Part shown: positions 1-64,000 of the stretch, piece by piece | How the letters are laid out: each line of letters opens with the position of its first letter | How positions within the stretch are numbered: position 1 is the stretch's first letter | NCBI GenBank assembly: GCA_963575745.1 | Contig: CAUYUJ010014604.1 | Span: 94,087-158,086, forward strand | Direction of reading: 5' to 3' | Source: Prorocentrum cordatum | Lineage: Eukaryota; Sar; Dinophyceae; Prorocentrales; Prorocentraceae | Length of the DNA stretch: 64,000 nucleotides | The notes under the pieces: generated by a model | The model's database searches: none | Seen by the model: only the letters and a program-made list of their open reading frames with translations | Told to the model about the DNA's origin: nothing | Made by a program: the position numbers and the translations under genes

Positions 1-4
1 GAAG

Positions 5-784
5 GTGTGCTTTCAAGAATTGTCTCTTCCCATTGTTCTTCTTGCTCGTCGTGTTCTGTCGTGCGGAGAGTGGCCGCGCTGTTGGGCCATCCACTGGATT
101 CACCCCCTTTTCAAAAACAGGTCGAAGCACGACGCTGGCAATTACAGAGGAATCCATCTTACTTCACAAGTTTCCAAGGTCGTGGAGCGGCTGATTGCTT
201 CTTTGTTTGTGCCCCGGCTTTTGCGGGAGTTGAGTTATGGTGATTTTCAATTTGCTGACGCGCCTGGCAGAGGATCGAGAGATGCGATGTTGTTTTTCGT
301 TATGACCTGCCTCGTCGCATTCGGCGCTGGGAGGGGTGTTGCTATGTGCAGCTCCGACGCTGCTGGTGCGTTCGACAGAGTCTCAGCCGACCGCTTAAAG
401 GCCGACTTAGGAGCTCCTGATTTGCATCCCTCCGTGTTGGCTGTCCTCAGCAGTTGGCTGGCGCCGCGCGCGGCGAATGTAGTTGTTGAGGGTGCACTCT
501 CTGGTGCGATCACCATGACTGACATGGTATTTCAAGGCACTGTTTTGGGCCCTGTTCTGTGGAACGTCTTTTATTCCGACTCCAAAGAGGCCGTCCGCAG
601 TGTAGGTTTTCAAGAAATCATATTTGCTGATGACCTCAATGCGTCTAAAGTTCTAGTGCGAGACGAGACCAACGCAGAGGCCTATGCGGCAATGCACGAG
701 TGTCAGAACAAATTGCATTCCTGGGGGCACGCAAGCGGTGTAGTTTTTGATGCGGATCTTATCGCATTCCCAGCCGCATGGTGA
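5..784 (+). pseudogene. LINE-A1 reverse transcriptase palm (fragment)
   Basis: About 260 codons of non-LTR reverse transcriptase, open from the window edge. In order there is a fingers motif with NYRGIHLTSQ (about 145-175), the first catalytic Asp in CSSDAAGAFDRV (about 345-380), a motif with QGTVLGPVLWN (about 530-565) and the FADD box at 623-634, so all three catalytic aspartates are present. The frame then shifts and the C-terminal part continues in another frame at about 750. No start codon is proposed because the 5' end is outside the window. Confidence 0.88.
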
Positions 785-1502
785 CAGTTTCAGGTCCTTG
801 GGAGTCACATTCGGCAGCAAGCTTCTCATGGGAGACGCCATTTCTGAGTGTCCTTGCGAAGCAGGCTGGCGCTCCCGGTCTATTTCAAATTGTCGCCGTT
901 ATTATAACACTCGGGAGTCGATCTTTCTGTGCAAAAGCCACATCGCGTCGTATATTGAATACCGGGCGGCAGCCATCAGCCACGCCTCATCTACCGCACT
1001 GTCTGTTTTAGACTCGGTGCAGTATCGGTTTCTTCGAGCGCTTGAAGTAACCGAAGAGTCAGCACTGAAGGGCCACTGTTTGGCTCCGCTATCTGTCCGC
1101 CGGGATATTGCTATCCTTGGCCTTATCCACCGCAGTGCCATTGGTCTGGGACCTCTCATGTTTTCCCGTTTCTTCCGCCCCGCCCTTCCCCTTTCTTCTG
1201 ATCCCCCTCGTTCCTCTCGCTCCCGCTCTTCGCCCCTCCACGGCAGGCAACTCCAAGTTCCATGCAGCGCCTCTGCGCCAGGTTATGTCCGCAGGTCTCC
1301 TCTTGGAGGCGCCCGGTTGTACGGTATCTTACCGGAGGCAATCGCGCGCCAACCAACTGTCCACGATTTTCCATGCATGCTGCAGTTGTTTCTGTGCCCC
1401 CTGGCCCGCGTGGGAGACGCCCAGTGGAAGGTTTTGCTTTCGTGGCGTCAGCCGTTCGCCTTCCACCCTCTCCTGGCTCATCGCGCGTGGGCGCCGGCTT
1501 AG
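747..1502 (+). pseudogene. LINE-A1 RT thumb and C-terminal region (frame-shifted)
   Basis: This continues the RT of the previous entry in a different frame. It has the family blocks seen in the other LINE copies: SFRSLGVTFGSKLLM, YIEYRAAA, VRRDIAILGLIHR, LGPLMFSRFF and YGILPEAI. They align in order with the same blocks in LINE-D (17,900-18,480), which is intact over this stretch. The function beyond the RT thumb is unknown. The frame change relative to the palm makes this copy non-coding. Confidence 0.8.
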
Positions 1503-1729
1503 TTAGTCCTTTCTCGCCTTTCCCTCCCGCTCCCTTCTCTCTTCCGCCCCCGCCCCTCTCTGTTGAGTTTTTTGGTGCAAAGGGTCTTCCTTTCGATCGG
1601 CGGCCGTTTGTTCGCCTGTCTGAAGAAGGCTAGTGGTGAGGAGTTCATTCATGTCCGAGGCTGATGAGAAAAAGCAAAATATAGAAAACACAGAATTTAA
1701 AAATTATAAAAGTGACGCTCGGGAGGTCA

Positions 1730-2673
1730 TTATCCGAATGCTGTTTCAAGAATTTTGTCTATACTGATGTCCTGAATGCTTTTCGTCATGTTTCTCTCTC
1801 CACCTCCGATGCGGATGTGTTTGCGCCGGCGCAGTGTCGGAGCTGCTTGCATGAATGGAGCCGTGCAAACGCAGTTTTTTTCTGAGCCTTCTACAGAAAG
1901 TTTGCACATAGTCTTAAGGGGCCGGCCGGCAAGAAGCAATTTCAAAGTTGTAGGTGTTGACTTCGATTGTGAATTTATAATGACAGATGCGGTGCAGAGC
2001 TGTGTGCACGAGTGTGGCTGGAGGCTGCAATCATTAATGCGAACGCGGCTTTTTTCGCGCAGACGCCGAGCTCGTCTTGTTACACATAGCACATATTCTA
2101 TCATTCATCGAGTGCAGAACTTGTGTTTTCACGCATGCCTCTCACTCCGTCTTGGCCGCTTTGGATCGCGTTCAAAGCTCGCTTGTCCGCAGCGTGGGCA
2201 TTTCTGATTTAGATGCCCTCCACCACTTTATGAAGTTAGGTTCTTTGTGTTCTCGAAGAGACATAGCTAACCTGGGTCTCATTCGCAGGACTCTTCTTGG
2301 TGCCGGCCCGGCATGTTTTCAAGAATTCCTTTAATTTGAGTCGTCTCCTGTTCCCCTCCGCGCTCCTCCCAGGCATTTCCGTCATGTGGTCGACCCCTGC
2401 CCTGCTCGGGCTCCAGATTATGTGATTCGGTCCACGTTGGGTGGCGCTCGTATGTGCAGTCTTCTTCCCGAGAGCGTTGTTAGCGCCCATGACGTGAAAG
2501 AGTTCCAACGTCTACTGTCTGAGCTTATGCGTCATGCCCCAGGTCAGGTTTTCGTCCCGGCCACAGCTGTTCTCGTGGCGTCTGCCGCTCGCTTTCCACG
2601 AAGTGCGCCGCTTTCGGAACTGGCGCCCGGCGGCCTGATGGCCTCAGTGTTGTGCCCAGGCGGTTTTTCTTGA
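1730..2673 (+). pseudogene. LINE-A2 RT C-terminal remnant in several frames
   Basis: Three frame pieces correspond to the C-terminal half of the family RT. Piece 1,776-2,207 covers the thumb, with a KVVGVDFDCEFIMTDAV block. Piece 2,077-2,334 carries IECRTCVFTHA and SRRDIANLGLIRR, followed by LGAGPACFQEF. Piece 2,386-2,673 carries APDYVIRSTLGGARMCSLLPES. These match in order the LINE-A1 and LINE-D blocks. There are at least two frame breaks, so no product is expected. Confidence 0.75.
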
Positions 2674-2679
2674 GATAGC

Positions 2680-3235
2680 CACGAACATTTTTTTGTTTCT
2701 GCGTATCTTCTTCTTCCTCCCTTTCGTCTTCGTTCTTCCTCGTTCCCGTCCTTGCCTTTTCCTTTGTTTTTCTTTTCGTTTTCGTTTGTTCTCCTTTCTT
2801 GCTCTCGTCTTCGTTTTCTTTGCTCTTTTCTTCGTTTCTTGCTTGGTTCGTTGCCTGCTGCTGCCGTCTCTCGTCGTTCTTCTGCCTCCTGCCCCTCCTC
2901 GTTCCGCTTCCACTGGCCGCCTGCGTGGAGCGCAGGGCGCGCGCGCTGCGCGGTCGCCGTGCACGTGGGCTGGTGCCCTTCTCTCCCCTTCTCCCCTCTC
3001 CTCCCTCCCTCTCTCTTTCTTCGTGTTGCTTCTTGTTGCTGCTTTTTTTTTTTTTTTTTTGGGGGGGGGTTCTCTCCCCCTTCTCTCTCTCTCTCTCTCT
3101 TTATCTCTCTCTCTCTTTCTTTTCTTGTCTTTCTCTTGCTCTTCTCTTTTCTCTTGTCTCTTCCTTGTCCTCCTGCTGCTTCCCCGCTGGCCTGTCGGGC
3201 AGGCTTCGGTGGCCCCGTTGGAGACCGGTTCTTTC
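2680..3235 (+). repeat. Pyrimidine-rich LINE 3' tract with GC island
   Basis: Almost pure C/T on the + strand, with a GC-rich island at about 2,920-2,965 (TGCGTGGAGCGCAGGGCGCG). It includes an 18-T run (3,043-3,060) directly followed by 9 G, then a CT dinucleotide stretch (3,076-3,120). The same tract-plus-island layout closes LINE-B (about 9,990-10,340) and, more degenerately, LINE-C and LINE-D. Long open frames here are low-complexity artefacts. Confidence 0.8.
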
Positions 3236-3240
3236 TCCCA

Positions 3241-3689
3241 CCCTGGATGTAACTTTTTATTTCTATGTGACTTGGTGAAGATAGCTGCGCTGCAGAGGTC
3301 CGATAGAGACAAAAGTATTCCCTCGTGGTGTCGTCCTGGAAAATGACATGATCAGAACCAGATGTTTGTTCGGAGTTCTTCGTTTTGTAGAATCAGCCTC
3401 GATTGCCGTTTTTTCCAAATATTTTTCAGTTCCAGATAAATGCAGAGTGATTGGTTTTGATTCATGTTTTATATATTCGGCTTATTTAAAGGGTGCGTCC
3501 ATCAATCCGACCGGGCAGTGCAGTTTTGTTAGATAAAACATATTATGTTTCAATGAAATGTATTCTTACTGTGCTTGCAGTAGTTCATTTGTCTCGTGTT
3601 TATATTTTGCATTTGTTTGATCCATTGCTTTTTTTCCTTATTCTGAGCAGTGACAGAATATATGCGGAAATACCGAGCCGCAGTACATA
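3241..3689. other. AT-rich intergenic DNA, nothing recognised
   Basis: No domain-bearing frame and no clear repeat. The short open frames at 3,348-3,536 and 3,493-3,750 have no recognisable motif and unremarkable composition. Confidence 0.5.
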
Positions 3690-4012
3690 TTCAAGCACCA
3701 AAACGCCGCAGGGCATGTCAACACCAAAATGCCGCAAACATCACATTTAAGCAAAAACGCCGTAGGACACATTTAAGCGCCGAAGCGCCGCAAAACGCAT
3801 TTGAAACGCCGCAGAGAGCAAATTTGAGCACCGAAGCCGCAGCGCACATTGGACACACATTTGAGCACGGAAGCGCCCCAAACAGCAAATGTGAGCACCG
3901 AAACGGCAGGGCGCATTTGAGCACCGAAATAACGGAGGATACATTTGCGCAACGAAACCAATTTTGAGCACCGAAACGCCGCAAGGACATATTTGAGCAT
4001 TGAAACGCATTT
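3690..4012 (+). repeat. Minisatellite, about 26-30-bp unit
   Basis: About eleven degenerate tandem copies of ACATTTGAGCACCGAAACGCC. Clear unit starts are the ATTTRAGC cores near 3,744, 3,770, 3,822, 3,859, 3,914, 3,961 and 3,990. Unit length varies, so frame is not preserved; both-strand open frames here are by-products. Confidence 0.8.
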
Positions 4013-5333
4013 TAATTTCATGGCGTTCTGTTGGAAATTTTGCGAAAATGCCCGCGAAGGAAAGAAGGCTCAAACGACAGCACGGCGCCAACCTAACAAA
4101 ACGCTTCAATCGCGTGCTGCAAATTTCTCCGTTCCAACACACTTGGTGGTATGGTGGGGGTCAGTCTTAATTTCAGTTCTATGTTTAATTTCGTTATAGA
4201 CTGAGCGTATTGGACATTATTGAATTGATATCAGCAGTTTATCTTTCTTTTCAGTATGGTTGGGCCTTCTATTTATTTATCGTGGCGTTTCTATATTTTT
4301 TTTTATATGCAAATGTTCAGATTTTTTATACCACAATACGTATATTGATATCAGTTTCGAATTCTAAAGTAGCATTGTGCCTGTTATTGGTTTTGAACAG
4401 TTTCAGTTTTGTTTATAGGTTCCCGTTGGTTGTTGGTCAGATTTGTCATGGACATTGTTATCGAAGTGAACAAGTACCAATGCAGTGTTTATTACAGCCG
4501 TGTGTGTTTCCGTGTACTTTTTAACGTTTTATTTTCGCCAAACAATTCAGTTGGACCCTGAATCTTTTAGTTTCAACATTAATTATTTCAGTTTTTTTTT
4601 TTTTGGACAATTTGATAGTTGAGTTTATTCTAGTTTTTCAAATCTGTTCTTTTGGGGCCCAGAATTTGCGAGGTTTTCTGTTCATTTTTTGGGGGGTTGA
4701 GTATTTGAGTGCTACACATGCGAGAATATAGTTGTTTTGATTTTTTCCTGTAGAATGTTCTAATGCATTAGTTTGAGTAGCATTATATTTTAAGTTTTTT
4801 TTTTTTCGGCAGTACTTCATTTTGAGATCGTTAATGCATGCCTGTTTTTTTTCCTGGTAACAAAGCGTCTCCAGCTCGACAATAAATGGCAGTTCCATTT
4901 CTCTCATGTGCTTGAGCTTTTCTGGGGGCCCCCCGCTGTCAGCTTGGCGCGCGGCCCCGTTGCTGCTGGGCCGGCCCGCTGGCTGCGGGTTGTGTAGCTA
5001 ATTCGCCTTTTTCGTTCCCCGGTCAATTGCTTTCGCCGCGTGCGGTTTTCGCTCGCGGTCGCGACCAAAAATATTGTTTTTTGCAGGTGTCAGTATTGGA
5101 ATTGCCGTGCAGATATTTCCATGGTAGTAGCAAATGCAGAATATGACTATGATTTAGAGGGCTGGCTGTACCACCAAAGCAAGCAGGGGGGAGACGCGGA
5201 AGCGCGGCGGAAGAGCAGAAGCGAGAGTGAGAGCACAGAAAGAAGGTCGACTGCAGACGACCGACAGCGACGACAGCTCACATGGAAACGAGAGAAGGGA
5301 GAGATAGGGGATGACTGGGGGAGATGGCTCATA
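4013..5333. other. AT-rich intergenic DNA before LINE-B
   Basis: Mostly T-rich sequence up to about 4,915, then a more GC-rich block (4,920-5,330) that may belong to the LINE-B 5' UTR. No protein family was recognised. Confidence 0.45.
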
Positions 5334-5393
5334 GTGCTCACCCGTGAGTTGCACGAGCGCATCGTGCTCACCCGCGAGTTGCACGAGCGCATT
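5334..5393 (+). repeat. Two 30-bp direct repeats upstream of LINE-B ORF1
   Basis: Two nearly identical 30-bp units beginning GTGCTCACCCG at 5,334 and 5,364, both containing GAGTTGCACGAGCGCAT and differing at one position (T/C). They lie 59 bases before the ORF1 ATG at 5,452. Tandem 5'-UTR repeats can act as promoter units in LINEs; that role here is only a guess. Confidence 0.75.
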
Positions 5394-5451
5394 TTGTGAG
5401 GTTCTTTGGGGGCAGCCATCATCGACACCGGTGTTCGATCATAGATCCGTC

Positions 5452-7196
5452 ATGTCTGGCTCGGGTGCAGCTCCAGGCGTCGTCAAGAATCAGTTCGAGA
5501 AGAGCCGCGAGAACCCTTTGGCGCGGTTATCTGCGCGCCAGGCTGCTGCGCAAGCCGCGCTTTCGTCGGAGAGTCGTCGGGGGACAGAGGCGCTGACGCA
5601 GATGGATGAGTCGGCCAGCGTATCAGCTGGCCAATTCGCTCTTGCTCTACCCTTTCCAGGTGTTGTGAGCAGTGATGCCCCGTCGAGCACGCCTCCAGGC
5701 AGTGCTTCGCCGGGCCCCTCGCCGAGCGCAGCTCCTTTGGTTGGCGCTCCCGCTCCCGGTTCTATCGGTTCGAGCGGTGCGTGTTCAGGCGAGGGCGCCG
5801 CCCCCCTGACGCATGCGGCGGCGAGCGTGGCTGCGGAGTCGAGCATTTTTCCATGTGGGACTCGTCCGCCTGCGGCATCGAGCGCAGCATGCCTCGCGGA
5901 TTCGGAAAAGCTCGACGTAATCTTGAACGTCACGTCGTCACTCGCCGCGAAAGAGGAGGTCACTAAGAGCCAAATCAACATCATGAAGGCGACGAAGATG
6001 GAGATCGCTAAGGCCGTTGATCCGATCAAGGACGAGATGGCCGATGTACGTTCTCGCTTCTTTGCGCTCGAATCTCGACCGGCTTCGTCGTCGTCATCAG
6101 CTGTGAGTGCGCGACACCTGTCCTTCCTCAAGTCCATGGACGTGTCGAACTTGCAGATTCCATTCGCCGGTTTCGACACTTCTGACCCGTGCAAGCGCGT
6201 GGAGGATTTGACCAAGATTGTGAATGATTCAAGTCCCATTGTGAAGCCTGCTCATTTTGGGCATTTTTCCAGTGGACTACGGAACAGTCAGCAGATGTCA
6301 AAGGCATCCTATGTGCAGTTTGCCAGCGAACGCGATGCTCGTACATGTTTGCATTCTGTTGGAGGCGAGGGAAAAGTCTTCCAGACTTCTTCTGGCCGCT
6401 TGATTGTGAAACCAGCCCAATCCCGTTTAAACGCCGCTCGAGATTGGGCCTTGCGCGAGTCCGAGAAAAAGTTAAAGACAAGGGCTATTCAGAGTGTCAT
6501 TCAGATAGACTGGAAGTCTCGCGTGGTGACTGTCGACGCTGTTCCTGCGTTCAAACAGGGGCCGGCAGATTTGACAAGTAGTTTTTTAGCGCCTCATAGC
6601 GGTTTCTCTTTGAAGAGATCACGGGGTCGCACGCGATTTTGTTCGCATTCCTTTTCTTCCCCATCTCCTCTCGGTTGTTCTGCTGCCCCTCGCTCTGTGA
6701 GTAGCGCGCGGCCCCTTCATCGTCGATTTCGACGGCGAGGCCCTCGATCAGATGCCTCGTTTTTCAGACGTTGCACTGGGCGTTTCACCCGGCCGAGTTT
6801 CAACCCGCTCATTTTTTCGAGCCGCCTTAGCCCGGATATTTCGAGCCGCCTTACTCCGGAGAATTCGAGCGGCTTCAGCCCGAATTTTTCGAGCCACCTT
6901 AGCCCGCATTTTTCGAGCCGCCTTAGCCCGGATATTCCGAGCCGCCTTGCCCGGGATTTTCGAGACGCCTTAACAGGCGATTTTCGAGCCGGCTTACCTC
7001 CCGCTGTGCCTCCCCCGCTCCCGTCGGCCTCTTCCCTTCCTGCTCCCTCTCAACCCGCGTTGCACGATTTTTTTTGGCGTTTTGAGCCATCGAATTCGAA
7101 TCCTTTCCCTCCGGGCGTTGGCTGTGGCAACTCCCAGCCGACGCCGTCCGTTGACGTCGTTGGTCTCAACATTTTCTACATCAATCTACGGACTTT
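5452..7196 (+). pseudogene. LINE-B ORF1 (RNA-binding gag-like protein)
   Basis: The ATG at 5,452 starts MSGSGAAPG; LINE-D ORF1 starts similarly (MSGFVAAA at 14,231). An Ala/Ser/Pro-rich N-terminus is followed by a probable coiled coil (about 5,900-6,070, heptad-rich with KEEVTKSQ and DPIKDEMADVRS). Then comes a conserved 140-residue block (about 6,130-6,570) with IPFAGFD, GLRNSQQMSKASYVQF and VPAFKQGPADLTS, whose pattern suggests an RRM-like RNA-binding fold. The same block is present in LINE-C and LINE-D. A 24-bp repeat follows. The frame stays open into the endonuclease region and is out of phase with it from about 7,197. By analogy with LINE ORF1 it would coat element RNA; I cannot prove the fold. 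Confidence 0.7.
6812..6995 (+). repeat. 24-bp in-frame minisatellite in LINE-B
   Basis: About seven and a half copies of TTTCGAGCCGCCTTAGCCCGGATA-like units (24 bases, 8 codons), giving degenerate FSSRLSPD peptide repeats. It lies between the ORF1 conserved block and the endonuclease. The unit length keeps the frame open despite divergence between units. Confidence 0.85.
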
Positions 7197-7922
7197 AATG
7201 CCCATTCAGGCGAGCTGTCGGCAAGACTATCTCTCTTTGCTTCCCTTCCCCACGTCGTCTGTATCACGGAAACCTGGTTTAATAATTCGTTTTTTGCGCC
7301 TCAGCTATCCAGTTGCAGCTTGCTTGCGAGACGCGATAGTCACCAGCAGGCCGGAGGTGTAGCCATTTTTGTTCGCGAGACTCTGATTGGCGTTTGCTCT
7401 GCGCTTCTTAATTCACCCTCGGCGGAAATATGTTGGATTCTTGTTCATCGTGCGTCCAGGCCCATTCTTCTGGGCTGCGTGCACAGACATCCCCAGTATG
7501 GAGAAGTAGATTCTTTGCGAACTTTTACCTTTGAGTATGCTCGTCTGAGTGCGCAGGCTGTCGGTGCTATTCTCGTTGGCGACTTTAACGTGCACCATGC
7601 GCATTGGCTTCGGTACAGTCATTCTATCACTCCTGAAGGATCCGTCTTGAAGAATTGGGCTCAGGAGACTGGCCTTTTTCAGCGTGTCAGATCTCCTACC
7701 AGAGGTCCATATTTAATTGATTTACTGTTTACTGATTTGCTTCAACTTACAACGGTAGAAGTGGTTAGTGAAATCGCTGATCATCGCGGCCTGTCGATTA
7801 TATTTTCTGGCCCTCCGCATTCGCTCGAAGTTCTCAATCGTGATGTTTGGCTTTTTTGTCAGGTGGATTGGTCGCATATTCGGCGACGCATTCGCGAACG
7901 CAGTTGGGGGTGGATTTCTTAG
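7165..7922 (+). pseudogene. LINE-B AP-type endonuclease domain
   Basis: APE-like (Exo_endo_phos) endonuclease that would nick the target. Frame 1 starts NIFYINLRT at about 7,170, then the reading shifts at about 7,197 and continues with CITETWF (catalytic Glu codon 7,269-7,271), RRDSHQQAGGVAIFVRE (about 7,325-7,378), LVGDFNVHHAHW (Asp at 7,581), LIDLLFTD (about 7,715-7,740) and ADHRGLSI (Asp-His at 7,778-7,783). These are the metal-binding and catalytic landmarks in family order. Broken by one internal frameshift and another before the RT. Confidence 0.85.
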
Positions 7923-9989
7923 CAGCCGCCATGTGCAGCAGCAGAGCGTCTCAGATATTCTTTTGTCTGTAATGCGCGAGTGCAGGCCGCATTCTTCTGT
8001 GTCGTTCTGGCCATCGCGCCCTTGGCTCACAGAGGAGTGCGTGCGATTAGTTGAGGAGAAGAGGCGCGCTTCTGGCGCGGAATTATCCCCCCTTCCCTGC
8101 CGCCGGCGTAGTGATGCCTTGTGCTCTGCGCGCGAGGCTTTGGTTCAGCGCGCGCGGTTGCGTCTCCGCAACATGCGCCGTGGCAGCAAGCAGTGGTGGA
8201 AACTTTCTGATTCTATTTTGTGCAGAACAGGAAAACCCAGAAGCTCGCCTTTGAAGTATCCAGACGGATCGTGGGATATCAACAGCATAGGAAAGGCAGA
8301 GCTTTTAGCAGCAAGTTTTACTAGCAAATGGAGTTTGCCAGATACTGTGGTAAATGAGTTTTCGGTGTTTAATGCTACTTTAGTGCCGTCTGATTCGAAT
8401 GCTTTTTTAAGAGCGTGGTTGCTCATTGCCAGAGCTGTGCTCCAGGAGTTGCGCTTGGACAGCGCCACTGGGCCTGATTTGGGTCCTGCTCGAGTTTTAA
8501 AGCTCTGCGCACGCGAATTAGCATTGCCAGTCTGTCTTCTTGCTCGGCAGATCATCCATTGTTTTCAGTGGCCAGCTTCGTGGCGCGTACACTGCATCTT
8601 CCCACTCCACGAGCGCCGGGCCCTGTCAGACCCAGACAACTATCGAGGTCTGCATTTCACATCGCAATTCCTTAAAGCAGTAGAACGCATCATCGGTAGC
8701 CTGTTTGTTCCGCGCCTCGAGCGTCTAGGTGTTTATGATCCGTCGCAGTTTGTTTATCGTAGCGAACATGGGGCACGAGGCGCAGTATTATTCTACGTCC
8801 TCTCCTGGCTCCTTCCTCTCTCCCTTGGCTCCCGTATCTTGCTATGCTGCTCTGATGTCTCTGGCGCTTTCGACCGAGTCGATTCTGAAATATTGTGTGC
8901 GAAGCTGCAGTCGGCTGGAGTGCCCACCCAGCTGCTGCCTCTCTTTGCCAGCTGGCTTCGCCGACGCAAGGCGCGAGTGGCGATTGGAGGCCAGCTTTCT
9001 CGCCCGTTCAGCATGGAAAACATGGTTTTCCAGGGCACTGTTTGGGGGCCGCCTTTTTGGAACACTTTTTTCGCTGACGCTTGCGTGGCTATCCGGGCAG
9101 AGTGCTTTCAAGAGGGCATGTTTGCAGACGACCTTAATGCGTGGCGTGCTGTTTCCACGAGCGTCTCTGATGTGGGCGGTTTTTTCCTCCCTGCGCCGGT
9201 GCCGAGCGTTCCTCCACGCCTGGGGCCGCGCGAGCAGAGTACAGTTTGACGCGGACAAGGGGAGTTTTCGCATTCCGTCACGCGTGCAGCTGTTGGAGAC
9301 GATTTCGAATTATTAGGTACTTGGTTCGATGCAAAGCTTCTTATGTCCATGGCCGTCGACAGCTGCGTTGTGGAGTGCTCTTGGAAAATGCAACGACTAC
9401 TGCGCACCAGACGTTTTCACAGCGATGCGGAATTGATCGGCCTATTGCAGGCGCCTTTTCTGTCGTGCGTTGAATGCAGGAGCTCTGCCCTGTATCATGC
9501 TTCGTTTTCTGTATTAGCTCCTCTCGACGCTCTGCTTTCTCGCTTCCTGCGTTCGCTGAGCGTGACAGACGTGGGCGCTTTGTTCGATTTTAATCTGGCG
9601 CCCCCCTTTGCACTCGTCGTGACATAAGCATACTCGGTGTCATTCACAGAGCTGTTTTGGGACTTGGCCCTCCGTGCTTTCAGAACTTCTTTGAGCTGGG
9701 CGCGGCGCCGCCGCCGGCCAGGGTTCCCAGAAGACACGGGCGCCATCTGGTGGAGCCGCCGTTCACAGCACCTGATCTTCTATTACGTTCAGCACTTGGT
9801 GCCGTTCGCATTTATAACCTTCTCCCTGATTCTATTGTTTCCGCTCGTGGTGTCAGCGTGTTTCAATCTCGCCGTCAAAACCTCGTGCGTGCTCGTGCGC
9901 GCCTCTTTGACGACTGGCCGGTTTCGTTTTCCCCTCGCCTCCCGCTGGCTTCGCACCCGCTCCGTGGGTGCCGGGATTGGCGCGGTTAG
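7850..9989 (+). pseudogene. LINE-B reverse transcriptase
   Basis: RVT_1 domain spread over frames. The main piece runs to 9,249 with RPWLTEECVRLVEEKRRASG, SATGPDLGPARVLKLC, NYRGLHFTSQFLKAVERI, CCSDVSGAFDRVDS (Asp at 8,853-8,855), MVFQGTVWGPPFWN and FADD (9,121-9,132). A frameshift near 9,190 moves the reading to another frame (FLHAWGRASRVQFDADKGSFRI), and further shifts precede 9,343-9,627 and 9,657-9,989, which hold the C-terminal blocks (VECRSSALYHA, LGLGPPCFQNFF, RIYNLLPDSIVSA). All catalytic residues survive but the frame does not. Confidence 0.88.
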
Positions 9990-10340
9990 CTCTTCCCTTC
10001 TCTCGTCTTCCCTCTTCTCCTCTCCCCTTCCCCCCCCTCCTCTCCTCCCTCGTCGTCTGCTGCCGTCGTGTCCCGCCGTCGCCTTTCGTTCGTCCGTCTT
10101 CGTGTCCCTCCCCCTCTTCTCCTTCTCCTCCCCCCCGGCCGCTCTGCGTGGAGCGCAGGGTGCGCGCGTCGCACGTCGCCTCTTCGGGGCTCGGCCCTCC
10201 CCTCTCGCTCCTTCCCCCTCCCTCCCCCCCCTGTCGTCCGTCGTCTGCTGTTGCCCCTCCTCTCCCTCCTCTTCTCCCCCCCTCTTGCTCCTCTCCTTTC
10301 CCTCCTCCTTCCTCTGCATTGTGTTTCTCTTTTTGACAGT
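9990..10340 (+). repeat. Pyrimidine-rich 3' tract of LINE-B with GC island
   Basis: Nearly pure C/T with the island CTGCGTGGAGCGCAGGGTGC at about 10,143-10,162, almost identical to that of LINE-A2 at about 2,920. Open frames in both directions here (Ser/Leu/Pro or Arg/Glu/Gly) are compositional. Confidence 0.85.
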
Positions 10341-10416
10341 CGTAGCCGTGCTGCCTTCACTTGACTCGAGCATGTGGTGAGATTCATCTGCTGTTACTAG
10401 ATACATAGAAAAACAA

Positions 10417-10473
10417 ACTACACTACTACTACTACCACTACTACTACTACTACTACTACTCCTACTACTACTA
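10417..10473 (+). repeat. (CTA)n microsatellite after LINE-B
   Basis: About eighteen ACT/CTA triplets with a few interruptions. LINE-D has the same triplet at the same place (19,250-19,400), so it is part of the element's 3' end and not a chance microsatellite. Confidence 0.85.
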
Positions 10474-10535
10474 TCACGAATGATATCTCTACATCGACTA
10501 TTATTGTTACCGCTGGCTAGGGTAGGAAATGCATG

Positions 10536-10785
10536 AACTTGCGAGTTAGTGCTTTCTGTCTCGTTGGGCAGCGACATAATGAACTTGCAAGTTAATACTT
10601 TTTTCCTCGTCGGCGGGGCATGAGAAGAAGTAGCTCGCAAGTTAATGCTTTTTTGTTCTGTCGGTGGAAGCATGAGAAGGTATTAACTCGCGAGTTAATA
10701 CTTTCCTGGAGGTGGATGTGCATACCCTAGATGAGAAGTATCAACTCACGAGTTAATTCTTGTTTAACTCGTGATTCGAGTGTTG
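10536..10785 (+). repeat. Tandem palindromic repeat at LINE-B 3' end
   Basis: Five units spaced 46-59 bp, each centred on an AACTYGCRAGTTAA-like palindrome: about 10,536, 10,582, 10,632, 10,684 and 10,743. The fourth is a perfect 20-bp palindrome, TATTAACTCGCGAGTTAATA (10,681-10,700). Spacers share CTTTTT, a CGG/GGG stretch and CATGAGAAG. Related palindromes follow LINE-D. Confidence 0.85.
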
Positions 10786-11699
10786 TCTTTATAGAATATA
10801 TGTATACGCATACAATGGTTCAGCGTTCTATGATCTACGATGGTATGTATGTTTTTTGTAGTGTTGTCAGAATTTAGCATCTGGTTCGCAGATTTTCACC
10901 TTTTTATAAAGTGGTATATCTTCAGATTCCGTGCGAGGCATGTCATGTTTTTTTGTTTGTTTGCAAGTTTTTTGTTCGTTTGCATCGTTGTTTTGTATAA
11001 TTTAGAGCAATAGAGTATTATGGTCAGTTTTATTGTACGTAATTTTCAGATGTTTCCAGTTCGAAGATTATTTACCGTTGGTTTCGCGTTAGAGAACAGT
11101 AAGTAGATTGAGATCAGTCTCAAATAGTTTATATGACATTTAGGACGAATTTTAGTTTATTTGCCGTGCATTCTAGTGTTAGTTTATCGTTTCTAGAATC
11201 ATTATATATATAAACAAATGTCTTCATGTGTTTCATGTGTGTCGGGTACTTTTTTTCGCGGTTTTCTCATTGTTTTGCGTTCGTGCAGAATAGCGACGCG
11301 ATTTTTTCATGCCCTGCCTAGTTTGTGTTGCTACAATAGGCGCGCGGTGGTGAAGAGCAGGAGTAGAACATATCGCCAGCACAAGATATGTGTTGTCAGG
11401 GCGTTTAATATCCTATGATGATCAGAGATTCGTATTCTGCGCGTTCAGCAGGCTTCGAAGAGGGCGATGTCGTAATTTTCAAGACAGATTTGATAAACAA
11501 AATCTCACGACTTTTTTACAGAGTGTCTGGCAGTGTAGCGCATATTTTTTTGGTTTCGATGAATACTTGAGACTAGCGTATTTATTGTTTTTTCGATTGT
11601 TGTGCCAAACAGGCAGGTAGTTCATTTTCAGGTCGAGTAAAATTACCATCAATTATCTAAACAGATAGCTAAGCATGGGTTCAGATAAACACGGAGATT
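10786..11699. other. AT-rich DNA, no gene recognised
   Basis: T-rich sequence without recognisable motifs. From about 11,560 to 11,660 it weakly resembles the 170-bp tandem unit found at 13,020-13,540 (GAATACTTGAGACTAGCG, GTTGTGCCAAACAGGCAG). Confidence 0.45.
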
Positions 11700-11717
11700 A
11701 CGAATGCCGCGGATTCC

Positions 11718-12165
11718 GTGAAGTTTGACATCGGCTTGCTCAAGCTCTGCGTTCTTCATTTCGAGTCTTTCCCGCCGAGTTTATTGACCGGCCGGCGCAT
11801 GCAGTTAGCGAGCGCGATCTTTCTGATCCTGGTTTTCTTTTCGAAGCTTGTTCTGGAGCCATTATTTCCCAGAGCCGAGAAATGCGCAGAAAGTTTTGTT
11901 ACATTCAATTTGCCACGGAACAGGGCGTTCGATTTTCTGTCCTTTGCTGGAGGCATGGGGAGCCATATTCAGATTGCGAGCGGTTCTCGCGTTGTGTTCA
12001 AACCAGCCAAATCGAAGATGCGCAACGCGCAATTGGGTCACTCGTGAGGCCGAGAGAAAAATTTAAGGCCCGGGTCCTTCGCATCACAGTCTCGGCTTAT
12101 TGGAAATCTCGATCCGTCAGCGTAGGCAATGCGCCGGCGTTTAAGCAGCAGCAGCTGGCGATTTG
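11718..12165 (+). pseudogene. LINE-C ORF1 fragment
   Basis: Two frames (about 11,882-12,166 and 11,718-12,047) match LINE-B ORF1 at 6,310-6,570. CYIQFATEQG corresponds to SYVQFASERD, YWKSRSVSVGNAPAFKQ to DWKSRVVTVDAVPAFKQ, and the following LAI- corresponds to the ADLTS context. The frame is broken at about 11,950. It supports ORF1 homology but has no coding capacity. Confidence 0.72.
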
Positions 12166-12419
12166 ACCGGCAATTTCTCTGCGCAGCTTGGCGATTTGTC
12201 GATTTAGGATGGGTCAGGTCGCGCGCAGTTTTGTTCATTCCCCAATTTTTCTTTTTGCGTCTGTTCCCGCCCTTCATTTTGTGAGAAACGTGCGGCTCCC
12301 TCCACGTCGTTTCAGACGACGCGGTCTGAGCCCTCCGTCACTGCGCCAGACTACGTCCTTCAGTCTGCTTTTGGGATGGTTTAAGTTGATAGCCGGTTCC
12401 CAACGGTTTCGCTCTTTTG

Positions 12420-12830
12420 GTCTATCTTCCCTTCCTTCCCTCTCTTCCCCCCTCCCTTCCCCTTCTCTTTCCTCCCTCCTTCTCCCTCCCTGCCCCTCTC
12501 TCCCTGTCTGCTGCTGTTTTGTCCCGCCGTCGCTTTCGCGTGTTATCCTGCTGCTTGTTGCTGTCGTCTGTCGCCCCCTCTCTTTCTCGCCTTCTTCTCC
12601 CCCCAGGTCTTGTACGCTGCGCGGTGCGCAGTGGGGATTTTTTAAGGTTATGCGCGTTCGGCGCTTCCCGCTCCTTCTCGTTCTCGTCGCTCCCTTCCAT
12701 TGTTGTGTTCTGCTGCTCCTCCTCCCTCCCGCCCTCCCTTCTCTCTCCCCGTCCCCTTCCCTCCCTTCTTCTCCTTCCTTCCCTCCCTCTCTCTCGTTCC
12801 TCTCTTCGCGTCTGGCTATGCGTATGGCAG
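12420..12830 (+). repeat. Pyrimidine-rich 3' tract of LINE-C
   Basis: C/T-rich block with a degenerate GC island at about 12,610-12,670 (CTGCGCGGTGCGCAGTGGGG, then GTTCGGCGCTTCCCGCTCC). The second phrase recurs in LINE-D at about 18,828 (CCGGCGCTTCCCGCTCC), which ties C and D together. Confidence 0.8.
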
Positions 12831-13019
12831 TGATTCGAAGCATCTATCTGCCGCGCGCTCGGCCAGATTCGTTTTTGATGCTTTCCGGAAGACGTGGGTG
12901 CACATCCATCTCCAGTTTCCCCAGCCCGTCTCCTGCGTGTTCTGCCCTTCGCCGTGCAATTTTTTAACTGATATTCAGACTTGAGTTTATGTGAGAAAAC
13001 CTTATTGTTCCGAGGCTGT

Positions 13020-13540
13020 AAAACATGAAAAATGAAAAAATAATAGTACTAAAACAAGTTCGGGCAACTAGATACTTTGGATTAGCGCATCTGATTATGT
13101 CATTTCGACTGCTGTGACGAGCAGCTGTGTAGGTCAGCTCCAGTTCCAGTTTAGTCAAGCAGACCTGCCAATCTCTGAAAATTTAGCAGTGTAACTAGTT
13201 TTTTCGGACCCAGCTCTGGTAGCAGACCGAGTGCAGGCATCTAGATACTCTAGACTAGCACGCGATATTGTCCGATTGCTATGCCAAACAACTCTGTAGC
13301 TGATCTGCAGCTCGAGTTAAGTCAAGAAGCGCATCATCATCTCAAAAAAAAATAGAAGATTACACATAGTTTTGCGGACCCAGCTCTGGTAGCAGACCGA
13401 GTTCAGTCATCTAGATACTGAAGACGAACGCGCCCGACCATTCTAGATGGATCAGGTGTGCCTGCCAGCTCTGTAGCTTTCCTACAGCTCGAGTTAAGGA
13501 AGACGCAACACAGCCGATTCCGTTCCTATGCTTTTTGGCA
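13020..13540 (+). repeat. 170-bp tandem repeat, about three copies
   Basis: Two clear units start at 13,205 and 13,375 with CGGACCCAGCTCTGGTAGCA, giving a period of 170. A degenerate earlier unit covers about 13,020-13,195. Each unit also holds CATCTAGATACT and CAGCTCGAGTTAAG. No coding capacity; it lies between LINE-C and LINE-D. Confidence 0.8.
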
Positions 13541-13580
13541 GTGATCAGTATCAGATCGGCCTGAGATTAGGATGGCGATC

Positions 13581-13690
13581 ATTTTTTTTTTTTTTTTTTT
13601 TTGGTGTGTGTGTATATATATATATATAAAAGTAAACACCACATATATATGTATATGCATATATATATATATATGTATATACTATAAAAT
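13581..13690 (+). repeat. Poly-T, (TG)n and (TA)n microsatellites
   Basis: A run of about 20 T is followed by TG and TA dinucleotides and a second TA block. Downstream 13,700-14,230 contains only T-rich sequence with a 141-codon frame of no recognisable family, possibly LINE-D 5' UTR. Confidence 0.85.
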
Positions 13691-14230
13691 ATTGTACAAC
13701 AAAAAGTTCTGCATGAGAGTAGGCGTCATGTTCCACGTGGCCTTCGCCTTGAAATTTCTTGGTTTCTTCTCTCGTTGCGCGGTTTTCACATGTAATGTTG
13801 TTCGGGGCTTGTGGGCAGATATGGTGGGCGATTTCATTTTCCGCGGCGTCGTTTTGCGTGTGCGTGGTATTGTATATAGCGAACCTTGCGCGCCAGTTCT
13901 CTGTGTTTCGAATGTTGTTTTGTTGTTTGTCGGCCTTCTGTACAGCAGATTTTTTTATGCTTGGCGCGTGCTGATGATTCGGAGATATCTCCTCTGACAG
14001 CCAGGCGAGTTTTTGTTTTTCTTTTTTATTCCTTTTATTGTTTTTGTTATTCCTTTTTCTCGTTCTTGTTTCTTCCCAGGTCCAGGCGTTGGGGTTGCGG
14101 TTTCCTTGCTCTTTTTTCCCTTTTCCCCTCTTGTCTGCAGGCTCCTGTCGGTCGTTGTTGTCTGGTAGAAATTGTGGTTCGGCGGTCATCCTGGGGCGAT
14201 CGCGTCACGTTTGTTCTACGCAGTAGTGAC

Positions 14231-15400
14231 ATGTCTGGTTTTGTTGCTGCCGCGCTTCCGGAGCGGACGGACGTGCAGGGTATTTTTTCGCTGAGGGTGG
14301 TGAAGACGGCGGAATGGGACCTCTCCGCCGACCCCCCGACCGCGCCAACGCCGCGAAGGCCGTTTCGCGCGCTCGCCCGGAGGAACTCACGAGCAAAAGT
14401 GATCGCGCACAGACGATTTCATGCATGGCTTGCAAGATGACGCACAAGAAGAGTTTGCCGTTGCGCCCACCATCCCTGGGCGTTGGCAGGCAGCGCAGAG
14501 CCGAGCGCCGTTGCCTCTGCAGCCGCTGCTCCCCGAGCTGGCCCTGTGGATGGCAGTTCCGGTGCATGGGCTCTTCGGGTGGCGTGCGTGCGGCTCCCGG
14601 AACGGGCCCTACGGGTGGTCGTTCCGGCTCTGAGCTGAGCGCCTGCAGCTCCCGGGGCTTGCCCTGAGGGTGGCAGTCCTGGTGCGGCTCCGCCTGCCAT
14701 GGCGTCGAGCAGTGCATCGCCCTTTGCGTCTGCTTCGATGGGCGAGAAGCTCACGTTCATTTTGCAAAACATGACCATGAAGGACCAGGTCGCATGAAAT
14801 CGATCTTGCCGAGAGTATCGCAGGATGAAAGAACGGCATTCGTTGCGGAGGAAATCCCGGCGTCTGTCGTTCCCATGAGGGGCGATATGGCTGAGCTACG
14901 TGGTCGTCATTCTGCTGTTGAGGTCCGCGCCTGGACGTCTAGTTCGGGTGAATTCTCTAGGCAGCAGCGTCAGCTTATAAATTCAGTTGACACAGCCAAC
15001 CGCCATATTGCCTTGGCAGGGTTTTCTGCCGCTCTCTCTTTCGACAGTCGCACGAGAAGAATCGAGCAGTTTGTAAGCTCTTTCAGTGACGTTCCAGGCC
15101 ATGGGGTTGGACATTTCATGCAGGGCCCCCGGAACGCTCAGACGGTGTCCAAGGCGTCGTGCGTTGAGTCCAGTAGTGAAGCAGATCGCGATCAGTTTTT
15201 CGAGCGTAGCAAAAACGCGGTTTTGAAATCTGTCGCTGGAGTTGTACAAGTGCGCAAAGCCAGAACGAAGTTCAATAAGCACGGAGACTGGGCTCTTCTG
15301 AAAGCGAACGATGCTTCAAAGATCGCTGCGCCAGGCAAGACCGTCGAATGAGATCTTAAGAATCGCATCGCGCAGTTGGAGGGCGCCGGAGTTTTCGAGC
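14231..15400 (+). pseudogene. LINE-D ORF1 (broken)
   Basis: The ATG at 14,231 gives MSGFVAAALPERTD, comparable to LINE-B ORF1. The frame fails early. The conserved block reappears at 14,794-15,351 with HIALAGFS, VGHFMQGPRNAQTVSKASCVESSSEAD and GDWALLKANDASK, matching LINE-B at about 6,150-6,480. At least two frame changes separate start and block. Confidence 0.7.
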
Positions 15401-15759
15401 AGTCCAAGGCGGATTTCGAGGGTGTATTTCTGCTCCGCTTTACGAAAATATCCTTGAAATAGGGGAATTGGGGGGGTGCTCATTTGCGTCGCTTCTTCCC
15501 TGCCCTCTCTACCCGCGCCCTCCGCGCAGCGGATTGCGAGCGGTCCCCGGTTTATGCAGTTTCTTTTCTTTTCTGCCGTCGGGGTCCCAGATCCTTGGCG
15601 TCGTTTGAAAGACGATTGAATTGGTTTCTGGGTGCTACTTATGCGGGCGGTTGTCCCGCGAGCGCCGTTCGGGGTAACGGTGCGAATGTCCCTCCTCCGT
15701 GCCTGTCTTCCTTTCCTCCTCGTCCGTCCTTGGGCCTGCGGAGTTTGCGTGAATTTTAT

Positions 15760-16480
15760 CCCGTGCTTTATTCTTTTCCACCTCGGGATGGTTGCCGTGG
15801 CGATGCCCGGCCCGGGCCATCGTTTGATTGGACGAATCTCATTGTTAAGTGCACAAAGACGAATAGTATGCGTATCTTCATTTTCTTACTTCCTGTCTTC
15901 TCTTGATTTGTCTGACAGAGACGTGGCTTGACGAGTCGGTGTTGCAGCCGTATATTGTCGGTTATTTTATTGTCGCCCGTCGAGGCCGGGGCGGTGCGGG
16001 CGGTGGCGTTGCTATTTTTCGCGCGGGATTCGGCTGCTGATTCTTGTTCCGTCTTTCCATGTTTTCATTCTGCAGAGCGTGTCTGGATTTTAATGCACGC
16101 AGAATCTGGGCCTATTTTGATTTGTTGTTGGTATCGTCGTCCTTGTCATGGAGAGACGCACTCAGGCGCGCTCTATAGATGCGCTCGGTGAAGAATGGGT
16201 TTCTTTCGTTGAGCAGGGCGTCGGTGCAATCATAACATTGGAATGCGTGCATCAAAAGCGTTGGCTTCGTTTGAGAAGTCATGTTTCTCCCGGGGGCACG
16301 GCTCTGAAAAATTGGTGCCTGCAGCAAGGTTTTCGGGGGTGCACTCGCGCCCCCGCTCGCGGCCTTCACTTCTGCGACCTTCTGTAGTCTGATGTGCCAG
16401 AATTGCTCGCAACCACAGTGCTGGCGGAAGTATTCGATCACAATGCGACGTTGTGTTCAGTCTGTATGCCGCCGATTATT
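15760..16480 (+). pseudogene. LINE-D endonuclease remnant
   Basis: Heavily decayed AP endonuclease. Recognisable pieces are the DGCRGDARPGP start (about 15,787), CLTETWLDESV-like text in a different frame (about 15,905-15,945), ILMHAESGPILICCWYRRP (about 16,089-16,145) and PGGTALKNWCLQQGFRG (about 16,288-16,340), followed by a stop at about 16,384. Order agrees with LINE-B. Catalytic Asp-Asn and Asp-His motifs are not clearly preserved. Confidence 0.55.
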
Positions 16481-16569
16481 TTCGAGCATAGCGAGCGGCG
16501 TTTGTGGCATTTTCAAGACGCCGATTGGTTTTCTATTGATCGACGCTCTGTAAGCAGGACTGGTGTTGG

Positions 16570-17632
16570 ATAGACAACTCGACGTCTCACATAGTTGTGT
16601 CTGTTTTAATTCAGATGTTGATGCATATTATGACTTTGCACATTCCGTCTGCGCAGCAGAATGCGCAAGTCTCGCGCCCATGGGTAACAGACGAGTGCGT
16701 ACAAGCCGTTCGCGTAAAGCGGCGCGCTGCTGGCACGATCTCTTTCCCGGCCGCCGTCGCGAATTGCAGTGCCGCTATGTTGAGTGCTTTCCAACTGCAT
16801 GCGAATCGCACTCGCAAGAAGCCTCGTGGTTTCGGCCGAGATATCAAGAAATGGTGGGAAGTTTCGCGCCAGCGCTTGTGCTATGTCCATAAGCCTACCT
16901 CCTCTCCTGTGAAGCGACCTGATGGCGCGTGGGCTCTCCCAGCGTCAGCAGGTCTTCTCAGCGCGCGACCTGATGGCGCCGAGGCAGATCTTCTCGCATG
17001 AGCATTCAGTCAAAAATTGCGATTATCGTTCCTGTCGTAAATGAGTTTTCTGATTGTTCTTCTGTTGTCATTTAGCGGAGGAGATGGCGAGCTTGCGTTA
17101 TTCGTGCGAGGTCCGCTCGTGCCGCGCTGTCCTCTCTCCGGCAGGACAGCGGTGCGGGCCCCGATCTTCCGCCGGCCAGAGTTTGAAAACAGTGTTCTGC
17201 CAGTCTGGCCGTGCCTGTTGCTAAGCTCGCCCGTCTGATTTTAAGATCAAGTCAGTGGCCGCTGCCTTGGGGGGAGGATTGGGTTCATCCTCTCTACAAA
17301 AAGTTAGCTGCAAGTTGTCCTGAGAATTTCCGGGGCGCCCAGCTGACCGCGTAGCCTTCAACTTGACAGATTTGGTGCGTACGGCGCCCGTCAATTCGCA
17401 TGTGTTCTGGCCGGGGGGCCCGCGACGCAGTGCTATATTTTGTTTTACAATGCATCAGTTCTCTCTGTTCTGGTCGCCGTGTCCTCCTGTGTTGCTCGTG
17501 CGTCAGCGGCGCCTTCGGTCGAGTAGACATGCCGCGTCTGCTTGCGAAGCTGCGTGGCTTCTCCGTCCCGGAGAGCATGCTCGGTGTCCTCGCTAGCTGG
17601 CTGGAGCAGCGCACGGCGCGGGTAATTGTTCA

Positions 17633-17675
<43 letters not shown>

Positions 17676-18640
17676 TGTTGCCGTGGTGCGCATGGGGGGC
17701 ATGATCTAGTGCCAGGCCCGCCGCTTTGGAATGCATTCTCTGGGCCACGGGATTTGAAGAATTTGTTTATGTAGACGACCTGAATGCGATCCACTCGGTC
17801 GAAAACAGTGTTACAGGCGACCAAGCGCACCGCATGGCGGCCGAGTGTCAGACGTCTCTTCACCGCTGGGGCGCTGCAAACAGGGTCGTTTTTGTTCCTG
17901 GCAAGGAGAGTGCACGCATACTGTCTCGCAGCCGGCGTTGGGGCGATCCTTTCAAGCTTTTGGGTCTTGTATCAAATGCGCGGTTGCTAATGCATGAAGC
18001 CATTCTGGCATGTGTTTCTGACGGTGCATGGAAAATCCACAGTCTGCTTCGCGGCCGCAGATGTTATATTTTTGCCGACGTACTCTTGCTATACAAGGCC
18101 CAAGTTTTACCTGCCATCGAGTATAGGACTTGTGCATTCGATTTCGCTTCTTCCTCTGCTCTCGCTCTCCTGGACGCCATTCAATACAGTTCTCTTCGTT
18201 GTTTGGGTAGTTCTGATCTCGTCGCCCTCAATCATTTTGCTTTGGCTCCGCTGTGCGCAGGAAGAGACATCGCAATGCTTGGGATTATTAATCTTTCCGT
18301 GCGTGGCCTTAGTCCTGGTCACTTCGCTGCCTTCTTTCGCCCTGCACCCCCGCTCCTTCCCCGCCCCCTTCGTCGCCGCTCCCAGCGCCGGGCTGGCCCC
18401 GTCCAGCTTCGCGCCCCTGATTTTGCCCGTCGCTCCGTGTTAGGCATTGTCAGCGTCTATGATCTCCTCCCAGACAGCGCAGTCGCTGCTCCGTCCGCTC
18501 ACGATTTTCAATATTGCCTGCAAGCTTTTATGCATGATGTGGCGAACTCCGGCCCCGATAAGGCAGATTTCTCCAGCTGCCGTGTCCCGCTCGCGCGTCG
18601 CCGCCTGCGCAGCTGCACGGGCGGGCTTCCTCCCGTTTTA
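16570..18640 (+). pseudogene. LINE-D reverse transcriptase (C-terminal half intact)
   Basis: The N-terminal RT pieces are scattered: RPWVTDECVQAVRVKRRAAG at about 16,675, ARVIVQ at about 17,615. The frame 17,726-19,048 is open and holds FVYVDDLNA (Asp-Asp at 17,774-17,779), HRWGAANRVVF, FKLLGLVSNARLLM, IEYRTCAFDFASSSALALLDAIQYSSLRCLG, GRDIAMLGIINLSVRGL and SVYDLLPDSAVAA. It is the best-preserved version of the family C-terminal region in the window. Past about 18,640 the frame only reads pyrimidine tract. Confidence 0.8.
17633..17673 (+). repeat. 41-nt poly-G run inside the LINE-D RT
   Basis: An uninterrupted run of 41 G, counted directly. It lies between the ARVIVQ block and the GHDLVPGPPLWNAF block of the RT, where LINE-B has ordinary sequence of similar length (about 8,980-9,045). 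It could form G-quadruplexes, be an expanded slippage tract or be an assembly artefact. Confidence 0.9.
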
Positions 18641-18980
18641 TCTCAGTTTTTCCTTCTCGTCCTTGCCCTCCCTCTCTCCCTTCCCTCCTTCCCACTCCCT
18701 TCCCTTCCCTCTCCCCTCTCCTTGCGTGCTGCCTGTCGTCATCCGTCTTCCTCCTCTCCTCGGCTCCTCCGCCCCGTGCTGGTTCTGAGCGGTGCTCGGT
18801 CCGCAGGCGCTTTTCTCGCCCGGCGCGTCCGGCGCTTCCCGCTCCTTTCTTTTCTTGCTCCCTCCCTGCTTGCATTGCTCCGCTGCTCCCTTCCTTCTCC
18901 CCCCCTCTGTCCCTCTCCCTTCCTGTTCCCTCTCTTCCTCCCTCTTCCTTCCACTTCTCCCTGGTGTTTCGCCGAATTTT
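18630..18980 (+). repeat. Pyrimidine-rich 3' tract of LINE-D
   Basis: C/T-rich with a GC-rich interruption at about 18,780-18,845 that includes GCGCTTCCCGCTCC, shared with LINE-C. It occupies the same position relative to the RT as in LINE-B. Confidence 0.8.
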
Positions 18981-19249
18981 GCTGGCCCCTCCAGCCGGCG
19001 TTCGGCCGTCCGTGCTGTTTCCGAGCGATCTGGAAATTTGCGGCGTGATTTTTTTTGGCTTTTCCCTCGTCTTCCCCCCTTCTACCCCCCGCCACTTTTG
19101 AATGTTATAGTAACTTTCTAGTGCGTTCAGATTATGTTGAGCCTTCAGTGCGGCTTGGTTCTTCCGTGGCGAGGTGCGTATTGGATATTTTACATAATTC
19201 TTTTGTATTAGTACCGACCTTTGTCTTATGTAGCACTACTACTATTAAC

Positions 19250-19260
19250 TTTTCCTCCTC

Positions 19261-19293
<33 letters not shown>

Positions 19294-19400
19294 TTTCTAC
19301 GACTTCTACTACTACTACGACGAAGCCTACTACCACTACTACGACAATTACACCAGGGCCGCTACTACTGCTACAACTACGACTACGACTACTACACGTG
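19250..19400 (+). repeat. (CTA)n microsatellite after LINE-D
   Basis: CTA/ACT triplets, perfect at first then diverged to ACG and ACA, extending to about 19,400. Counterpart of 10,417-10,473 after LINE-B. Confidence 0.85.
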
Positions 19401-19496
19401 CTAGGATGACTACGACCTTTATTACGAGTGCTACATGTATTTTTTGATTCTACTACTGCTAAATTATAAGTTAAAGGGTGGGACAGTAAACTTATT

Positions 19497-19549
19497 TTGC
19501 GAGCTAATGATTTCTGTATCAGTGGGCAATGCAAATCATTAGCTCGCAA
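19497..19549 (+). repeat. 17-bp inverted repeat in the LINE-D 3' end
   Basis: Arms TTGCGAGCTAATGATTT (19,497-19,513) and its exact reverse complement (19,533-19,549), separated by 19 bases. A further palindromic unit, AACTCACGAGTTAA, lies at about 19,683. Same family of palindromes as 10,536-10,785. Confidence 0.85.
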
Positions 19550-19720
19550 TGTAGTAATTTTGTTGTGTGTGGGCAACGCGCATCATTATCGCATGTTTTT
19601 TTGGTGCCGGTGGATGCGCCGAAAAGCACTCGCGACTTATTTTTAGATCTCGTTGGGTTCGCATATCCCAAATGGAAAGTATAACTCACGAGTTAAGTCT
19701 CCTGTAGCGCTTGATTTGTT

Positions 19721-22700
19721 GATGTATCTATACATGCACGAGTGCAAAGCATGTGCGTGCAGACGTTGTTTTTTCGGTGCCAACCGTGCGAGAAAACAAG
19801 ACAAATCAACGTAACATCTTGAAGTCGTTGTAGTCTCAGGTCAGAAGTAGCTTTTGTGTCTCAAGCGTTTATGTCGTAGCTTCAATTCAGCTTTCTGCGT
19901 GGAACAAGGTGAGATCGCTTAAGCTTATCCAGGCGTATTCGTTTTCGCCTTCAGTATGAGAGTACGCGTTTAGCCAGAGAGATGTGCGTGTGTTGCGAAT
20001 AAGCATAACAATGTCATGCATATGCGTTTAATCCCAAATTCTGTGCATGGTTCACGATATTGAGTCTACCAGATAACATCGGTAATCTATTCTCAGAGAT
20101 CACTATTGAAAGGTATTGTTCTAAACCGTGTCTACGATTCGAACTTAATGATTGTTTGATGAGGTCAGGATCCATTGCAAGTTACATAAAGCTTTAGGCT
20201 GGCGTATGATTCAAATTAAGTATGATGCGTTGATATCGCAGTCATTTGTGCTGTTAATCTAGGAGTGAACTAGGCCAAAGGAACTGAACATATAATGACA
20301 ACAAGTTAAAACCAAGCTTGCAGGTTCTTATATTGGATTTGACAATGTCGGAGTGTTTGAAGGTATTCTGGGGATTGGCATACTTTTAACTGCGTGCACG
20401 GCAAGGTCGCGGATCGTTGCGTCCTTGCAGTGCCCGGATTGAAGCCGATCAGTTTTCATATGTCTGGAAGCCGAAAAGAGTTTCTCGAACGGCGAATTTC
20501 CCGATTGACGGTCGCTGTTTTTTTTTGATGATGTATAATAATAATAAAGTTCAAGTTGGGGTCGTTCAGAAGGGGTAGTCCACTCGAACGCCTTCAGAGG
20601 TGGTAATTCATTGTTTATTTCAGATTGAGCAGAACAGTATCATATCTTGTGGCGACAAGATATTGCAGGTGTTCGAATTGCTATGGTTTACAGCTTTGAC
20701 ATTGTGGCAGACAGAGAATCCCTTTGTACTAATGTTCTGATGCTAACTCGTTAAAGTAGACGTTGTGACGAAGTGGCTTCAATGATGCAGTTTACGAGTA
20801 TTGTCTTTCTCGCGGGCAAGCGGGCCTTTAATTTGTATGTGTCTTTAATGCAGGACTTGTGATTTTGCGCATGTGTTTGAATCGCTGTTGGTGTCTTCGA
20901 AGAATCTCAATCATTCCTTAAAGCCAGATATAATTTCGTTCGCTTTTTTTTTTCGCGCATCCGAATGTGCTTTAAATATCTCGTTCCGTGACGGAATCGG
21001 AGCGAACCTGACTTAGCGCGTCAGTGACTGTGAAGTCGTTTGTAACGTGAAGCCATCATTTTCACGATTTGGTTGTGCTAGGGATCTGCCATGATTCGGA
21101 GAAGCACGTACACGCCATTTGAATCGAAACTTGCATCATTTTTCAAACGTTACCACCGTAATTCGCAATGTTTGTTTTGAGCGTTGATGCCCTCGGTTCT
21201 TTGCGCGATGCAAGCCTCAGTTAGCGCGTGTTTTTTATATATGTATGTATGTATGTATGTATGTGTGTATATATACAAGTTATAGATCTTGTTCGATTAT
21301 GCAATGCCGACCCATTTGCAGAATGCGTTCGTTCGGCGAACAGACTAACGAACACATTGTTTTCATGGGCTCGACAGCGCCGAGAGGGCACTTTGACCCT
21401 GATGAGCGCATGTTTAATGGCGGCCTTTCAGACAGCGCATCGACCTATTGGAAGCGGAAGAAAGAACCCAACATATTTCATGCCCATTTTTTAAAATTGG
21501 TGCCCCGGGCGGGGGGCAAATTCGGCGCCGAACGGTGGCAGCGAATGCTTAGGAATTGCAGAGATTCGAGAAGGAAAGGGAGAAGGGGAGAGAACGAACA
21601 AGGAGGAAACCAGACATTCGTTTTCAACAGAAACGCCCGTAGATAACAACGTTCCAAATCGCGGTCGTCAGGCGATGAAGCCCCGCAGGCGAGCGGCAGG
21701 CAAAGGGGGGGTTTCATGTCCCAACGATTTGAAGACCCTCCGCGCTCCAACGCAACTTGTTGGAACCGCGTCTTGTTGGACACAAACCTGGCAAGAACGC
21801 AATCGTAATCAGGCAATCGTTTATGCGCGCGCGTGGCTCCTATGGGGAACGCAGGAGACAGTCTACACTTTGCAAGGAGGGTTCAGTAACGCAACGTTCG
21901 TGACATTGGGGGGCAGGAGGAGGAGGATGGAACGAATCGAGATGGAAGAATCGACCGAAACTCGCAGGGCCAGATCCAAGAGATGCTGACGTCTCAGCGC
22001 GTGTTCAATCGAGCGAGATGGGGCGGGCCAGAGTATTTCTATTGATTCAAATATCGTTTGAATTGCCACCTGTGAAATAATGTTCCTTGATTGCGCATAA
22101 CATTCTGATGGCGCCCGGTAGCCATTTTCGATGTGGATATCTTTAGATTCTGAAATTAGTTAGAACAGTTTTTTTTTTCGCTTCTTGAAAAGAAGCTTTT
22201 CCATGCAATCGAACTCCATTGACAGAGAAATTCGCGGAAGAAATATCGAAAATCAATTCATGCGATCAGGTTGAATATCTACATGACTTAATAGTTACCA
22301 ACTGAGTTTTTTTGCGACATGATATGATTTGATATTGAAGCTTTTGTGGTACACATTTTTTTGCATGCGTCCGTGGCCCACGGCTGACTTTCGTGCGATT
22401 CGGAACGTGGATTCAAGCAAGGGTCGAGCAATTTCGAGAGTAAGTCGTTCGGCTTAATCGTCTTTCATCCCGTGCTGCTGGACAAAAAAACTGAGACCGA
22501 CCGATTCCGGAACATGCAGAGTTTCCAATAATTTATTTTGGTAATTCGATGTTTTCAAACACATTCTCAATTTTGCAGGCCGAATATTCGATGTACGTAG
22601 GATCTCGTATTATCATTATGGGATAAAGCAAGATCTAGGAATATAGGGCAACATCAGAGATAATGCAATGTTATGGTAACAAGAGGACCATCATGCATAT

Positions 22701-22990
22701 GGGATTTTCGATATTTTCTCAATAACTGTTGTTTCAAACAGTGCGGAAAGGAGAAACGGACAGTGTAGGTGTAACACCGCAATATCATGTCATTTGAATT
22801 TTCGTGATTATTGGTGATTTGTATTTTTGATTTTAGAGTTTAGATCCGTGAATCTTTAGCTCTGTACCGTTTTTACTTAAGTCTAGTATTAAGTGATACT
22901 AAATGTTTAATTCAGCCTTGCCATGATTTTTACGTTTTCTCTATCTCTCCCGTTTGCCACGTCGTCTAGGGTGGGGCAGCACGTCGTCGC
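19721..22990. other. 3.3 kb of AT-rich DNA with no recognised gene
   Basis: No protein family, RNA gene or tandem array was recognised, apart from a short (ATGT)n at about 21,238-21,275. The frames at 21,245-21,646 and 21,675-21,989 have no domain and no codon structure that stands out. Introns or regulatory DNA cannot be excluded. Confidence 0.45.
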
Positions 22991-23735
22991 CGAAGGTGAA
23001 AGAGGGACACAGTTCTAAACGATGAAACGGAAGTGCCCAAATCCGTTGAGAGAGCAGCGGGGCCACGGGGAGCAAATGCAATGAAACCCGACATGGTTCA
23101 GGCACTAGCTCAGCCACTGAGAAGCTAACGGAAGTGGAACCCGAAATTGCCGAGGCAGCAGCGGGGCCACCGGAGAGTAAAATTATTGAGGGAGGGTCGC
23201 GGCCCCGGAAGTGAAACCTGGAACTGTTAAGACAGCAGCTTGGCCATGTGCCAGCAAACGCAGATTCGACCCGAAATTGTTTGAAGAGGAGGGTGGTCAC
23301 ATAAGGGAAATAGACATGGTATTTGAAGCTGCTGAAGCCGCAGCGGAGCCAAGAGAGCAAACGAATATTGTGAGTGTCGATAGAATGGCAGGACCACATT
23401 CAATTCCGTTTGTTCTTCTGTGGCGGCGCTTTTTTTGAATAGTTTCGGGCTTCATTTCCGTTTGCCCCTTGTGGCCCTGTTGCTCTCTCAACAGTTTTGG
23501 GTCGGCCTCCTTCTGAACTGCTTCGGTTTTCAAATCCATTTGCTCTCCCGTGGCCTTGCTGCTCTCGCATCGTTTTTCGGGTTTGGCTGCAATTTTTCTT
23601 GGGGGCCGCTTTCCTTTCCTCTCTGAACATATTGTGTGTCATCATGTTTGCTCTCCCGTGGCTTCGCTGTTCTCTCCGCGGCTTCGTTTTTTTCCAAGCA
23701 TCTTGTGGTGTTGGGTCCTCGCTCTGCAGAGACAA
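22990..23735. repeat. Minisatellite arranged as an inverted pair
   Basis: Units of about 60-75 bp with the core GAGAGCARCRRGGCCACGGGAGAGCAAA occur in + orientation at about 23,020-23,360 (for example GCAGCGGGGCCAC at about 23,056 and about 23,155) and in the opposite orientation at about 23,420-23,720 (TTTGCTCTCCCGTGGC at about 23,540 and 23,645). The two arrays face each other around about 23,390. More units in minus orientation appear at about 24,545-24,740. Confidence 0.65.
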
Positions 23736-23815
23736 CGCCCCGCGTCACCTTCTCTTTTTCCTCTCCTCATTCCTCTTCCGATCCTCCCGCTGCCCCCCCT
23801 CCTCCCATCTTTGCA
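23690..23815 (+). repeat. Dispersed repeat leading into the 90-bp array, copy 1
   Basis: TGTGGTGTTGGGTCCTCG followed by AGAGAC and CGCCCCGCGT, then a pyrimidine tract. The same sequence in the same order precedes the second 90-bp array at about 25,312-25,398, so both arrays belong to one larger duplicated module. Confidence 0.75.
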
Positions 23816-23837
23816 TCTGCCCTCCGCAAGCACGGTC

Positions 23838-24480
23838 CGTGGCTCCATAGGGAGCTGCACTGAAGGCCCCAGTGGCAGGGTTCGCATGCGCCCGACGCCC
23901 AGTTTGGCACACCTCTCATGCGGCTCGTGGCCCTGTATGGATCTGCACCGAAGACCCAGTGGCAGACGGCGCTTGCGCCCGCCCATTTCAGCACACCCCT
24001 CACAGGGTTCGCGGCCCCATAGGGAGCTCCACCGAAGGCCTCAGTGGCAGAGTTCGCATGCGCCCGACGGCCATTATGCACACGCCTCACACGGTTTGTG
24101 ACCCCACAGGGGGTTCCATTGAAGGCCCCAACGGCAGAGTTCGCATGCGCACGCCCATTCTGGCACATCCTTCTCACGGTTCGTGGCCCCATAGGGAGTT
24201 CCACCGAAGGCCCCAGTGGCAGAGTTCGCATGCACCTGACGCCCATTTTGGCACACCCCTCACACGGTTCGTGGCCCCATAGGGAGCTCCACCGAAGGCC
24301 CCAACGGCAGAGTTCGCATGCGCCCGACGCCCATTTTGGTACACCCCTCACGCGGTTCGTGGCCCCATAGGGAGCTCGGTTCGCACGCGCCCGACGCCCA
24401 TTTTGGCACACCCCTCGTACGGTCCGTGGCCTTATAGGGAGCTCCACCGAAAGGCCTCATAAGGAGCTCCACCGAACGTG
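23838..24480 (+). repeat. 90-bp minisatellite, array 1
   Basis: About seven units of roughly 85-90 bp with the core GGTTCGTGGCCCCATAGGGAG, then CTCCACCGAAGGCCCCAGTG and GCATGCGCCCGACGCCCA. It is closely related to array 2 at 25,861-26,840. Frames stay open on both strands because the unit is close to a multiple of three; I do not regard these as genes. Confidence 0.85.
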
Positions 24481-25130
24481 GTACCCACAAATCGGTATTC
24501 ACAACTGCACATGGTTGGGTCCTTCGCCAGGTTTTTTGTTGTTGTTCGTTTGCTGCTGTACGGCCGCTGCTCTCCGAACAGTTTTGGGGCATCACTTCCG
24601 TTTTCTCTTTTGTGGTTTTGTTGATATTTGAGCGGATTCGAGCTGTTTTTCTGATGGTTCTCTTGTAGCCGCGCTCCTCTTTATATAAGTTGGGCTTTAT
24701 AGCCGCTTGATCTCCCGTGACCTCTCCGCTCCCTCAACGGTTCCCGGGGGGTCAGGTGGTCCACCAAAGCAGGAGCACGTGATCGTTCCGTCGATGCGAC
24801 GAAGGGGAGTGTACCGGGGAGTCGTGACGCCGATCATAAAGCCCTAGTGTTCCGAAATGGCATCACCAACGCTGGCTACCTCCTAAGTAATTCGACTGTA
24901 TCGAAAGTTGATTGCATCTTAGACCATGACTGTGTCCATTCTTTTTCTGGTGTGATTTGGTTCACCTTCTGATAAGCCGCATGTCTTACCACGCGCTGAA
25001 TTGCAAAGGGCCGACTGCCCGCAGCTTGGTTGGGTAGCGGCCTATGGCCGTCGCGGCCTTTGGTGAACATTTGGCGTGCTGCGCCAGGTGATTTTGTCCA
25101 CGGCGTGGGTGCATCATTCTGACGTTTCTG
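24481..25130. other. Spacer between the two 90-bp arrays
   Basis: Contains further degenerate units of the 23-kb inverted minisatellite (about 24,545-24,740), then about 390 bases without recognised content. Confidence 0.45.
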
Positions 25131-25137
25131 TCCTGTG

Positions 25138-25397
25138 CGAGGGGTATCGTTGCGATGCCGTTTCGAGGAACTTGTCAGGTATTGTCACCCTTTTTCGCGT
25201 CGCTCCTCTCCTCACCATCATGCTGCGGCCCTTTGGGCCCAAGACCATTGTGGTGCTCGCCGCGAGCGCGCCCCAGTCGCACGGAATCCATGCACCATCA
25301 TTCCCAACCATCCTGTGGTGTTGGGTCCTCGTTTTGAAGAGACGTCGCCCCGCGTTCCTTCCTCCTCCTTCCTCCTCCTCCCCTTCCTCCCCCCTCC

Positions 25398-25398
<1 letters not shown>
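25138..25398 (+). repeat. Dispersed repeat, copy related to 36,262-36,410
   Basis: GCGAGGGGTATCGTTGCGAT through CATGCTGCGGCCCTTTGGGC and ATTGTGGTGCTCGC matches 36,262-36,400 with moderate divergence. It is followed by the GTGGTGTTGGGTCCTCG module and pyrimidine tract. The nature of the mobile unit is unknown. Confidence 0.65.
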
Positions 25399-25428
<30 letters not shown>

Positions 25429-25564
25429 TCATCACATCATCATCATCATCATCGATCATCATCATCATCATCATTCCTCATCATCATCATCAATTCATCA
25501 ACATCATCAGCATCAACATCAGCTTCATAAGCATCAGCAGCATCAGATATATTCACCATCAGCG

Positions 25565-25651
<87 letters not shown>

Positions 25652-25653
25652 AT

Positions 25654-25746
<93 letters not shown>

Positions 25747-25772
25747 GACATCATCGACGTCATCATCACCAC

Positions 25773-25836
<64 letters not shown>

Positions 25837-25852
25837 GTCATCGTCATCACCC
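25399..25852 (+). repeat. (ATC)n microsatellite, about 450 bp
   Basis: Long ATC/CAT array with an interrupted middle (about 25,485-25,565). It gives poly-Ser/His frames on + and poly-Met/Asp frames on -, which are not genes. Confidence 0.95.
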
Positions 25853-25860
25853 AAATCGGC

Positions 25861-26840
25861 GCACTCCTCACACGTTTCGTGGCCCCATAGGGAGCTCCAC
25901 CGAAGGCCCCTGTGGCTGCGTTCACATGCGCCCACCGCACCCACTTCGGCACACCCCTCACACGTTTCGTGGCCCCATAGGGAGCCTCACCCAAGGCCCC
26001 CGTGGCTGCGTTCGCATGCGCCCACCGCACCCAGTTCGGCACACCCCTCACACGTTTCGTGGCCCCACAGGGAGCTCCACCGAAGGCCCCAGTGGCTGCG
26101 TTCACATGCGCCCACCGCACCCATTTCGGCACACCCCTCACACGTTTCGTGGCCCCATAGGGAGCTCACCCAAGGCCCCCGTGGCTGCGTTCGCATGCGC
26201 CCACCGCACCCAGTTCTGAACACCCCTCACACGTTTCGTGGCCCCATAGGGAACTCCACCGAAGGCCCCAGTGGCTGCGTTCGCATGCGCCCACCGCACC
26301 CAGTTCGGCACACCCCTCACACGTTTCGTGGCCCCACAGGGAGCTCCACCGAAGGCCCCAGTGGCTGCGTTCACATGCGCCCGCCGCACCCATTTCGGCA
26401 CACCCCTCACACGTTTCGTGGCCCCATAGGGAGCCTCACCGAAGGCCCCCGTGGCTGCGTTCGCATGCGGTTCCGCCCCCAGTTCGGCACACCCCTCACA
26501 CGTTTCGTGGCCCCACAGGGAGCTCCACCGAAGGCCCCAGTGGCTGCGTTCGCATGCGCACACCGCCCCCAGTTCTGGCACACCCCTCACACGTTTCGTG
26601 GCCCCATAGGGAGCCTCACCCAAGGCCCCCGTGGCTGCGTTCGCATGCGCCCACCGCACCCAGTTCGGCACACCCCTCACACGTTTCGTGGCCCCATGGG
26701 GAGCTCCACCGAAGGCCCCAGTGGCTGCGTTCGCATGCGCCCACCGCACCAATTTCGGCACACGTTCACACGTTTCGTGGCCCCATGAGGAGTTCCACCG
26801 AAGGCCCCAAGGGCTGCGTTCGCACACGTGGGGGCTCGTT
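25861..26840 (+). repeat. 90-bp minisatellite, array 2 with alternating unit types
   Basis: Eleven units; the core CACGTTTCGT occurs at 25,871, 25,961, 26,051, 26,141, 26,230, 26,320, 26,410, 26,499, 26,590, 26,680 and 26,769, so spacing is 89-91. Units tend to alternate between GAGCTCCACCGAAGGCCCCA and GAGCCTCACCCAAGGCCCCC forms, suggesting a higher-order dimer. Open frames of 240-570 codons on both strands result from the 30-codon period. A single extra unit lies at about 28,893-28,960. Confidence 0.92.
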
Positions 26841-27075
26841 GGGGCGTTCGCCTTGCGCATGCGCTATCGGACGGTCGCACTTAGGTCGGTGGCTCAGAAG
26901 GACAGGACCATCGCGGATTTTTTGCAATTGTGTTCTGCACTCGTTGGAGCATTCGCTTTGCGTTCGCGTGGTTCAGAGGGTCGCACGTTGGCTGGTGGGC
27001 AGGAAGCGCGGGGGTGGGTGGACATTCGTCGAGAGCTTTTCGAGGCTTTACGAGTGCGTAGAAGGACAAAGCATC

Positions 27076-27111
<36 letters not shown>

Positions 27112-27268
27112 TTGTTGTTTTGTTTTTTTGTTTTTTTGTTTGCTTGCTTGTTTGTTAGATATATATATATAAGTTTTTTTTTGGGGGGCTCGTCGGGGCG
27201 TGCGCCTTGCGCATGCGCTATCGGACGGTCGCACGTGGGTCGGTCGCTCAGAAGGACAGAACCATCGT
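26834..27268 (+). repeat. Pair of about 75-bp direct repeats around a 34-T run
   Basis: Copies at about 26,834-26,912 and 27,187-27,268 share CGCCTTGCGCATGCGCTATC and GGACGGTCGCAC, then GCTCAGAAGGACAG. Between them lie a third weak copy (about 26,940-26,990), 34 T (27,077-27,110) and a (TA)n (about 27,158-27,172). The second copy abuts the helicase remnant. Confidence 0.75.
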
Positions 27269-28218
27269 CCTGAAGAAGCCCCTCTTCCTCGTGCAGGCGG
27301 CCGACAGGTCTGCCCCGACGATGAACGTCAAGGACGCCGCCAAGATGATGAACTGTGCCAGCCCGAAGAATACCGGTGGCATGCACGGACTGCTCCCGGT
27401 GCACGTGGGCATGCGGATCCCGCTCTTGGAGGTGCTCGACCTCAAGAACGGCCTCGTCAAGGACGCCGAGGGGCAGATCGTGCACATCGTCGTGGGCCCT
27501 CGGGATCGGGACGACGTCGAGAGAGCAGAGAGAGACGGGGATAATAATATCTACCTGAGGCGCTAGCCGCTGGGGTTCTGGGTGCGCATGGAGAAGTACG
27601 CGAGCGCGCCCGTCGTGGACGACCTGCAGCGCCACGTCGACAGCCTCACGAGGGACCTCGCGGGCCCGCTGGTGTTCATCGAGCCCCGCGCGTCGGAGCC
27701 GTTCACCTTCCGCACCTCCAAGGTCACCCTGACGGGCTTCCCGTTCTCGCACGGCAGGGTCATCACCACGGTGGCGTGCCAGGGGCGCGCCATGCGAGAA
27801 GGCGACGGGGCGGGGGAACGGCGCTCCGAGGACGGCCAGACCTCCGGGGCGCGAGCAGTCCGCGGCCAGACCTCGGTCCTGCGGACTCTCGCCCTGGGCC
27901 GTCGGCTGCCCGGCGCACTGCCCCCTCGGCCGACGTCGCCCAGGCGTGATCTTGGACTGCGGCCGCCACGAGGTCGGGAACGGCAAGAAGGAGGACGACG
28001 ACTGGTGGCTGGAGCTCTATGTGCTGCTCTCGCGCGCCACGCGCCACGAGGACTTCCTGCTCGTGCGGGCGCCGCGCGTCGAGTTCTTCCTGGCAGGGCC
28101 GCCGGAGGGCTTGCGGAAGCAGCTGGAGCAGTTTGCGGCGCGCACGAAGCGGTGCAGGAGGGAGGCGACGGCCCTCGCCAGGGAGCTCGGCTTCACCGAG
28201 TTTATCCGCGAGGCCTGA
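27265..28218 (+). pseudogene. Pif1-like SF1 helicase C-terminal remnant with a GA-AG intron
   Basis: Frame 27,265-27,794 carries NVKDAAKMMNCASP, LLPVHVGMRIPLLEVLDLKN and GLVKDAEGQIVHIV, which resembles the C-terminal region of Pif1-like helicases. An in-frame TAG stands at 27,564-27,566 between YLRR and PLGFWVRMEKY. The next landmark, GRVITTVACQGRAM, ends at about 27,794. The continuing motif ILDCGRHE and the SF1 motif VI LYVLLSRATRHED (about 28,014-28,052) are in another frame from 27,946. Removing 27,796-27,943, which begins GA and ends CAG before G, joins the two; GA-AG introns are known in dinoflagellates. It stops at TGA 28,216. The 5' two thirds, including Walker motifs, are not in the window sequence next to it, so this is a fragment or pseudogene. 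Confidence 0.7.
27796..27943 (+). other. Predicted 148-nt GA-AG intron in the helicase remnant
   Basis: The donor GAGAAGG follows ...GCCATGC and the acceptor GCCCAG precedes GCGTGATC; removal restores the family reading across the CQGRAM and ILDCG blocks. The boundaries are inferred from protein continuity only. Confidence 0.5.
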
Positions 28219-28269
28219 CTTGAGGAGCGTCCCCCCCGAGCCGCGCCTTCTCTCGACTGTCCAACTACT

Positions 28270-28535
28270 TGTCTGGCTTCGCGCTGCGGACGACCCGCGC
28301 GCGTCGCTGGGGCCCTTCCGGGGCAATCAGCGCGCGTCGCGGGGATTCCGTGCGACGCTCTTCCCAGCGCCTCGCTCGCCCGTCGTCGCTCTGCCCAGCG
28401 GCCGGAGCCTTGCCCGCAATCAGTCAGCCGGCTAGCTCTCTGTGCTCCGCGCAGCGGACGACCCGCGCGCGTCGCTGGGGCCCCTCCGCGGCGACCTGCG
28501 CGCGTCGCGGGAACTCCGCGCTGCGCTGCGCCCGC
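28270..28535 (+). repeat. Two GC-rich direct repeats of about 85 bp
   Basis: Copies at about 28,283-28,365 and 28,451-28,535 share GGACGACCCGCGCGCGTCGC and TGGGGCCC, then GCGCGCGTCGCGG. Nothing coding was recognised between 28,219 and 28,880. Confidence 0.7.
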
Positions 28536-29147
28536 GGCCTAGGACTTTTGGAGTGCGCGGGCAAAGAGAAAGGAACATAAGACAAGCGGGCGCTATCCTC
28601 GTGAGGGGCGCGCCGACACGGGCGTCGCGGCGCGCGGGCGCTGCCGTCGGCATTTCTGGGGGGGGGGGGGCTCCTCGCGGCGGCCACAGTCAATTTCACA
28701 AGTACTCAGAACCAGTTATACTCAAACCGTTCACGTTCATATCAATTACACTGAGCTTGGTCATGCTCCCATTCATGAACATAGACCCGCTCGCACGCAA
28801 TCCCATTCACAAACAGACGCACTCGCGCTCAGACTCATCCGCGTTCAGTCTCTCGTAATCAGAAATATAATTTTCCTTCGCGTTGTGTGCCCCCGCCACA
28901 CATTTCGGCGCGCCCTTCATGCGGTTCGTGGCCCCATAGGGAGCGCCACCGATGAATATATCCACAATTGCGGTATTCACAACTACGTATGGTTGGGTTT
29001 TTCGTCAGGCTAATTTTTTGACCACATTTTTGTAATTTTATTTCAGACGTTTTGCGTGACCCCACCATCCCAGACGAGTTGCATTCATCAGGCATGCAGT
29101 GGAATAGAGGGTTGGGTGAGACGTCGTATCCAAGAGGGGGATATGGA

Positions 29148-29178
29148 GGAGGAATCGGAGGAGGAGGAGGAGAATGAG

Positions 29179-29210
<32 letters not shown>

Positions 29211-29290
29211 GGAATGGGGGAGGGGGAGGAGGGAGGAGAAGGAATGGGCGGATGATGAGGAGGATGAGGAGGAGGAGGAAGAGGAGGAGG
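29148..29290 (+). repeat. (GAG)n purine tract
   Basis: GGAGGA/GAGGAG-rich block. Its Glu-rich (+) and Leu-rich (-) open frames are compositional. Confidence 0.9.
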
Positions 29291-29324
29291 GCCAGCAGAA
29301 AGGCCAAACGCCTTTAGATGTTTC

Positions 29325-29580
29325 TTGGAGTCTCTTCGGATGTCTCTTGACAGCTTTTTATAGGCCTCTTGAGGCGTCTTGGGGGCCTCTTGGTGGTCCT
29401 GGAGGCCTCTTGAAGCGTCTTGGGTGCCTCGGGGGAGCCTCTTGGGGTCTCTTGGGGGTCTCTTGGAGAAAACTCTGGGGCCTCTTGGGGCCTCCTCGGC
29501 GCCTCTTGGGGCGCTCCTGTGGCACTCCCGGGAGCCGTGGGGGCCATCTTGGGGCCGTCCTGAAGGAGTTCGATCCCAAA
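29325..29580 (+). repeat. CTTGGGGCC-type degenerate minisatellite, locus 1
   Basis: Repeats of CTCTTGGGG with spacing of about 9-18 bases. Related sequence lies at about 46,350-46,677 and about 63,220-63,420, on either side of copia-1, and weakly at 32,620-32,755. Confidence 0.75.
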
Positions 29581-29984
29581 AAGAGGCGGGGGGTACCATA
29601 TGAGCCTTCCCCCCCCGGAAGCCCATATGCCTGCCAAAAGTAAACGTTTTTTTGTTTTTTCGCCCAGGCCATCTTGGACGCTTCAACGTCCCGCGAAACC
29701 TCCCCTCCTCACCCAGGGGTAGGGGTACGGGAGGGGTAAACTCCTCCCCCACGAAGGGGAAAAATGGGGTTAGAAGAGGAAACGCTCTAAACCACTCGCG
29801 CCCTGAAGGCCGGATTGGATTTTCGATGCGTTTTCATTTTTCATCATTCTGGAAAAGCTCACACCGCATTTTACAAGTCTGTTGCTTGCATTGTATGCCT
29901 CTAATATTCTTGTTAGCTATTCGGGATGCGAATATTTGTGATCCGCTTTGGCATACGTTGGGATACGAACATCGACGTGTACAC

Positions 29985-30655
29985 TTACATGCATACCTAC
30001 CTACATACATACACAAGTACACACAATCGCACATGCATATGCACACTCACACATACATACACACATATATGCATACACATGCATACACACATACATGCAT
30101 ACATTCATACAATCATTTACACATACATACATACACATACACATACATGCATACATGCATACATGTATGCATGCATGCACATACATATATACATACATGC
30201 ATACACACATCCATACACACAGGAATACACATATCCACATGCATACATACACGTACATACAAAACAATGTCATATTCGACAGTACAACACAACACAATAC
30301 AATCCATACACACAACCTCCATCTATACATTCATAGGTACATACATGCATCAATCCATACACACATACGTGTATGCATACATACATGCATGCATCCATCC
30401 ATGCGTACACACATACACACATGCATACACACATTCATTCAAGCATACATATACGTACATACATGCACGCATACACACATACATACATATATACGCAAAC
30501 CTACATGCACACATACATCCATCTATCCATCCATCCATCCATCCATACATACATACATACATAGAGACATACGTACATACATACATACACACATACACAC
30601 ATACATGCATACACATATACATACACACATACATACATACATACAGGCATATACA

Positions 30656-30689
<34 letters not shown>

Positions 30690-30967
30690 CATACATACAC
30701 ACATACATACATACATACATACATACATACATACATAACTACATACATGCAATCATACATACATACATGCATGCATGCATACATACATCCATACATACAT
30801 ACATACATGCATGCATACATACATATATGCATACATACATACATACATACATACATACATACATACATACATGCATGCACACATACATACATACATACAT
30901 ACATACACACATACATACATACACATACATACATACACACACATACATACATACATACATACACACA
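29985..30967 (+). repeat. (TACA)n microsatellite, about 980 bp
   Basis: Tetranucleotide array with many CATGCA, CACA and ATAT variants. It yields frames of up to 469 codons of His-Thr-Tyr-Ile on + and Met-Tyr-Val-Cys on -, which I reject as genes. Confidence 0.95.
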
Positions 30968-31480
30968 TCTAGGTTATTCACATACATATATATACATAAG
31001 CATGCCAATCCACATTCGGTAGGAGTCTGGTACTCTGAACCTTGTTTTTGGTTTGTGGATCTGGGTAGTATTTGTATACGATTAGGTACGTTTTTATACC
31101 TTGGGAGTGGCGGCCATGGGCGCCTTTTGCGCGGCGGTTCACTGGCAACACAGGGTACTTTCAGATGCGGCGCGCCACCGCTTGATAAGCGGGAGAAGGA
31201 CGAGGAGGACCAGGAGCGCGACGAGGATGGCGAGGACAAGGGCAACGGAAAAAACGGCAAGAAGGAAAGAACATGGTGGACTTGGACGAGGACGAGTAGG
31301 GCGAGGAGGAGAGGGAACACAGATGGGTGCGAGGTCTCCTCCACGTCTTCGTCTTGATTTCTCCATTCGTTTCCCCCCCTTCCTCAAGGCTCATCGCCCA
31401 TCTCCTGACGCTTCGTCTCCCTTTCAACTCTGTCCCACCCCTCCCCGCAATGCCGTCTCCCTTTTACAATTTTCAGGGTA
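30968..31480. other. Unassigned DNA
   Basis: No recognised family. The frames at 31,101-31,481 and their complements read Arg/Gly/Glu-rich low-complexity sequence. Confidence 0.4.
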
Positions 31481-31770
31481 GGCCTATCCTAGGCCTACCC
31501 TTAGGGCTTACCGGGCCTCCCTAAGCCTACCCTGGGCCTACTCCTGGGGCCTACCTACCCCTAGGGCCTACCCTTAAGGCCTACCCCCAGGCCTACCCTG
31601 GACCTGCCCCTAGACCTAACCTAGGCCTACCGCGAGGGCCTATCTCTAGGCCTACCCCAGGCCTGCCCCTCGTTTGGCCTACCCTAGGCCCAGGGCTTAC
31701 CTCTCAGGCTTTAGTCTTGCCCCCAGGGCCTACCCCTAGCCCGCCCTAGGCCTACCCAGGCCAGGGCCCC
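31480..31770 (+). repeat. CCTAGGGCCTACC minisatellite, array 1
   Basis: Tandem units of about 12-14 bases built from GGCCTACCCCTAG. The related second array is at 33,060-33,340. The two flank the 117-bp array. Confidence 0.85.
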
Positions 31771-31863
31771 TTGGGGGCGCCCCAGCCTGGTTCCCAAGTG
31801 CGGACCTTCTCCGTAACCTGTGGGTTTCGACCGTCGCCGGCGTTGGTCGTCGGTTATTGTCGT

Positions 31864-32580
31864 CCACTCGACCAGGCCCTGCCGTCGGGGTTCCCGCGTG
31901 CTAGCCAGACGATGCAGCGTATTCTACTTTATATTCATGTCCCATCCGCCCGACCCGACACACCCGTGAGGACTCAGCCCGCTCGACCAGGCCCGGCCGT
32001 CGAAGGTCTCGCGTTCCAGCTGGACAATGCAGCATATTTTACTCCATCCTTTGATGTCCCGCCCGCCCGACCCGAGCCGCCCGTGAGGGCCTGGCCCGCT
32101 CGACCAGGCCTGGCCGTCGGGGTTCTAATGTCCCGCCCGTGAGCGCCCGGCCCGCTCGACCAGGCCCGGCCGTTGGGGCTCTCGCGTGCCAGCTGGACGG
32201 TGCAACATATTTGGCTCCATACTTTACTGTCCCACCCGCCCGACCCGACCCGCACGTGATGGTCCAGCCCGCTCGACCAGGTCTGGTCGTCGGGGCTCTC
32301 GCGTGCCAGCTGGACAATGCAGCATACTTTACTCCATCATTTGATGCCCCGCCCGCTCGGCCCGACCCGATCGTGAGGGTCCAGCTCGCTCGACCAGGCT
32401 TGGCCGGCTCTCGCGTGCCAGCCAGACGAAGCAGTATTTTCTAGTCCATAATGTCCCGCCCGCCCCAGGGGGGCCGGGCCTGCTCGACCAAGCCTGGCCG
32501 TTGGGGCTCTCGCGTGCCAGCCGGACGATGTTTCATACTTTAATTTTCCGTCCCGATACCCAACCCGCCCGCGAGGGCCC
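31864..32580 (+). repeat. 117-bp tandem repeat, about seven units
   Basis: The core CGCTCGACCAGG occurs at 31,864 (variant), 31,980, 32,097, 32,153, 32,270 and 32,387, with a diverged unit at about 32,482. Spacing is 116-117 except for one 56-bp deleted unit at 32,097. Units contain CTCGCGTGCCAGCTGGACAA and CCCGCCCGACCCGA. The 39-codon period keeps frames open. Confidence 0.9.
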
Positions 32581-32589
32581 CAGGGCCCC

Positions 32590-33050
32590 CACCTGCCCCA
32601 GGGGGGCCCGACCCGTCCCGGGGAGCTTCGGGGGGCCCCGACCCGTCCCAGGGGTCTCTTGTGGTCTCCGGGTGGCCGTGGGGAGCCCCGGGGGAGTTTC
32701 GGGGGCCTTGGGTTTTCCTGGGGAGTCCCAGGGGGCCTTGGGGGGCCCTGCAGAGGGTGCCGACGATGGCGGCGGGCCCGCCTCGTGACCGCGAAGCGGC
32801 TCGGATCCAAGAACTTCTGCTGGTTTGGGAGCGTCGTCGTGGTCGGGGGTGGTGGTGGTCGTCGTCGGCGCCACTCGCGCGTGCCAGTGCCAATACTCAT
32901 CATATGTTCGCGTTCGGCCTACCAGACACAACCCTCCAGCGCGGCGTGCGTGCCAACACGTACATGAATTGTAGTATAGGGGTCGCCTGTCGACCCGACC
33001 GAACCTGGAGAGTAGGCGTACCCCTAGTGCCCCTGGGCCCATCCTAGCTA
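32590..33050. other. G-rich spacer between repeat arrays
   Basis: Contains CTTGGGG-type repeats (about 32,620-32,755) and otherwise no recognised content. Confidence 0.45.
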
Positions 33051-33059
33051 GGGCCCCGG

Positions 33060-33340
33060 GGGCCTCTCAGGCCGACCAGTAGGTTTTACCCCTAGGGCCT
33101 ACCCCTAGGCCTACCCCTAGGGCCTACCCCTAGGGCCTACCCCTAGGGCCTACCTTGATGCCTACCCCTAGGGCCTACCTTTAGGGCCTACCTCTAGGCC
33201 TACCCTAGGCTTACCCGTGGGGCATACACCGGGTGCTAGGGTGGGGTTTCCTTGGGCTACCCTGGGGCCTAGGGTATGGCCTACGTTAGGACGCCCTAGG
33301 GCCTACCTTAGGGCCTAGGGTACGCCTAGGGTAGCCTGGG
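33060..33340 (+). repeat. CCTAGGGCCTACC minisatellite, array 2
   Basis: Units of CCCCTAGGGCCTA in tandem, decaying to both sides. It differs from a plant-type telomere repeat because the unit is self-complementary at CCTAGG and not a 7-mer. Confidence 0.85.
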
Positions 33341-34400
33341 CCCTGAGGGTTCTATATCCCATCTCCTCCTCGCGGGGAAGAGGCAGAGGAGAAGAGATGC
33401 GAGGAGGGGTTAGAGGCGGGCGAGCGGGCCCGAGTAGGAGCACCATTGATGACGGGAAGCGAGGAAACAAGTGACCATGCTGGAAGTGGGAGGAGGACGA
33501 CGGCGAGGAACCGCGAGGAGGAGTCGTGAAATGAGGAGGCAAAGCGGACGAGGTGGAGGATAGGCAGCAGGATCAGTGAGGAAAGGGGAGTGAAACAGAA
33601 GGACCAGTAGCTGGGTACATGACGAAGAGCATTGAGGATGAGGAAACGAAGTGAAACACATCAAGATGATCGGGATATAGTGTGAAGGTGGGGAAATTAA
33701 TGATACGTAAGGCCGAAGAAGATGATGCTAGTAATAGGAGGGTGAGGGTCGGGCGGGAGAGATGGTGCAACCGAACGCTGACAGGACGTGTTCATGATCA
33801 TGGGGGTACACCACCACCACCACCACTGAGCCATGCATCCGGCAGGACGCGCGGGCGGAAGAGTGCACGAATGGCAACTCCCCGGAAAATTCAACAAATG
33901 CGAGAATGCGGCGCGCCACTGAAACGGTAAATGTGCGGCGGGGCCTCGGAGACTGCACATTTCCATCCGCGCACTGTTACGACGGACTCTTTTTATTCCG
34001 GCTCAGAATCGGGGTTGCGACAATTCGGCCGCATTTCCCACGGACGCACCGTTACGACGGGGTCTGCTCGTCAAAAAACACGGTTGCGACATTTCGGCTG
34101 CATTTCCACACAGCGGGGCGGCTACGACAGAATTCGCCTATTCCGCTGACAGCGAGGCAGGAAAATAAGCACAACAATGTTTGAGAGGTGCGAAAAGAGG
34201 ACGAGACGTGTCGAGAGGGAGCACGAGGCGAAGAGGAGACCTCAGGGCGGCCTCAGGAATGCAGAGTCAACTCGTACACCTGGTAGGCCCACTGCTGCCG
34301 GGGCCGGAAGCGCCGCGGGCGTTCCACCCATTGTTTGGGGGTGCCGTCGGATCGCGCAAGCATTGACATACCAAGGATGAAGGTCCACTGGAAGCGACTC
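33341..34400. other. Unassigned DNA with a short about 72-bp tandem pair
   Basis: Purine-rich sequence to about 33,780. At about 33,965-34,140 two or three copies of a unit share CATTTCCCACGGACGCACCG-like text and GTTACGACGG. No gene was recognised. Confidence 0.45.
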
Positions 34401-34402
34401 TG

Positions 34403-34407
34403 ATATG

Positions 34408-34452
<45 letters not shown>
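34403..34452 (+). repeat. (TA)n microsatellite at the LINE-E 3' end
   Basis: TATATA repeats with TATGTA interruptions immediately beyond the 3' side of the minus-strand LINE. A simple repeat at the 3' end is usual for several LINE clades. Confidence 0.85.
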
Positions 34453-34456
34453 CTAG

Positions 34457-35850
34457 TCATATATATACACATAACTTCCGTTGTTGATCAAGTAGAAGCT
34501 GAGATAACGGCCTGGCGCCAGCTCGTTCCAAGATGTCCGAATTTCTTATTCGAGAGTAGAAAGAATGTGAGATACCCAGTATACGGCGCAGGCAGCGGCA
34601 GTGGAACGCGTCGAGCCTCGATTTGTCTGCCTTCAGCAACCACAAAGAGTCGAGCGAGTACAACACCTTACTTAGCACGACACTGTTAAACACGTTGTGC
34701 TTCCGCTTCCATCCAACCACATCTTCGCAAGCTTGTTGAAGATGCCCTGTGCTTCCCCTAATCGTCGGTTGAGCTCGGCTGTGGCTTTACCGTCACAAGA
34801 GAGCATACCTCCCACATACATAGCTTCCCGCACACGTTCGACATGACCTCCATCAGGCCGAACAACGACAGCATTAGTGGAGATATTCATTAATAGTGTT
34901 TTGCCCCAGTTCAGCTCGAGACCATAATGACAGCCTTTCTCAATAACAACGTTAAGCATGTTCTGAATGTTTGTTCTGCTCTGCGAAGCCAGTAGCGTAT
35001 CTTCAGCATATAGGATGTCGCGCGTCACCACGTAGCCAGGCTCTGCCTCGAAGTTGATGGACCCAAATGCGTCGTGCAGCATAACCGATTGCACAGCAAT
35101 GAATAAGTATGGGGAAAGTGGGCATCCCTGCGCGATGCCTGCCTCTTGTCGTCTTTCTGTTGATCTCCCCGTGTGGTCCACAACAGTGAACTAACGCTCG
35201 GAGTAAATAGCTTCCACCATGGCCACCATGTCCAGGGGAAGTTCAAATCGTCGAAGAGCGTCGCACATACTTCTTGGCTTGAGTCTGTCAAACGCCTTGG
35301 CCCAATCCAACATTAACAGAATGAGGCCGCCTTCCTTGTTGCTGTATGCCGCGTCAATCATGCGCCGGACAAGCATGAGGGCGTCGGCCGTCCCGCGCCC
35401 AGGGCGGAACCCAAATCGTGATCACCGCATTCGGTCCTCAGCGCCACCTTGAAGCAGACGTTGATGGATCATTGATGCCAGTAGCTTGTACCCAACCTGA
35501 AGCAAAGATATTTGTCTGTAGTTCTATGGTAGTTTAGTGTTCCCCTTTTTGAACTAAAAAACTGCGTTCGCACGCCTCCAAGATTCAGGTATTGGTTATT
35601 GGTCCCAGCTTTTGGTACAAGCGAAGCATGATTGCAGAAGCATCCTGGTCCGTTCCTAAGGCTTTCCAAACATCTGGCGGCATCCCATCCGGCCCCGGAG
35701 CTCTGCCACGACGTAGCTGGCGCAATGCTCCCACAAGCTCTTCTATGACGATGTTATCGGTGCTCCCATAAGTGATTCCATGGGGGTACAGCGATTCGTT
35801 TATGAAGATGTTATCGGTGGCTTGCAAACCACCACGGCCATCGTCCGATT
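34457..35850 (-). pseudogene. LINE-E reverse transcriptase, different clade, minus strand
   Basis: RVT_1 in four frame pieces, read on the minus strand. RRGRAPGPDGMPPDVWKAL lies at about 35,680-35,735, FGFRPGRGTADA at about 35,380-35,415, LLMLDWAKAFDRL at about 35,280-35,320, GIAQGCPLSPYLF at about 35,100-35,140, and ILYAEDTLLAS with the active box at 34,999-35,010. The thumb piece LYSLDSLWLLKAD is at about 34,640. The active box reads Y-A-E-D, so the first catalytic Asp is Glu. At least three frame breaks; no endonuclease seen. The motifs differ clearly from the LINE-A to D family. Confidence 0.85.
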
Positions 35851-36240
35851 GGAGATTAGGTACGGTTAGATACGCTGGAACAACGACCATACCAAGACAT
35901 TCTATACGGATGCATATGTATATGCATGTGTAAATATACATACGGGCACGGTTTCGTGTTTATGTGTATATGTACACACAACGCGCCCTCATTGTATATG
36001 TCGCTGAACGGTCGAAGCGATAGGCTACAGGGGCGCTCCCGTGCAGGCCAGGATCGCGCACAGTTTATCATACATGTACATACACAGATTTGCGCGTACA
36101 TGTATGCCCATGTGTATATATCTACACATAATGTGTATACCCGCTTCTGGGCATACTAGATACGTGGAATCCCGCCTGGCCTGACGCGCAATCGATGACC
36201 AACGTACATTGACATGTGACATGTTTTCTGGGTCTCTCTG
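35851..36240. other. AT-rich spacer with TATGTA/TACATA stretches
   Basis: Alternating TATGTA/TGTATA and TACATA sequence; nothing coding recognised. Confidence 0.45.
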
Positions 36241-36261
36241 CATCGTGATCTCACGTTTTGG

Positions 36262-36410
36262 CGAAGGGTATCGTTGCGATGTCGTTTGGAATGGCTCTTG
36301 TCACTTCAGCTCGTTGTTTCCACCGTGTCCTTTCTCTTTGACCTCTTGCTGCGGTCGTTTGGGCTCAGCAGTATTGTGGTGCGCACTGCGGGTCGCGTCT
36401 CTGTTTTACA
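36262..36410 (+). repeat. Dispersed repeat, second copy of 25,138-25,270
   Basis: GCGAAGGGTATCGTTGCGAT, TTGCTGCGGTCGTTTGGGC and TATTGTGGTGCGC appear in the same order as at 25,138-25,255. Confidence 0.65.
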
Positions 36411-37640
36411 TCACCTGTTATCATTAGTGTCTACGTGGTGATCGCACGCCTCTCAAGTCACTGCCCGTTGGACGATTAAGCTGTAAAGCAACAAAGACCG
36501 AAAGAACGATAGTATATGCGCTTTCGTTTCACCCAGCAGGACAGGGCGAGGAGGGCCCTCCGGCAGGGCAGCCTGCCGCCTCCCGAGCCCCACTTGATTC
36601 GGTGGCATCGTTTCATGCGGCAGTGTTGCCGTGATGGAAAATACGCCTTCTTGGCTTCAGCCATCATGGCGTCAATCGCGCACACACCATGCCAGAGCTC
36701 TAGCCCGGCATGGTGGTGCCTTCTGCGGCGAGCGATGTGGCGCCAGTGCGCGGCACCTGCTCGGGGCAAAGGGCGAACGCGGAGGGCAGGCGCGAGAGAT
36801 CCTCCCACGTCCCTGGGCTCGAGCGCGCGGGTGGGAGAGGGCGCCGAGGCGCTCCCGCCGCCCAGCCATGGAGCCGGCGGCGGCGGTATTGCCCGACCTC
36901 AGGGGTGCTGGCCCGGGGCTGGAAGGCGGGCGGGTCAGCGTGCGTTGAGGGTGCTCGCCCCTTCCCCCTCCCTTCGTCTCCCCATCCTCCTGCTCCTCCT
37001 CTTTTTCTCCCTCCTCCTCCTCCTTCCCCTTTTGCCCGCTCATTCCCCTTCTCACTCCTCCTCCTGCTTTTCTCCGCCTCCTTCTGTCTCCTCCTCCTCC
37101 TACTCCTCCTCTGCCATCCCGCGTCGTTTCTCAGAACCCCTGCGTGTCACACCACGTGTCCGTAGGCTGGTCTGGGCGTTTCGATTGAGATTCCCTCTCA
37201 GTTTCTTATCCCAGGGTTGTGATTTCCATCCTTACTCAGATGGAAACAAGCACATTTTCAAAATGAAGCTCTCGCCTTAGCGCCGTGCGCACTTTTGTTG
37301 ACACTTGCCCGCAGTTGCACGGGCGGCGGCCATTACGCCATGGGAGTATGGCTCTCGCTATAGCGCCGCACAGTCGTTTTTGAAGCATCCATTTGTTACA
37401 CGGAGGGAGGGTGGTTCTTGTTCAAAGTGGTAGAGTCGCCTCGTATTTCGTTTGACATGGTGATCATAATTTATGATCCGTTCTCAGCAAATTATATACG
37501 GCCTGCTTGATTCCTTTGCACAGCGGGCTGTCGTTGAGCACTTCCACGAACTTGACAACCAATCCTTGTCGTTTTCCTGATAGCTCGAAGGATGAAAGGG
37601 CAACCTCTTTCAAATGAAGTCCCCCGCCTGATTTGCGGGT
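36411..37640. other. Unassigned DNA with a pyrimidine tract
   Basis: A 254-codon frame (36,516-37,280) has no recognisable domain and runs into C/T-rich sequence at about 36,955-37,120. That tract resembles the LINE 3' tracts, so this may be a further eroded element. Confidence is low. Confidence 0.35.
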
Positions 37641-37764
37641 TCATGGCGCGCTCGTCTTTAGGGGGTGGGGGGCGCCTTGCGCAGTGAATAATAATACTTG
37701 CATGGACTAGCGAGGAGGGGGACTTGGGACGGAAGGGAGTATGCTCGTCGATACATCTCTAGTT

Positions 37765-38640
37765 TTTTCTGCTTCTCGTCCTCCTCCTCTTCCCTCCATC
37801 TCCCGCCTCCTCCCCCTTCCTCGCCTCCTTCGCCTTCCCCTTCCTCTCCCGGCTCCTCGTCTTCCAAGAGCCTTCCGAAGTCTCCGAGGACCACCGATAA
37901 ACCTCCGAAATTTCCGAACCGACACCGGAAGCCACCGAACAACATTGCCGGTGTTCGCAGAGATAACGAGAACCCTCCTCGTCCTCCTCCTCAGTCTGGA
38001 GGGTGCGAGTGAAAGTGGAAGGTTGGGGGTGCGCCGGCCTGTGCGGGGGTCAGCCTGCCTGCTTGGGGGTCGTCCGCGTGCAGCGTGCGGCGGTGCTGCG
38101 CGCCAGCGTGCGGCGTTGCAGCGTGCGGCGGTGCAGGCGCTCCCCCACCCAGGGACTACGTAGTCCCTCGTGCAGCGTGCTGCAGTGCAGGCAGTACAAT
38201 GCAGCCTTTGCTGCGGGAGGCAATGCAAGGAAATATTCCCTGCGGGATACGATACAATGCAACACTTCGCGCGGGAGGCAAGTCAGTGCAAAACAATATT
38301 CCTTGTGCGAGACAATACAATTTCATACTCCCTGCGGGAAGGAATGCAATACAATACGGTACAATACAACACATTATAATACGATCCAATACGATACAAA
38401 ACAATACAATACAACGCAATGCTCCCTGGGGTAGACAGGACAATACAAGGAAGCTGGATACATAGAGTTGCAAACACGGGGTGGGTCCCCCCACTTGGAA
38501 ACCTTCAGTTCCCGAGGTCGCAGGTCGGAAGGGAGGAGGAGCAGGAGGAGGAGGAGGAGGAGAAGCAGGAGGAGGAGGAGAAGGAGGAGAAGGAGGAGGA
38601 AGAGAAGGAGGAGGAAAATAAGGAGGTGTTTCGGTATATG
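37765..38640. repeat. Complex repeats: CT tract, GTGCAGCGTGCGGCG units, TACAATGCAA units, GGA tract
   Basis: About 37,770-37,860 is C/T-rich. About 38,075-38,190 repeats GTGCAGCGTGCGGCGGTGC. About 38,190-38,420 has units of roughly 50-55 bases, each pairing CCCTGCGGGA or CGCGCGGGAGGCAA with an ATACAATGCAA run, ending in an (ATACA)n pentamer stretch. About 38,530-38,630 is (GGA)n. Confidence 0.7.
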
Positions 38641-39292
38641 ACCCAAGGAACCTGTGCATTCGCTTTCGTTTGGCTCAAGTCTTCAAGTCGTCGTTACCGC
38701 GGCACGACACCTTGTGCTACCCTCGTCTGCGTTAACAGACAAAAGAATGCCCCATCCCCGTAATCACCGTTGTACTAAATCTGCACGGTGGCGGAGCGAG
38801 GTTATGGCATTTATACTTGGAGTCGGGATACCTACCACGAGGCAGGTATGTATCGATGAAAACCTCACCAACTTCGGGATTATGTGCCTAACGGCTGACA
38901 GTTAAGTCGATTACGAATTCGTCAGAGCGGCAGTGCAAGTAACCGCGGCGCAATGACAATTAACCTGGACGAAGAGGAACGCACGGGTAACCAAGAGCTG
39001 TCCAACGAGCGCGCGGTGTCTTTTATGAAGGTGTTTGGCACGTCCAGGGCAACATTGCTGAGCATAGTCAGCCGCGAGAGCAGACACGAGTCGGAAACGG
39101 GGACTGAAGTCTCGAGTGGCTGAATTGGGATATACAATCGAACAACAAATCAATTCGAACGCGATGCTCGCGCAACACAGCGGGTAAAGTAGGGTCGATC
39201 AGGAGCAACATGCATCAGATACCCACAATCGAATCCAAAACCATCCAGCCGTCTAGCATATTCAATGGAAACATGACAACGTTCTGTGAATG
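38641..39292. other. Unassigned DNA before copia-2
   Basis: No gene was recognised. TTTGGCTCAAG at 38,669-38,679 matches the 3' end of the dinoflagellate spliced leader but is too short to call a relic. Confidence 0.4.
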
Positions 39293-39298
39293 GAATGG

Positions 39299-39532
39299 CT
39301 CTTAAATTTAGGGGTCACCACTGCGCATAGAGATTCCAGCGTGCTCGGGAAACGCTTTTTCGGAGCACGTTACGCACATAGGTGTCTGCAGCCGTTTCAG
39401 CATCTAGTACCATCTCTTCCATACTGTCTGTACTGAAGCCCCCTTGTATCGGCCATGCGGCCAGGACAAAGCTCAGCCATTCTGTGAAGCCTGTGGTGGT
39501 GTGCGAGTGCGACGGGCATAAAAAGGTATCAG
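39299..39532 (+). repeat. copia-2 5' LTR
   Basis: Begins CTCTTAAATTTAGGGGTCAC and ends CATAAAAAGGTATCAG. Matches 45,148-45,369 with several substitutions and one indel of roughly 12 bases near 39,420. Confidence 0.9.
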
Positions 39533-39546
39533 TGGTAGCGGCTGCG
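39533..39546 (+). promoter_or_regulatory. copia-2 primer-binding site
   Basis: TGGTAGCGGCTGCG lies directly after the 5' LTR. The TGG start and TGGTAGC resemble the complement of eukaryotic initiator-Met tRNA 3' ends; copia-1 has TGGTAGCGGAGC at the same place. Confidence 0.7.
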
Positions 39547-39568
39547 TTGGCCAGGCCACGGAGCAGCC

Positions 39569-41121
39569 ATGGAGGCTCAGGTGGCTGAGCTGGTGCGGGA
39601 AGTGCAGAGGCTGTGAGGAGTGGTAGGCGAGCAGCAGGAGCGCCCGGGACAGCTACAGGCCGGTCGCGGCAGAGGAGGAGGCAGGCTGAGGGAGGAGCGG
39701 CAGATGTTAGGAACGACGCTTTGGCGTCGGACGAAGATAGGAGGGCATCGAAAAAGTTGTACATGCTCCTCTTGCACAGCTGCAAGGGGCCCGCATTGGA
39801 TAAGGTCATCAACGTCGGGCAGGACGAGGGAGTGTTCGTGTGGAGGCAGCTGTCGGAGCGCTACGACCCGAAGGCTTCGACGAGGCAGGCTGGCCTGTTG
39901 CAGGCCATCCTGATTTGGTCTTTCCCAGGGGACCCGCTGGAGAGGTTGGAGACGTTCGAGAGGGAGCTGGCGAGGTACGAGCAAATCTCTGGCACGCAGT
40001 TCCCAGACGGCTTGAAGGTCGGGCTGGTGGTGAAGAACCTCGACGACGGCGCGCTGAAAAACCACCTCATGTTCAACGCTGAGCGTCTGGCGGAATGGGC
40101 GACGTTCAGACGCGAGATGGTGGGCGTGAGGCAGGTGTTTGGCTACAGCTCCACTGGCTCGGCACCCATGGACATCGGCGCCGTGGCTGCTTTCTCGGGC
40201 AATTGCTACGAGTGTGGCCGGCCAGGCCATAAGGGCGTGGATTGCCTTTCGAAGGGCGAGGGCAAGACCAACGGATACCCTAAAGGAGGAGGCAAGAGCA
40301 GGCCGGATGGCAAAGGCAAGGTCAAGGGCGGCGACGGCAAGGGAGGCAGAGGTGCTCGTAGGAGGGCATGCTGGACTTGTGGAGGAGATCATCTTCAGCG
40401 CGATTGCCCAAAGGGAGGAGGTCGAGGAGGAGTGCGTGGATTGGATGAGGAGCCGCCGGCGCCGGCCCCAGGAGGGCAAGGAGGAGGATTGCCGGACGCG
40501 ACTTCGACGGCTTCTGCTTCGAGACAGGCCACGTGGACCAGCGACCTGGGGACTCTGGAGTTGACCGGCCTCTGCATCGCGGCACTCGACGCGGTCGAGC
40601 AGGACGAGGTCAAACACTACGACTTCACGCAGGATGATGATGATGATGATGAGGAGGAGGTGAGAGAAGAGAACGAGTACGACGTGGAGGGCCTGTACAG
40701 CCTGGACTGGACTGAGGTGCGGAAGGTGGTCTCCGGGGTGGACAGCGGGGCAGCGGTCACCATCATGAGGACCGAGGAGTGCCCTGAGTACCCGCTGGAC
40801 CGTTCCGTGCGCTGGGAGTTCCGGGCAGCGAACAAAACTGTGTTGCGCACGGACGGCAGACGACCAGTGGTGCTACCTGAAGGAGGTTTCCTGCGTGCGG
40901 AGGTCGGCCCGGTGAGGAAGAATCTGCTGTCCGTGGCGGACTTGGGGGACGCTGGTTTCCATGTGAAATTCAGCGGCGACGGCCAAAGGTACGCCATTCA
41001 CAAGGAGACCGGCAAGCGCTGCGAGTTCTCGCGCAAGGGCCGGGTCTACGACTTGGAGCTCGCGGTGGTGAGGAGTTCAGGAGGTGGGCGAGGCCCCCGC
41101 CGGCAGGGTGGGAGCCTGTGA
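39569..41121 (+). pseudogene. copia-2 Gag and protease
   Basis: The likely start is the ATG at 39,569 (MEAQVAELVREVQRL), but TGA at 39,614-39,616 ends it after 15 codons, and the rest reads in another frame to 41,121. That frame holds a Gag core (LYMLLLHSCKGPALD, FVWRQLSERYDP, LETFERELARYEQ), zinc knuckles CYECGRPGHKGVDC (about 40,206) and CWTCGGDHLQRDC (about 40,371, one residue short), an acidic stretch, and the retropepsin DSGA motif in VDSGAAVTIM (about 40,738). It would package element RNA and cleave the polyprotein. The start region also has a frameshift. Confidence 0.85.
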
Positions 41122-42185
41122 GGCCGAGAGGAGAAGGACAGGGGACAGGGAGGAGGAGGGCTGCAACCCTGGCGCCCGTGGAGGAAGTGCAGCCAGAGGG
41201 GGGCGCGCGGGTTGGGCAGCAGGCCCAAGTCCACAGAGAGGAGAGTGCGGAGGTGGCTCGAGAGGTGGCCGAGCGGCCCAACCCGATGAGGTTGAGGAGA
41301 CCACGAGAGCCAACGGCGGCGGAGAGGCAGGAGCATGAGAGGCTCCATAGCCTTGCAGGGCTTGGTGTCTGGCCTGTGTGTCGGGACGAGGGCGAGTGGA
41401 GTGCCGCTGCGCGCAGGGTCGCAACGAGAACGCGATCCCGGTGCTGGGCATCGACTACGGTTTCATGACCAGGCATGTCAGAGCCGGAGGCGGCGCGCGA
41501 GATGGCCGCCGGAGACGACGAGGCGGATGAGCGAGGAGTTCCGCTGGCCCCCATCTTGGCGGGGCGATGGACCCCTGACCGGTGGCTGGTGGGGCGGCTG
41601 CTCCCGTCAAAGGGCTTCGCGCACAGCTGCAGCGTGGAGGTGCTGGTGCGGGTCTTTGTCAGCAGTGGTGTCAAGAAGTTCTTCGTGAGGAGCGATCGGG
41701 GGAATGCGATCAGGGCTCTCGTCAGGAGAGCGTCGGCTGTGGCTCTGCAGGACCATGGGGTCCAGGGCGTAGCTGGCCCCGCGCCAGAAGGGGATAGCGA
41801 CGCCAACGGCTTGGCAGAGGGAGACGTGAAGGAGCTGAAGGCGAAGGTGCGCGCGCTGAAGTACGCGGTGGAGCAGCTCCTCAACGTGGTGATCGACAGT
41901 AGTCACCAGTGCCTGCCCTTCCTGATCATGCATGCCGCGGCCGCGATGAACCGCGGCAGGAGGGGCCCAGATGGGCGGGCGGCGGAGGTGCGGGAAGCCT
42001 TGGAATGGCAACATCGCGGAGTTCGGGGAGAAGGTCATGTACCTCACCTCGGGGCCGCGCAGGTCGCGCCTCGACTCTGGCTACCAAGAGGGCATCTTAT
42101 ATGGCTTGAGCGAGGTTCAAGTCGGCTACTACATCGGGGTGCCGGGCAAGGTGGTCAGGGCGATGGCCATCAAGTTGCAGGATGA
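41122..42185 (+). pseudogene. copia-2 integrase (degenerate)
   Basis: Pieces in several frames. The zinc-binding region (41,118-41,468) has lost most Cys/His residues. The first catalytic Asp is in AIPVLGIDYGFM (about 41,430-41,465), the second in FFVRSDRGNAIRAL (about 41,680), and the Glu in DANGLAEGDVKELKAK (about 41,800-41,848). After about 41,990 the frame is lost again (MYLTSGPRRSRLDSGYQEG at about 42,035 in a different frame). Confidence 0.8.
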
Positions 42186-42394
42186 GTCGAGGAGGCGCGA
42201 CTGGGAGCTGTTCAACGCGGTGAAGGGGGTCCCGTGGCAGATAGGCCCGACGGCGGAGGAGCTGGCGCGAGTTCCCGCCGCGCTGAAGGTGGAGGCAGGG
42301 CCAGCCGTGGCCCTGGGCCTGATCCCGCCGCCGCCTTCCAGGCCGCGGGGGGGGCGGGGGCGGCCCCCGGAGGCAGGTCTACATCCGGAAAGCC

Positions 42395-43440
42395 GTGGAG
42401 CTGGTGGAGTATGGCTACGCTGACAACTGCGACGGCTGCTTGCGGGCAAAGGACGACTTGCCCGCGGTCTCCCACTCCGCCGCTTGCCGCGCGAGGATCA
42501 CCGAGGCAATGGGGGTGGACGAGGACTCGAGTATGAAGAGGCGCGTGGAGGAGGCCGAGGCGCGGATCGCGGACGATCCGACCAAGCGAGTGAAGTCCGG
42601 GGAACTTGCTCACGGGCCAGGGGGCGGAGGTGGAGGGGCGGCAGCCAGCAGCAGCAGCACAGGGGGCGCGGGGGCCGCGGGGGCAGCACAGGAGCAGAGG
42701 GCCCAGGAGCAGCAGCAGATAGAGGAGGCGTGGAGGACGAGGCCATGCAGGAGGCGCCAGGAGGAAGAGGAATGAAGCGAGAGGCAGTGGAGGTTCCCGA
42801 GGATCTACGGGACCAGGTGGAGGAGGAGAAGGAACCCATTGACATGGGGTCCCTCGAGCTAGCCTCGATGGACCTGCTGGCGGTGAGCGGCTACCGGGTG
42901 GAGTTCGCGGAGATCGTCTGCCCGGCGAGGTTCGCGGCCAAAGCGACGGCGTTCAACTTGGTGCCGGGCGCGTCTTACGACCTGCGGATGGGCCATGGCC
43001 TGAGCAAGCCGGAGGTCAAGAGGGAGGTCGAGGAGGAGCTCGACCGGACGGGCCCTTGGTTTGTCATGGCCAGCCCGCCGCGCAGCAAGTTGAGCATCCA
43101 GCAGTTGAACCATCGCCGCGACGCGCCAGAGTTCTTGGCGGATCTGGGCAGTGCGATCGACCACATCGGCTTCAGCATGCAGGTGTGCAAGGGGCGCTGG
43201 GCGAGAAAGCTGATGATCTTCCTCTACGAGCACCCGGCGACGGACTCGTCTTGGATACTGAAGGCCGTGGTCGAGGTGAGCAAGTCGGAGGGCGTGGTCG
43301 TGGGGGAGGGCGACCAGTGCGCGCTGGGCGCCGAGGTGCACGGTCTGCCGGTGCGCCCGCGGACCTGGTGGATGACCAATTGTCTGGAGATCGCGGAAGC
43401 CCTGGGTGTGAAATGCCCGGGCCATGCCAAGCACCGCCCT
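42395..43440 (+). pseudogene. copia-2 linker and methyltransferase-like domain
   Basis: After a linker with CDGCLRAKDD and CRARITEAMG, frame 42,484-43,440 carries ASYDLRMGHGLSKPEVKREV, WFVMASPPRSKLSIQQLN (about 43,057-43,110), MQVCKGRWARKLMIFLYEHP and GDQCALGAEV. This resembles the SPPC...FEHP domain of dinoflagellate copia polyproteins, itself similar to DNA C5-methyltransferases (PPC motif). Here PPC is PPR, so the catalytic Cys is lost if the analogy holds. It lies between integrase and RT. Confidence 0.6.
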
Positions 43441-44465
43441 CTCCCTGCCCTACTGGCGCGGCGAATCTCGCGGAGAGGTACCCGCCGAAGCTCATCTCGG
43501 TGGTGCTCCGGGCCCTCCGCGCCGACCTCTTCAAGCAGAACGTCATCGGCGCCCTGGAGGCTGGGCCCGCTGCGGAGGAGCCAGAGCCGGAGGTGAACAT
43601 GGCGAAGGTTCGCGTGGATGACAAGAAGGTGCGCGACGAGTACACCGGCTTGGAGCTCCCAGCTGAGGGAGTTCGAGCGGCGAGGGGGGCGGAGATCGAA
43701 TACATGAACCGCCTGGGTACTTGGGTCCCCGCGCTGAGGAAGGAGGCCTGCGCCAACGGCGAACGCGTCATAGGGGCGAAGTGGGTGGGCTGCAACAAGG
43801 GGGGCGACGCCCGCGTGGAGCTCAGGAGCCGATTGGTGGCGCAGGAGACGCGTCGAATTTCAAGCATCCCAGACGGGGATGTGGCATCTGCTTTCGCTGC
43901 CACGCCTCCCTTGGAGGCACTGCGTTTCTTGCTGAGCCTGGCCATGACGCTGCCCCGCGTCAGCGGCGAGGACTGGGTGCTGGTGTTCATCGACATCTCT
44001 CGAGCTCACCCGCGCTGTGATTCGCGGAGTCGGATAGTGGCGAGACTTCCTGAGGGGGCGGGCTACGGCAAGGAATACGTTGGGGTGATGGTCAAGTGCC
44101 TCTACGGCATTCGGGGCGCTTCCCAGGCCTTCGAGTTCAAGACTTGCGAGGCGATGGAGGCGCTCGCATTCAAGCAGGGGCTGTTCAGCCCGTGCCTGTA
44201 CTACAGCGAGACCATGCACGCTCGCACCTGGGTGCGCGGCGACGATTTCGTCACGCTCCTGCCGCGGTCAGCGGCGCGGCCGTTCACGGAGGGGCCCGGG
44301 GAGCACATGCATGTGAAGGTGCGCGGGATCATGGGGCCCAGGCAGTACGGCGACCATCCCGACCTTCACGAGATCCGGTTTCTCAACAGGCTGGTGACCT
44401 GGGTCGTTGGCACCGCGGGCCAGCCCGACGAGATTCATGGCTCGGCTCACTGGGATGGCTTATGA
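43430..44465 (+). pseudogene. copia-2 reverse transcriptase (RVT_2)
   Basis: Frame 43,430-44,465 holds the copia RT. GAKWVGCNKG is at about 43,775, RSRLVAQETR at about 43,828, FAATPPLEALRFLLSLA at about 43,892, first Asp in FIDISRAH (43,992), CLYGIRGASQAFE at about 44,098, and the active box RGDDF with Asp-Asp at 44,241-44,246. After TLLPRSAARPFTE it has an internal deletion before VKVRGIMGPR. Catalytic aspartates are kept although the element is dead. Confidence 0.88.
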
Positions 44466-44539
44466 GGGTCGCAAGCGTTGCGTTATATACCTTGCAGGGT
44501 ACAAGCGTTTAGCGTGGGTCTACAAGCAGCAGAGCCCGT

Positions 44540-45046
44540 AGCGTTTTTTGTTGCTAATGTAGATTCCAGCTACGCCGGCTGTCCCAGCGCTTGCAAGTCT
44601 GAACCTGTTTAGTCCTTAAGCACGGTGCGCATGCAATCCGAGTTGTTTCTTCCACGCAGGCCATCGTTGCTCTGTCGACTGGCGAGGCTGAATTCTTTGC
44701 CAGTGTGAAGGGGGCCTCGATGCTTGTGGGCTTCCAGAGTTTCGCCAGGGACCTCGGCGTCGAGGCCTTGATCCGTCTGTGCAGCGATTCGTCTTGTGCA
44801 AAGGGGATTCTCTCACGCCGGGGCGCGGGGGAAATCAGACTCAGACACCTGAGAACTCCGCTTCGTTGGGTGCAACAGCTGGTTTCACGCAAGGGCTTGG
44901 ATGTTGTAAAGTTTGCCGGTATCACTACTGTGGCGGGCATCGGGGCGAAGATCCTCGATGGCATCTCCTTTCGCAAGCTCATTGGGCTGATGGGCATGCG
45001 ATTCGATCACGCCGAATCCAAGCTGGCTCTCAAGGCTGCGGTTTGA
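44540..45046 (+). pseudogene. copia-2 RNase H
   Basis: Copia-type RNase H: AIVALSTGEAEFFASVKGAS (about 44,662-44,722, catalytic Glu), IRLCSDSSCAKGILSRRGAG (about 44,770-44,830, Asp) and WVQQLVSRKGLDVVKFAG (about 44,868-44,925). The final Asp-x-x-Thr-Lys motif reads differently (GAKILDG). Out of frame with the RT. Confidence 0.8.
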
Positions 45047-45137
45047 GTTTAAGCTACGGGAGCTTTGAAGGCCCGTGGACCACGCTCCGCTACTTCCCGC
45101 TTGGGCGAGGCAGGCCTCGGTGTGGCCAGTTCTGCTT

Positions 45138-45147
45138 CGAGGAGGGC
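45138..45147 (+). promoter_or_regulatory. copia-2 polypurine tract
   Basis: CGAGGAGGGC immediately before the 3' LTR, purine-rich on the coding strand as expected for plus-strand priming. Confidence 0.65.
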
Positions 45148-45369
45148 CTCTTAAATTTAGGGGTCACCACTGCGCATAGAGATTCCAGCGTGCTCCGGAA
45201 ACGCTTTTCCGGAGCACGTTGCGCACGTAGGTGTCTGCAGCCGTTTCAGCATCTAGTGCCATCTCTGTGCTGGGTCCCCCTTGCATCGGCCGCGCGGCCG
45301 GGGCGGAGCTCAGCCGTTCTGTGAAGCCTGTGGTGGCGTGCGAGTGCGACGGGCATAAAAGGCATCAGA
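45148..45369 (+). repeat. copia-2 3' LTR
   Basis: Same start (CTCTTAAATTTAGGGGTCAC) and end (GGCATCAG) as the 5' LTR, with substitutions and a small deletion. Confidence 0.9.
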
Positions 45370-45374
45370 ATGGG

Positions 45375-46023
45375 CGATTGTTCAATGCAGCGGAGCAGTT
45401 CAGCAATAGTAGCCGCAAGGCGCTCAATACATTGAATTGGAAAGTGGAAACAATGGACGGAGGGGAACCGTATCCAAGTGAGGGGGGAGATGCGATGATA
45501 ATGTTGAACGAACGACTGATGGCATCGGAGTATACACGGCCACCTTCGAATATATTCTCCGACGGTCGGATCCAGCAGGAGAGACTCCCAAACTCATCGG
45601 AAGTAGACCTCATCGTCGTCCTTGTGAGTGCAGAGGCTCTCTTCCCTTCTCCTCATCGCCCTTCTCCCTTTCGCCGTGGCGGAGGCCCTCTTCCCGCCCC
45701 CTGCTCTGCCTCGCCCTCGTCGTTCCCTCGTCCCTTCTCCCCCATGGACCTCCTGCCCCGCCGATTTAGGAAACGGCGCGCAAGCGGCCGCGGCCTGCGC
45801 GGGCGCGTTCTCCGATGGCCAGATCGCGGAACCGCTGGGACAACCCCGTGGGCCAAGCCGTTGGGACAACCCTGCGAGCCGCTTGGACGCGGGGGCAAGC
45901 CGTTCGGACAATTGAGCAGATAGGAGCAATCAGTCTTTCAATGGTTGTGGTTAAATTATCCTGGATTACTGTTAAGTATTTAAGTATTGTTGATCCTCTT
46001 CCGGTAGCCGTTGTTTTCAATTA

Positions 46024-46058
<35 letters not shown>

Positions 46059-46671
46059 TTTTCTTCTTCTCTTGCGGCTTGCACTTAGTTTTGTACAGGG
46101 GAAAGTGAGGTGTCACCAAACTGTGCCCTTGGCCCCCAGTTTACAACAACAACAACAACGGCTCCCGCGTAATACGTCTTCACATTTTTTTATTCGCGTC
46201 GCTCATTCCACCGGCCCATCTTGCCTCGTCGCTATTTTTTGTCGGGGTGTTGTTGTCAAAGCGGTGCGGTGGGGCGGCTGCCATTTTTCGGAGGCGGTGG
46301 GTGGCGGGTCAGAGGCTTCACGGATGTTGGTTGGGCTCTCGTGGTTGGCCTCGCAGGGGCCTTTTGGGAGGCAGTTTTGCGGCCTCTTGGGGCCGTGTTG
46401 GGGCCTTTTGGGGCATCATGGGGGCCTCTTGGGGCTTCTTGGGGTGCCTCTTGGGGGCGTCTTGGGTCCTCCTGGGGGCCCCTTGGGACTGAAGGCTGGA
46501 CTTTTCGGTTCCTGGTCACCTTCTTGGGTCCCTCTTGGTTCCGGTTTGGGGCTCTCTTGGGCCGTCTTGGGCGCCTGTTGGGATGTCTTGCGACAATCAT
46601 GGGCCGTCTTGGGGCTGTCTTGGGGTCCGCTTGGGCCCTCTTGGGGCGATCTTGGGAGCCTGTTAGGCGAT
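45375..46671. other. Spacer between copia-2 and copia-1
   Basis: A frame at 45,370-45,923 reads without recognised domain. There is a 32-T run at 46,026-46,057. From about 46,350 to 46,677 the CTTGGGGCC-type repeat forms the insertion target of copia-1. Confidence 0.5.
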
Positions 46672-46677
46672 CTTGGA

Positions 46678-46961
46678 CTTTAAACGGAGAAGGTTAAAGG
46701 CGAGGTATAAATCGAGCATGCACCGCTGCCGTGCCTGGCTCAAGCCGGGCCCGGCCAAATATATGACTGTGCCTCACTGAGGCGCACGACTTGCATCAGA
46801 GATCGGAAAATACCTTTTCCATTGACGATGCCCATCCTATCCTTTACTCCAGATCCCATGCTTCGTCTTGCACTCTTGCTCATGCGATATGAGCCAAAGC
46901 CTGGGATATGGCAACGCTTAAAGCGTAACACATACCTAAGCTTACCAGCTTGTTTTCGACT
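46678..46961 (+). repeat. copia-1 5' LTR
   Basis: Starts CTTTAAACGGAGAAGG and ends GTTTTCGACT. It lacks the usual TG...CA ends. Contains a TATA box, a 12-bp palindrome GCCGGGCCCGGC (about 46,745) and the first 44 codons of Gag. Confidence 0.95.
46706..46712 (+). promoter_or_regulatory. TATA box in the LTR
   Basis: TATAAAT 29 bases into the LTR. Dinoflagellate host promoters usually lack TATA boxes, so this would be an element-specific promoter. Transcription would start near 46,735, where TGGCTCAAG (46,736-46,744) echoes the spliced-leader 3' end. Confidence 0.55.
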
Positions 46962-48210
46962 TGGTAGCGGAGCTGGCTACACTCTCGTGTGGCTGGCTCT
47001 CGCTCTGATTCCTGTAATCCACGGCACAACTTGGTGGACTACTACTACGGTGGAATACCATGTTGCGCCGGCTCTGCGAGGAGCGGAGCCAGTCCGCGAT
47101 CGAGCTAGCGGGGCAACCCGCGAACTCGAGACGCTCTCTCCTACTTCACTGCGCTACTTCACTCCCGACTTCCACCAGATGCCAATCGGCAACTCGATCG
47201 AGAACGTGGTCACCCTGCGGGGCTACCCGCAGCGGGGCCACCTGCATCCCGTGCCAGTCAGGCGCCTCACGGCTACTACGCCAGAGCCTGACAAACCACA
47301 GCCTAAACCAATCACCGAAGCCGAAATGCACATGCATTGGATCAAGATAACTATATTCGGCATTCTGTGGGTAATAATGGGATGTGCTGTGGGATACATG
47401 CGGCAGGGGATGGACGACACGCGTACTACTGGCCCTTCATGGGACCCTGCCGGTACTACGCCTTTTCGCGAATACGTTCGCGAAGTACATGCATGGTTAA
47501 ACGTAACGAGTGGCAATATGACACCACCACAACAAGCTGCAGCACTACAACGAGGCCTTCAAGGTCTGGCTCGTCGTATCGCCATGCAGGTCCCCTCCCA
47601 GATCATCAATTATGGTGTAACTGTCAATGGACAGCCAACGGATGCAGTAACATATATACTGTACTTACTGAGCACCAAATTTGAAAATCTGGAAGATGAG
47701 CGCCAGCTCGACTCTGGCACTGCCCTTATCGACTTCCGCGTCGAAAGGGGCGGGCGAATCGACTCAGTATTAGCTCGATTCGAGATGGCCCGTGACGAGG
47801 CTAACTCTGTTGGCTTTGTCATCCCCAACTTTCAGATCCTAACGCTGATTCTCTTCAGAGCGTTAGGCGTTGGCGCGTCACGAGCCCAACACCTGCTTGA
47901 GCCCTTCAATCATCAGATGCCCCGAACACAAGCAGACTATGACAGGCTGCTGACCAGAATGAGGAACTACGGACATGTTGCCGAGCGCTCTCCTGGCAAC
48001 ATAGCGGGTATCTTCACAGGGCACCACTCACATGCAGGTGTCTACGCCACGACTGCGGGGTCACCCGCTGGTCCTGGCGAGCCAAATCCCTGGGCTGACC
48101 CAGCCGATATGCCCAACGAGGCCACTGCCCTCTTAGGGCAGACCGGCCAGGCATCGGCAGAGGCAGCGGAGGCGAACGCCTGGTCGAACTACACGCCGGG
48201 CGCCGCCTAA
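46828..48210 (+). CDS. copia-1 Gag-like protein, starting inside the LTR
   Basis: 460 codons from the ATG at 46,828 (MPILSFTPDP) to TAA at 48,208. The first 44 residues are encoded by the LTR, so the PBS is inside the coding sequence. Hydrophobic segments at about residues 50-66 (YTLVWLALALIPVI) and 172-191 (ITIFGILWVIMGCAVGYM) look membrane-inserting. The C-terminal half (NMTPPQQAAALQRGLQGLAR, TKFENLEDERQ, QILTLILFRALG, TQADYDRLLTRMRNYG) is helical and Gag-like by position; I do not see a diagnostic motif. After TAA the same frame stays open to 48,702. A fusion of membrane segments to Gag is unusual for copia. Confidence 0.75.
   Translation: MPILSFTPDPMLRLALLLMRYEPKPGIWQRLKRNTYLSLPACFRLGSGAGYTLVWLALALIPVIHGTTWWTTTTVEYHVAPALRGAEPVRDRASGATRELETLSPTSLRYFTPDFHQMPIGNSIENVVTLRGYPQRGHLHPVPVRRLTATTPEPDKPQPKPITEAEMHMHWIKITIFGILWVIMGCAVGYMRQGMDDTRTTGPSWDPAGTTPFREYVREVHAWLNVTSGNMTPPQQAAALQRGLQGLARRIAMQVPSQIINYGVTVNGQPTDAVTYILYLLSTKFENLEDERQLDSGTALIDFRVERGGRIDSVLARFEMARDEANSVGFVIPNFQILTLILFRALGVGASRAQHLLEPFNHQMPRTQADYDRLLTRMRNYGHVAERSPGNIAGIFTGHHSHAGVYATTAGSPAGPGEPNPWADPADMPNEATALLGQTGQASAEAAEANAWSNYTPGAA
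46962..46973 (+). promoter_or_regulatory. copia-1 primer-binding site
   Basis: TGGTAGCGGAGC directly after the 5' LTR, close to the PBS of elements primed by initiator-Met tRNA and sharing TGGTAGCGG with copia-2. Confidence 0.75.
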
Positions 48211-48702
48211 ACTGCAAGCCCGCCCTCGGGCACAACCCTCTGGGGCCAAGCGGAGTCATCCGCTCAAGGGTCTCAGCCACCCTCACCGTTTGAATCTGGC
48301 ACTGACACAGATACCTCATCTGACGATGAGCACAATGGAATAGTCTCTGCTGGTAATGACTACCCAGCGGATGACACTCACCTCTCTGAACAACAAAGAG
48401 CGGAAGCCGCCTTTATGGCTTATCGCAAATCAAAACGCCGTTGGAGGCGCTTTATGCAGAAACCAGTCAGAAAAGTGAGACGTGCAGTACGCCGACATTT
48501 CAAACGATATGGAAAGGGTCGTGGCAAAGGGGGTCGCAGACGCCGTATGCATGGTAGGGGTATTACTGCTTTCCTCACGTCCTTAACTGATATGGCTTTT
48601 GAAGAAGTTCTTATCGGAGGCAAAGGTCGGGGTCACAGGCGGACCTCCGGTAAGGGAAAGGGCGGAGGGGCAACCCTAGGGACGCTTCTGGCAATACTAT
48701 GA
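48211..48702 (+). CDS. copia-1 basic extension downstream of the Gag stop
   Basis: The Gag frame continues after TAA for 163 codons. First comes an acidic, Ser/Thr-rich stretch (TDTDTSSDDEHNG), then, from Met at 48,415, a strongly basic region (KSKRRWRRFMQ, RRHFKRYGKGRGKGGRRRR) that looks nucleic-acid-binding, ending at TGA 48,700. It may be made by stop readthrough as a Gag extension, as a separate ORF from 48,415, or it may be a once-continuous Gag broken by one mutation. It overlaps the next ORF by a few bases. Confidence 0.55.
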   Translation, partial: TASPPSGTTLWGQAESSAQGSQPPSPFESGTDTDTSSDDEHNGIVSAGNDYPADDTHLSEQQRAEAAFMAYRKSKRRWRRFMQKPVRKVRRAVRRHFKRYGKGRGKGGRRRRMHGRGITAFLTSLTDMAFEEVLIGGKGRGHRRTSGKGKGGGATLGTLLAIL

Positions 48703-48703
48703 A

Positions 48704-50299
48704 GTGTCATACGGTCGCTCGCGCCCTCCCCAACCCCGGCACAACTACAGCCCTCCCCGACCCACACCTCAGCCGGCAGACAAAATACGGCGTGCCCCGT
48801 CACACCAGGCGCAGAGCCAGAACATACAACACGCGGACGCCCTGTACCAATGCGGTAGCACAGAGCATTTGCGCGATCAATGCCCGAAGGGGAAAGGAAA
48901 GGGATCCGTACATTTGGCTCAAAATTCTTTTATGGATGACATAGATAACATTGACTACGAGTTTTACGTCAATCCAGAAGCGGCTCCCGCCGCGGGCTCC
49001 TCCACGTATTACGTGATGGCCCGCTACGCTGAAGCAACTGTAGCCCTGGAAGTCTACGCAGTGACCCTCTTCGACGAGTTCCACGGCTGGGACGAGGTCG
49101 ACGAGGTCGCGTACAATGCTTGGTTCGGTCTTCCAGCGGGGCCACCCGCCGGCGACGAGGTCTCCGAAGCCGAGACCGTCCCGGCAACAGAGGAAGAACT
49201 CACCGCCGTGCTGGGCCCGCAAGTGATTGGCATGCCGTTGCTGCCAAATCCTTCGTGGGCTGGTTCGGAGGCGGGAGACGCCGATGACGAAATGCGGGGC
49301 CATCCCGCGTATTCCGACTCCGAAGAAGCCGAAGAAGATTATAAGGACATGCTCCAAGAGCAGGTCTCAGAAGCAATCCGACTCCTGAGTGCGCCAGCAC
49401 ATCAGCAGATAACCATGAACGAACTGCTGTCACACCCAGGAGCTGCACGTCTACGTCCATACTTGGATTCGGACATGTCAACATCTCAGATGCTGACAGC
49501 ACTCCAAGCTCTAGCGGGGTCACCCGCCGAAGAAACGCCAGACGCAACAGCGGGGCCACCCGCTTGGTCTATGGATGTATTCATGCAAGGTTGTGATCAA
49601 ATGGACATTAACGACCTCGCGATGGAGCAGTTAAACGACATCGGGTACTTCAGAAGCCCGTATCAAAACGTGTTCATGGTCCAGGACAGCTCAGAGGACT
49701 CGGAGGACATGCGCTACGCTAAGAGGGACAGACGACCGTCGCCTCCCCGAGACTCAGAGCATGACGATCAAAGGCCAATGGCACGCGGTAGTGCGTCAGC
49801 GGGGCCAGCCCGCAGAAGGAGCCGTTCAGCTCCCAGACGCCCTACACATGATGAGTCGGGCTATCCATACAGTACTGAGCACTCCGTCGGAGTATCCGCT
49901 CAGCATGTGCCGAATTGGTACATCAAATGGTACCCCGGCTACTCGATGGACACGCTTCGCCACTGGTATTCTAAGGAGTACTGCACTAAAAGGGACGAAA
50001 CTGGCGCGATAATACGTACCAAGGGTGGCAAGACCAAGACGCCAGAGGCTTGGGACAAAAGGGCTAAGAAACAGGAGACCATCAACGATCGCAAGACATA
50101 CAGGAAACAAGTATGTCAGTGCGAGCCCTTCAAAGGTCACATGCGCAGGTGTCCGATGGACCGCCCCTCCAGGAGCCCTCATCACGGTGAGACCCCGTGG
50201 AATTGGTCTCATGGAGATGACGCTGGCAACGTCCATGATCCTAATATGAGGTCCCTGGAGGAGAAAAGCGCATCACCGAAGCCGATCGTGTCCCTATGA
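48704..50299 (+). CDS. copia-1 acidic ORF with degenerate zinc knuckle
   Basis: About 530 codons, open in the frame next to the previous one; the true start is unclear (GTG at 48,704; the ATG at 48,699 is in another frame), so a frameshift from the upstream ORF is likely. Near the N-terminus YQCGSTEHLRDQC keeps Cys-x4-His-x4-Cys of a CCHC knuckle but lacks the first Cys. The middle is acidic and hairpin-rich (Ala-Gly-Pro-Pro-Ala linkers). The C-terminus has CQCEPFKGHMRRC, a second possible Cys/His site. The stop overlaps the next ATG as ATGA. Function unknown; a nucleocapsid-like role is plausible. Confidence 0.6.
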   Translation: MSYGRSRPPQPRHNYSPPRPTPQPADKIRRAPSHQAQSQNIQHADALYQCGSTEHLRDQCPKGKGKGSVHLAQNSFMDDIDNIDYEFYVNPEAAPAAGSSTYYVMARYAEATVALEVYAVTLFDEFHGWDEVDEVAYNAWFGLPAGPPAGDEVSEAETVPATEEELTAVLGPQVIGMPLLPNPSWAGSEAGDADDEMRGHPAYSDSEEAEEDYKDMLQEQVSEAIRLLSAPAHQQITMNELLSHPGAARLRPYLDSDMSTSQMLTALQALAGSPAEETPDATAGPPAWSMDVFMQGCDQMDINDLAMEQLNDIGYFRSPYQNVFMVQDSSEDSEDMRYAKRDRRPSPPRDSEHDDQRPMARGSASAGPARRRSRSAPRRPTHDESGYPYSTEHSVGVSAQHVPNWYIKWYPGYSMDTLRHWYSKEYCTKRDETGAIIRTKGGKTKTPEAWDKRAKKQETINDRKTYRKQVCQCEPFKGHMRRCPMDRPSRSPHHGETPWNWSHGDDAGNVHDPNMRSLEEKSASPKPIVSL

Positions 50300-52950
50300 C
50301 CGAAGAGGTGGCCAACATCGTCAGGGAAAATTGGGTACAGCTTCCCAATGACCATCGCCTCAAGGAATGGAACCGCCGATTCCATAAAGAGGCGGGGTCA
50401 CCCGCTGGATCCATTAAAGAAGCGGGGTCACCCGCAGACGCGGCGCCAGCCGCTGGGTCCGCGGACGACGAGTGGATAGCTGTTGCATCTGCTGCCGGGT
50501 CCGCCGCCGGCACTGACCACACCGAACTGAATGAAGAATGGGCGGCGGAAGACGGCTCAGAGAATCCATTCCCTGATGGATGCGCCTGCTGGTGCTACAG
50601 CTCTTCGGCGCAGAAGTGGTTTTGCACGAGGGTAATCTACCGCCATGAGAATGGCAAGTACAAGCTGGCCATAAAAGGTACTGCCGACATCGACCAGATG
50701 AGGCAGATCATCCATGATCATGGCCAGCCAGAAGGCCCTCCTAGAGACCCTCCTGGTCCACAACCGGGCAAGGGCAGCAGACCACCTCCAAGACCTGAAG
50801 CCGACTCCTCGTCTTCACCGACTCCTGCGAAAAGGCACCCGTCCAAGAGCCCCGAAGGCACACAGGGGCGGGCGAAGGCCAGAGGGATCGCCAAGACGGA
50901 CGACCCTGAGCCGGTGGATCCTCCCGGTCTGTCCGTGACGGAGAGGAGGAAGGCTTTTGCTGGACCATCGACCCCGATGCCACCGGCGACCCAAGGCGAT
51001 GTCAAGGACGAAGTTCGCGACAAGCCTCAGGCAGCTTTCCGAGGTGACTGGACTCCAACTCTGCATCAGCCGCGCCTTGCACCACGACCAGGTTCGGCAC
51101 GAATGAAAGCACAGCCGAAGCCCGAAGCTGGGATGAGGTCGGCGCGGGCAGAAGCAGCCGCCAAGGCTAAGGAGGGCAAGGGCTCTGCGGGGCCACCCGC
51201 TAAAGCGGCGCCAGCTGCAGCAGCGGGGACACCCGCAGAAGGCACTCTCTCAAGAGAAGAACGCTTCAAAGTCCTCAAAGAATTTGGCGACCGACAGAAA
51301 CTAACCGATGATGCAGTTGCTGACCAAGGTCACCCGAACCCTGGCGCGGAGTCATCCGCTGGAGCTGCCTCGTCAGCCGCAGGCTCTGCTGGGCCACCCG
51401 TTAAAGCGCCGCCAGCTGCATTAGCGGGGCCACCCGCACACGGGCAGCCAGTAATGTCTGTTCTTAGGAACATCCCTCTGGGAGCCATCGAATACTGGCA
51501 AGGCATTGAAGGCAAAGGCCCGAAGCGCACCATAAACCCACGAGTCACTCCAGACGATACTGACCGATACGAGGTCATTAATTGTCCTGATCGTCGTAAC
51601 TTCGAGTGCCGCAACGACTGGGAACGTGAACAACAAACCGTGGGAAATATGTTGCGAGACAGGCCGCCACTACGCGTTGCGCAGCATAAAGCAGAGCTCC
51701 TGAAGGTCATGGAGAGGTTCGGCATGGATCCGACTTTGCCGCGTGAAGGGCAGATGACCAAGGTGTCAATATGGTTTTCTACAGCCCTACGCCACAGTCC
51801 ATATTGGAAGGACGGATTCAGCCGACACTTCGAAAAGATCAGCACTTTCGATCCATACGATGGCTGGGTTGTCGTTGACGATCTGCTGACAAACTGGACT
51901 GAAAATGATCAGTGGAAAGGCTATCGTGAAATGCACGAGGTGCTGATCAAGGGCAGGCCCCACACGTCATACGTGTATTGGGTGCTGCTAAACTGCTGTG
52001 AGATGATTGACCATCACGGCATGCAGAAGGGCAGGCTCCAGATGAAGTGCGTTGAGGACAGCATGCTGCTGCCTCCCAGGTTTCGACCAAAGGCACGCAG
52101 GCCACAGTACTTCATCAGAGCCACGAACGGCCACAGCAGTCCAGGCATCCACTGTCCCGAGTCGCTGTACAAGCCGATCACAACATGGATGAAAGAACCA
52201 GACGACCCAGTATATTTCATCCACGGGACACAGTGGGAGTATGTCAAGGACATTCTTGCTAATGGCCTTTCATGCCTCGCACAGGACAACCCTAAGAGGA
52301 AGGGGGGGCGCCAATTTGTGCACGGCTGCCCCTACCTCCCGGGCGACCCGAGGATTCAATCGGGCATCCGTCCTGACTCGGAGGTGCTCATATTCTGCAG
52401 CATCAACAAGATGCTGTCCAGTGGCTTCTCCCTATGGAGATCAGCAAATGACATAGTCATGACACGAGGCCACGACGGACGTATACCGCCCGATCATATC
52501 CTCCAGATTGTGAGCATTGCGAAATATCGGGTCGGCGAAGCCTGGAGCAATCCGCTGGCTTATGACAAGTCGCGGAGGCGGGGCCAACCCGCGGACAGGA
52601 TTCGCACCGATGACTACCTGCCACTTAAAATGTGTGACAGAACTCTGGGTGTAATGGAAGATCACGCCATGTACCTAAAGGGCTGGACTAAGACGGACGG
52701 TCGTCCATTCAATTTGGTCATGACCGAGCAAGATGTTGCTCCACGACCGTACGACACACAGACAGTCCTCATGATGAATGCCCAGGAGGACGAGGTCATG
52801 CCTGAAGCGGGGCCACCCGCAGGTGCGGGGACACCCGCGGTAGACACCTCGGACGGTTCATGGCAACAAGTGGTCACACCAGTAGCAACGGTAGCATCTC
52901 CTTGGAGGCCGGCCAGCAGTCATGGGTCCAGGCCCTCAACAGCCATTTGA
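50296..52950 (+). CDS. copia-1 ORF with Tpt1/KptA RNA 2'-phosphotransferase domain
   Basis: 884 codons from ATG 50,296. Residues about 95-130 (CACWCYSSSAQKWFCTRVIY) could be a small SH3-like barrel, then hairpin-rich linkers to about 390. Residues about 480-740 are a complete Tpt1/KptA domain. The winged-helix part has STALRHSP and FDPYDGWVVVDDLL; the ADP-ribosyltransferase-like lobe has FIRATNGHS, FIHGTQWEYVKDILANGLSC, LPGDPRIQSGIR and SLWRSANDIVMTRG. The R-H-R-R tetrad falls at R499, H500, R608 and R692. Tpt1 removes 2'-phosphate from spliced RNA using NAD+, yielding ADP-ribose 1'',2''-cyclic phosphate. In a retroelement it might repair or process ligated RNA, but that is inference. The stop overlaps the RING ORF by 91 nt. 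Confidence 0.92.
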   Translation: MTEEVANIVRENWVQLPNDHRLKEWNRRFHKEAGSPAGSIKEAGSPADAAPAAGSADDEWIAVASAAGSAAGTDHTELNEEWAAEDGSENPFPDGCACWCYSSSAQKWFCTRVIYRHENGKYKLAIKGTADIDQMRQIIHDHGQPEGPPRDPPGPQPGKGSRPPPRPEADSSSSPTPAKRHPSKSPEGTQGRAKARGIAKTDDPEPVDPPGLSVTERRKAFAGPSTPMPPATQGDVKDEVRDKPQAAFRGDWTPTLHQPRLAPRPGSARMKAQPKPEAGMRSARAEAAAKAKEGKGSAGPPAKAAPAAAAGTPAEGTLSREERFKVLKEFGDRQKLTDDAVADQGHPNPGAESSAGAASSAAGSAGPPVKAPPAALAGPPAHGQPVMSVLRNIPLGAIEYWQGIEGKGPKRTINPRVTPDDTDRYEVINCPDRRNFECRNDWEREQQTVGNMLRDRPPLRVAQHKAELLKVMERFGMDPTLPREGQMTKVSIWFSTALRHSPYWKDGFSRHFEKISTFDPYDGWVVVDDLLTNWTENDQWKGYREMHEVLIKGRPHTSYVYWVLLNCCEMIDHHGMQKGRLQMKCVEDSMLLPPRFRPKARRPQYFIRATNGHSSPGIHCPESLYKPITTWMKEPDDPVYFIHGTQWEYVKDILANGLSCLAQDNPKRKGGRQFVHGCPYLPGDPRIQSGIRPDSEVLIFCSINKMLSSGFSLWRSANDIVMTRGHDGRIPPDHILQIVSIAKYRVGEAWSNPLAYDKSRRRGQPADRIRTDDYLPLKMCDRTLGVMEDHAMYLKGWTKTDGRPFNLVMTEQDVAPRPYDTQTVLMMNAQEDEVMPEAGPPAGAGTPAVDTSDGSWQQVVTPVATVASPWRPASSHGSRPSTAI

Positions 52951-55106
52951 CATCAGCCGACGTCTCTGGACTAACCGATCAGCTATACCGTGCTGACCCG
53001 TGGGCGGTGCATACAGGTATCCAAGACGCACAGCAGAGGAACCTGCGCCCTCCTGCGGGGCCACCAGGCGTCCTAGGACCACAACCACAACGCCCTCCGC
53101 AGCAAGCTGGAGGTGCGAGGTTTGTCCCTATGGGCGGTTCAGATGGTGGCTCGCCGTTTCGGACTCCGCCGTCTGAAACGAGCGAGAACAGCTTGTGGCA
53201 AAGACTCCAGGCGATTCGCGGGAATCCGGCGCTCGCAGCAGCACTCCAGGCAACCACTCCCTTTGGCACTCCGAGGGGTAGTGAAGGAGGAGTGGCTGCG
53301 GGGACACCCGCCGAGCGAACGCCTGCGGAGTCACTCGCACATGCGGGGCCACCCGCTGACGGACAGCAAGGTTCAGACTACGAACGTCGGGCAGCCAACT
53401 TGAGAGCACAGGCTACCTTTCTGCAGCAACAAGCTGATAGAGTGCCCAGCCTGTTGCGGAACCGCAACATAGATGTTACGAATCATGGCGACTTTCGGCC
53501 TCTCTGGAGCTGGACTTCTGAAGATGCTCCAAATGCTGATCCCACGAATCCATATCGACAGGTGTTTATTCCAGGAATAGCATCACACCCAATATATGGA
53601 TGGGACAATCATGGACCAGTAGAGGCACAGGCCATGGACGCGCCGATGTACCCGGAGTACTACGCGCAGATGAATAACACTCCTATGATTGCGGGGCCAC
53701 CTGCGAACGAATACACTCGGAATCTTGCCAATGAGATGTTCCGTTTGCAGTTTACACGAGCGGTCGATGCGCAGTCTATGCCGCACTACGCCTACATGCC
53801 CACGCCGACGGACCCCGAGACCGTGGTTCAGCCAGCTGGTCTCGCGGTGCCAGCCGCTATGGGCAGCATGCCAGACTACATCCGCGACGTGCACGACACG
53901 CAGCAGGCGATACTGGCATCTAGGCAGCAGGCTCGGGACAACGCCAGGCTGCGCCAACAACGCGCGATTCAGAGAAGGATCGAGCGTGAAAACCAAGCGG
54001 GGACACCCGCAGACGCGGGGCCACCCGCTGAACGGACAGATAGACGGCCGCCACCGACGCCATATCGGGAGGGCGAAACCACTTTCGAGCGCCAAGCTCG
54101 GACTCGCCCAGACGTGCCTGCTCCAGTCATTTCAGACTACAACTTCACACAGTGCCCAATCTGTATGGACACCTACGAGATGGGCACCACAGTGTGGAGA
54201 CTGGCGTGTGGGCACTTCTTCCACGATATATGCTGGGATCGTGTTGCACAGCAGCACGTCCGCAATCAGCGGCCAGGTGCGCCGAACGAGGCCCCCTGCG
54301 CTGTATGTCGTGGGCCGGGCATAATTACAGCGCATTTCCCGTATGCTGGACAGCGCGACGCTGAGTCGGAACAAGCGCGCCAGCAGGAAAGGTACGTGGC
54401 AGATGCCCGGGAAATGCGTCGGCTACGAGAAGCAGTGGAGGCACTAGAGGCTCGAGCCGCACACTCGGCGGAGCCATCCGCACGTGCCCCAGCTGCGCAG
54501 GCATCCCCCTGGCCAGCGCCAGAGCAAGGCATCCAGATGCCAATCCTGCCTACGCTTCGAGCACAGGAGCCCCCAGCAGCGGGGCCACCCGCCGAAGCGG
54601 CTCCCGCCGCCAAAGCGGGGCCACCCGCAATTGGACCTCCGAATCCAGGATTCCTGAGGGCAATGGAGGCCAACATCAGGCGGAGTGGCAGGAGCGGAGG
54701 CGGTACGCGCAGGCCGACTGGATCATCCAGGACCTCACGTGTGGCAAGCCCGGTCAGCGCTAGGAGCCGGGCAAGCGCTGAGAGCGCGGAGGCAGCCCAG
54801 TTCCACACCACATTCATGATCGATACAAAAGGGCTGACCTATGCACGTGACGACACGGACACGCTGCCGCCAGGAGGTGAATGGATGTCCACACTCTCTG
54901 CGAATTATTGGGTTCTTGAACAGGAACCAATTACCGTAGAGGAGCGCCGCCAATATGAGCAGATGTGGTGCACCGAGTTAACCATGAGCCAATGGGTGCT
55001 TGAACAACGCCTGTTGAAAGGCACACTCGGTTCACAGATTACGTACCACACCGATGACCATGGTACGATGGCTCTGGCAGCGCGGAATGGGACATTCTTT
55101 CCCTGA
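52860..55106 (+). CDS. copia-1 ORF with RING-H2 finger
   Basis: 748 codons from ATG 52,860. The N-terminal 400 residues are disordered or Gln/Ala/Pro-rich, with hairpin-derived Ala-Gly-x-Pro-Ala linkers and a conserved-looking stretch around NPYRQVFIPGIASHPIYGW. The RING-H2 is C432-x2-C435-x14-C450-x-H452-x2-H455-x2-C458-x21-C480-x2-C483, complete and correctly spaced; RING fingers usually recruit E2 enzymes for ubiquitin transfer. A coiled-coil-like segment follows (about 500-545, REMRRLREAVEALEARA). Ends at TGA 55,104. It overlaps the protease ORF by 53 nt in another frame. Targets are unknown. Confidence 0.9.
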   Translation: MATSGHTSSNGSISLEAGQQSWVQALNSHLTSADVSGLTDQLYRADPWAVHTGIQDAQQRNLRPPAGPPGVLGPQPQRPPQQAGGARFVPMGGSDGGSPFRTPPSETSENSLWQRLQAIRGNPALAAALQATTPFGTPRGSEGGVAAGTPAERTPAESLAHAGPPADGQQGSDYERRAANLRAQATFLQQQADRVPSLLRNRNIDVTNHGDFRPLWSWTSEDAPNADPTNPYRQVFIPGIASHPIYGWDNHGPVEAQAMDAPMYPEYYAQMNNTPMIAGPPANEYTRNLANEMFRLQFTRAVDAQSMPHYAYMPTPTDPETVVQPAGLAVPAAMGSMPDYIRDVHDTQQAILASRQQARDNARLRQQRAIQRRIERENQAGTPADAGPPAERTDRRPPPTPYREGETTFERQARTRPDVPAPVISDYNFTQCPICMDTYEMGTTVWRLACGHFFHDICWDRVAQQHVRNQRPGAPNEAPCAVCRGPGIITAHFPYAGQRDAESEQARQQERYVADAREMRRLREAVEALEARAAHSAEPSARAPAAQASPWPAPEQGIQMPILPTLRAQEPPAAGPPAEAAPAAKAGPPAIGPPNPGFLRAMEANIRRSGRSGGGTRRPTGSSRTSRVASPVSARSRASAESAEAAQFHTTFMIDTKGLTYARDDTDTLPPGGEWMSTLSANYWVLEQEPITVEERRQYEQMWCTELTMSQWVLEQRLLKGTLGSQITYHTDDHGTMALAARNGTFFP

Positions 55107-55959
55107 CGAAGACGGACTGCCCTGCATCTCGTTCATGCTAGACATTGGCTCCAACGTGAACATCATTGGAGCCAATACGGCGCGAACCTTCCAGGAGGCT
55201 ATGGCCAGGTACAATCACAGACCTGCCATATGCACCCTGAGCAAGACCCTCTACATTAACGGTGTCGGTGAGGGTGCTGCGATATGTCGGAAAATGGGCA
55301 ACTTCAAGATCGGGGTGCAATACGCCAATGAGGCAAGCCCCCGTATCGAGGAGTATGCCTCCAACATCGCAGAAGGCTCGGGTGCCAACCTCCCGGCCAT
55401 CTGGGGCCTTGGTGCCATGGAAGCACGTGACACGATCATCGTGCTGAAGCCAGGCTACCAGAAGGTTATCTTCCCCAGCGGTGATTACACTCTGAAGCTG
55501 GGGAGGGGCGCCAAGGTCCTGAGGGCGAAGAAAACTCCCTCAGGACATCTAGCCATTCCCTGCGGTTTGTATGACGGGGCTAAAAGCCAGACGGTCACGA
55601 ACACCTTCACAATCCGCAGCAGTCGAGATGGCTACACCGAGACGGAGAACGAAGAGGACCCCGTCAATGCGGGGTCACCCGCCGGTGTAGGTGCGGGGCC
55701 ACCCGCCGGAGTAAGTGCGGGGCCACCCGCCGAGACCACAGCGGGGCAACCCGCGACGGGACAGTCCATGACCGTCACGACTGATACGTACATTGTCGAG
55801 CCGTATCTCGACAAGCAGCTCCTGGAAGACACGACCCGTTTGATCGTGGACAGGACGCTGAACAGCTGGTGGGAGGGCCAACAGTGTCCCGAAGGGACCT
55901 GGCCACATATGAAGGATGCCCTGAAGTCAAGATATTCTGGGCAGTCCAGGAGGCGGTGA
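55054..55959 (+). CDS. copia-1 retropepsin (aspartic protease)
   Basis: 301 codons from ATG 55,054. The catalytic motif D30-I-G-S in FMLDIGSNVNIIGAN replaces the common D-[ST]-G-[AS] middle residue with Ile. A second motif, LPAIWGLGAME (about residues 115-125), fits the Ile-Leu-Gly flap-side motif, and GHLAIPCG (about 165-172) is typical of copia proteases. The C-terminus carries four hairpin units in about 90 bases. It would mature the Gag and Pol products. The start could instead be reached by frameshifting from the RING ORF. Confidence 0.85.
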   Translation: MTMVRWLWQRGMGHSFPDEDGLPCISFMLDIGSNVNIIGANTARTFQEAMARYNHRPAICTLSKTLYINGVGEGAAICRKMGNFKIGVQYANEASPRIEEYASNIAEGSGANLPAIWGLGAMEARDTIIVLKPGYQKVIFPSGDYTLKLGRGAKVLRAKKTPSGHLAIPCGLYDGAKSQTVTNTFTIRSSRDGYTETENEEDPVNAGSPAGVGAGPPAGVSAGPPAETTAGQPATGQSMTVTTDTYIVEPYLDKQLLEDTTRLIVDRTLNSWWEGQQCPEGTWPHMKDALKSRYSGQSRRR

Positions 55960-56162
55960 ATAAATGGACGCCTGAGAACCAAGCGGGGCCACCCGCGACA
56001 CCGCCACCACCACCAAGCTACACGGGCGGAGGTTCGTCGGACTCTGCGGGGCCAACCCGCGTGGAGATCGTGAGCGTAGCCGCACCAGCGACTCCTGCGG
56101 AGCCATCCGCTAACAGCATGCCCCCGAGTCAGACGGCAACGTGGTCACACGACCGCCGCTGA
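55869..56162 (+). CDS. copia-1 protease-pol linker frame
   Basis: A Pro/Ala-rich frame (EVKIFWAVQEAVNKWTPENQ then AGPPATPPPPPSY) in the same phase as pol, ended by TGA at 56,160. The frame reopens at once and runs on into pol, so one stop separates them. Its first part continues the protease text in a shifted frame. It carries three hairpins. Confidence 0.5.
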   Translation: MGGPTVSRRDLATYEGCPEVKIFWAVQEAVNKWTPENQAGPPATPPPPPSYTGGGSSDSAGPTRVEIVSVAAPATPAEPSANSMPPSQTATWSHDRR

Positions 56163-59100
56163 CGGGGGCAGGCGGGCGCGCCGGCGGCGCTCGCTTGCGA
56201 AGAGAAGCCGAATACCGGCCTCCTCGCGACATACGTTGGCCGCGCTGAGGCCCGAGAAGAAAAATATCATTCAAAATGTCTCGTCATCGAAGATATTCGC
56301 ACAGCTTGCGCTGAACTCCGAACCCGTGGATATATATGCGACCGGATTACCCATAATGAGGTAATGACTTCAACTGGAACACAGTATTTGGGAAATTTGT
56401 TGGCAGGAGACTACAATATGTTGTGGGTGGCCACACCCTCTGATTGGTACGTTCGTACTCCAGGAAAGAGGGCGGGACCACATTATCAACGTATACAAAA
56501 TCTCCTGATCAAAGCGCGTGCTCTGAGAATGCAGATAGTTATCCTGGGGCCACCCGGGTATTTCTGGAAACAGGGTCCGATCAAAGATGTTATCGAAGAT
56601 TTGAAGCTAAGCATTATACGAATGAGACTCTGTCATTTCGGTATCAAGTTTGACCGATCCAGTAAATATCCCAGTGGTTCTTATATACAAGTTGCTACAT
56701 CTTGTCCTCATATACCGATAAACTTATGGAAATGTACTTGTGGATCACACAAGGAGCATGATTTGGATTGGTATGGCCAAGATCAGCAACGTGCCGAGTT
56801 TCGGTATAAAACTTTGGCTATTATTATTGCACGCTTCCTTGATCAACTCGATAAAGCCAACATGATCAGGAATGAGCGGAGTGCGGTACACCTCAGTGTG
56901 TGTACACGCGTTGACAAAAAGGTCAGACACTACGTCCAATGTCCACAAAAGGGCCCTCAATGGGACCATGTGGTTCGTAGGGTCACGACCGACCTGGACA
57001 CGAACAAGATCGTTCAAGATATCAGAATCCAGGATCAGCCAACTGGGTACAATTATGTAGCTCCATTACCTGATGGGGTTACAAACATCAGTACTCGGCT
57101 ATACTGGGAGCCTCCGGCTCCAGTTCTTCATGGCAATGGTGAGTCGCGAAGGCCACGCCCAAAGCGTGTGACGATCGTCGACGACGATCGATCTCCTCCC
57201 CCTTCGATTGAGCGTTGCCAAACGCGACCCACCAACAACCTTCCTGAAATTCCGCCATTTCCTGACTTTACAGCGGATTCCTCCGCAGCGGATCTCTCCG
57301 CGGAAACTGCGTTGCCCACTGATGCCAGGATAAAACAGAAAGAAAAGCAGAAAGCTGACAAAGAAGCCGGCATCAAACCGAAGAAAGTCCCGAAGAAAGT
57401 GGAAGACGGTAACGACGACTGTGGAGAGGACCTCAAAGGGCTTGACTGCTCCACATATTTCAACGACGTTCCTCTTGACGACTCGGACTCGGACAGCGAA
57501 TCAGAGGACATCTTCATGATGTTACCGGCGGGGCAACCCGCTGACTCACATGCTGATGTCTTCTCGATAGTCCAGTCATTATGCTACGGCAGAAACAATC
57601 AAGTGGACATGCTTGAATTATGTGGGGGCAAGGGTGGTATATCCATATTAGCCTTCAAGAGGGGACTCTCGTCAGGCGGGAACCTTGACAAGATATCTAT
57701 GGTTGACCTTGGAAACTCGGAAGTACAAAGAGCAGTCCTCCACTACCTCAAGACTTGCTTTGTCAAGATCACGATTCTGCAGCCAAGCTGCAGAACTACT
57801 GGACTTCCCTCCTATTTCAACGCACAGGTCAATCATGATACGTGGCTTAAACACCACAAAGAGGACCTGCCTCACATCACGTTCTGTGGAACAGTCGCTC
57901 TATTACAAGACGACCTAAGACGTTTCTTTCTCAGGGAACAACCAATGGGCACGTGGGTGGATGAGATCCAGCCATGGAAGGAACTGGCACAACGCAAGGT
58001 CACTTGCCAAACGATTATTGATCAGTGCACGACTGGTCTCAAAGATTCATTTGGACAATACATCCGCAAGCCAACACAGATGATGGCAAACAAAGAAGAG
58101 TTGTTGGCACCTTTCAGAGGCAAGCGTTGTCCAGGTAATCATGTGCACGCCAATGCTTGTAATAAAGAACTAGCAAGGGCGGCACAGTATACCTACAGAA
58201 TGCAGTCACTGATCGTTGATGCGGTGCAAATCGCCAAAGACCTGTTTGCTTACGGTCGCGATCCATTCGCGAATCGTGAACGCAGCTATGCGTTCGTAAC
58301 AAACAGTGCTGGCTACGACTTGGACGACCCAACAATCCGGAGACACCCAAACGGAGAAATCTGGCGACCACCACCTGGCGGTCTTGGGTGCCCTGGCTGT
58401 GTGGACAACAACTACAAGCAATCACCAAAGCACAGCAGGGATCCGAAGATGTGTCGGTGGTATGATGTTGAACCGTATTACTGGGACTGTCCAAGCTGTA
58501 AGAAGGAATATCAGAAGAGCAATCCTCACCACACCAAGATATCTGGCCAATGCAGATTCGCCGAAAAATGGAAGCTGCCAGATAACTTTGGCCAGCCGCG
58601 CCCGGCGGGGCAAGCCGCTCCTGCGGCGCCAGCCGCGGAAGCGGCTCCAGCCGCAGAAGCGGCGCCAGCCGCAAAAGCGGCGCCGGCCGCGAGAGCGCGC
58701 ATACGCGCGCCTAGGCCGCCACGGCCCGGTGAGGGCGATCCAACCGCAGGCGCCAGCAGCCATGACATCACCAGAGCCGACGGGGCTAATGGTGGCAACA
58801 GTGGCGCTGGCAGCTCTGACGATCACCGTAGACTGCCACAAGTTGCAGCAAGGCGCGGACGCATGGAGGGAGGAGATCCTCCACCACCGCCGCAGCCTCA
58901 AGCAGAGCCGAGGCCAAGGCCAAGGCTCCCTGATTGGACTCGCTTCGACGTTCAGCTCAGCCTCCAAAACCTGCGCAGCTTCGACCCAGCTGTAGTGCAG
59001 CGAGAACTCCGCAAACTCCACCTGAGATGGTTTCATGCCAAGGAGCCAAAAATGCGGATGATTCTAACCAAGGTTGGTCTGGGTGAAACCCGTTTGAGTC

Positions 59101-62063
59101 TGATCAAAGGCATTTGTGACTCGTGTAGAGAATGTCGAGCCTGGGACAAACCAGGCAACACGGTGATGCCTTCTGTGTCACTGCCAGGACGTTTCAACGA
59201 GGAAGTCGAATGTGATCTTTTCTTTTACAAACAGGAACATATTGTTTTTCACATCATCGACCGTTGTATTCGCTGGGCAGCTGGCACAGAGATTCCTGAT
59301 AAAGCCATGCATACTGTTCTCGATGCCTATCATACGACTTGGATGCAACATGGCCCTGCTAAAATCTTATACTCCGATGGGGAAGGAGCACTGAATAATG
59401 ATACAGCAAAGGCCATCCTTAAGGCTAAGGGAACAGAGCTTCGTATTCGAGCGCGTGGCCAACACGCTACAACTATCGAAGCTAGGAACGGCATCCTGCG
59501 ACACCTCTTACACGTGATGGGAGAAGAATTGAATAGATTAAATATTCCTCTCAATTTCACTCGTCTCTTACATGAAGCCTTGTTTGCCAGCAACGCATTT
59601 ACCTTCTACAATGAAGTGTCTCCGTACAATGCGCTGTATGGCAGACAACCAGCTATGCTTCCCGATTTCCCTGTCTTGGATCATGATCAGTCCGCTGAAT
59701 CATCAGATCACTCAAGGGAGGAAACAATCAGGAGGGTTAGTCTGGAGGCAATCACGCAGGCCACTGCGGTTGCCAAGACGAACAGGGCTCCCCGTACGAA
59801 GACTACTGCTACGGGTGAATTTCACTACGAAGAGGGAGATCTCGTGGACTATCATCGCCCGACCACCACGAAAGACGACTGGGGTGGATGGAGTGGTCCA
59901 TACCCGGTCATCCGCAACGAACCTGACCGAGGCCAGGTCATCGTGAAGGTCGGCAGTCGCGAAGTGCGAGTACAGTATCCTGACACACGACACACGCTGT
60001 ACATCGAAGCACTTATGGTCCGCGAGATAGGATCGGACAATACGGCCCTTCGGACAGTATTGGCCTTTATTGCCGGTCTGCCAGCGGGGAAACCCGCCAT
60101 GACTTTCGGATATCTACCAGCGAAACAGGGTCGGCTGCAGATGACTGCTGCGAGCCGACTTTCGCCTAAGGTGCACTTGGCTCTTCAGTACCTCATACGC
60201 AACTACTTTCGTATTGAAAACGTTGTTGCTGTACGACTTGCCAAGAGCCTGACGAAGTTGCCTGCTGCACCCTATGCAGACAGCTGTACACTAGTGCACT
60301 ATGATAATGATGTGACCCCTGGTTTTCATTACTATGAAGCTGATGGCACTGCCTTGAACATCTATGACATCACAGGATCTACACACTCACGCATCATCCA
60401 GTGTCTTAAATCCAGGAAGCCGTCTGCTGGATTTGACCAAGACCTCACTAAGTTTGAGGAACTCGCTGATGGTCCACCTCCAAGCGAATCACCTCCAGCA
60501 GCTGCTCCTGAGGAGCCCCCTACGGATAACGATGGTCGGCTCCCGACCATCATAGAGGAAACAGAAGAAGATCTGGATGTTTTTGTCTTGAAGTCGTGGT
60601 ATGCTGAACTGATGGATGACAGAACACTCCTTGAAGCTGACACAGAGGAAGTCATGCATACAGTTCCCACATACATGACAGACACACAGTGTGTGTTAGT
60701 CTCTACGACCTGTGAAGATGTGCAAGGCCACTTGCCGGAGCGGGGTCACCCGCCAGGATACGACATGGACACTTCTTACTACGTTCCTTTATGCTCCACG
60801 GATCCGGATAGCAAATATGATCTGGACTCCGATGAGCACGGGAAGTACATCGAGCTCTGCTTCACTGCAGACATGTCCAAAGTCGTCCTGTCCGAGCAGC
60901 AACACCGATTGTTGGATGACAGCAGCGTCACAACTATGCGAGTATACGTTAGCGCTGCCTCCAAACGTGCCGTGGTCGTCAAGGAAGACGATCTACTCAC
61001 GAAGGCCGACGTCCAAGCAAATCCGGTCAAAGTTTCCAAAGCCCTCTACACAGAATTGAAGACTTGGCTTGACAACAAATGCTTCCAGATGACTGACTTA
61101 AGCAAGGCGTCTAACATCATGACGTCACGCTACGTATACAAATGGAAGTTTGTCAAGAACGAAAAGGGCGAAATGGAAAGGACGATCAGGTTACGCTTGG
61201 TACTCCGTGGCTTCATGGACCTTGAAGCCTTTGATGTCGAAACCTTCTCTGGCACGGCAAGGAGGTCAAGCCAGAGACTGCTCGCAAGTTCTGCTGCATG
61301 CAACAAAGCTTGGATCATCGCTTCCCTGGACATCAACATGGCTTTCTTGAAGGGACTGACCTATGGCGAGCTCGCCGCGGCAACGGGCGAGAAAGAGCGT
61401 GTGGTGTGCTTCACACTACCACCTGGGTCAGCAGCTGTCCTTCGCACACTGCCAGGCTTTGAGTCATATGACGAATCAAAGCATTGTCTCCGGTGTCTGA
61501 AACCGGGGACGGGCACGAAGGATGCTCCCAGGGCATTCTCGCTGAAGCTCAGGTCCATCACTAGGAGCTTTGGGCTACAGCCGACTTCATACGACGAAGA
61601 GTTCGAGATGAGCCCAAACCTCTTGACAACCAAGCACGTTGAAGACATCAATATGACTGGGAAGGAAGAGGCTATTGACAAGTATGTCAAGTGTGTTGAA
61701 GATACGTTTGGGAAGTGCAAACTGAACAAGCACACATACACAAACTGTGCCGTTCGGTACAACAAGACCGATGATGGGAGCGTCACTCTCGATCAGGACG
61801 AATACATCAAACAGCTTCGTCCTATCACACATCCAGAACTCACAGGAGCTGATCCTGAGAGCAAAGCGACAAAGACGATTTCTGATATGTTCGTCAGTCT
61901 TCGTGGCGCTCTAGCCTATGCGTTGATCGCGCAGGTATGGCTGATGGTCTATGTTGTCTCACTACAACGTATCCAGGAACCGACAAACATCCAGGTACGA
62001 CGACTAAACGCGGTTACCAGAAACTACAGGCAGGTCCGAAGAAGATCGTGTATCAAGCTATGA
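56163..62063 (+). CDS. copia-1 Pol: methyltransferase-like segments, integrase, RT
   Basis: Open from 56,163; the first ATG is 56,364 (1,899 codons, numbering from it). The N-terminal part (DYNMLWVATPSDWYVRTPGK, VILGPPGYFW, LCHFGIKFD, PSGSYIQVATSCPH) and residues about 412-500 (E418-L-C-G-G-K-G-G; P474-S-C) look methyltransferase-like. Integrase: H886-x4-H891, C918-x2-C921, then D951, D1005, E1039 (Asp-x33-Glu), and an SH3-like tail GDLVDYHRPTTTKDDWGGWS. RVT_2 spans about 1,570-1,860: RYVYKWKFVKNEKGE, D1656 in SLDINMAFLKG, CLKPGTGTKDAPRAFSL, and the active box H-V-E-D (1758-1761), where Asp is expected in place of E1760. The frame is lost near 62,023 before RNase H. Catalysis by this copy is doubtful. 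Confidence 0.92.
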   Translation, partial: RGQAGAPAALACEEKPNTGLLATYVGRAEAREEKYHSKCLVIEDIRTACAELRTRGYICDRITHNEVMTSTGTQYLGNLLAGDYNMLWVATPSDWYVRTPGKRAGPHYQRIQNLLIKARALRMQIVILGPPGYFWKQGPIKDVIEDLKLSIIRMRLCHFGIKFDRSSKYPSGSYIQVATSCPHIPINLWKCTCGSHKEHDLDWYGQDQQRAEFRYKTLAIIIARFLDQLDKANMIRNERSAVHLSVCTRVDKKVRHYVQCPQKGPQWDHVVRRVTTDLDTNKIVQDIRIQDQPTGYNYVAPLPDGVTNISTRLYWEPPAPVLHGNGESRRPRPKRVTIVDDDRSPPPSIERCQTRPTNNLPEIPPFPDFTADSSAADLSAETALPTDARIKQKEKQKADKEAGIKPKKVPKKVEDGNDDCGEDLKGLDCSTYFNDVPLDDSDSDSESEDIFMMLPAGQPADSHADVFSIVQSLCYGRNNQVDMLELCGGKGGISILAFKRGLSSGGNLDKISMVDLGNSEVQRAVLHYLKTCFVKITILQPSCRTTGLPSYFNAQVNHDTWLKHHKEDLPHITFCGTVALLQDDLRRFFLREQPMGTWVDEIQPWKELAQRKVTCQTIIDQCTTGLKDSFGQYIRKPTQMMANKEELLAPFRGKRCPGNHVHANACNKELARAAQYTYRMQSLIVDAVQIAKDLFAYGRDPFANRERSYAFVTNSAGYDLDDPTIRRHPNGEIWRPPPGGLGCPGCVDNNYKQSPKHSRDPKMCRWYDVEPYYWDCPSCKKEYQKSNPHHTKISGQCRFAEKWKLPDNFGQPRPAGQAAPAAPAAEAAPAAEAAPAAKAAPAARARIRAPRPPRPGEGDPTAGASSHDITRADGANGGNSGAGSSDDHRRLPQVAARRGRMEGGDPPPPPQPQAEPRPRPRLPDWTRFDVQLSLQNLRSFDPAVVQRELRKLHLRWFHAKEPKMRMILTKVGLGETRLSLIKGICDSCRECRAWDKPGNTVMPSVSLPGRFNEEVECDLFFYKQEHIVFHIIDRCIRWAAGTEIPDKAMHTVLDAYHTTWMQHGPAKILYSDGEGALNNDTAKAILKAKGTELRIRARGQHATTIEARNGILRHLLHVMGEELNRLNIPLNFTRLLHEALFASNAFTFYNEVSPYNALYGRQPAMLPDFPVLDHDQSAESSDHSREETIRRVSLEAITQATAVAKTNRAPRTKTTATGEFHYEEGDLVDYHRPTTTKDDWGGWSGPYPVIRNEPDRGQVIVKVGSREVRVQYPDTRHTLYIEALMVREIGSDNTALRTVLAFIAGLPAGKPAMTFGYLPAKQGRLQMTAASRLSPKVHLALQYLIRNYFRIENVVAVRLAKSLTKLPAAPYADSCTLVHYDNDVTPGFHYYEADGTALNIYDITGSTHSRIIQCLKSRKPSAGFDQDLTKFEELADGPPPSESPPAAAPEEPPTDNDGRLPTIIEETEEDLDVFVLKSWYAELMDDRTLLEADTEEVMHTVPTYMTDTQCVLVSTTCEDVQGHLPERGHPPGYDMDTSYYVPLCSTDPDSKYDLDSDEHGKYIELCFTADMSKVVLSEQQHRLLDDSSVTTMRVYVSAASKRAVVVKEDDLLTKADVQANPVKVSKALYTELKTWLDNKCFQMTDLSKASNIMTSRYVYKWKFVKNEKGEMERTIRLRLVLRGFMDLEAFDVETFSGTARRSSQRLLASSAACNKAWIIASLDINMAFLKGLTYGELAAATGEKERVVCFTLPPGSAAVLRTLPGFESYDESKHCLRCLKPGTGTKDAPRAFSLKLRSITRSFGLQPTSYDEEFEMSPNLLTTKHVEDINMTGKEEAIDKYVKCVEDTFGKCKLNKHTYTNCAVRYNKTDDGSVTLDQDEYIKQLRPITHPELTGADPESKATKTISDMFVSLRGALAYALIAQVWLMVYVVSLQRIQEPTNIQVRRLNAVTRNYRQVRRRSCIKL

Positions 62064-62761
62064 CCCCAACAGGAGAAGTCGACCTGCATAGCGATTCTGG
62101 CTATCGTCGTCTCAACGGAGATGAAGACGACGAAGTCAAAGGCTATGGTATCCGCGGGGCTAACCTGCTGAGGCGTGGCCACACGCAAGCGGGGAAACCC
62201 GTCGTGCACCTGGTGGACGCATACTGCAAGTCTCATCGACTGCAGGTGCGTTCGAGCTACTCTGCGGAAACACTGGCAGCAGCCCACAACTTGGAAGACT
62301 GCTACCCGACCATTGTAACGCTCCACGAGCTACACTCGGGACCATTGACCCCCACACAGTTAAAGAACATATTGGAAATGGGTGGTCTATGTATCAAAGT
62401 CACTCTGACTATTGATGCCGAGTCTGTCTTCAAGTCTTTGTCTAGCAAAGATCTGAAGAAGCCCACAGAATGTACTCTGCTTGGGCACATCAGCTGGATC
62501 CGCCAGATGATGGAACGCGGAATCGTGGAAAGCGTCCAATGGTGTGACACGCGGGATATGACTGCCGATGGTCATACCAAAGGTAGTATTGACCGCGCGT
62601 TGCTCCTACAAGTAATGGCCGGCCAGCAATCCTTCAAGCACGAGCTGAAGAAACATACGCCGTATAGGGCGGGCAGGTCGTCTCAGGACGGCCCTGCCTC
62701 CCGAGCCAGCGGGGAAACCCGCGGGCAGGTGCGCTTTAGTAGCGAGGAAACTCGCCGGTAG
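61937..62761 (+). CDS. copia-1 RNase H domain (out of frame with Pol)
   Basis: The meaningful part begins about 62,024 (KLQAGPKKIVYQAMTP) and continues Pol one base out of phase, consistent with a single-base loss or a frameshift site near 62,023. Catalytic residues are D in LHSDSGYRR (62,093), E in SYSAETLAAAH (62,267), D in LTIDAESVFKSL (62,414) and D in MTADGHTKG (62,567). All four acidic residues of copia RNase H are present. Ends at TAG 62,759. The tail contains the GNNA hairpins at 62,709 and 62,742. Confidence 0.88.
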   Translation: MADGLCCLTTTYPGTDKHPGTTTKRGYQKLQAGPKKIVYQAMTPTGEVDLHSDSGYRRLNGDEDDEVKGYGIRGANLLRRGHTQAGKPVVHLVDAYCKSHRLQVRSSYSAETLAAAHNLEDCYPTIVTLHELHSGPLTPTQLKNILEMGGLCIKVTLTIDAESVFKSLSSKDLKKPTECTLLGHISWIRQMMERGIVESVQWCDTRDMTADGHTKGSIDRALLLQVMAGQQSFKHELKKHTPYRAGRSSQDGPASRASGETRGQVRFSSEETRR

Positions 62762-62865
62762 CGAGGCTACTCGCGCGCCCTTTCCTTGTAGGCAGCCGCT
62801 GCTGCTTAGCACTGTTTTTTCCGCATAATGTAGAAGTGCGGTACCTGCTCGTCTCCTCCCCCTCC
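62762..62865 (+). other. copia-1 3' untranslated region
   Basis: Starts within a hairpin (GCGAG-GCTA-CTCGC, 62,761-62,774). Just before the 3' LTR the + strand is CTCCTCCCCCTCC, pyrimidine-rich, where a purine tract is expected. Confidence 0.75.
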
Positions 62866-62867
62866 GA

Positions 62868-63151
62868 CTTTAAACGGAGAAGGTTAAAGGCGAGGTATAA
62901 ATCGAGCATGTACCGCTGCCGTGCCTGGCTCAAGCCGGGCCCGGCCAAATATATGACTGTGCCTCACTGAGGCGCACGACTTGCATCAGAGATCGGAAAA
63001 TACCTTTTCCATTGACGATGCCCATCCTATCCTTTACTCCAGATCCCATGCTTCGTCTTGCACTCTTGCTCATGCGATATGAGCCAAAGCCTGGGATATG
63101 GCAACGCTTAAAGCGTAACACATACCTAAGCTTACCAGCTTGTTTTCGACT
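62868..63151 (+). repeat. copia-1 3' LTR
   Basis: Identical to the 5' LTR except for one transition (T at 62,911). Includes the TATA box (62,896-62,902) and the Gag start ATG (63,018), from which a short chimeric frame runs into flanking DNA to 63,359. Confidence 0.95.
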
Positions 63152-63157
63152 CTTGGA

Positions 63158-63545
63158 GCGTCGGGAAGCCAAAAAAGGAGAAACCCGAACATGTGTCCAA
63201 AACCGAATGAACACCAATGAAGTTTGCCTATTGGGGCCCTCCTGTGAGTTCTGGAGGCCTCTGGAGGCCACGGTGGGCGTCTTGGGCCGATCTTGTGGCA
63301 TCGTCGGCCGATCTTTCGAGGATTCCAAGGGGTCTTGTACCGTCTGGGCGCTCTCTTGAGGCCGTCTTGGGCGCCTCCTGGGCCGTCTGGGGGGCCTTAG
63401 GCATCTCTGGCGGGCACTTGCCAGGACTTTGGCGGGATGCTTGTCGCGTCGGGACCCCCAGGGGCCGTCTCGCGCGCGCGAACTTGTTACATTGTTAATT
63501 TGTTTCCGGAGATTTTAGCACGCCTCTGGCCCACTGGGCGTGGCG
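63158..63545. other. 3' flank of copia-1, CTTGGG-type repeat
   Basis: Contains the continuation of the CTTGGG/GGCC degenerate repeat (about 63,220-63,420) seen upstream of the element. No gene. Confidence 0.55.
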
Positions 63546-63549
63546 AATT

Positions 63550-63745
63550 TCAAAATCGCGCTCTCGCGCGGGACGTCCACAATTTATCCAGGAATCGCGC
63601 TCTCGCGTGGGACGTCCCCGCAATTTTTTCAAACGCCGCGCCTTCGACGATCAGGAAACACGCTTTCGCTGTGGTTTTCTTGACGATTTATTTGGAGATC
63701 GCGCTATCGCTCAAGACGTCTTTGCGATTTATGCAGGAGGCACGC
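63550..63745 (+). repeat. Short tandem repeat, about 41-46-bp unit
   Basis: Copies of AATCGCGCTCTCGCGYGGGA followed by CGTCC at 63,552 and 63,593, with weaker copies to about 63,745 (GATCGCGCTATCGCTCAAGA). Confidence 0.7.
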
Positions 63746-64000
63746 TTCAGCGACCCGCCTGCTCGACCTGGCCGCTTTGGCCCGCTTTCCCGACCCGCCC
63801 GCTAGGGTGTACCCGCCCGATCTGCCCGTCTGGTTCTGAAGTGTGCTTTCTGCTCCTAGCCCCCTCCTTCTATTCTCTCTCGTGCTCCATCCTCCTCCCT
63901 GCCTCTTGTCCCTTCCTTCCATCCGTCCTCACGTCCCCAGCCTTAGGGGGGGCGCGAAATTCACGTTGCAGGTAAGAAAGATATAGACCCCCACGGGGGT
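63746..64000. other. Unassigned window end
   Basis: C/T-rich sequence; the last bases form ACCCCCACGGGGGT, a small palindrome. No gene recognised. Confidence 0.4.

Follow-up and report, generated by a model that had tools for sequence, protein, structure and literature searches.

Covarying short hairpins dispersed along a copia-like retrotransposon of Prorocentrum cordatum: candidate RNA recognition or packaging sites

A copia-like LTR retrotransposon of the dinoflagellate Prorocentrum cordatum carries an array of short, near-uniform hairpins, and the comparisons reported here indicate that selection acts on RNA structure, not on a peptide repeat and not mainly through insertion of micro-palindromes. 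This conclusion, drawn from sequence comparison, is based on the bias of the hairpins to the sense strand, their excess over synonymous shuffles, their covariation, their conservation in place and the fact that some positions are common to two families. With a probability of about one half, we propose that the hairpins are dispersed recognition or packaging sites read by the element's own Gag nucleocapsid, Gag being the presumed reader.

The window, i.e., the whole stretch of 64,000 nucleotides analyzed, stems from a genome of 4.13 Gb. Judging from its sequence, region 46,677-63,151 is a single copia-like LTR element of about 16 kb, with the near-identical LTRs, the target-site duplication and the RVT_2 reverse transcriptase of a copia-type LTR retrotransposon (Table 1). 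CTTGG is frequent in the DNA flanking the element, so the target-site duplication is weak on its own. The putative primer-binding site TGGTAGCGGAGCTGG is, we presume, similar to the 3' end of initiator tRNA-Met. The arginine-rich segment and the CCHC knuckle are common to both families; the first Cys of the knuckle is missing from the window copy and present in copies C1 and C2 and in family 2. Pfam yielded no integrase in the window at E 0.01, and PF00665 (integrase) is carried by the relatives P0024, P0026 and P0035. The first-pass annotation had placed an integrase at 58,981-60,060 and described it as free of hairpins, but those at 59,453 and 59,755 fall inside this stretch. Related elements total more than 1,000 genomic copies (a single pol site alone gives 1,531 matches) and form at least two families.

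Table 1 Features of the element and its hairpins in window coordinates. The 31 aligned copies cited for 59,453 and 59,755 include the window copy.
Feature	Position	Strand	Remark
Target-site duplication CTTGG, left copy	46672..46676	+	right copy 63152-63156
5' LTR, 285 nt	46677..46961	+	1 mismatch vs 3' LTR
Gag-like ORF	46822..48207	+	broken in window copy; intact copies elsewhere
Putative primer-binding site	46962..46976	+	TGGTAGCGGAGCTGG
GCGGA-GCCAG-TCCGC	47083..47097	+	
GCGGG-GCAA-CCCGC	47108..47121	+	
GCGGG-GCTA-CCCGC, 7 bp incl. flanks	47217..47230	+	in register with hairpin of family-2 copy L054
GCGGG-GTCA-CCCGC	48055..48068	+	
GCGGA-GTCA-TCCGC	48250..48263	+	
Arginine-rich segment (KSKRRWRRFMQKPVRKVRRAVRR...)	48415..48560	+	similar segment in family 2
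CCHC-type zinc knuckle	48836..48886	+	
GCGGG-GCCA-CCCGC	49136..49149	+	peptide retained in relative P0044, by eye
GCGGG-GCCAT-CCCGC, phase 2	49294..49308	+	peptide retained in P0044, by eye
GCGGG-GTCA-CCCGC	49514..49527	+	
GCGGG-GCCA-CCCGC	49550..49563	+	
GCGGG-GCCAG-CCCGC	49799..49813	+	
GCGGG-GTCA-CCCGC, two (50392, 50422)	50392..50435	+	third tandem copy in C2
GCGGC-GCCA-GCCGC	50440..50453	+	altered in C1 and C2
GCGGG stems, 51187 (GCCA) and 51223 (GACA)	51187..51236	+	
GCGGA-GTCA-TCCGC	51346..51359	+	not retained in P0044, judging by peptide
GCGGG-GCCA-CCCGC	51424..51437	+	
Tpt1/KptA-like RNA 2'-phosphotransferase domain	51859..52470	+	PF01885, E 2.6e-16
GCGGG-GCCAA-CCCGC, phase 2	52578..52592	+	
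Two hairpins (52807, 52825)	52807..52838	+	
Hairpins 53298 and 53343, broken one at 53325	53298..53356	+	
Two hairpins (53997, 54015)	53997..54028	+	
RING finger	54150..54311	+	PF13639, PF13923 and others
GCGGA-GCCA-TCCGC	54468..54481	+	
Two hairpins (54579, 54615)	54579..54628	+	
Four hairpins at 24-nt spacing (55669, 55693, 55717, 55741)	55669..55754	+	
GCGGG-GCCA-CCCGC	55983..55996	+	outer pair altered in C1
GCGGG-GCCAA-CCCGC	56046..56060	+	
GCGGA-GCCA-TCCGC	56097..56110	+	
pol ORF	56364..62063	+	
GCGTT-GCCA-AACGC, phase 2	57212..57225	+	
GCGGG-GCAA-CCCGC	57528..57541	+	
GCAAG-GTCA-CTTGC, phase 1	57994..58007	+	
GAACGCA-GCTA-TGCGTTC	58278..58295	+	
GCGGC stems (58623, 58659)	58623..58672	+	
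GCGTG-GCCAA-CACGC	59453..59467	+	identical in 28/31 aligned copies (1 changed, 2 gaps)
CGCAG-GCCA-CTGCG	59755..59768	+	identical in 30/31 aligned copies (1 gap)
GCGGG-GAAA-CCCGC (AGKPA)	60084..60097	+	
GCAAG-GCCA-CTTGC	60722..60735	+	
GCGGG-GTCA-CCCGC (RGHP)	60740..60753	+	
Copia-type reverse transcriptase	61074..61853	+	PF07727 RVT_2, E 2.8e-9
GCGTG-GCCA-CACGC	62173..62186	+	in register with family-2 GCGAG-GAAA-CTCGC
GCGGG-GAAA-CCCGC	62709..62722	+	
GCGAG-GAAA-CTCGC	62742..62755	+	
GCGAG-GCTA-CTCGC	62761..62774	+	past last long ORF
3' LTR, 285 nt	62867..63151	+	1 mismatch vs 5' LTR

The 64 kb contain 47 perfect hairpins with a GCGG stem and a loop of 3-6 nt, 46 of them within 47,083-62,722 and one at 9,702, in agreement with the roughly 47 originally annotated. 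When any perfect 5-bp stem with a 4-nt loop is counted, 83 hairpins lie on the sense strand of the element and 46 of these have a GNNA loop, compared with 5/83 on its antisense strand and, outside the element, with 0/93 sense-strand and 7/94 antisense hairpins. The GNNA class is wider than the GCGG stems and also comprises GCGTT, GCAAG (2), GCGTG (2, of which one has a loop of 5 nt), GCGAG (2) and ACGCA. Hairpins occur on average once per 300-400 nt and in all three reading phases (34/4/8 for phases 0/1/2), and one copy, at 62,761, lies outside every long frame. In 500 synonymous-codon shuffles of the element's coding tiles only 1.05 ± 1.04 hairpins (maximum 5) were found, versus 40 in the real sequence. 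The compensatory changes reported earlier are real: pair 5 is G-C, A-T or C-G, pair 4 is A-T in the GCGAG copies at 62,742 and 62,761, and the covariation score of the window (0.491 vs 0.139 shuffled) was reached in 0/500 shuffles. The three comparisons suggested with the first-pass annotation, i.e., codon-matched shuffles, density in host DNA (here the sense strand of the remaining window) and covariation among related copies, all came out in favor of its nucleic-acid-level unit. Of the 63,186 GCGGG-N4-CCCGC sites in the genome, 30,980 have a GNNA loop when read in one orientation. In a separate genome control covering the 100 places listed, pattern sites were complementary in 9/9 cases inside C1 and in 8/91 elsewhere, or in 4/81 outside C1 when two local clusters are left aside. 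Thirty close copies of the 3' part of pol, together with C1, were too similar to reveal covariation.

Covariation is pronounced in the related family 2, where 38 sites of the form GCnnG-GNNA-CnnGC show all four Watson-Crick types at the two free pairs, which are complementary in 47/50 distinct cells. These sites were picked without requiring complementarity at nn. The 5' parts, with 9-10 different stem arms, have complementary nn at 25/27, 25/28 and 26/30 sites (4.4-6.0 expected) and no antisense match to the hairpin pattern; the 3' parts are complementary at 9/11 and 8/11. The covariation score of 0.513 (0.098 shuffled) was reached in 0/500 shuffles. Fragmented related copies have weak arrays (L052, 3/12 complementary, 2.4 expected; L057, 7/12, 4.2 expected). 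Loops differ between the families: C is the third loop base in 29/35 window-family loops, which are thus mostly GNCA and not canonical GNRA, while family 2 mostly has a purine there (GAAA, GCAA, GAGA).

Several hairpins stand in exact register between the families while stem, loop and sometimes peptide differ. The hairpin at 58,278 is in register with GCGCG-GAAA-CGCGC (L089) and GCGCG-GAGA-CGCGC (L090) of family 2. At the AGKPA site (60,084), family 2 has GCAGG-GAAA-CCTGC, both changes being synonymous, and A-T or G-C is found at the two synonymous positions in 97 of the first 100 listed matches (1,531 in total). The RGHP hairpin at 60,740 aligns with GCTCG-GAGA-CGAGC, encoding LGDE, of family-2 copy L054+L090; copy L053+L089 aligns instead with the neighboring hairpin at 60,722. 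Overall, positions are partly common to the families, with 5/23 and 8/25 mapped hairpins lying no more than 12 nt from one of the other family (1.4 and 1.7 by chance).

At the 60,740 site a hairpin is present at the same place in 17 relatives from other genomes, judged by protein only; 15/20 peptides are pairable against 5.4 permuted, and 0/20,000 permutations were as high, with the peptides chosen by eye from the alignment and the statistics ignoring descent. When palindrome feasibility was assessed by protein for 22 relatives and the window, each compared with a single shuffle, enrichment was not consistent (at 7 bp, P0012 17 vs 4, the highest; P0010 16 vs 8; P0014 2 vs 10). Among 138 filtered sites, the xG[ND]x test counted 53 at the middle base (37.7 expected; 3/2,000) and 38 for all three pairs (24.7 expected; 6/2,000); two of five control classes likewise exceeded expectation at the middle base (93 vs 73.0, 181 vs 155.0), but none when all three pairs were required. 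We give more weight to the one aligned site at 60,740 than to these protein-only tests. For other dinoflagellate genomes, the peptides HGNV and DPGNRI predict stems such as CACG-CGTG and GATCCGG-CCGGATC. A third protein search added P0048-P0055 to the set. Viral contigs yielded no relatives by reverse transcriptase, by alignment A1 or by the paired-hairpin pattern, nor did genome contigs searched with A1. Thirty-nine genome-contig stretches with the paired-hairpin pattern were treated as unrelated, as 0/39 had a tblastn match (1e-3) to the element's ORFs.

The reading that we favor would work as follows. Some 40-50 short stem-loops of the form GC-nn[n]-GNNA-[n']n'n'-GC are spread along the genomic RNA, and RNA-level selection preserves their structure and loop and leaves the stem letters partly free to covary. 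Each may be a recognition site for an element-encoded protein, most likely the Gag nucleocapsid, with the arginine-rich segment plus the CCHC knuckle as the only candidate binder found. Many weak sites along the 16-kb RNA could then enable Gag to single out its own RNA from those of the host and of rival elements, to condense it and to package it, much like the dispersed packaging signals of some RNA viruses. The preferences for GNCA and GNRA may represent family-specific codes, and new sites might originate from tandem duplication and from the copying of segments that bear hairpins, with template switching during reverse transcription as a plausible mechanism. Among the roles originally listed, a packaging code in the RNA or an array of protein-binding sites is the best fit; a frameshift or readthrough aid does not account for about 50 sites along the entire RNA. 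As a tentative and in our view doubtful extension, loop and preferred stem might form a family-specific identity code of dinoflagellate copia-like elements that co-evolves with each family's nucleocapsid, makes rival elements in one giant genome package only their own RNA and has its code words spread by template switching at the hairpins themselves during reverse transcription. If the hairpins do act as dispersed packaging signals, they would illustrate a way for a retrotransposon to preserve the identity of its RNA among the many relatives in a 4-Gb genome. The proline/alanine linkers of the element's proteins could be explained as by-products of RNA structure.

The same RNA-level evidence, shuffles and covariation, applies if the sites are read by a protein of the host, or by a different protein of the element, that controls export, stability, translation or localization. 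Hairpins of the boxB type are read by arginine-rich peptides, the domains encoded by the element include one resembling an RNA-modifying enzyme (PF01885) and a RING finger, and the sites extend through most of the transcript. We nevertheless consider such a reader rather unlikely, as loop preferences that differ between two families in one host genome are easier to understand with element-encoded readers, and as the remainder of the window is devoid of sense-strand GNNA hairpins.

It is improbable that the hairpins are self-spreading micro-palindromes of little function, i.e., template-switching hot spots whose segments are copied and perfected by intrastrand switching. Copying does occur: C1 has a 36-nt segment, comprising a complete hairpin and the beginning of a second, that occurs twice at a distance of 2,817 nt, first within the segment matching 53298..53356 and again in an extra segment near 56,089. 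Tandem gain or loss of hairpins is evident at 50,415 and 55,669-55,693, and the stem is near-uniform in the window family. On the other hand, the 9-10 stem arms of family 2 are mostly held at fixed places, register and loop type are retained between families at several sites, and exact repeats of at least 20 nt number only 0-2 per copy among six full or partial copies. Moreover, hairpins diverge 3-5 fold less than their flanks (1.5% vs 7.6% and 2.5% vs 8.0%, sites defined in a third copy). When 26 sites of L053 were followed in L054, 16 were identical, 4 had loop-only changes, 3 were compensatory, 1 had G-U and 2 were broken; broken hairpins occur in single copies. Most compared sites are conserved in place, some with compensatory change, alongside some segment copying and tandem duplication, and self-spreading, proposed earlier as a possible role, is at most a side process.

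Still less probable is a role at the DNA level, in which hairpins formed in cDNA or by extrusion of DNA serve integrase or replication. GNNA loops are stable in DNA too, and their restriction to one strand would make them readable at a single-stranded DNA stage. Against this, the few non-Watson-Crick sites include G-U pairs, though also A-C and other misses, the loops of family 2 are preferentially GNRA, an RNA hallmark, and the sense-strand RNA hairpin GCGGG-GCCA is predicted to be 1.5 kcal/mol more stable than its antisense counterpart. A peptide-level repeat of AGPPA linkers is refuted: one phase does hold 34/46 in-frame copies and the linkers tolerate AGPPA-type peptides, but, beyond the synonymous shuffles, codon bias is confined to stem positions (AG.PA motifs use GCG 23/24, GGG 22/24 and CCC 21/24, the last Ala being spread over four codons), both families covary, LGDE replaces RGHP at an aligned hairpin, and other phases as well as a place past the last ORF are used.

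Dispersed RNA recognition sites, presumably read by Gag, may be set beside several known systems. Rickettsia palindromic elements, initially named as a loose analogue, likewise lie within coding frames, but they are far longer and inserted as units, and they match poorly with 14-nt hairpins mostly conserved in place. Mobile palindromic elements (RPE/REP-like) were rejected since sites are mostly kept in place, the gains and losses observed stem from tandem duplication or segment copying inside the element, and sense-strand GNNA hairpins are lacking elsewhere in the window. Lambdoid boxB shares the 5-bp stem, a GNRA-like loop and an arginine-rich peptide as reader, but differs in having one or two antitermination sites and a pentaloop. 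Among the papers listed from an open-licence library, no title or abstract opening describes a hairpin array in a retrotransposon. Retroviral packaging signals are compact regions near the 5' end, unlike the element's array, which spans 16 kb. In retroviruses as well, Gag reads RNA elements such as the MMTV purine loop for selective packaging (PMC8096270).

Dispersed packaging signals in viruses are debated because their stem-loops are few and degenerate. With 40-50 near-uniform covarying hairpins visible by eye, the idea of dispersed signals can now be tested with comparative genomics and straightforward binding experiments. Single-stranded RNA viruses and hepatitis B virus possess multiple dispersed packaging-signal stem-loops (Twarock et al. 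2018, PMC6281560). The element likewise has many short stem-loops with a common loop motif, read here from DNA alone and compatible with coding, and its stem-loops are evolutionarily conserved, albeit only partly common between families. It differs in being an LTR retrotransposon, in that its protein binding is presumptive, and in its 40-50 near-uniform, perfect 5-bp stems kept in place.

All hairpins of this finding in the window belong to one copia-like LTR retrotransposon. The window copy is interrupted several times, and copy C2 of the same family carries a 3,120-aa frame plus a 2,199-aa pol frame. A Tpt1/KptA-like RNA 2'-phosphotransferase domain sits within the retroelement polyprotein. 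Downstream of the element, at 63,540-63,720, lie other small repeats of the form GCGCTCTCGCG.

Features of the element and hairpin sites compared between families (window coordinates)
Feature	Position	Details
5' LTR	46,677-46,961	one mismatch to 3' LTR
3' LTR	62,867-63,151	one mismatch to 5' LTR
CTTGG duplication		ends of element
tRNA-like primer site		within element
RVT_2 reverse transcriptase		within element
Tpt1/KptA-like domain	51,859-52,470	PF01885, E 2.6e-16
RING finger	54,150-54,311	same polyprotein as Tpt1/KptA-like domain
Hairpin (AGKPA)	60,084	GCGGG-GAAA-CCCGC; family 2 GCAGG-GAAA-CCTGC; both changes synonymous in AGKPA
Hairpin	60,740	GCGGG-GTCA-CCCGC (RGHP); one family-2 copy GCTCG-GAGA-CGAGC (LGDE)
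Hairpin	62,173	GCGTG-GCCA-CACGC; family 2 GCGAG-GAAA-CTCGC

From the sequence comparisons, we consider it very probable (about 0.95) that the RNA structure of these hairpins is under selection. Among perfect hairpins with 5-bp stem and 4-nt loop in the internal region, the loop is GNNA in 46 of 83 on the sense strand versus 5 of 83 on the antisense strand. The remainder of the window, which together with the genome pattern listing served as host control, has 0/93 and 7/94, respectively. Widening to 5-nt loops and related stems yields 47 copies (34, 4 and 8 in phases 0, 1 and 2; one outside any long frame); that all three reading phases occur had been stated by the first-pass annotation. Its proposal of a unit at the nucleic-acid level is borne out as well. 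A peptide repeat is ruled out as the explanation, because synonymous-codon shuffling within each frame left 1.05 ± 1.04 GC-type GNNA hairpins (500 shuffles) versus 40 real ones, and because in the AG.PA peptide codons are nearly fixed over the stem only, while the final Ala codon, whose third base falls outside the stem, varies.

Across the 4.13-Gb genome, GCGGGGNNACCCGC occurs 30,980 times versus 3,390 for the reversed control, and the looser GCNNGGNNACNNGCC 150,098 versus 54,471 times. GCGGG-N4-CCCGC has 63,186 sites, 49% of them with GNNA in one orientation (12.5% expected for random loops of even composition). Among 100 listed places of GCNNGGNNACNNGCC, the free pairs were complementary in 9/9 within copy C1 and in 8/91 outside it; omitting two local clusters leaves 4/81, about the chance level of 1 in 16. 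Hairpins also occur at two further loci. One (L091, G000:C1:161000-162400) has GCCGG-GNNA/G-CCGGC hairpins clustered within ~500 nt, apparently not part of the element; the other (L056, reverse strand 4,297-4,525) has GCGGG-GCTA-CCCGC, along with closely similar versions, at intervals that are multiples of ~33 nt.

The pattern led to L053, L054 and L055, copies of a related element (family 2) whose identity to the window element is 46-49% in Gag (longer alignments), 47-65% in pol, 27-31% in ORF3/ORF4 parts and ~40% in ORF5. Each 10-kb piece has 28-29 sense and 0 antisense GNNA hairpins. At sites chosen by GCnnGGnnACnnGC, where pairing at nn is not required, nn was complementary in 25/27, 25/28 and 26/30 cases with 9-10 different arms; for two copies, the 3' parts gave 9/11 and 8/11. 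An alignment of 38 such sites from the L053+L089 copy (25 distinct) has GC, UA, AU, CG and one GU at pair 3, and GC, CG, AU, UA and two UG at pair 4. Because site choice determines the remaining three pairs, the alignment's 97.6% paired cells equal 47/50 at the two free pairs. In the window, GCnnnGnnAnnnGC picks out 59 sites, 32 of them distinct, and 80/96 cells are paired at the three free pairs. The stem covariation noticed initially holds in both families, with scores of 0.513 versus 0.098 shuffled (family 2) and 0.491 versus 0.139 (window), each with 0/500 shuffles, figures that are not probabilities since the rows are paralogous sites, many of them alike. Related, fragmented copies (L052, L057) have weak arrays. 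On the reverse strand of L057, 7/26 loop-4 hairpins have a G...G loop, which looks like replacement of the final loop A by G; such a G also occurs in 1/31 copies at 60,740, at one L054 site and in 2/100 listed AGKPA sites.

Comparison of copies indicates that the hairpins are mostly kept in place, not inserted. Of 26 sites defined in L053 alone, 16 are identical in L054, 4 differ in the loop only, 3 carry compensatory stem changes, 1 has a G-U pair and 2 are broken. With hairpins defined in a third copy, divergence is 1.5% in hairpins versus 7.6% in flanks for C1 and C2, and 2.5% versus 8.0% for L054 and L055. Between families, protein alignment mapped 23 and 25 of the 40 hairpins per family-2 copy, and for 5 and 8 of these the distance to a family-1 hairpin is 12 nt or less (1.4 and 1.7 expected by chance). 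About six to seven different places are involved, as both copies belong to one family. The register is exact in 11 of 13 matches. In the second family-2 copy, the alignment partner is not 60,740 but the hairpin next to it, at 60,722. TGAGC-GNCA-GCTCA, common to both families, proves nothing because the stem is the same and lies within the conserved Gag protein. The AGKPA site has 1,531 genomic matches; third-codon positions in the first 100 listed are A-T 51, G-C 46, A-C 2 and G-T 1, an alternation that may be a single switch, as the matches fall mainly into two families.

Protein relatives include 43 for pol, among them Skav204682 (source eukprot). Near 60,740, x-G-[N/D]-x peptides, picked by eye, occur in 17 of 40 aligned relatives, all among P0001-P0020; none was counted in P0005, P0009, P0011 or P0021-P0040. 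Fifteen of 20 such peptides could be coded as a Watson-Crick hairpin versus 5.4 on permutation within site (0/20,000; permutations, shuffles and E-values ignore descent), as could 6/11 distinct residue pairs; the N/D choice by itself fixes a GNRA-type loop. P0012 has PGNR seven times, five as DPGNRI, codable as GATCCGG-GNAA-CCGGATC as deduced from the protein alone. From the protein sequences, we infer a hairpin at the 60,740 site in other genomes. P0044, listed as a Myxococcales MAG protein, is another copy with most hairpin peptides at matching places, extra tandem copies and one peptide lost (AESSA at 51,346 to AESSE; partly by eye), and likely represents a dinoflagellate element on a mis-binned contig. 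Three Prorocentrum cordatum proteins match ORF3 pieces with 98-100% identity over 13-14% of the query. P0045, P0046 and P0047 from this species share an element-derived stretch (ORF2/ORF3) with an identical junction between HWYSK and VMERFGMDP, which suggests either that pieces of the element were exonised and spliced or that gene prediction had a consistent effect.

As to origin, a 36-nt segment that comprises a complete hairpin and the beginning of another is present twice in copy C1, with a separation of 2,817 nt, and copies differ by tandem gains or losses of hairpins at two places; hairpin-bearing segments can thus be copied within the element. Selection would then hold structure and loop. 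Loops are mostly GNCA in the window family (29/35 GNNA loops on GCGG stems) and mostly GNRA in family 2, and both families encode a CCHC knuckle and an arginine-rich segment (KRRWRRF, then KPVR and VRR). Based on this loop difference and these shared segments, we propose that the hairpins may be dispersed recognition or packaging sites, for which the Gag nucleocapsid has about an even chance of being the reader.
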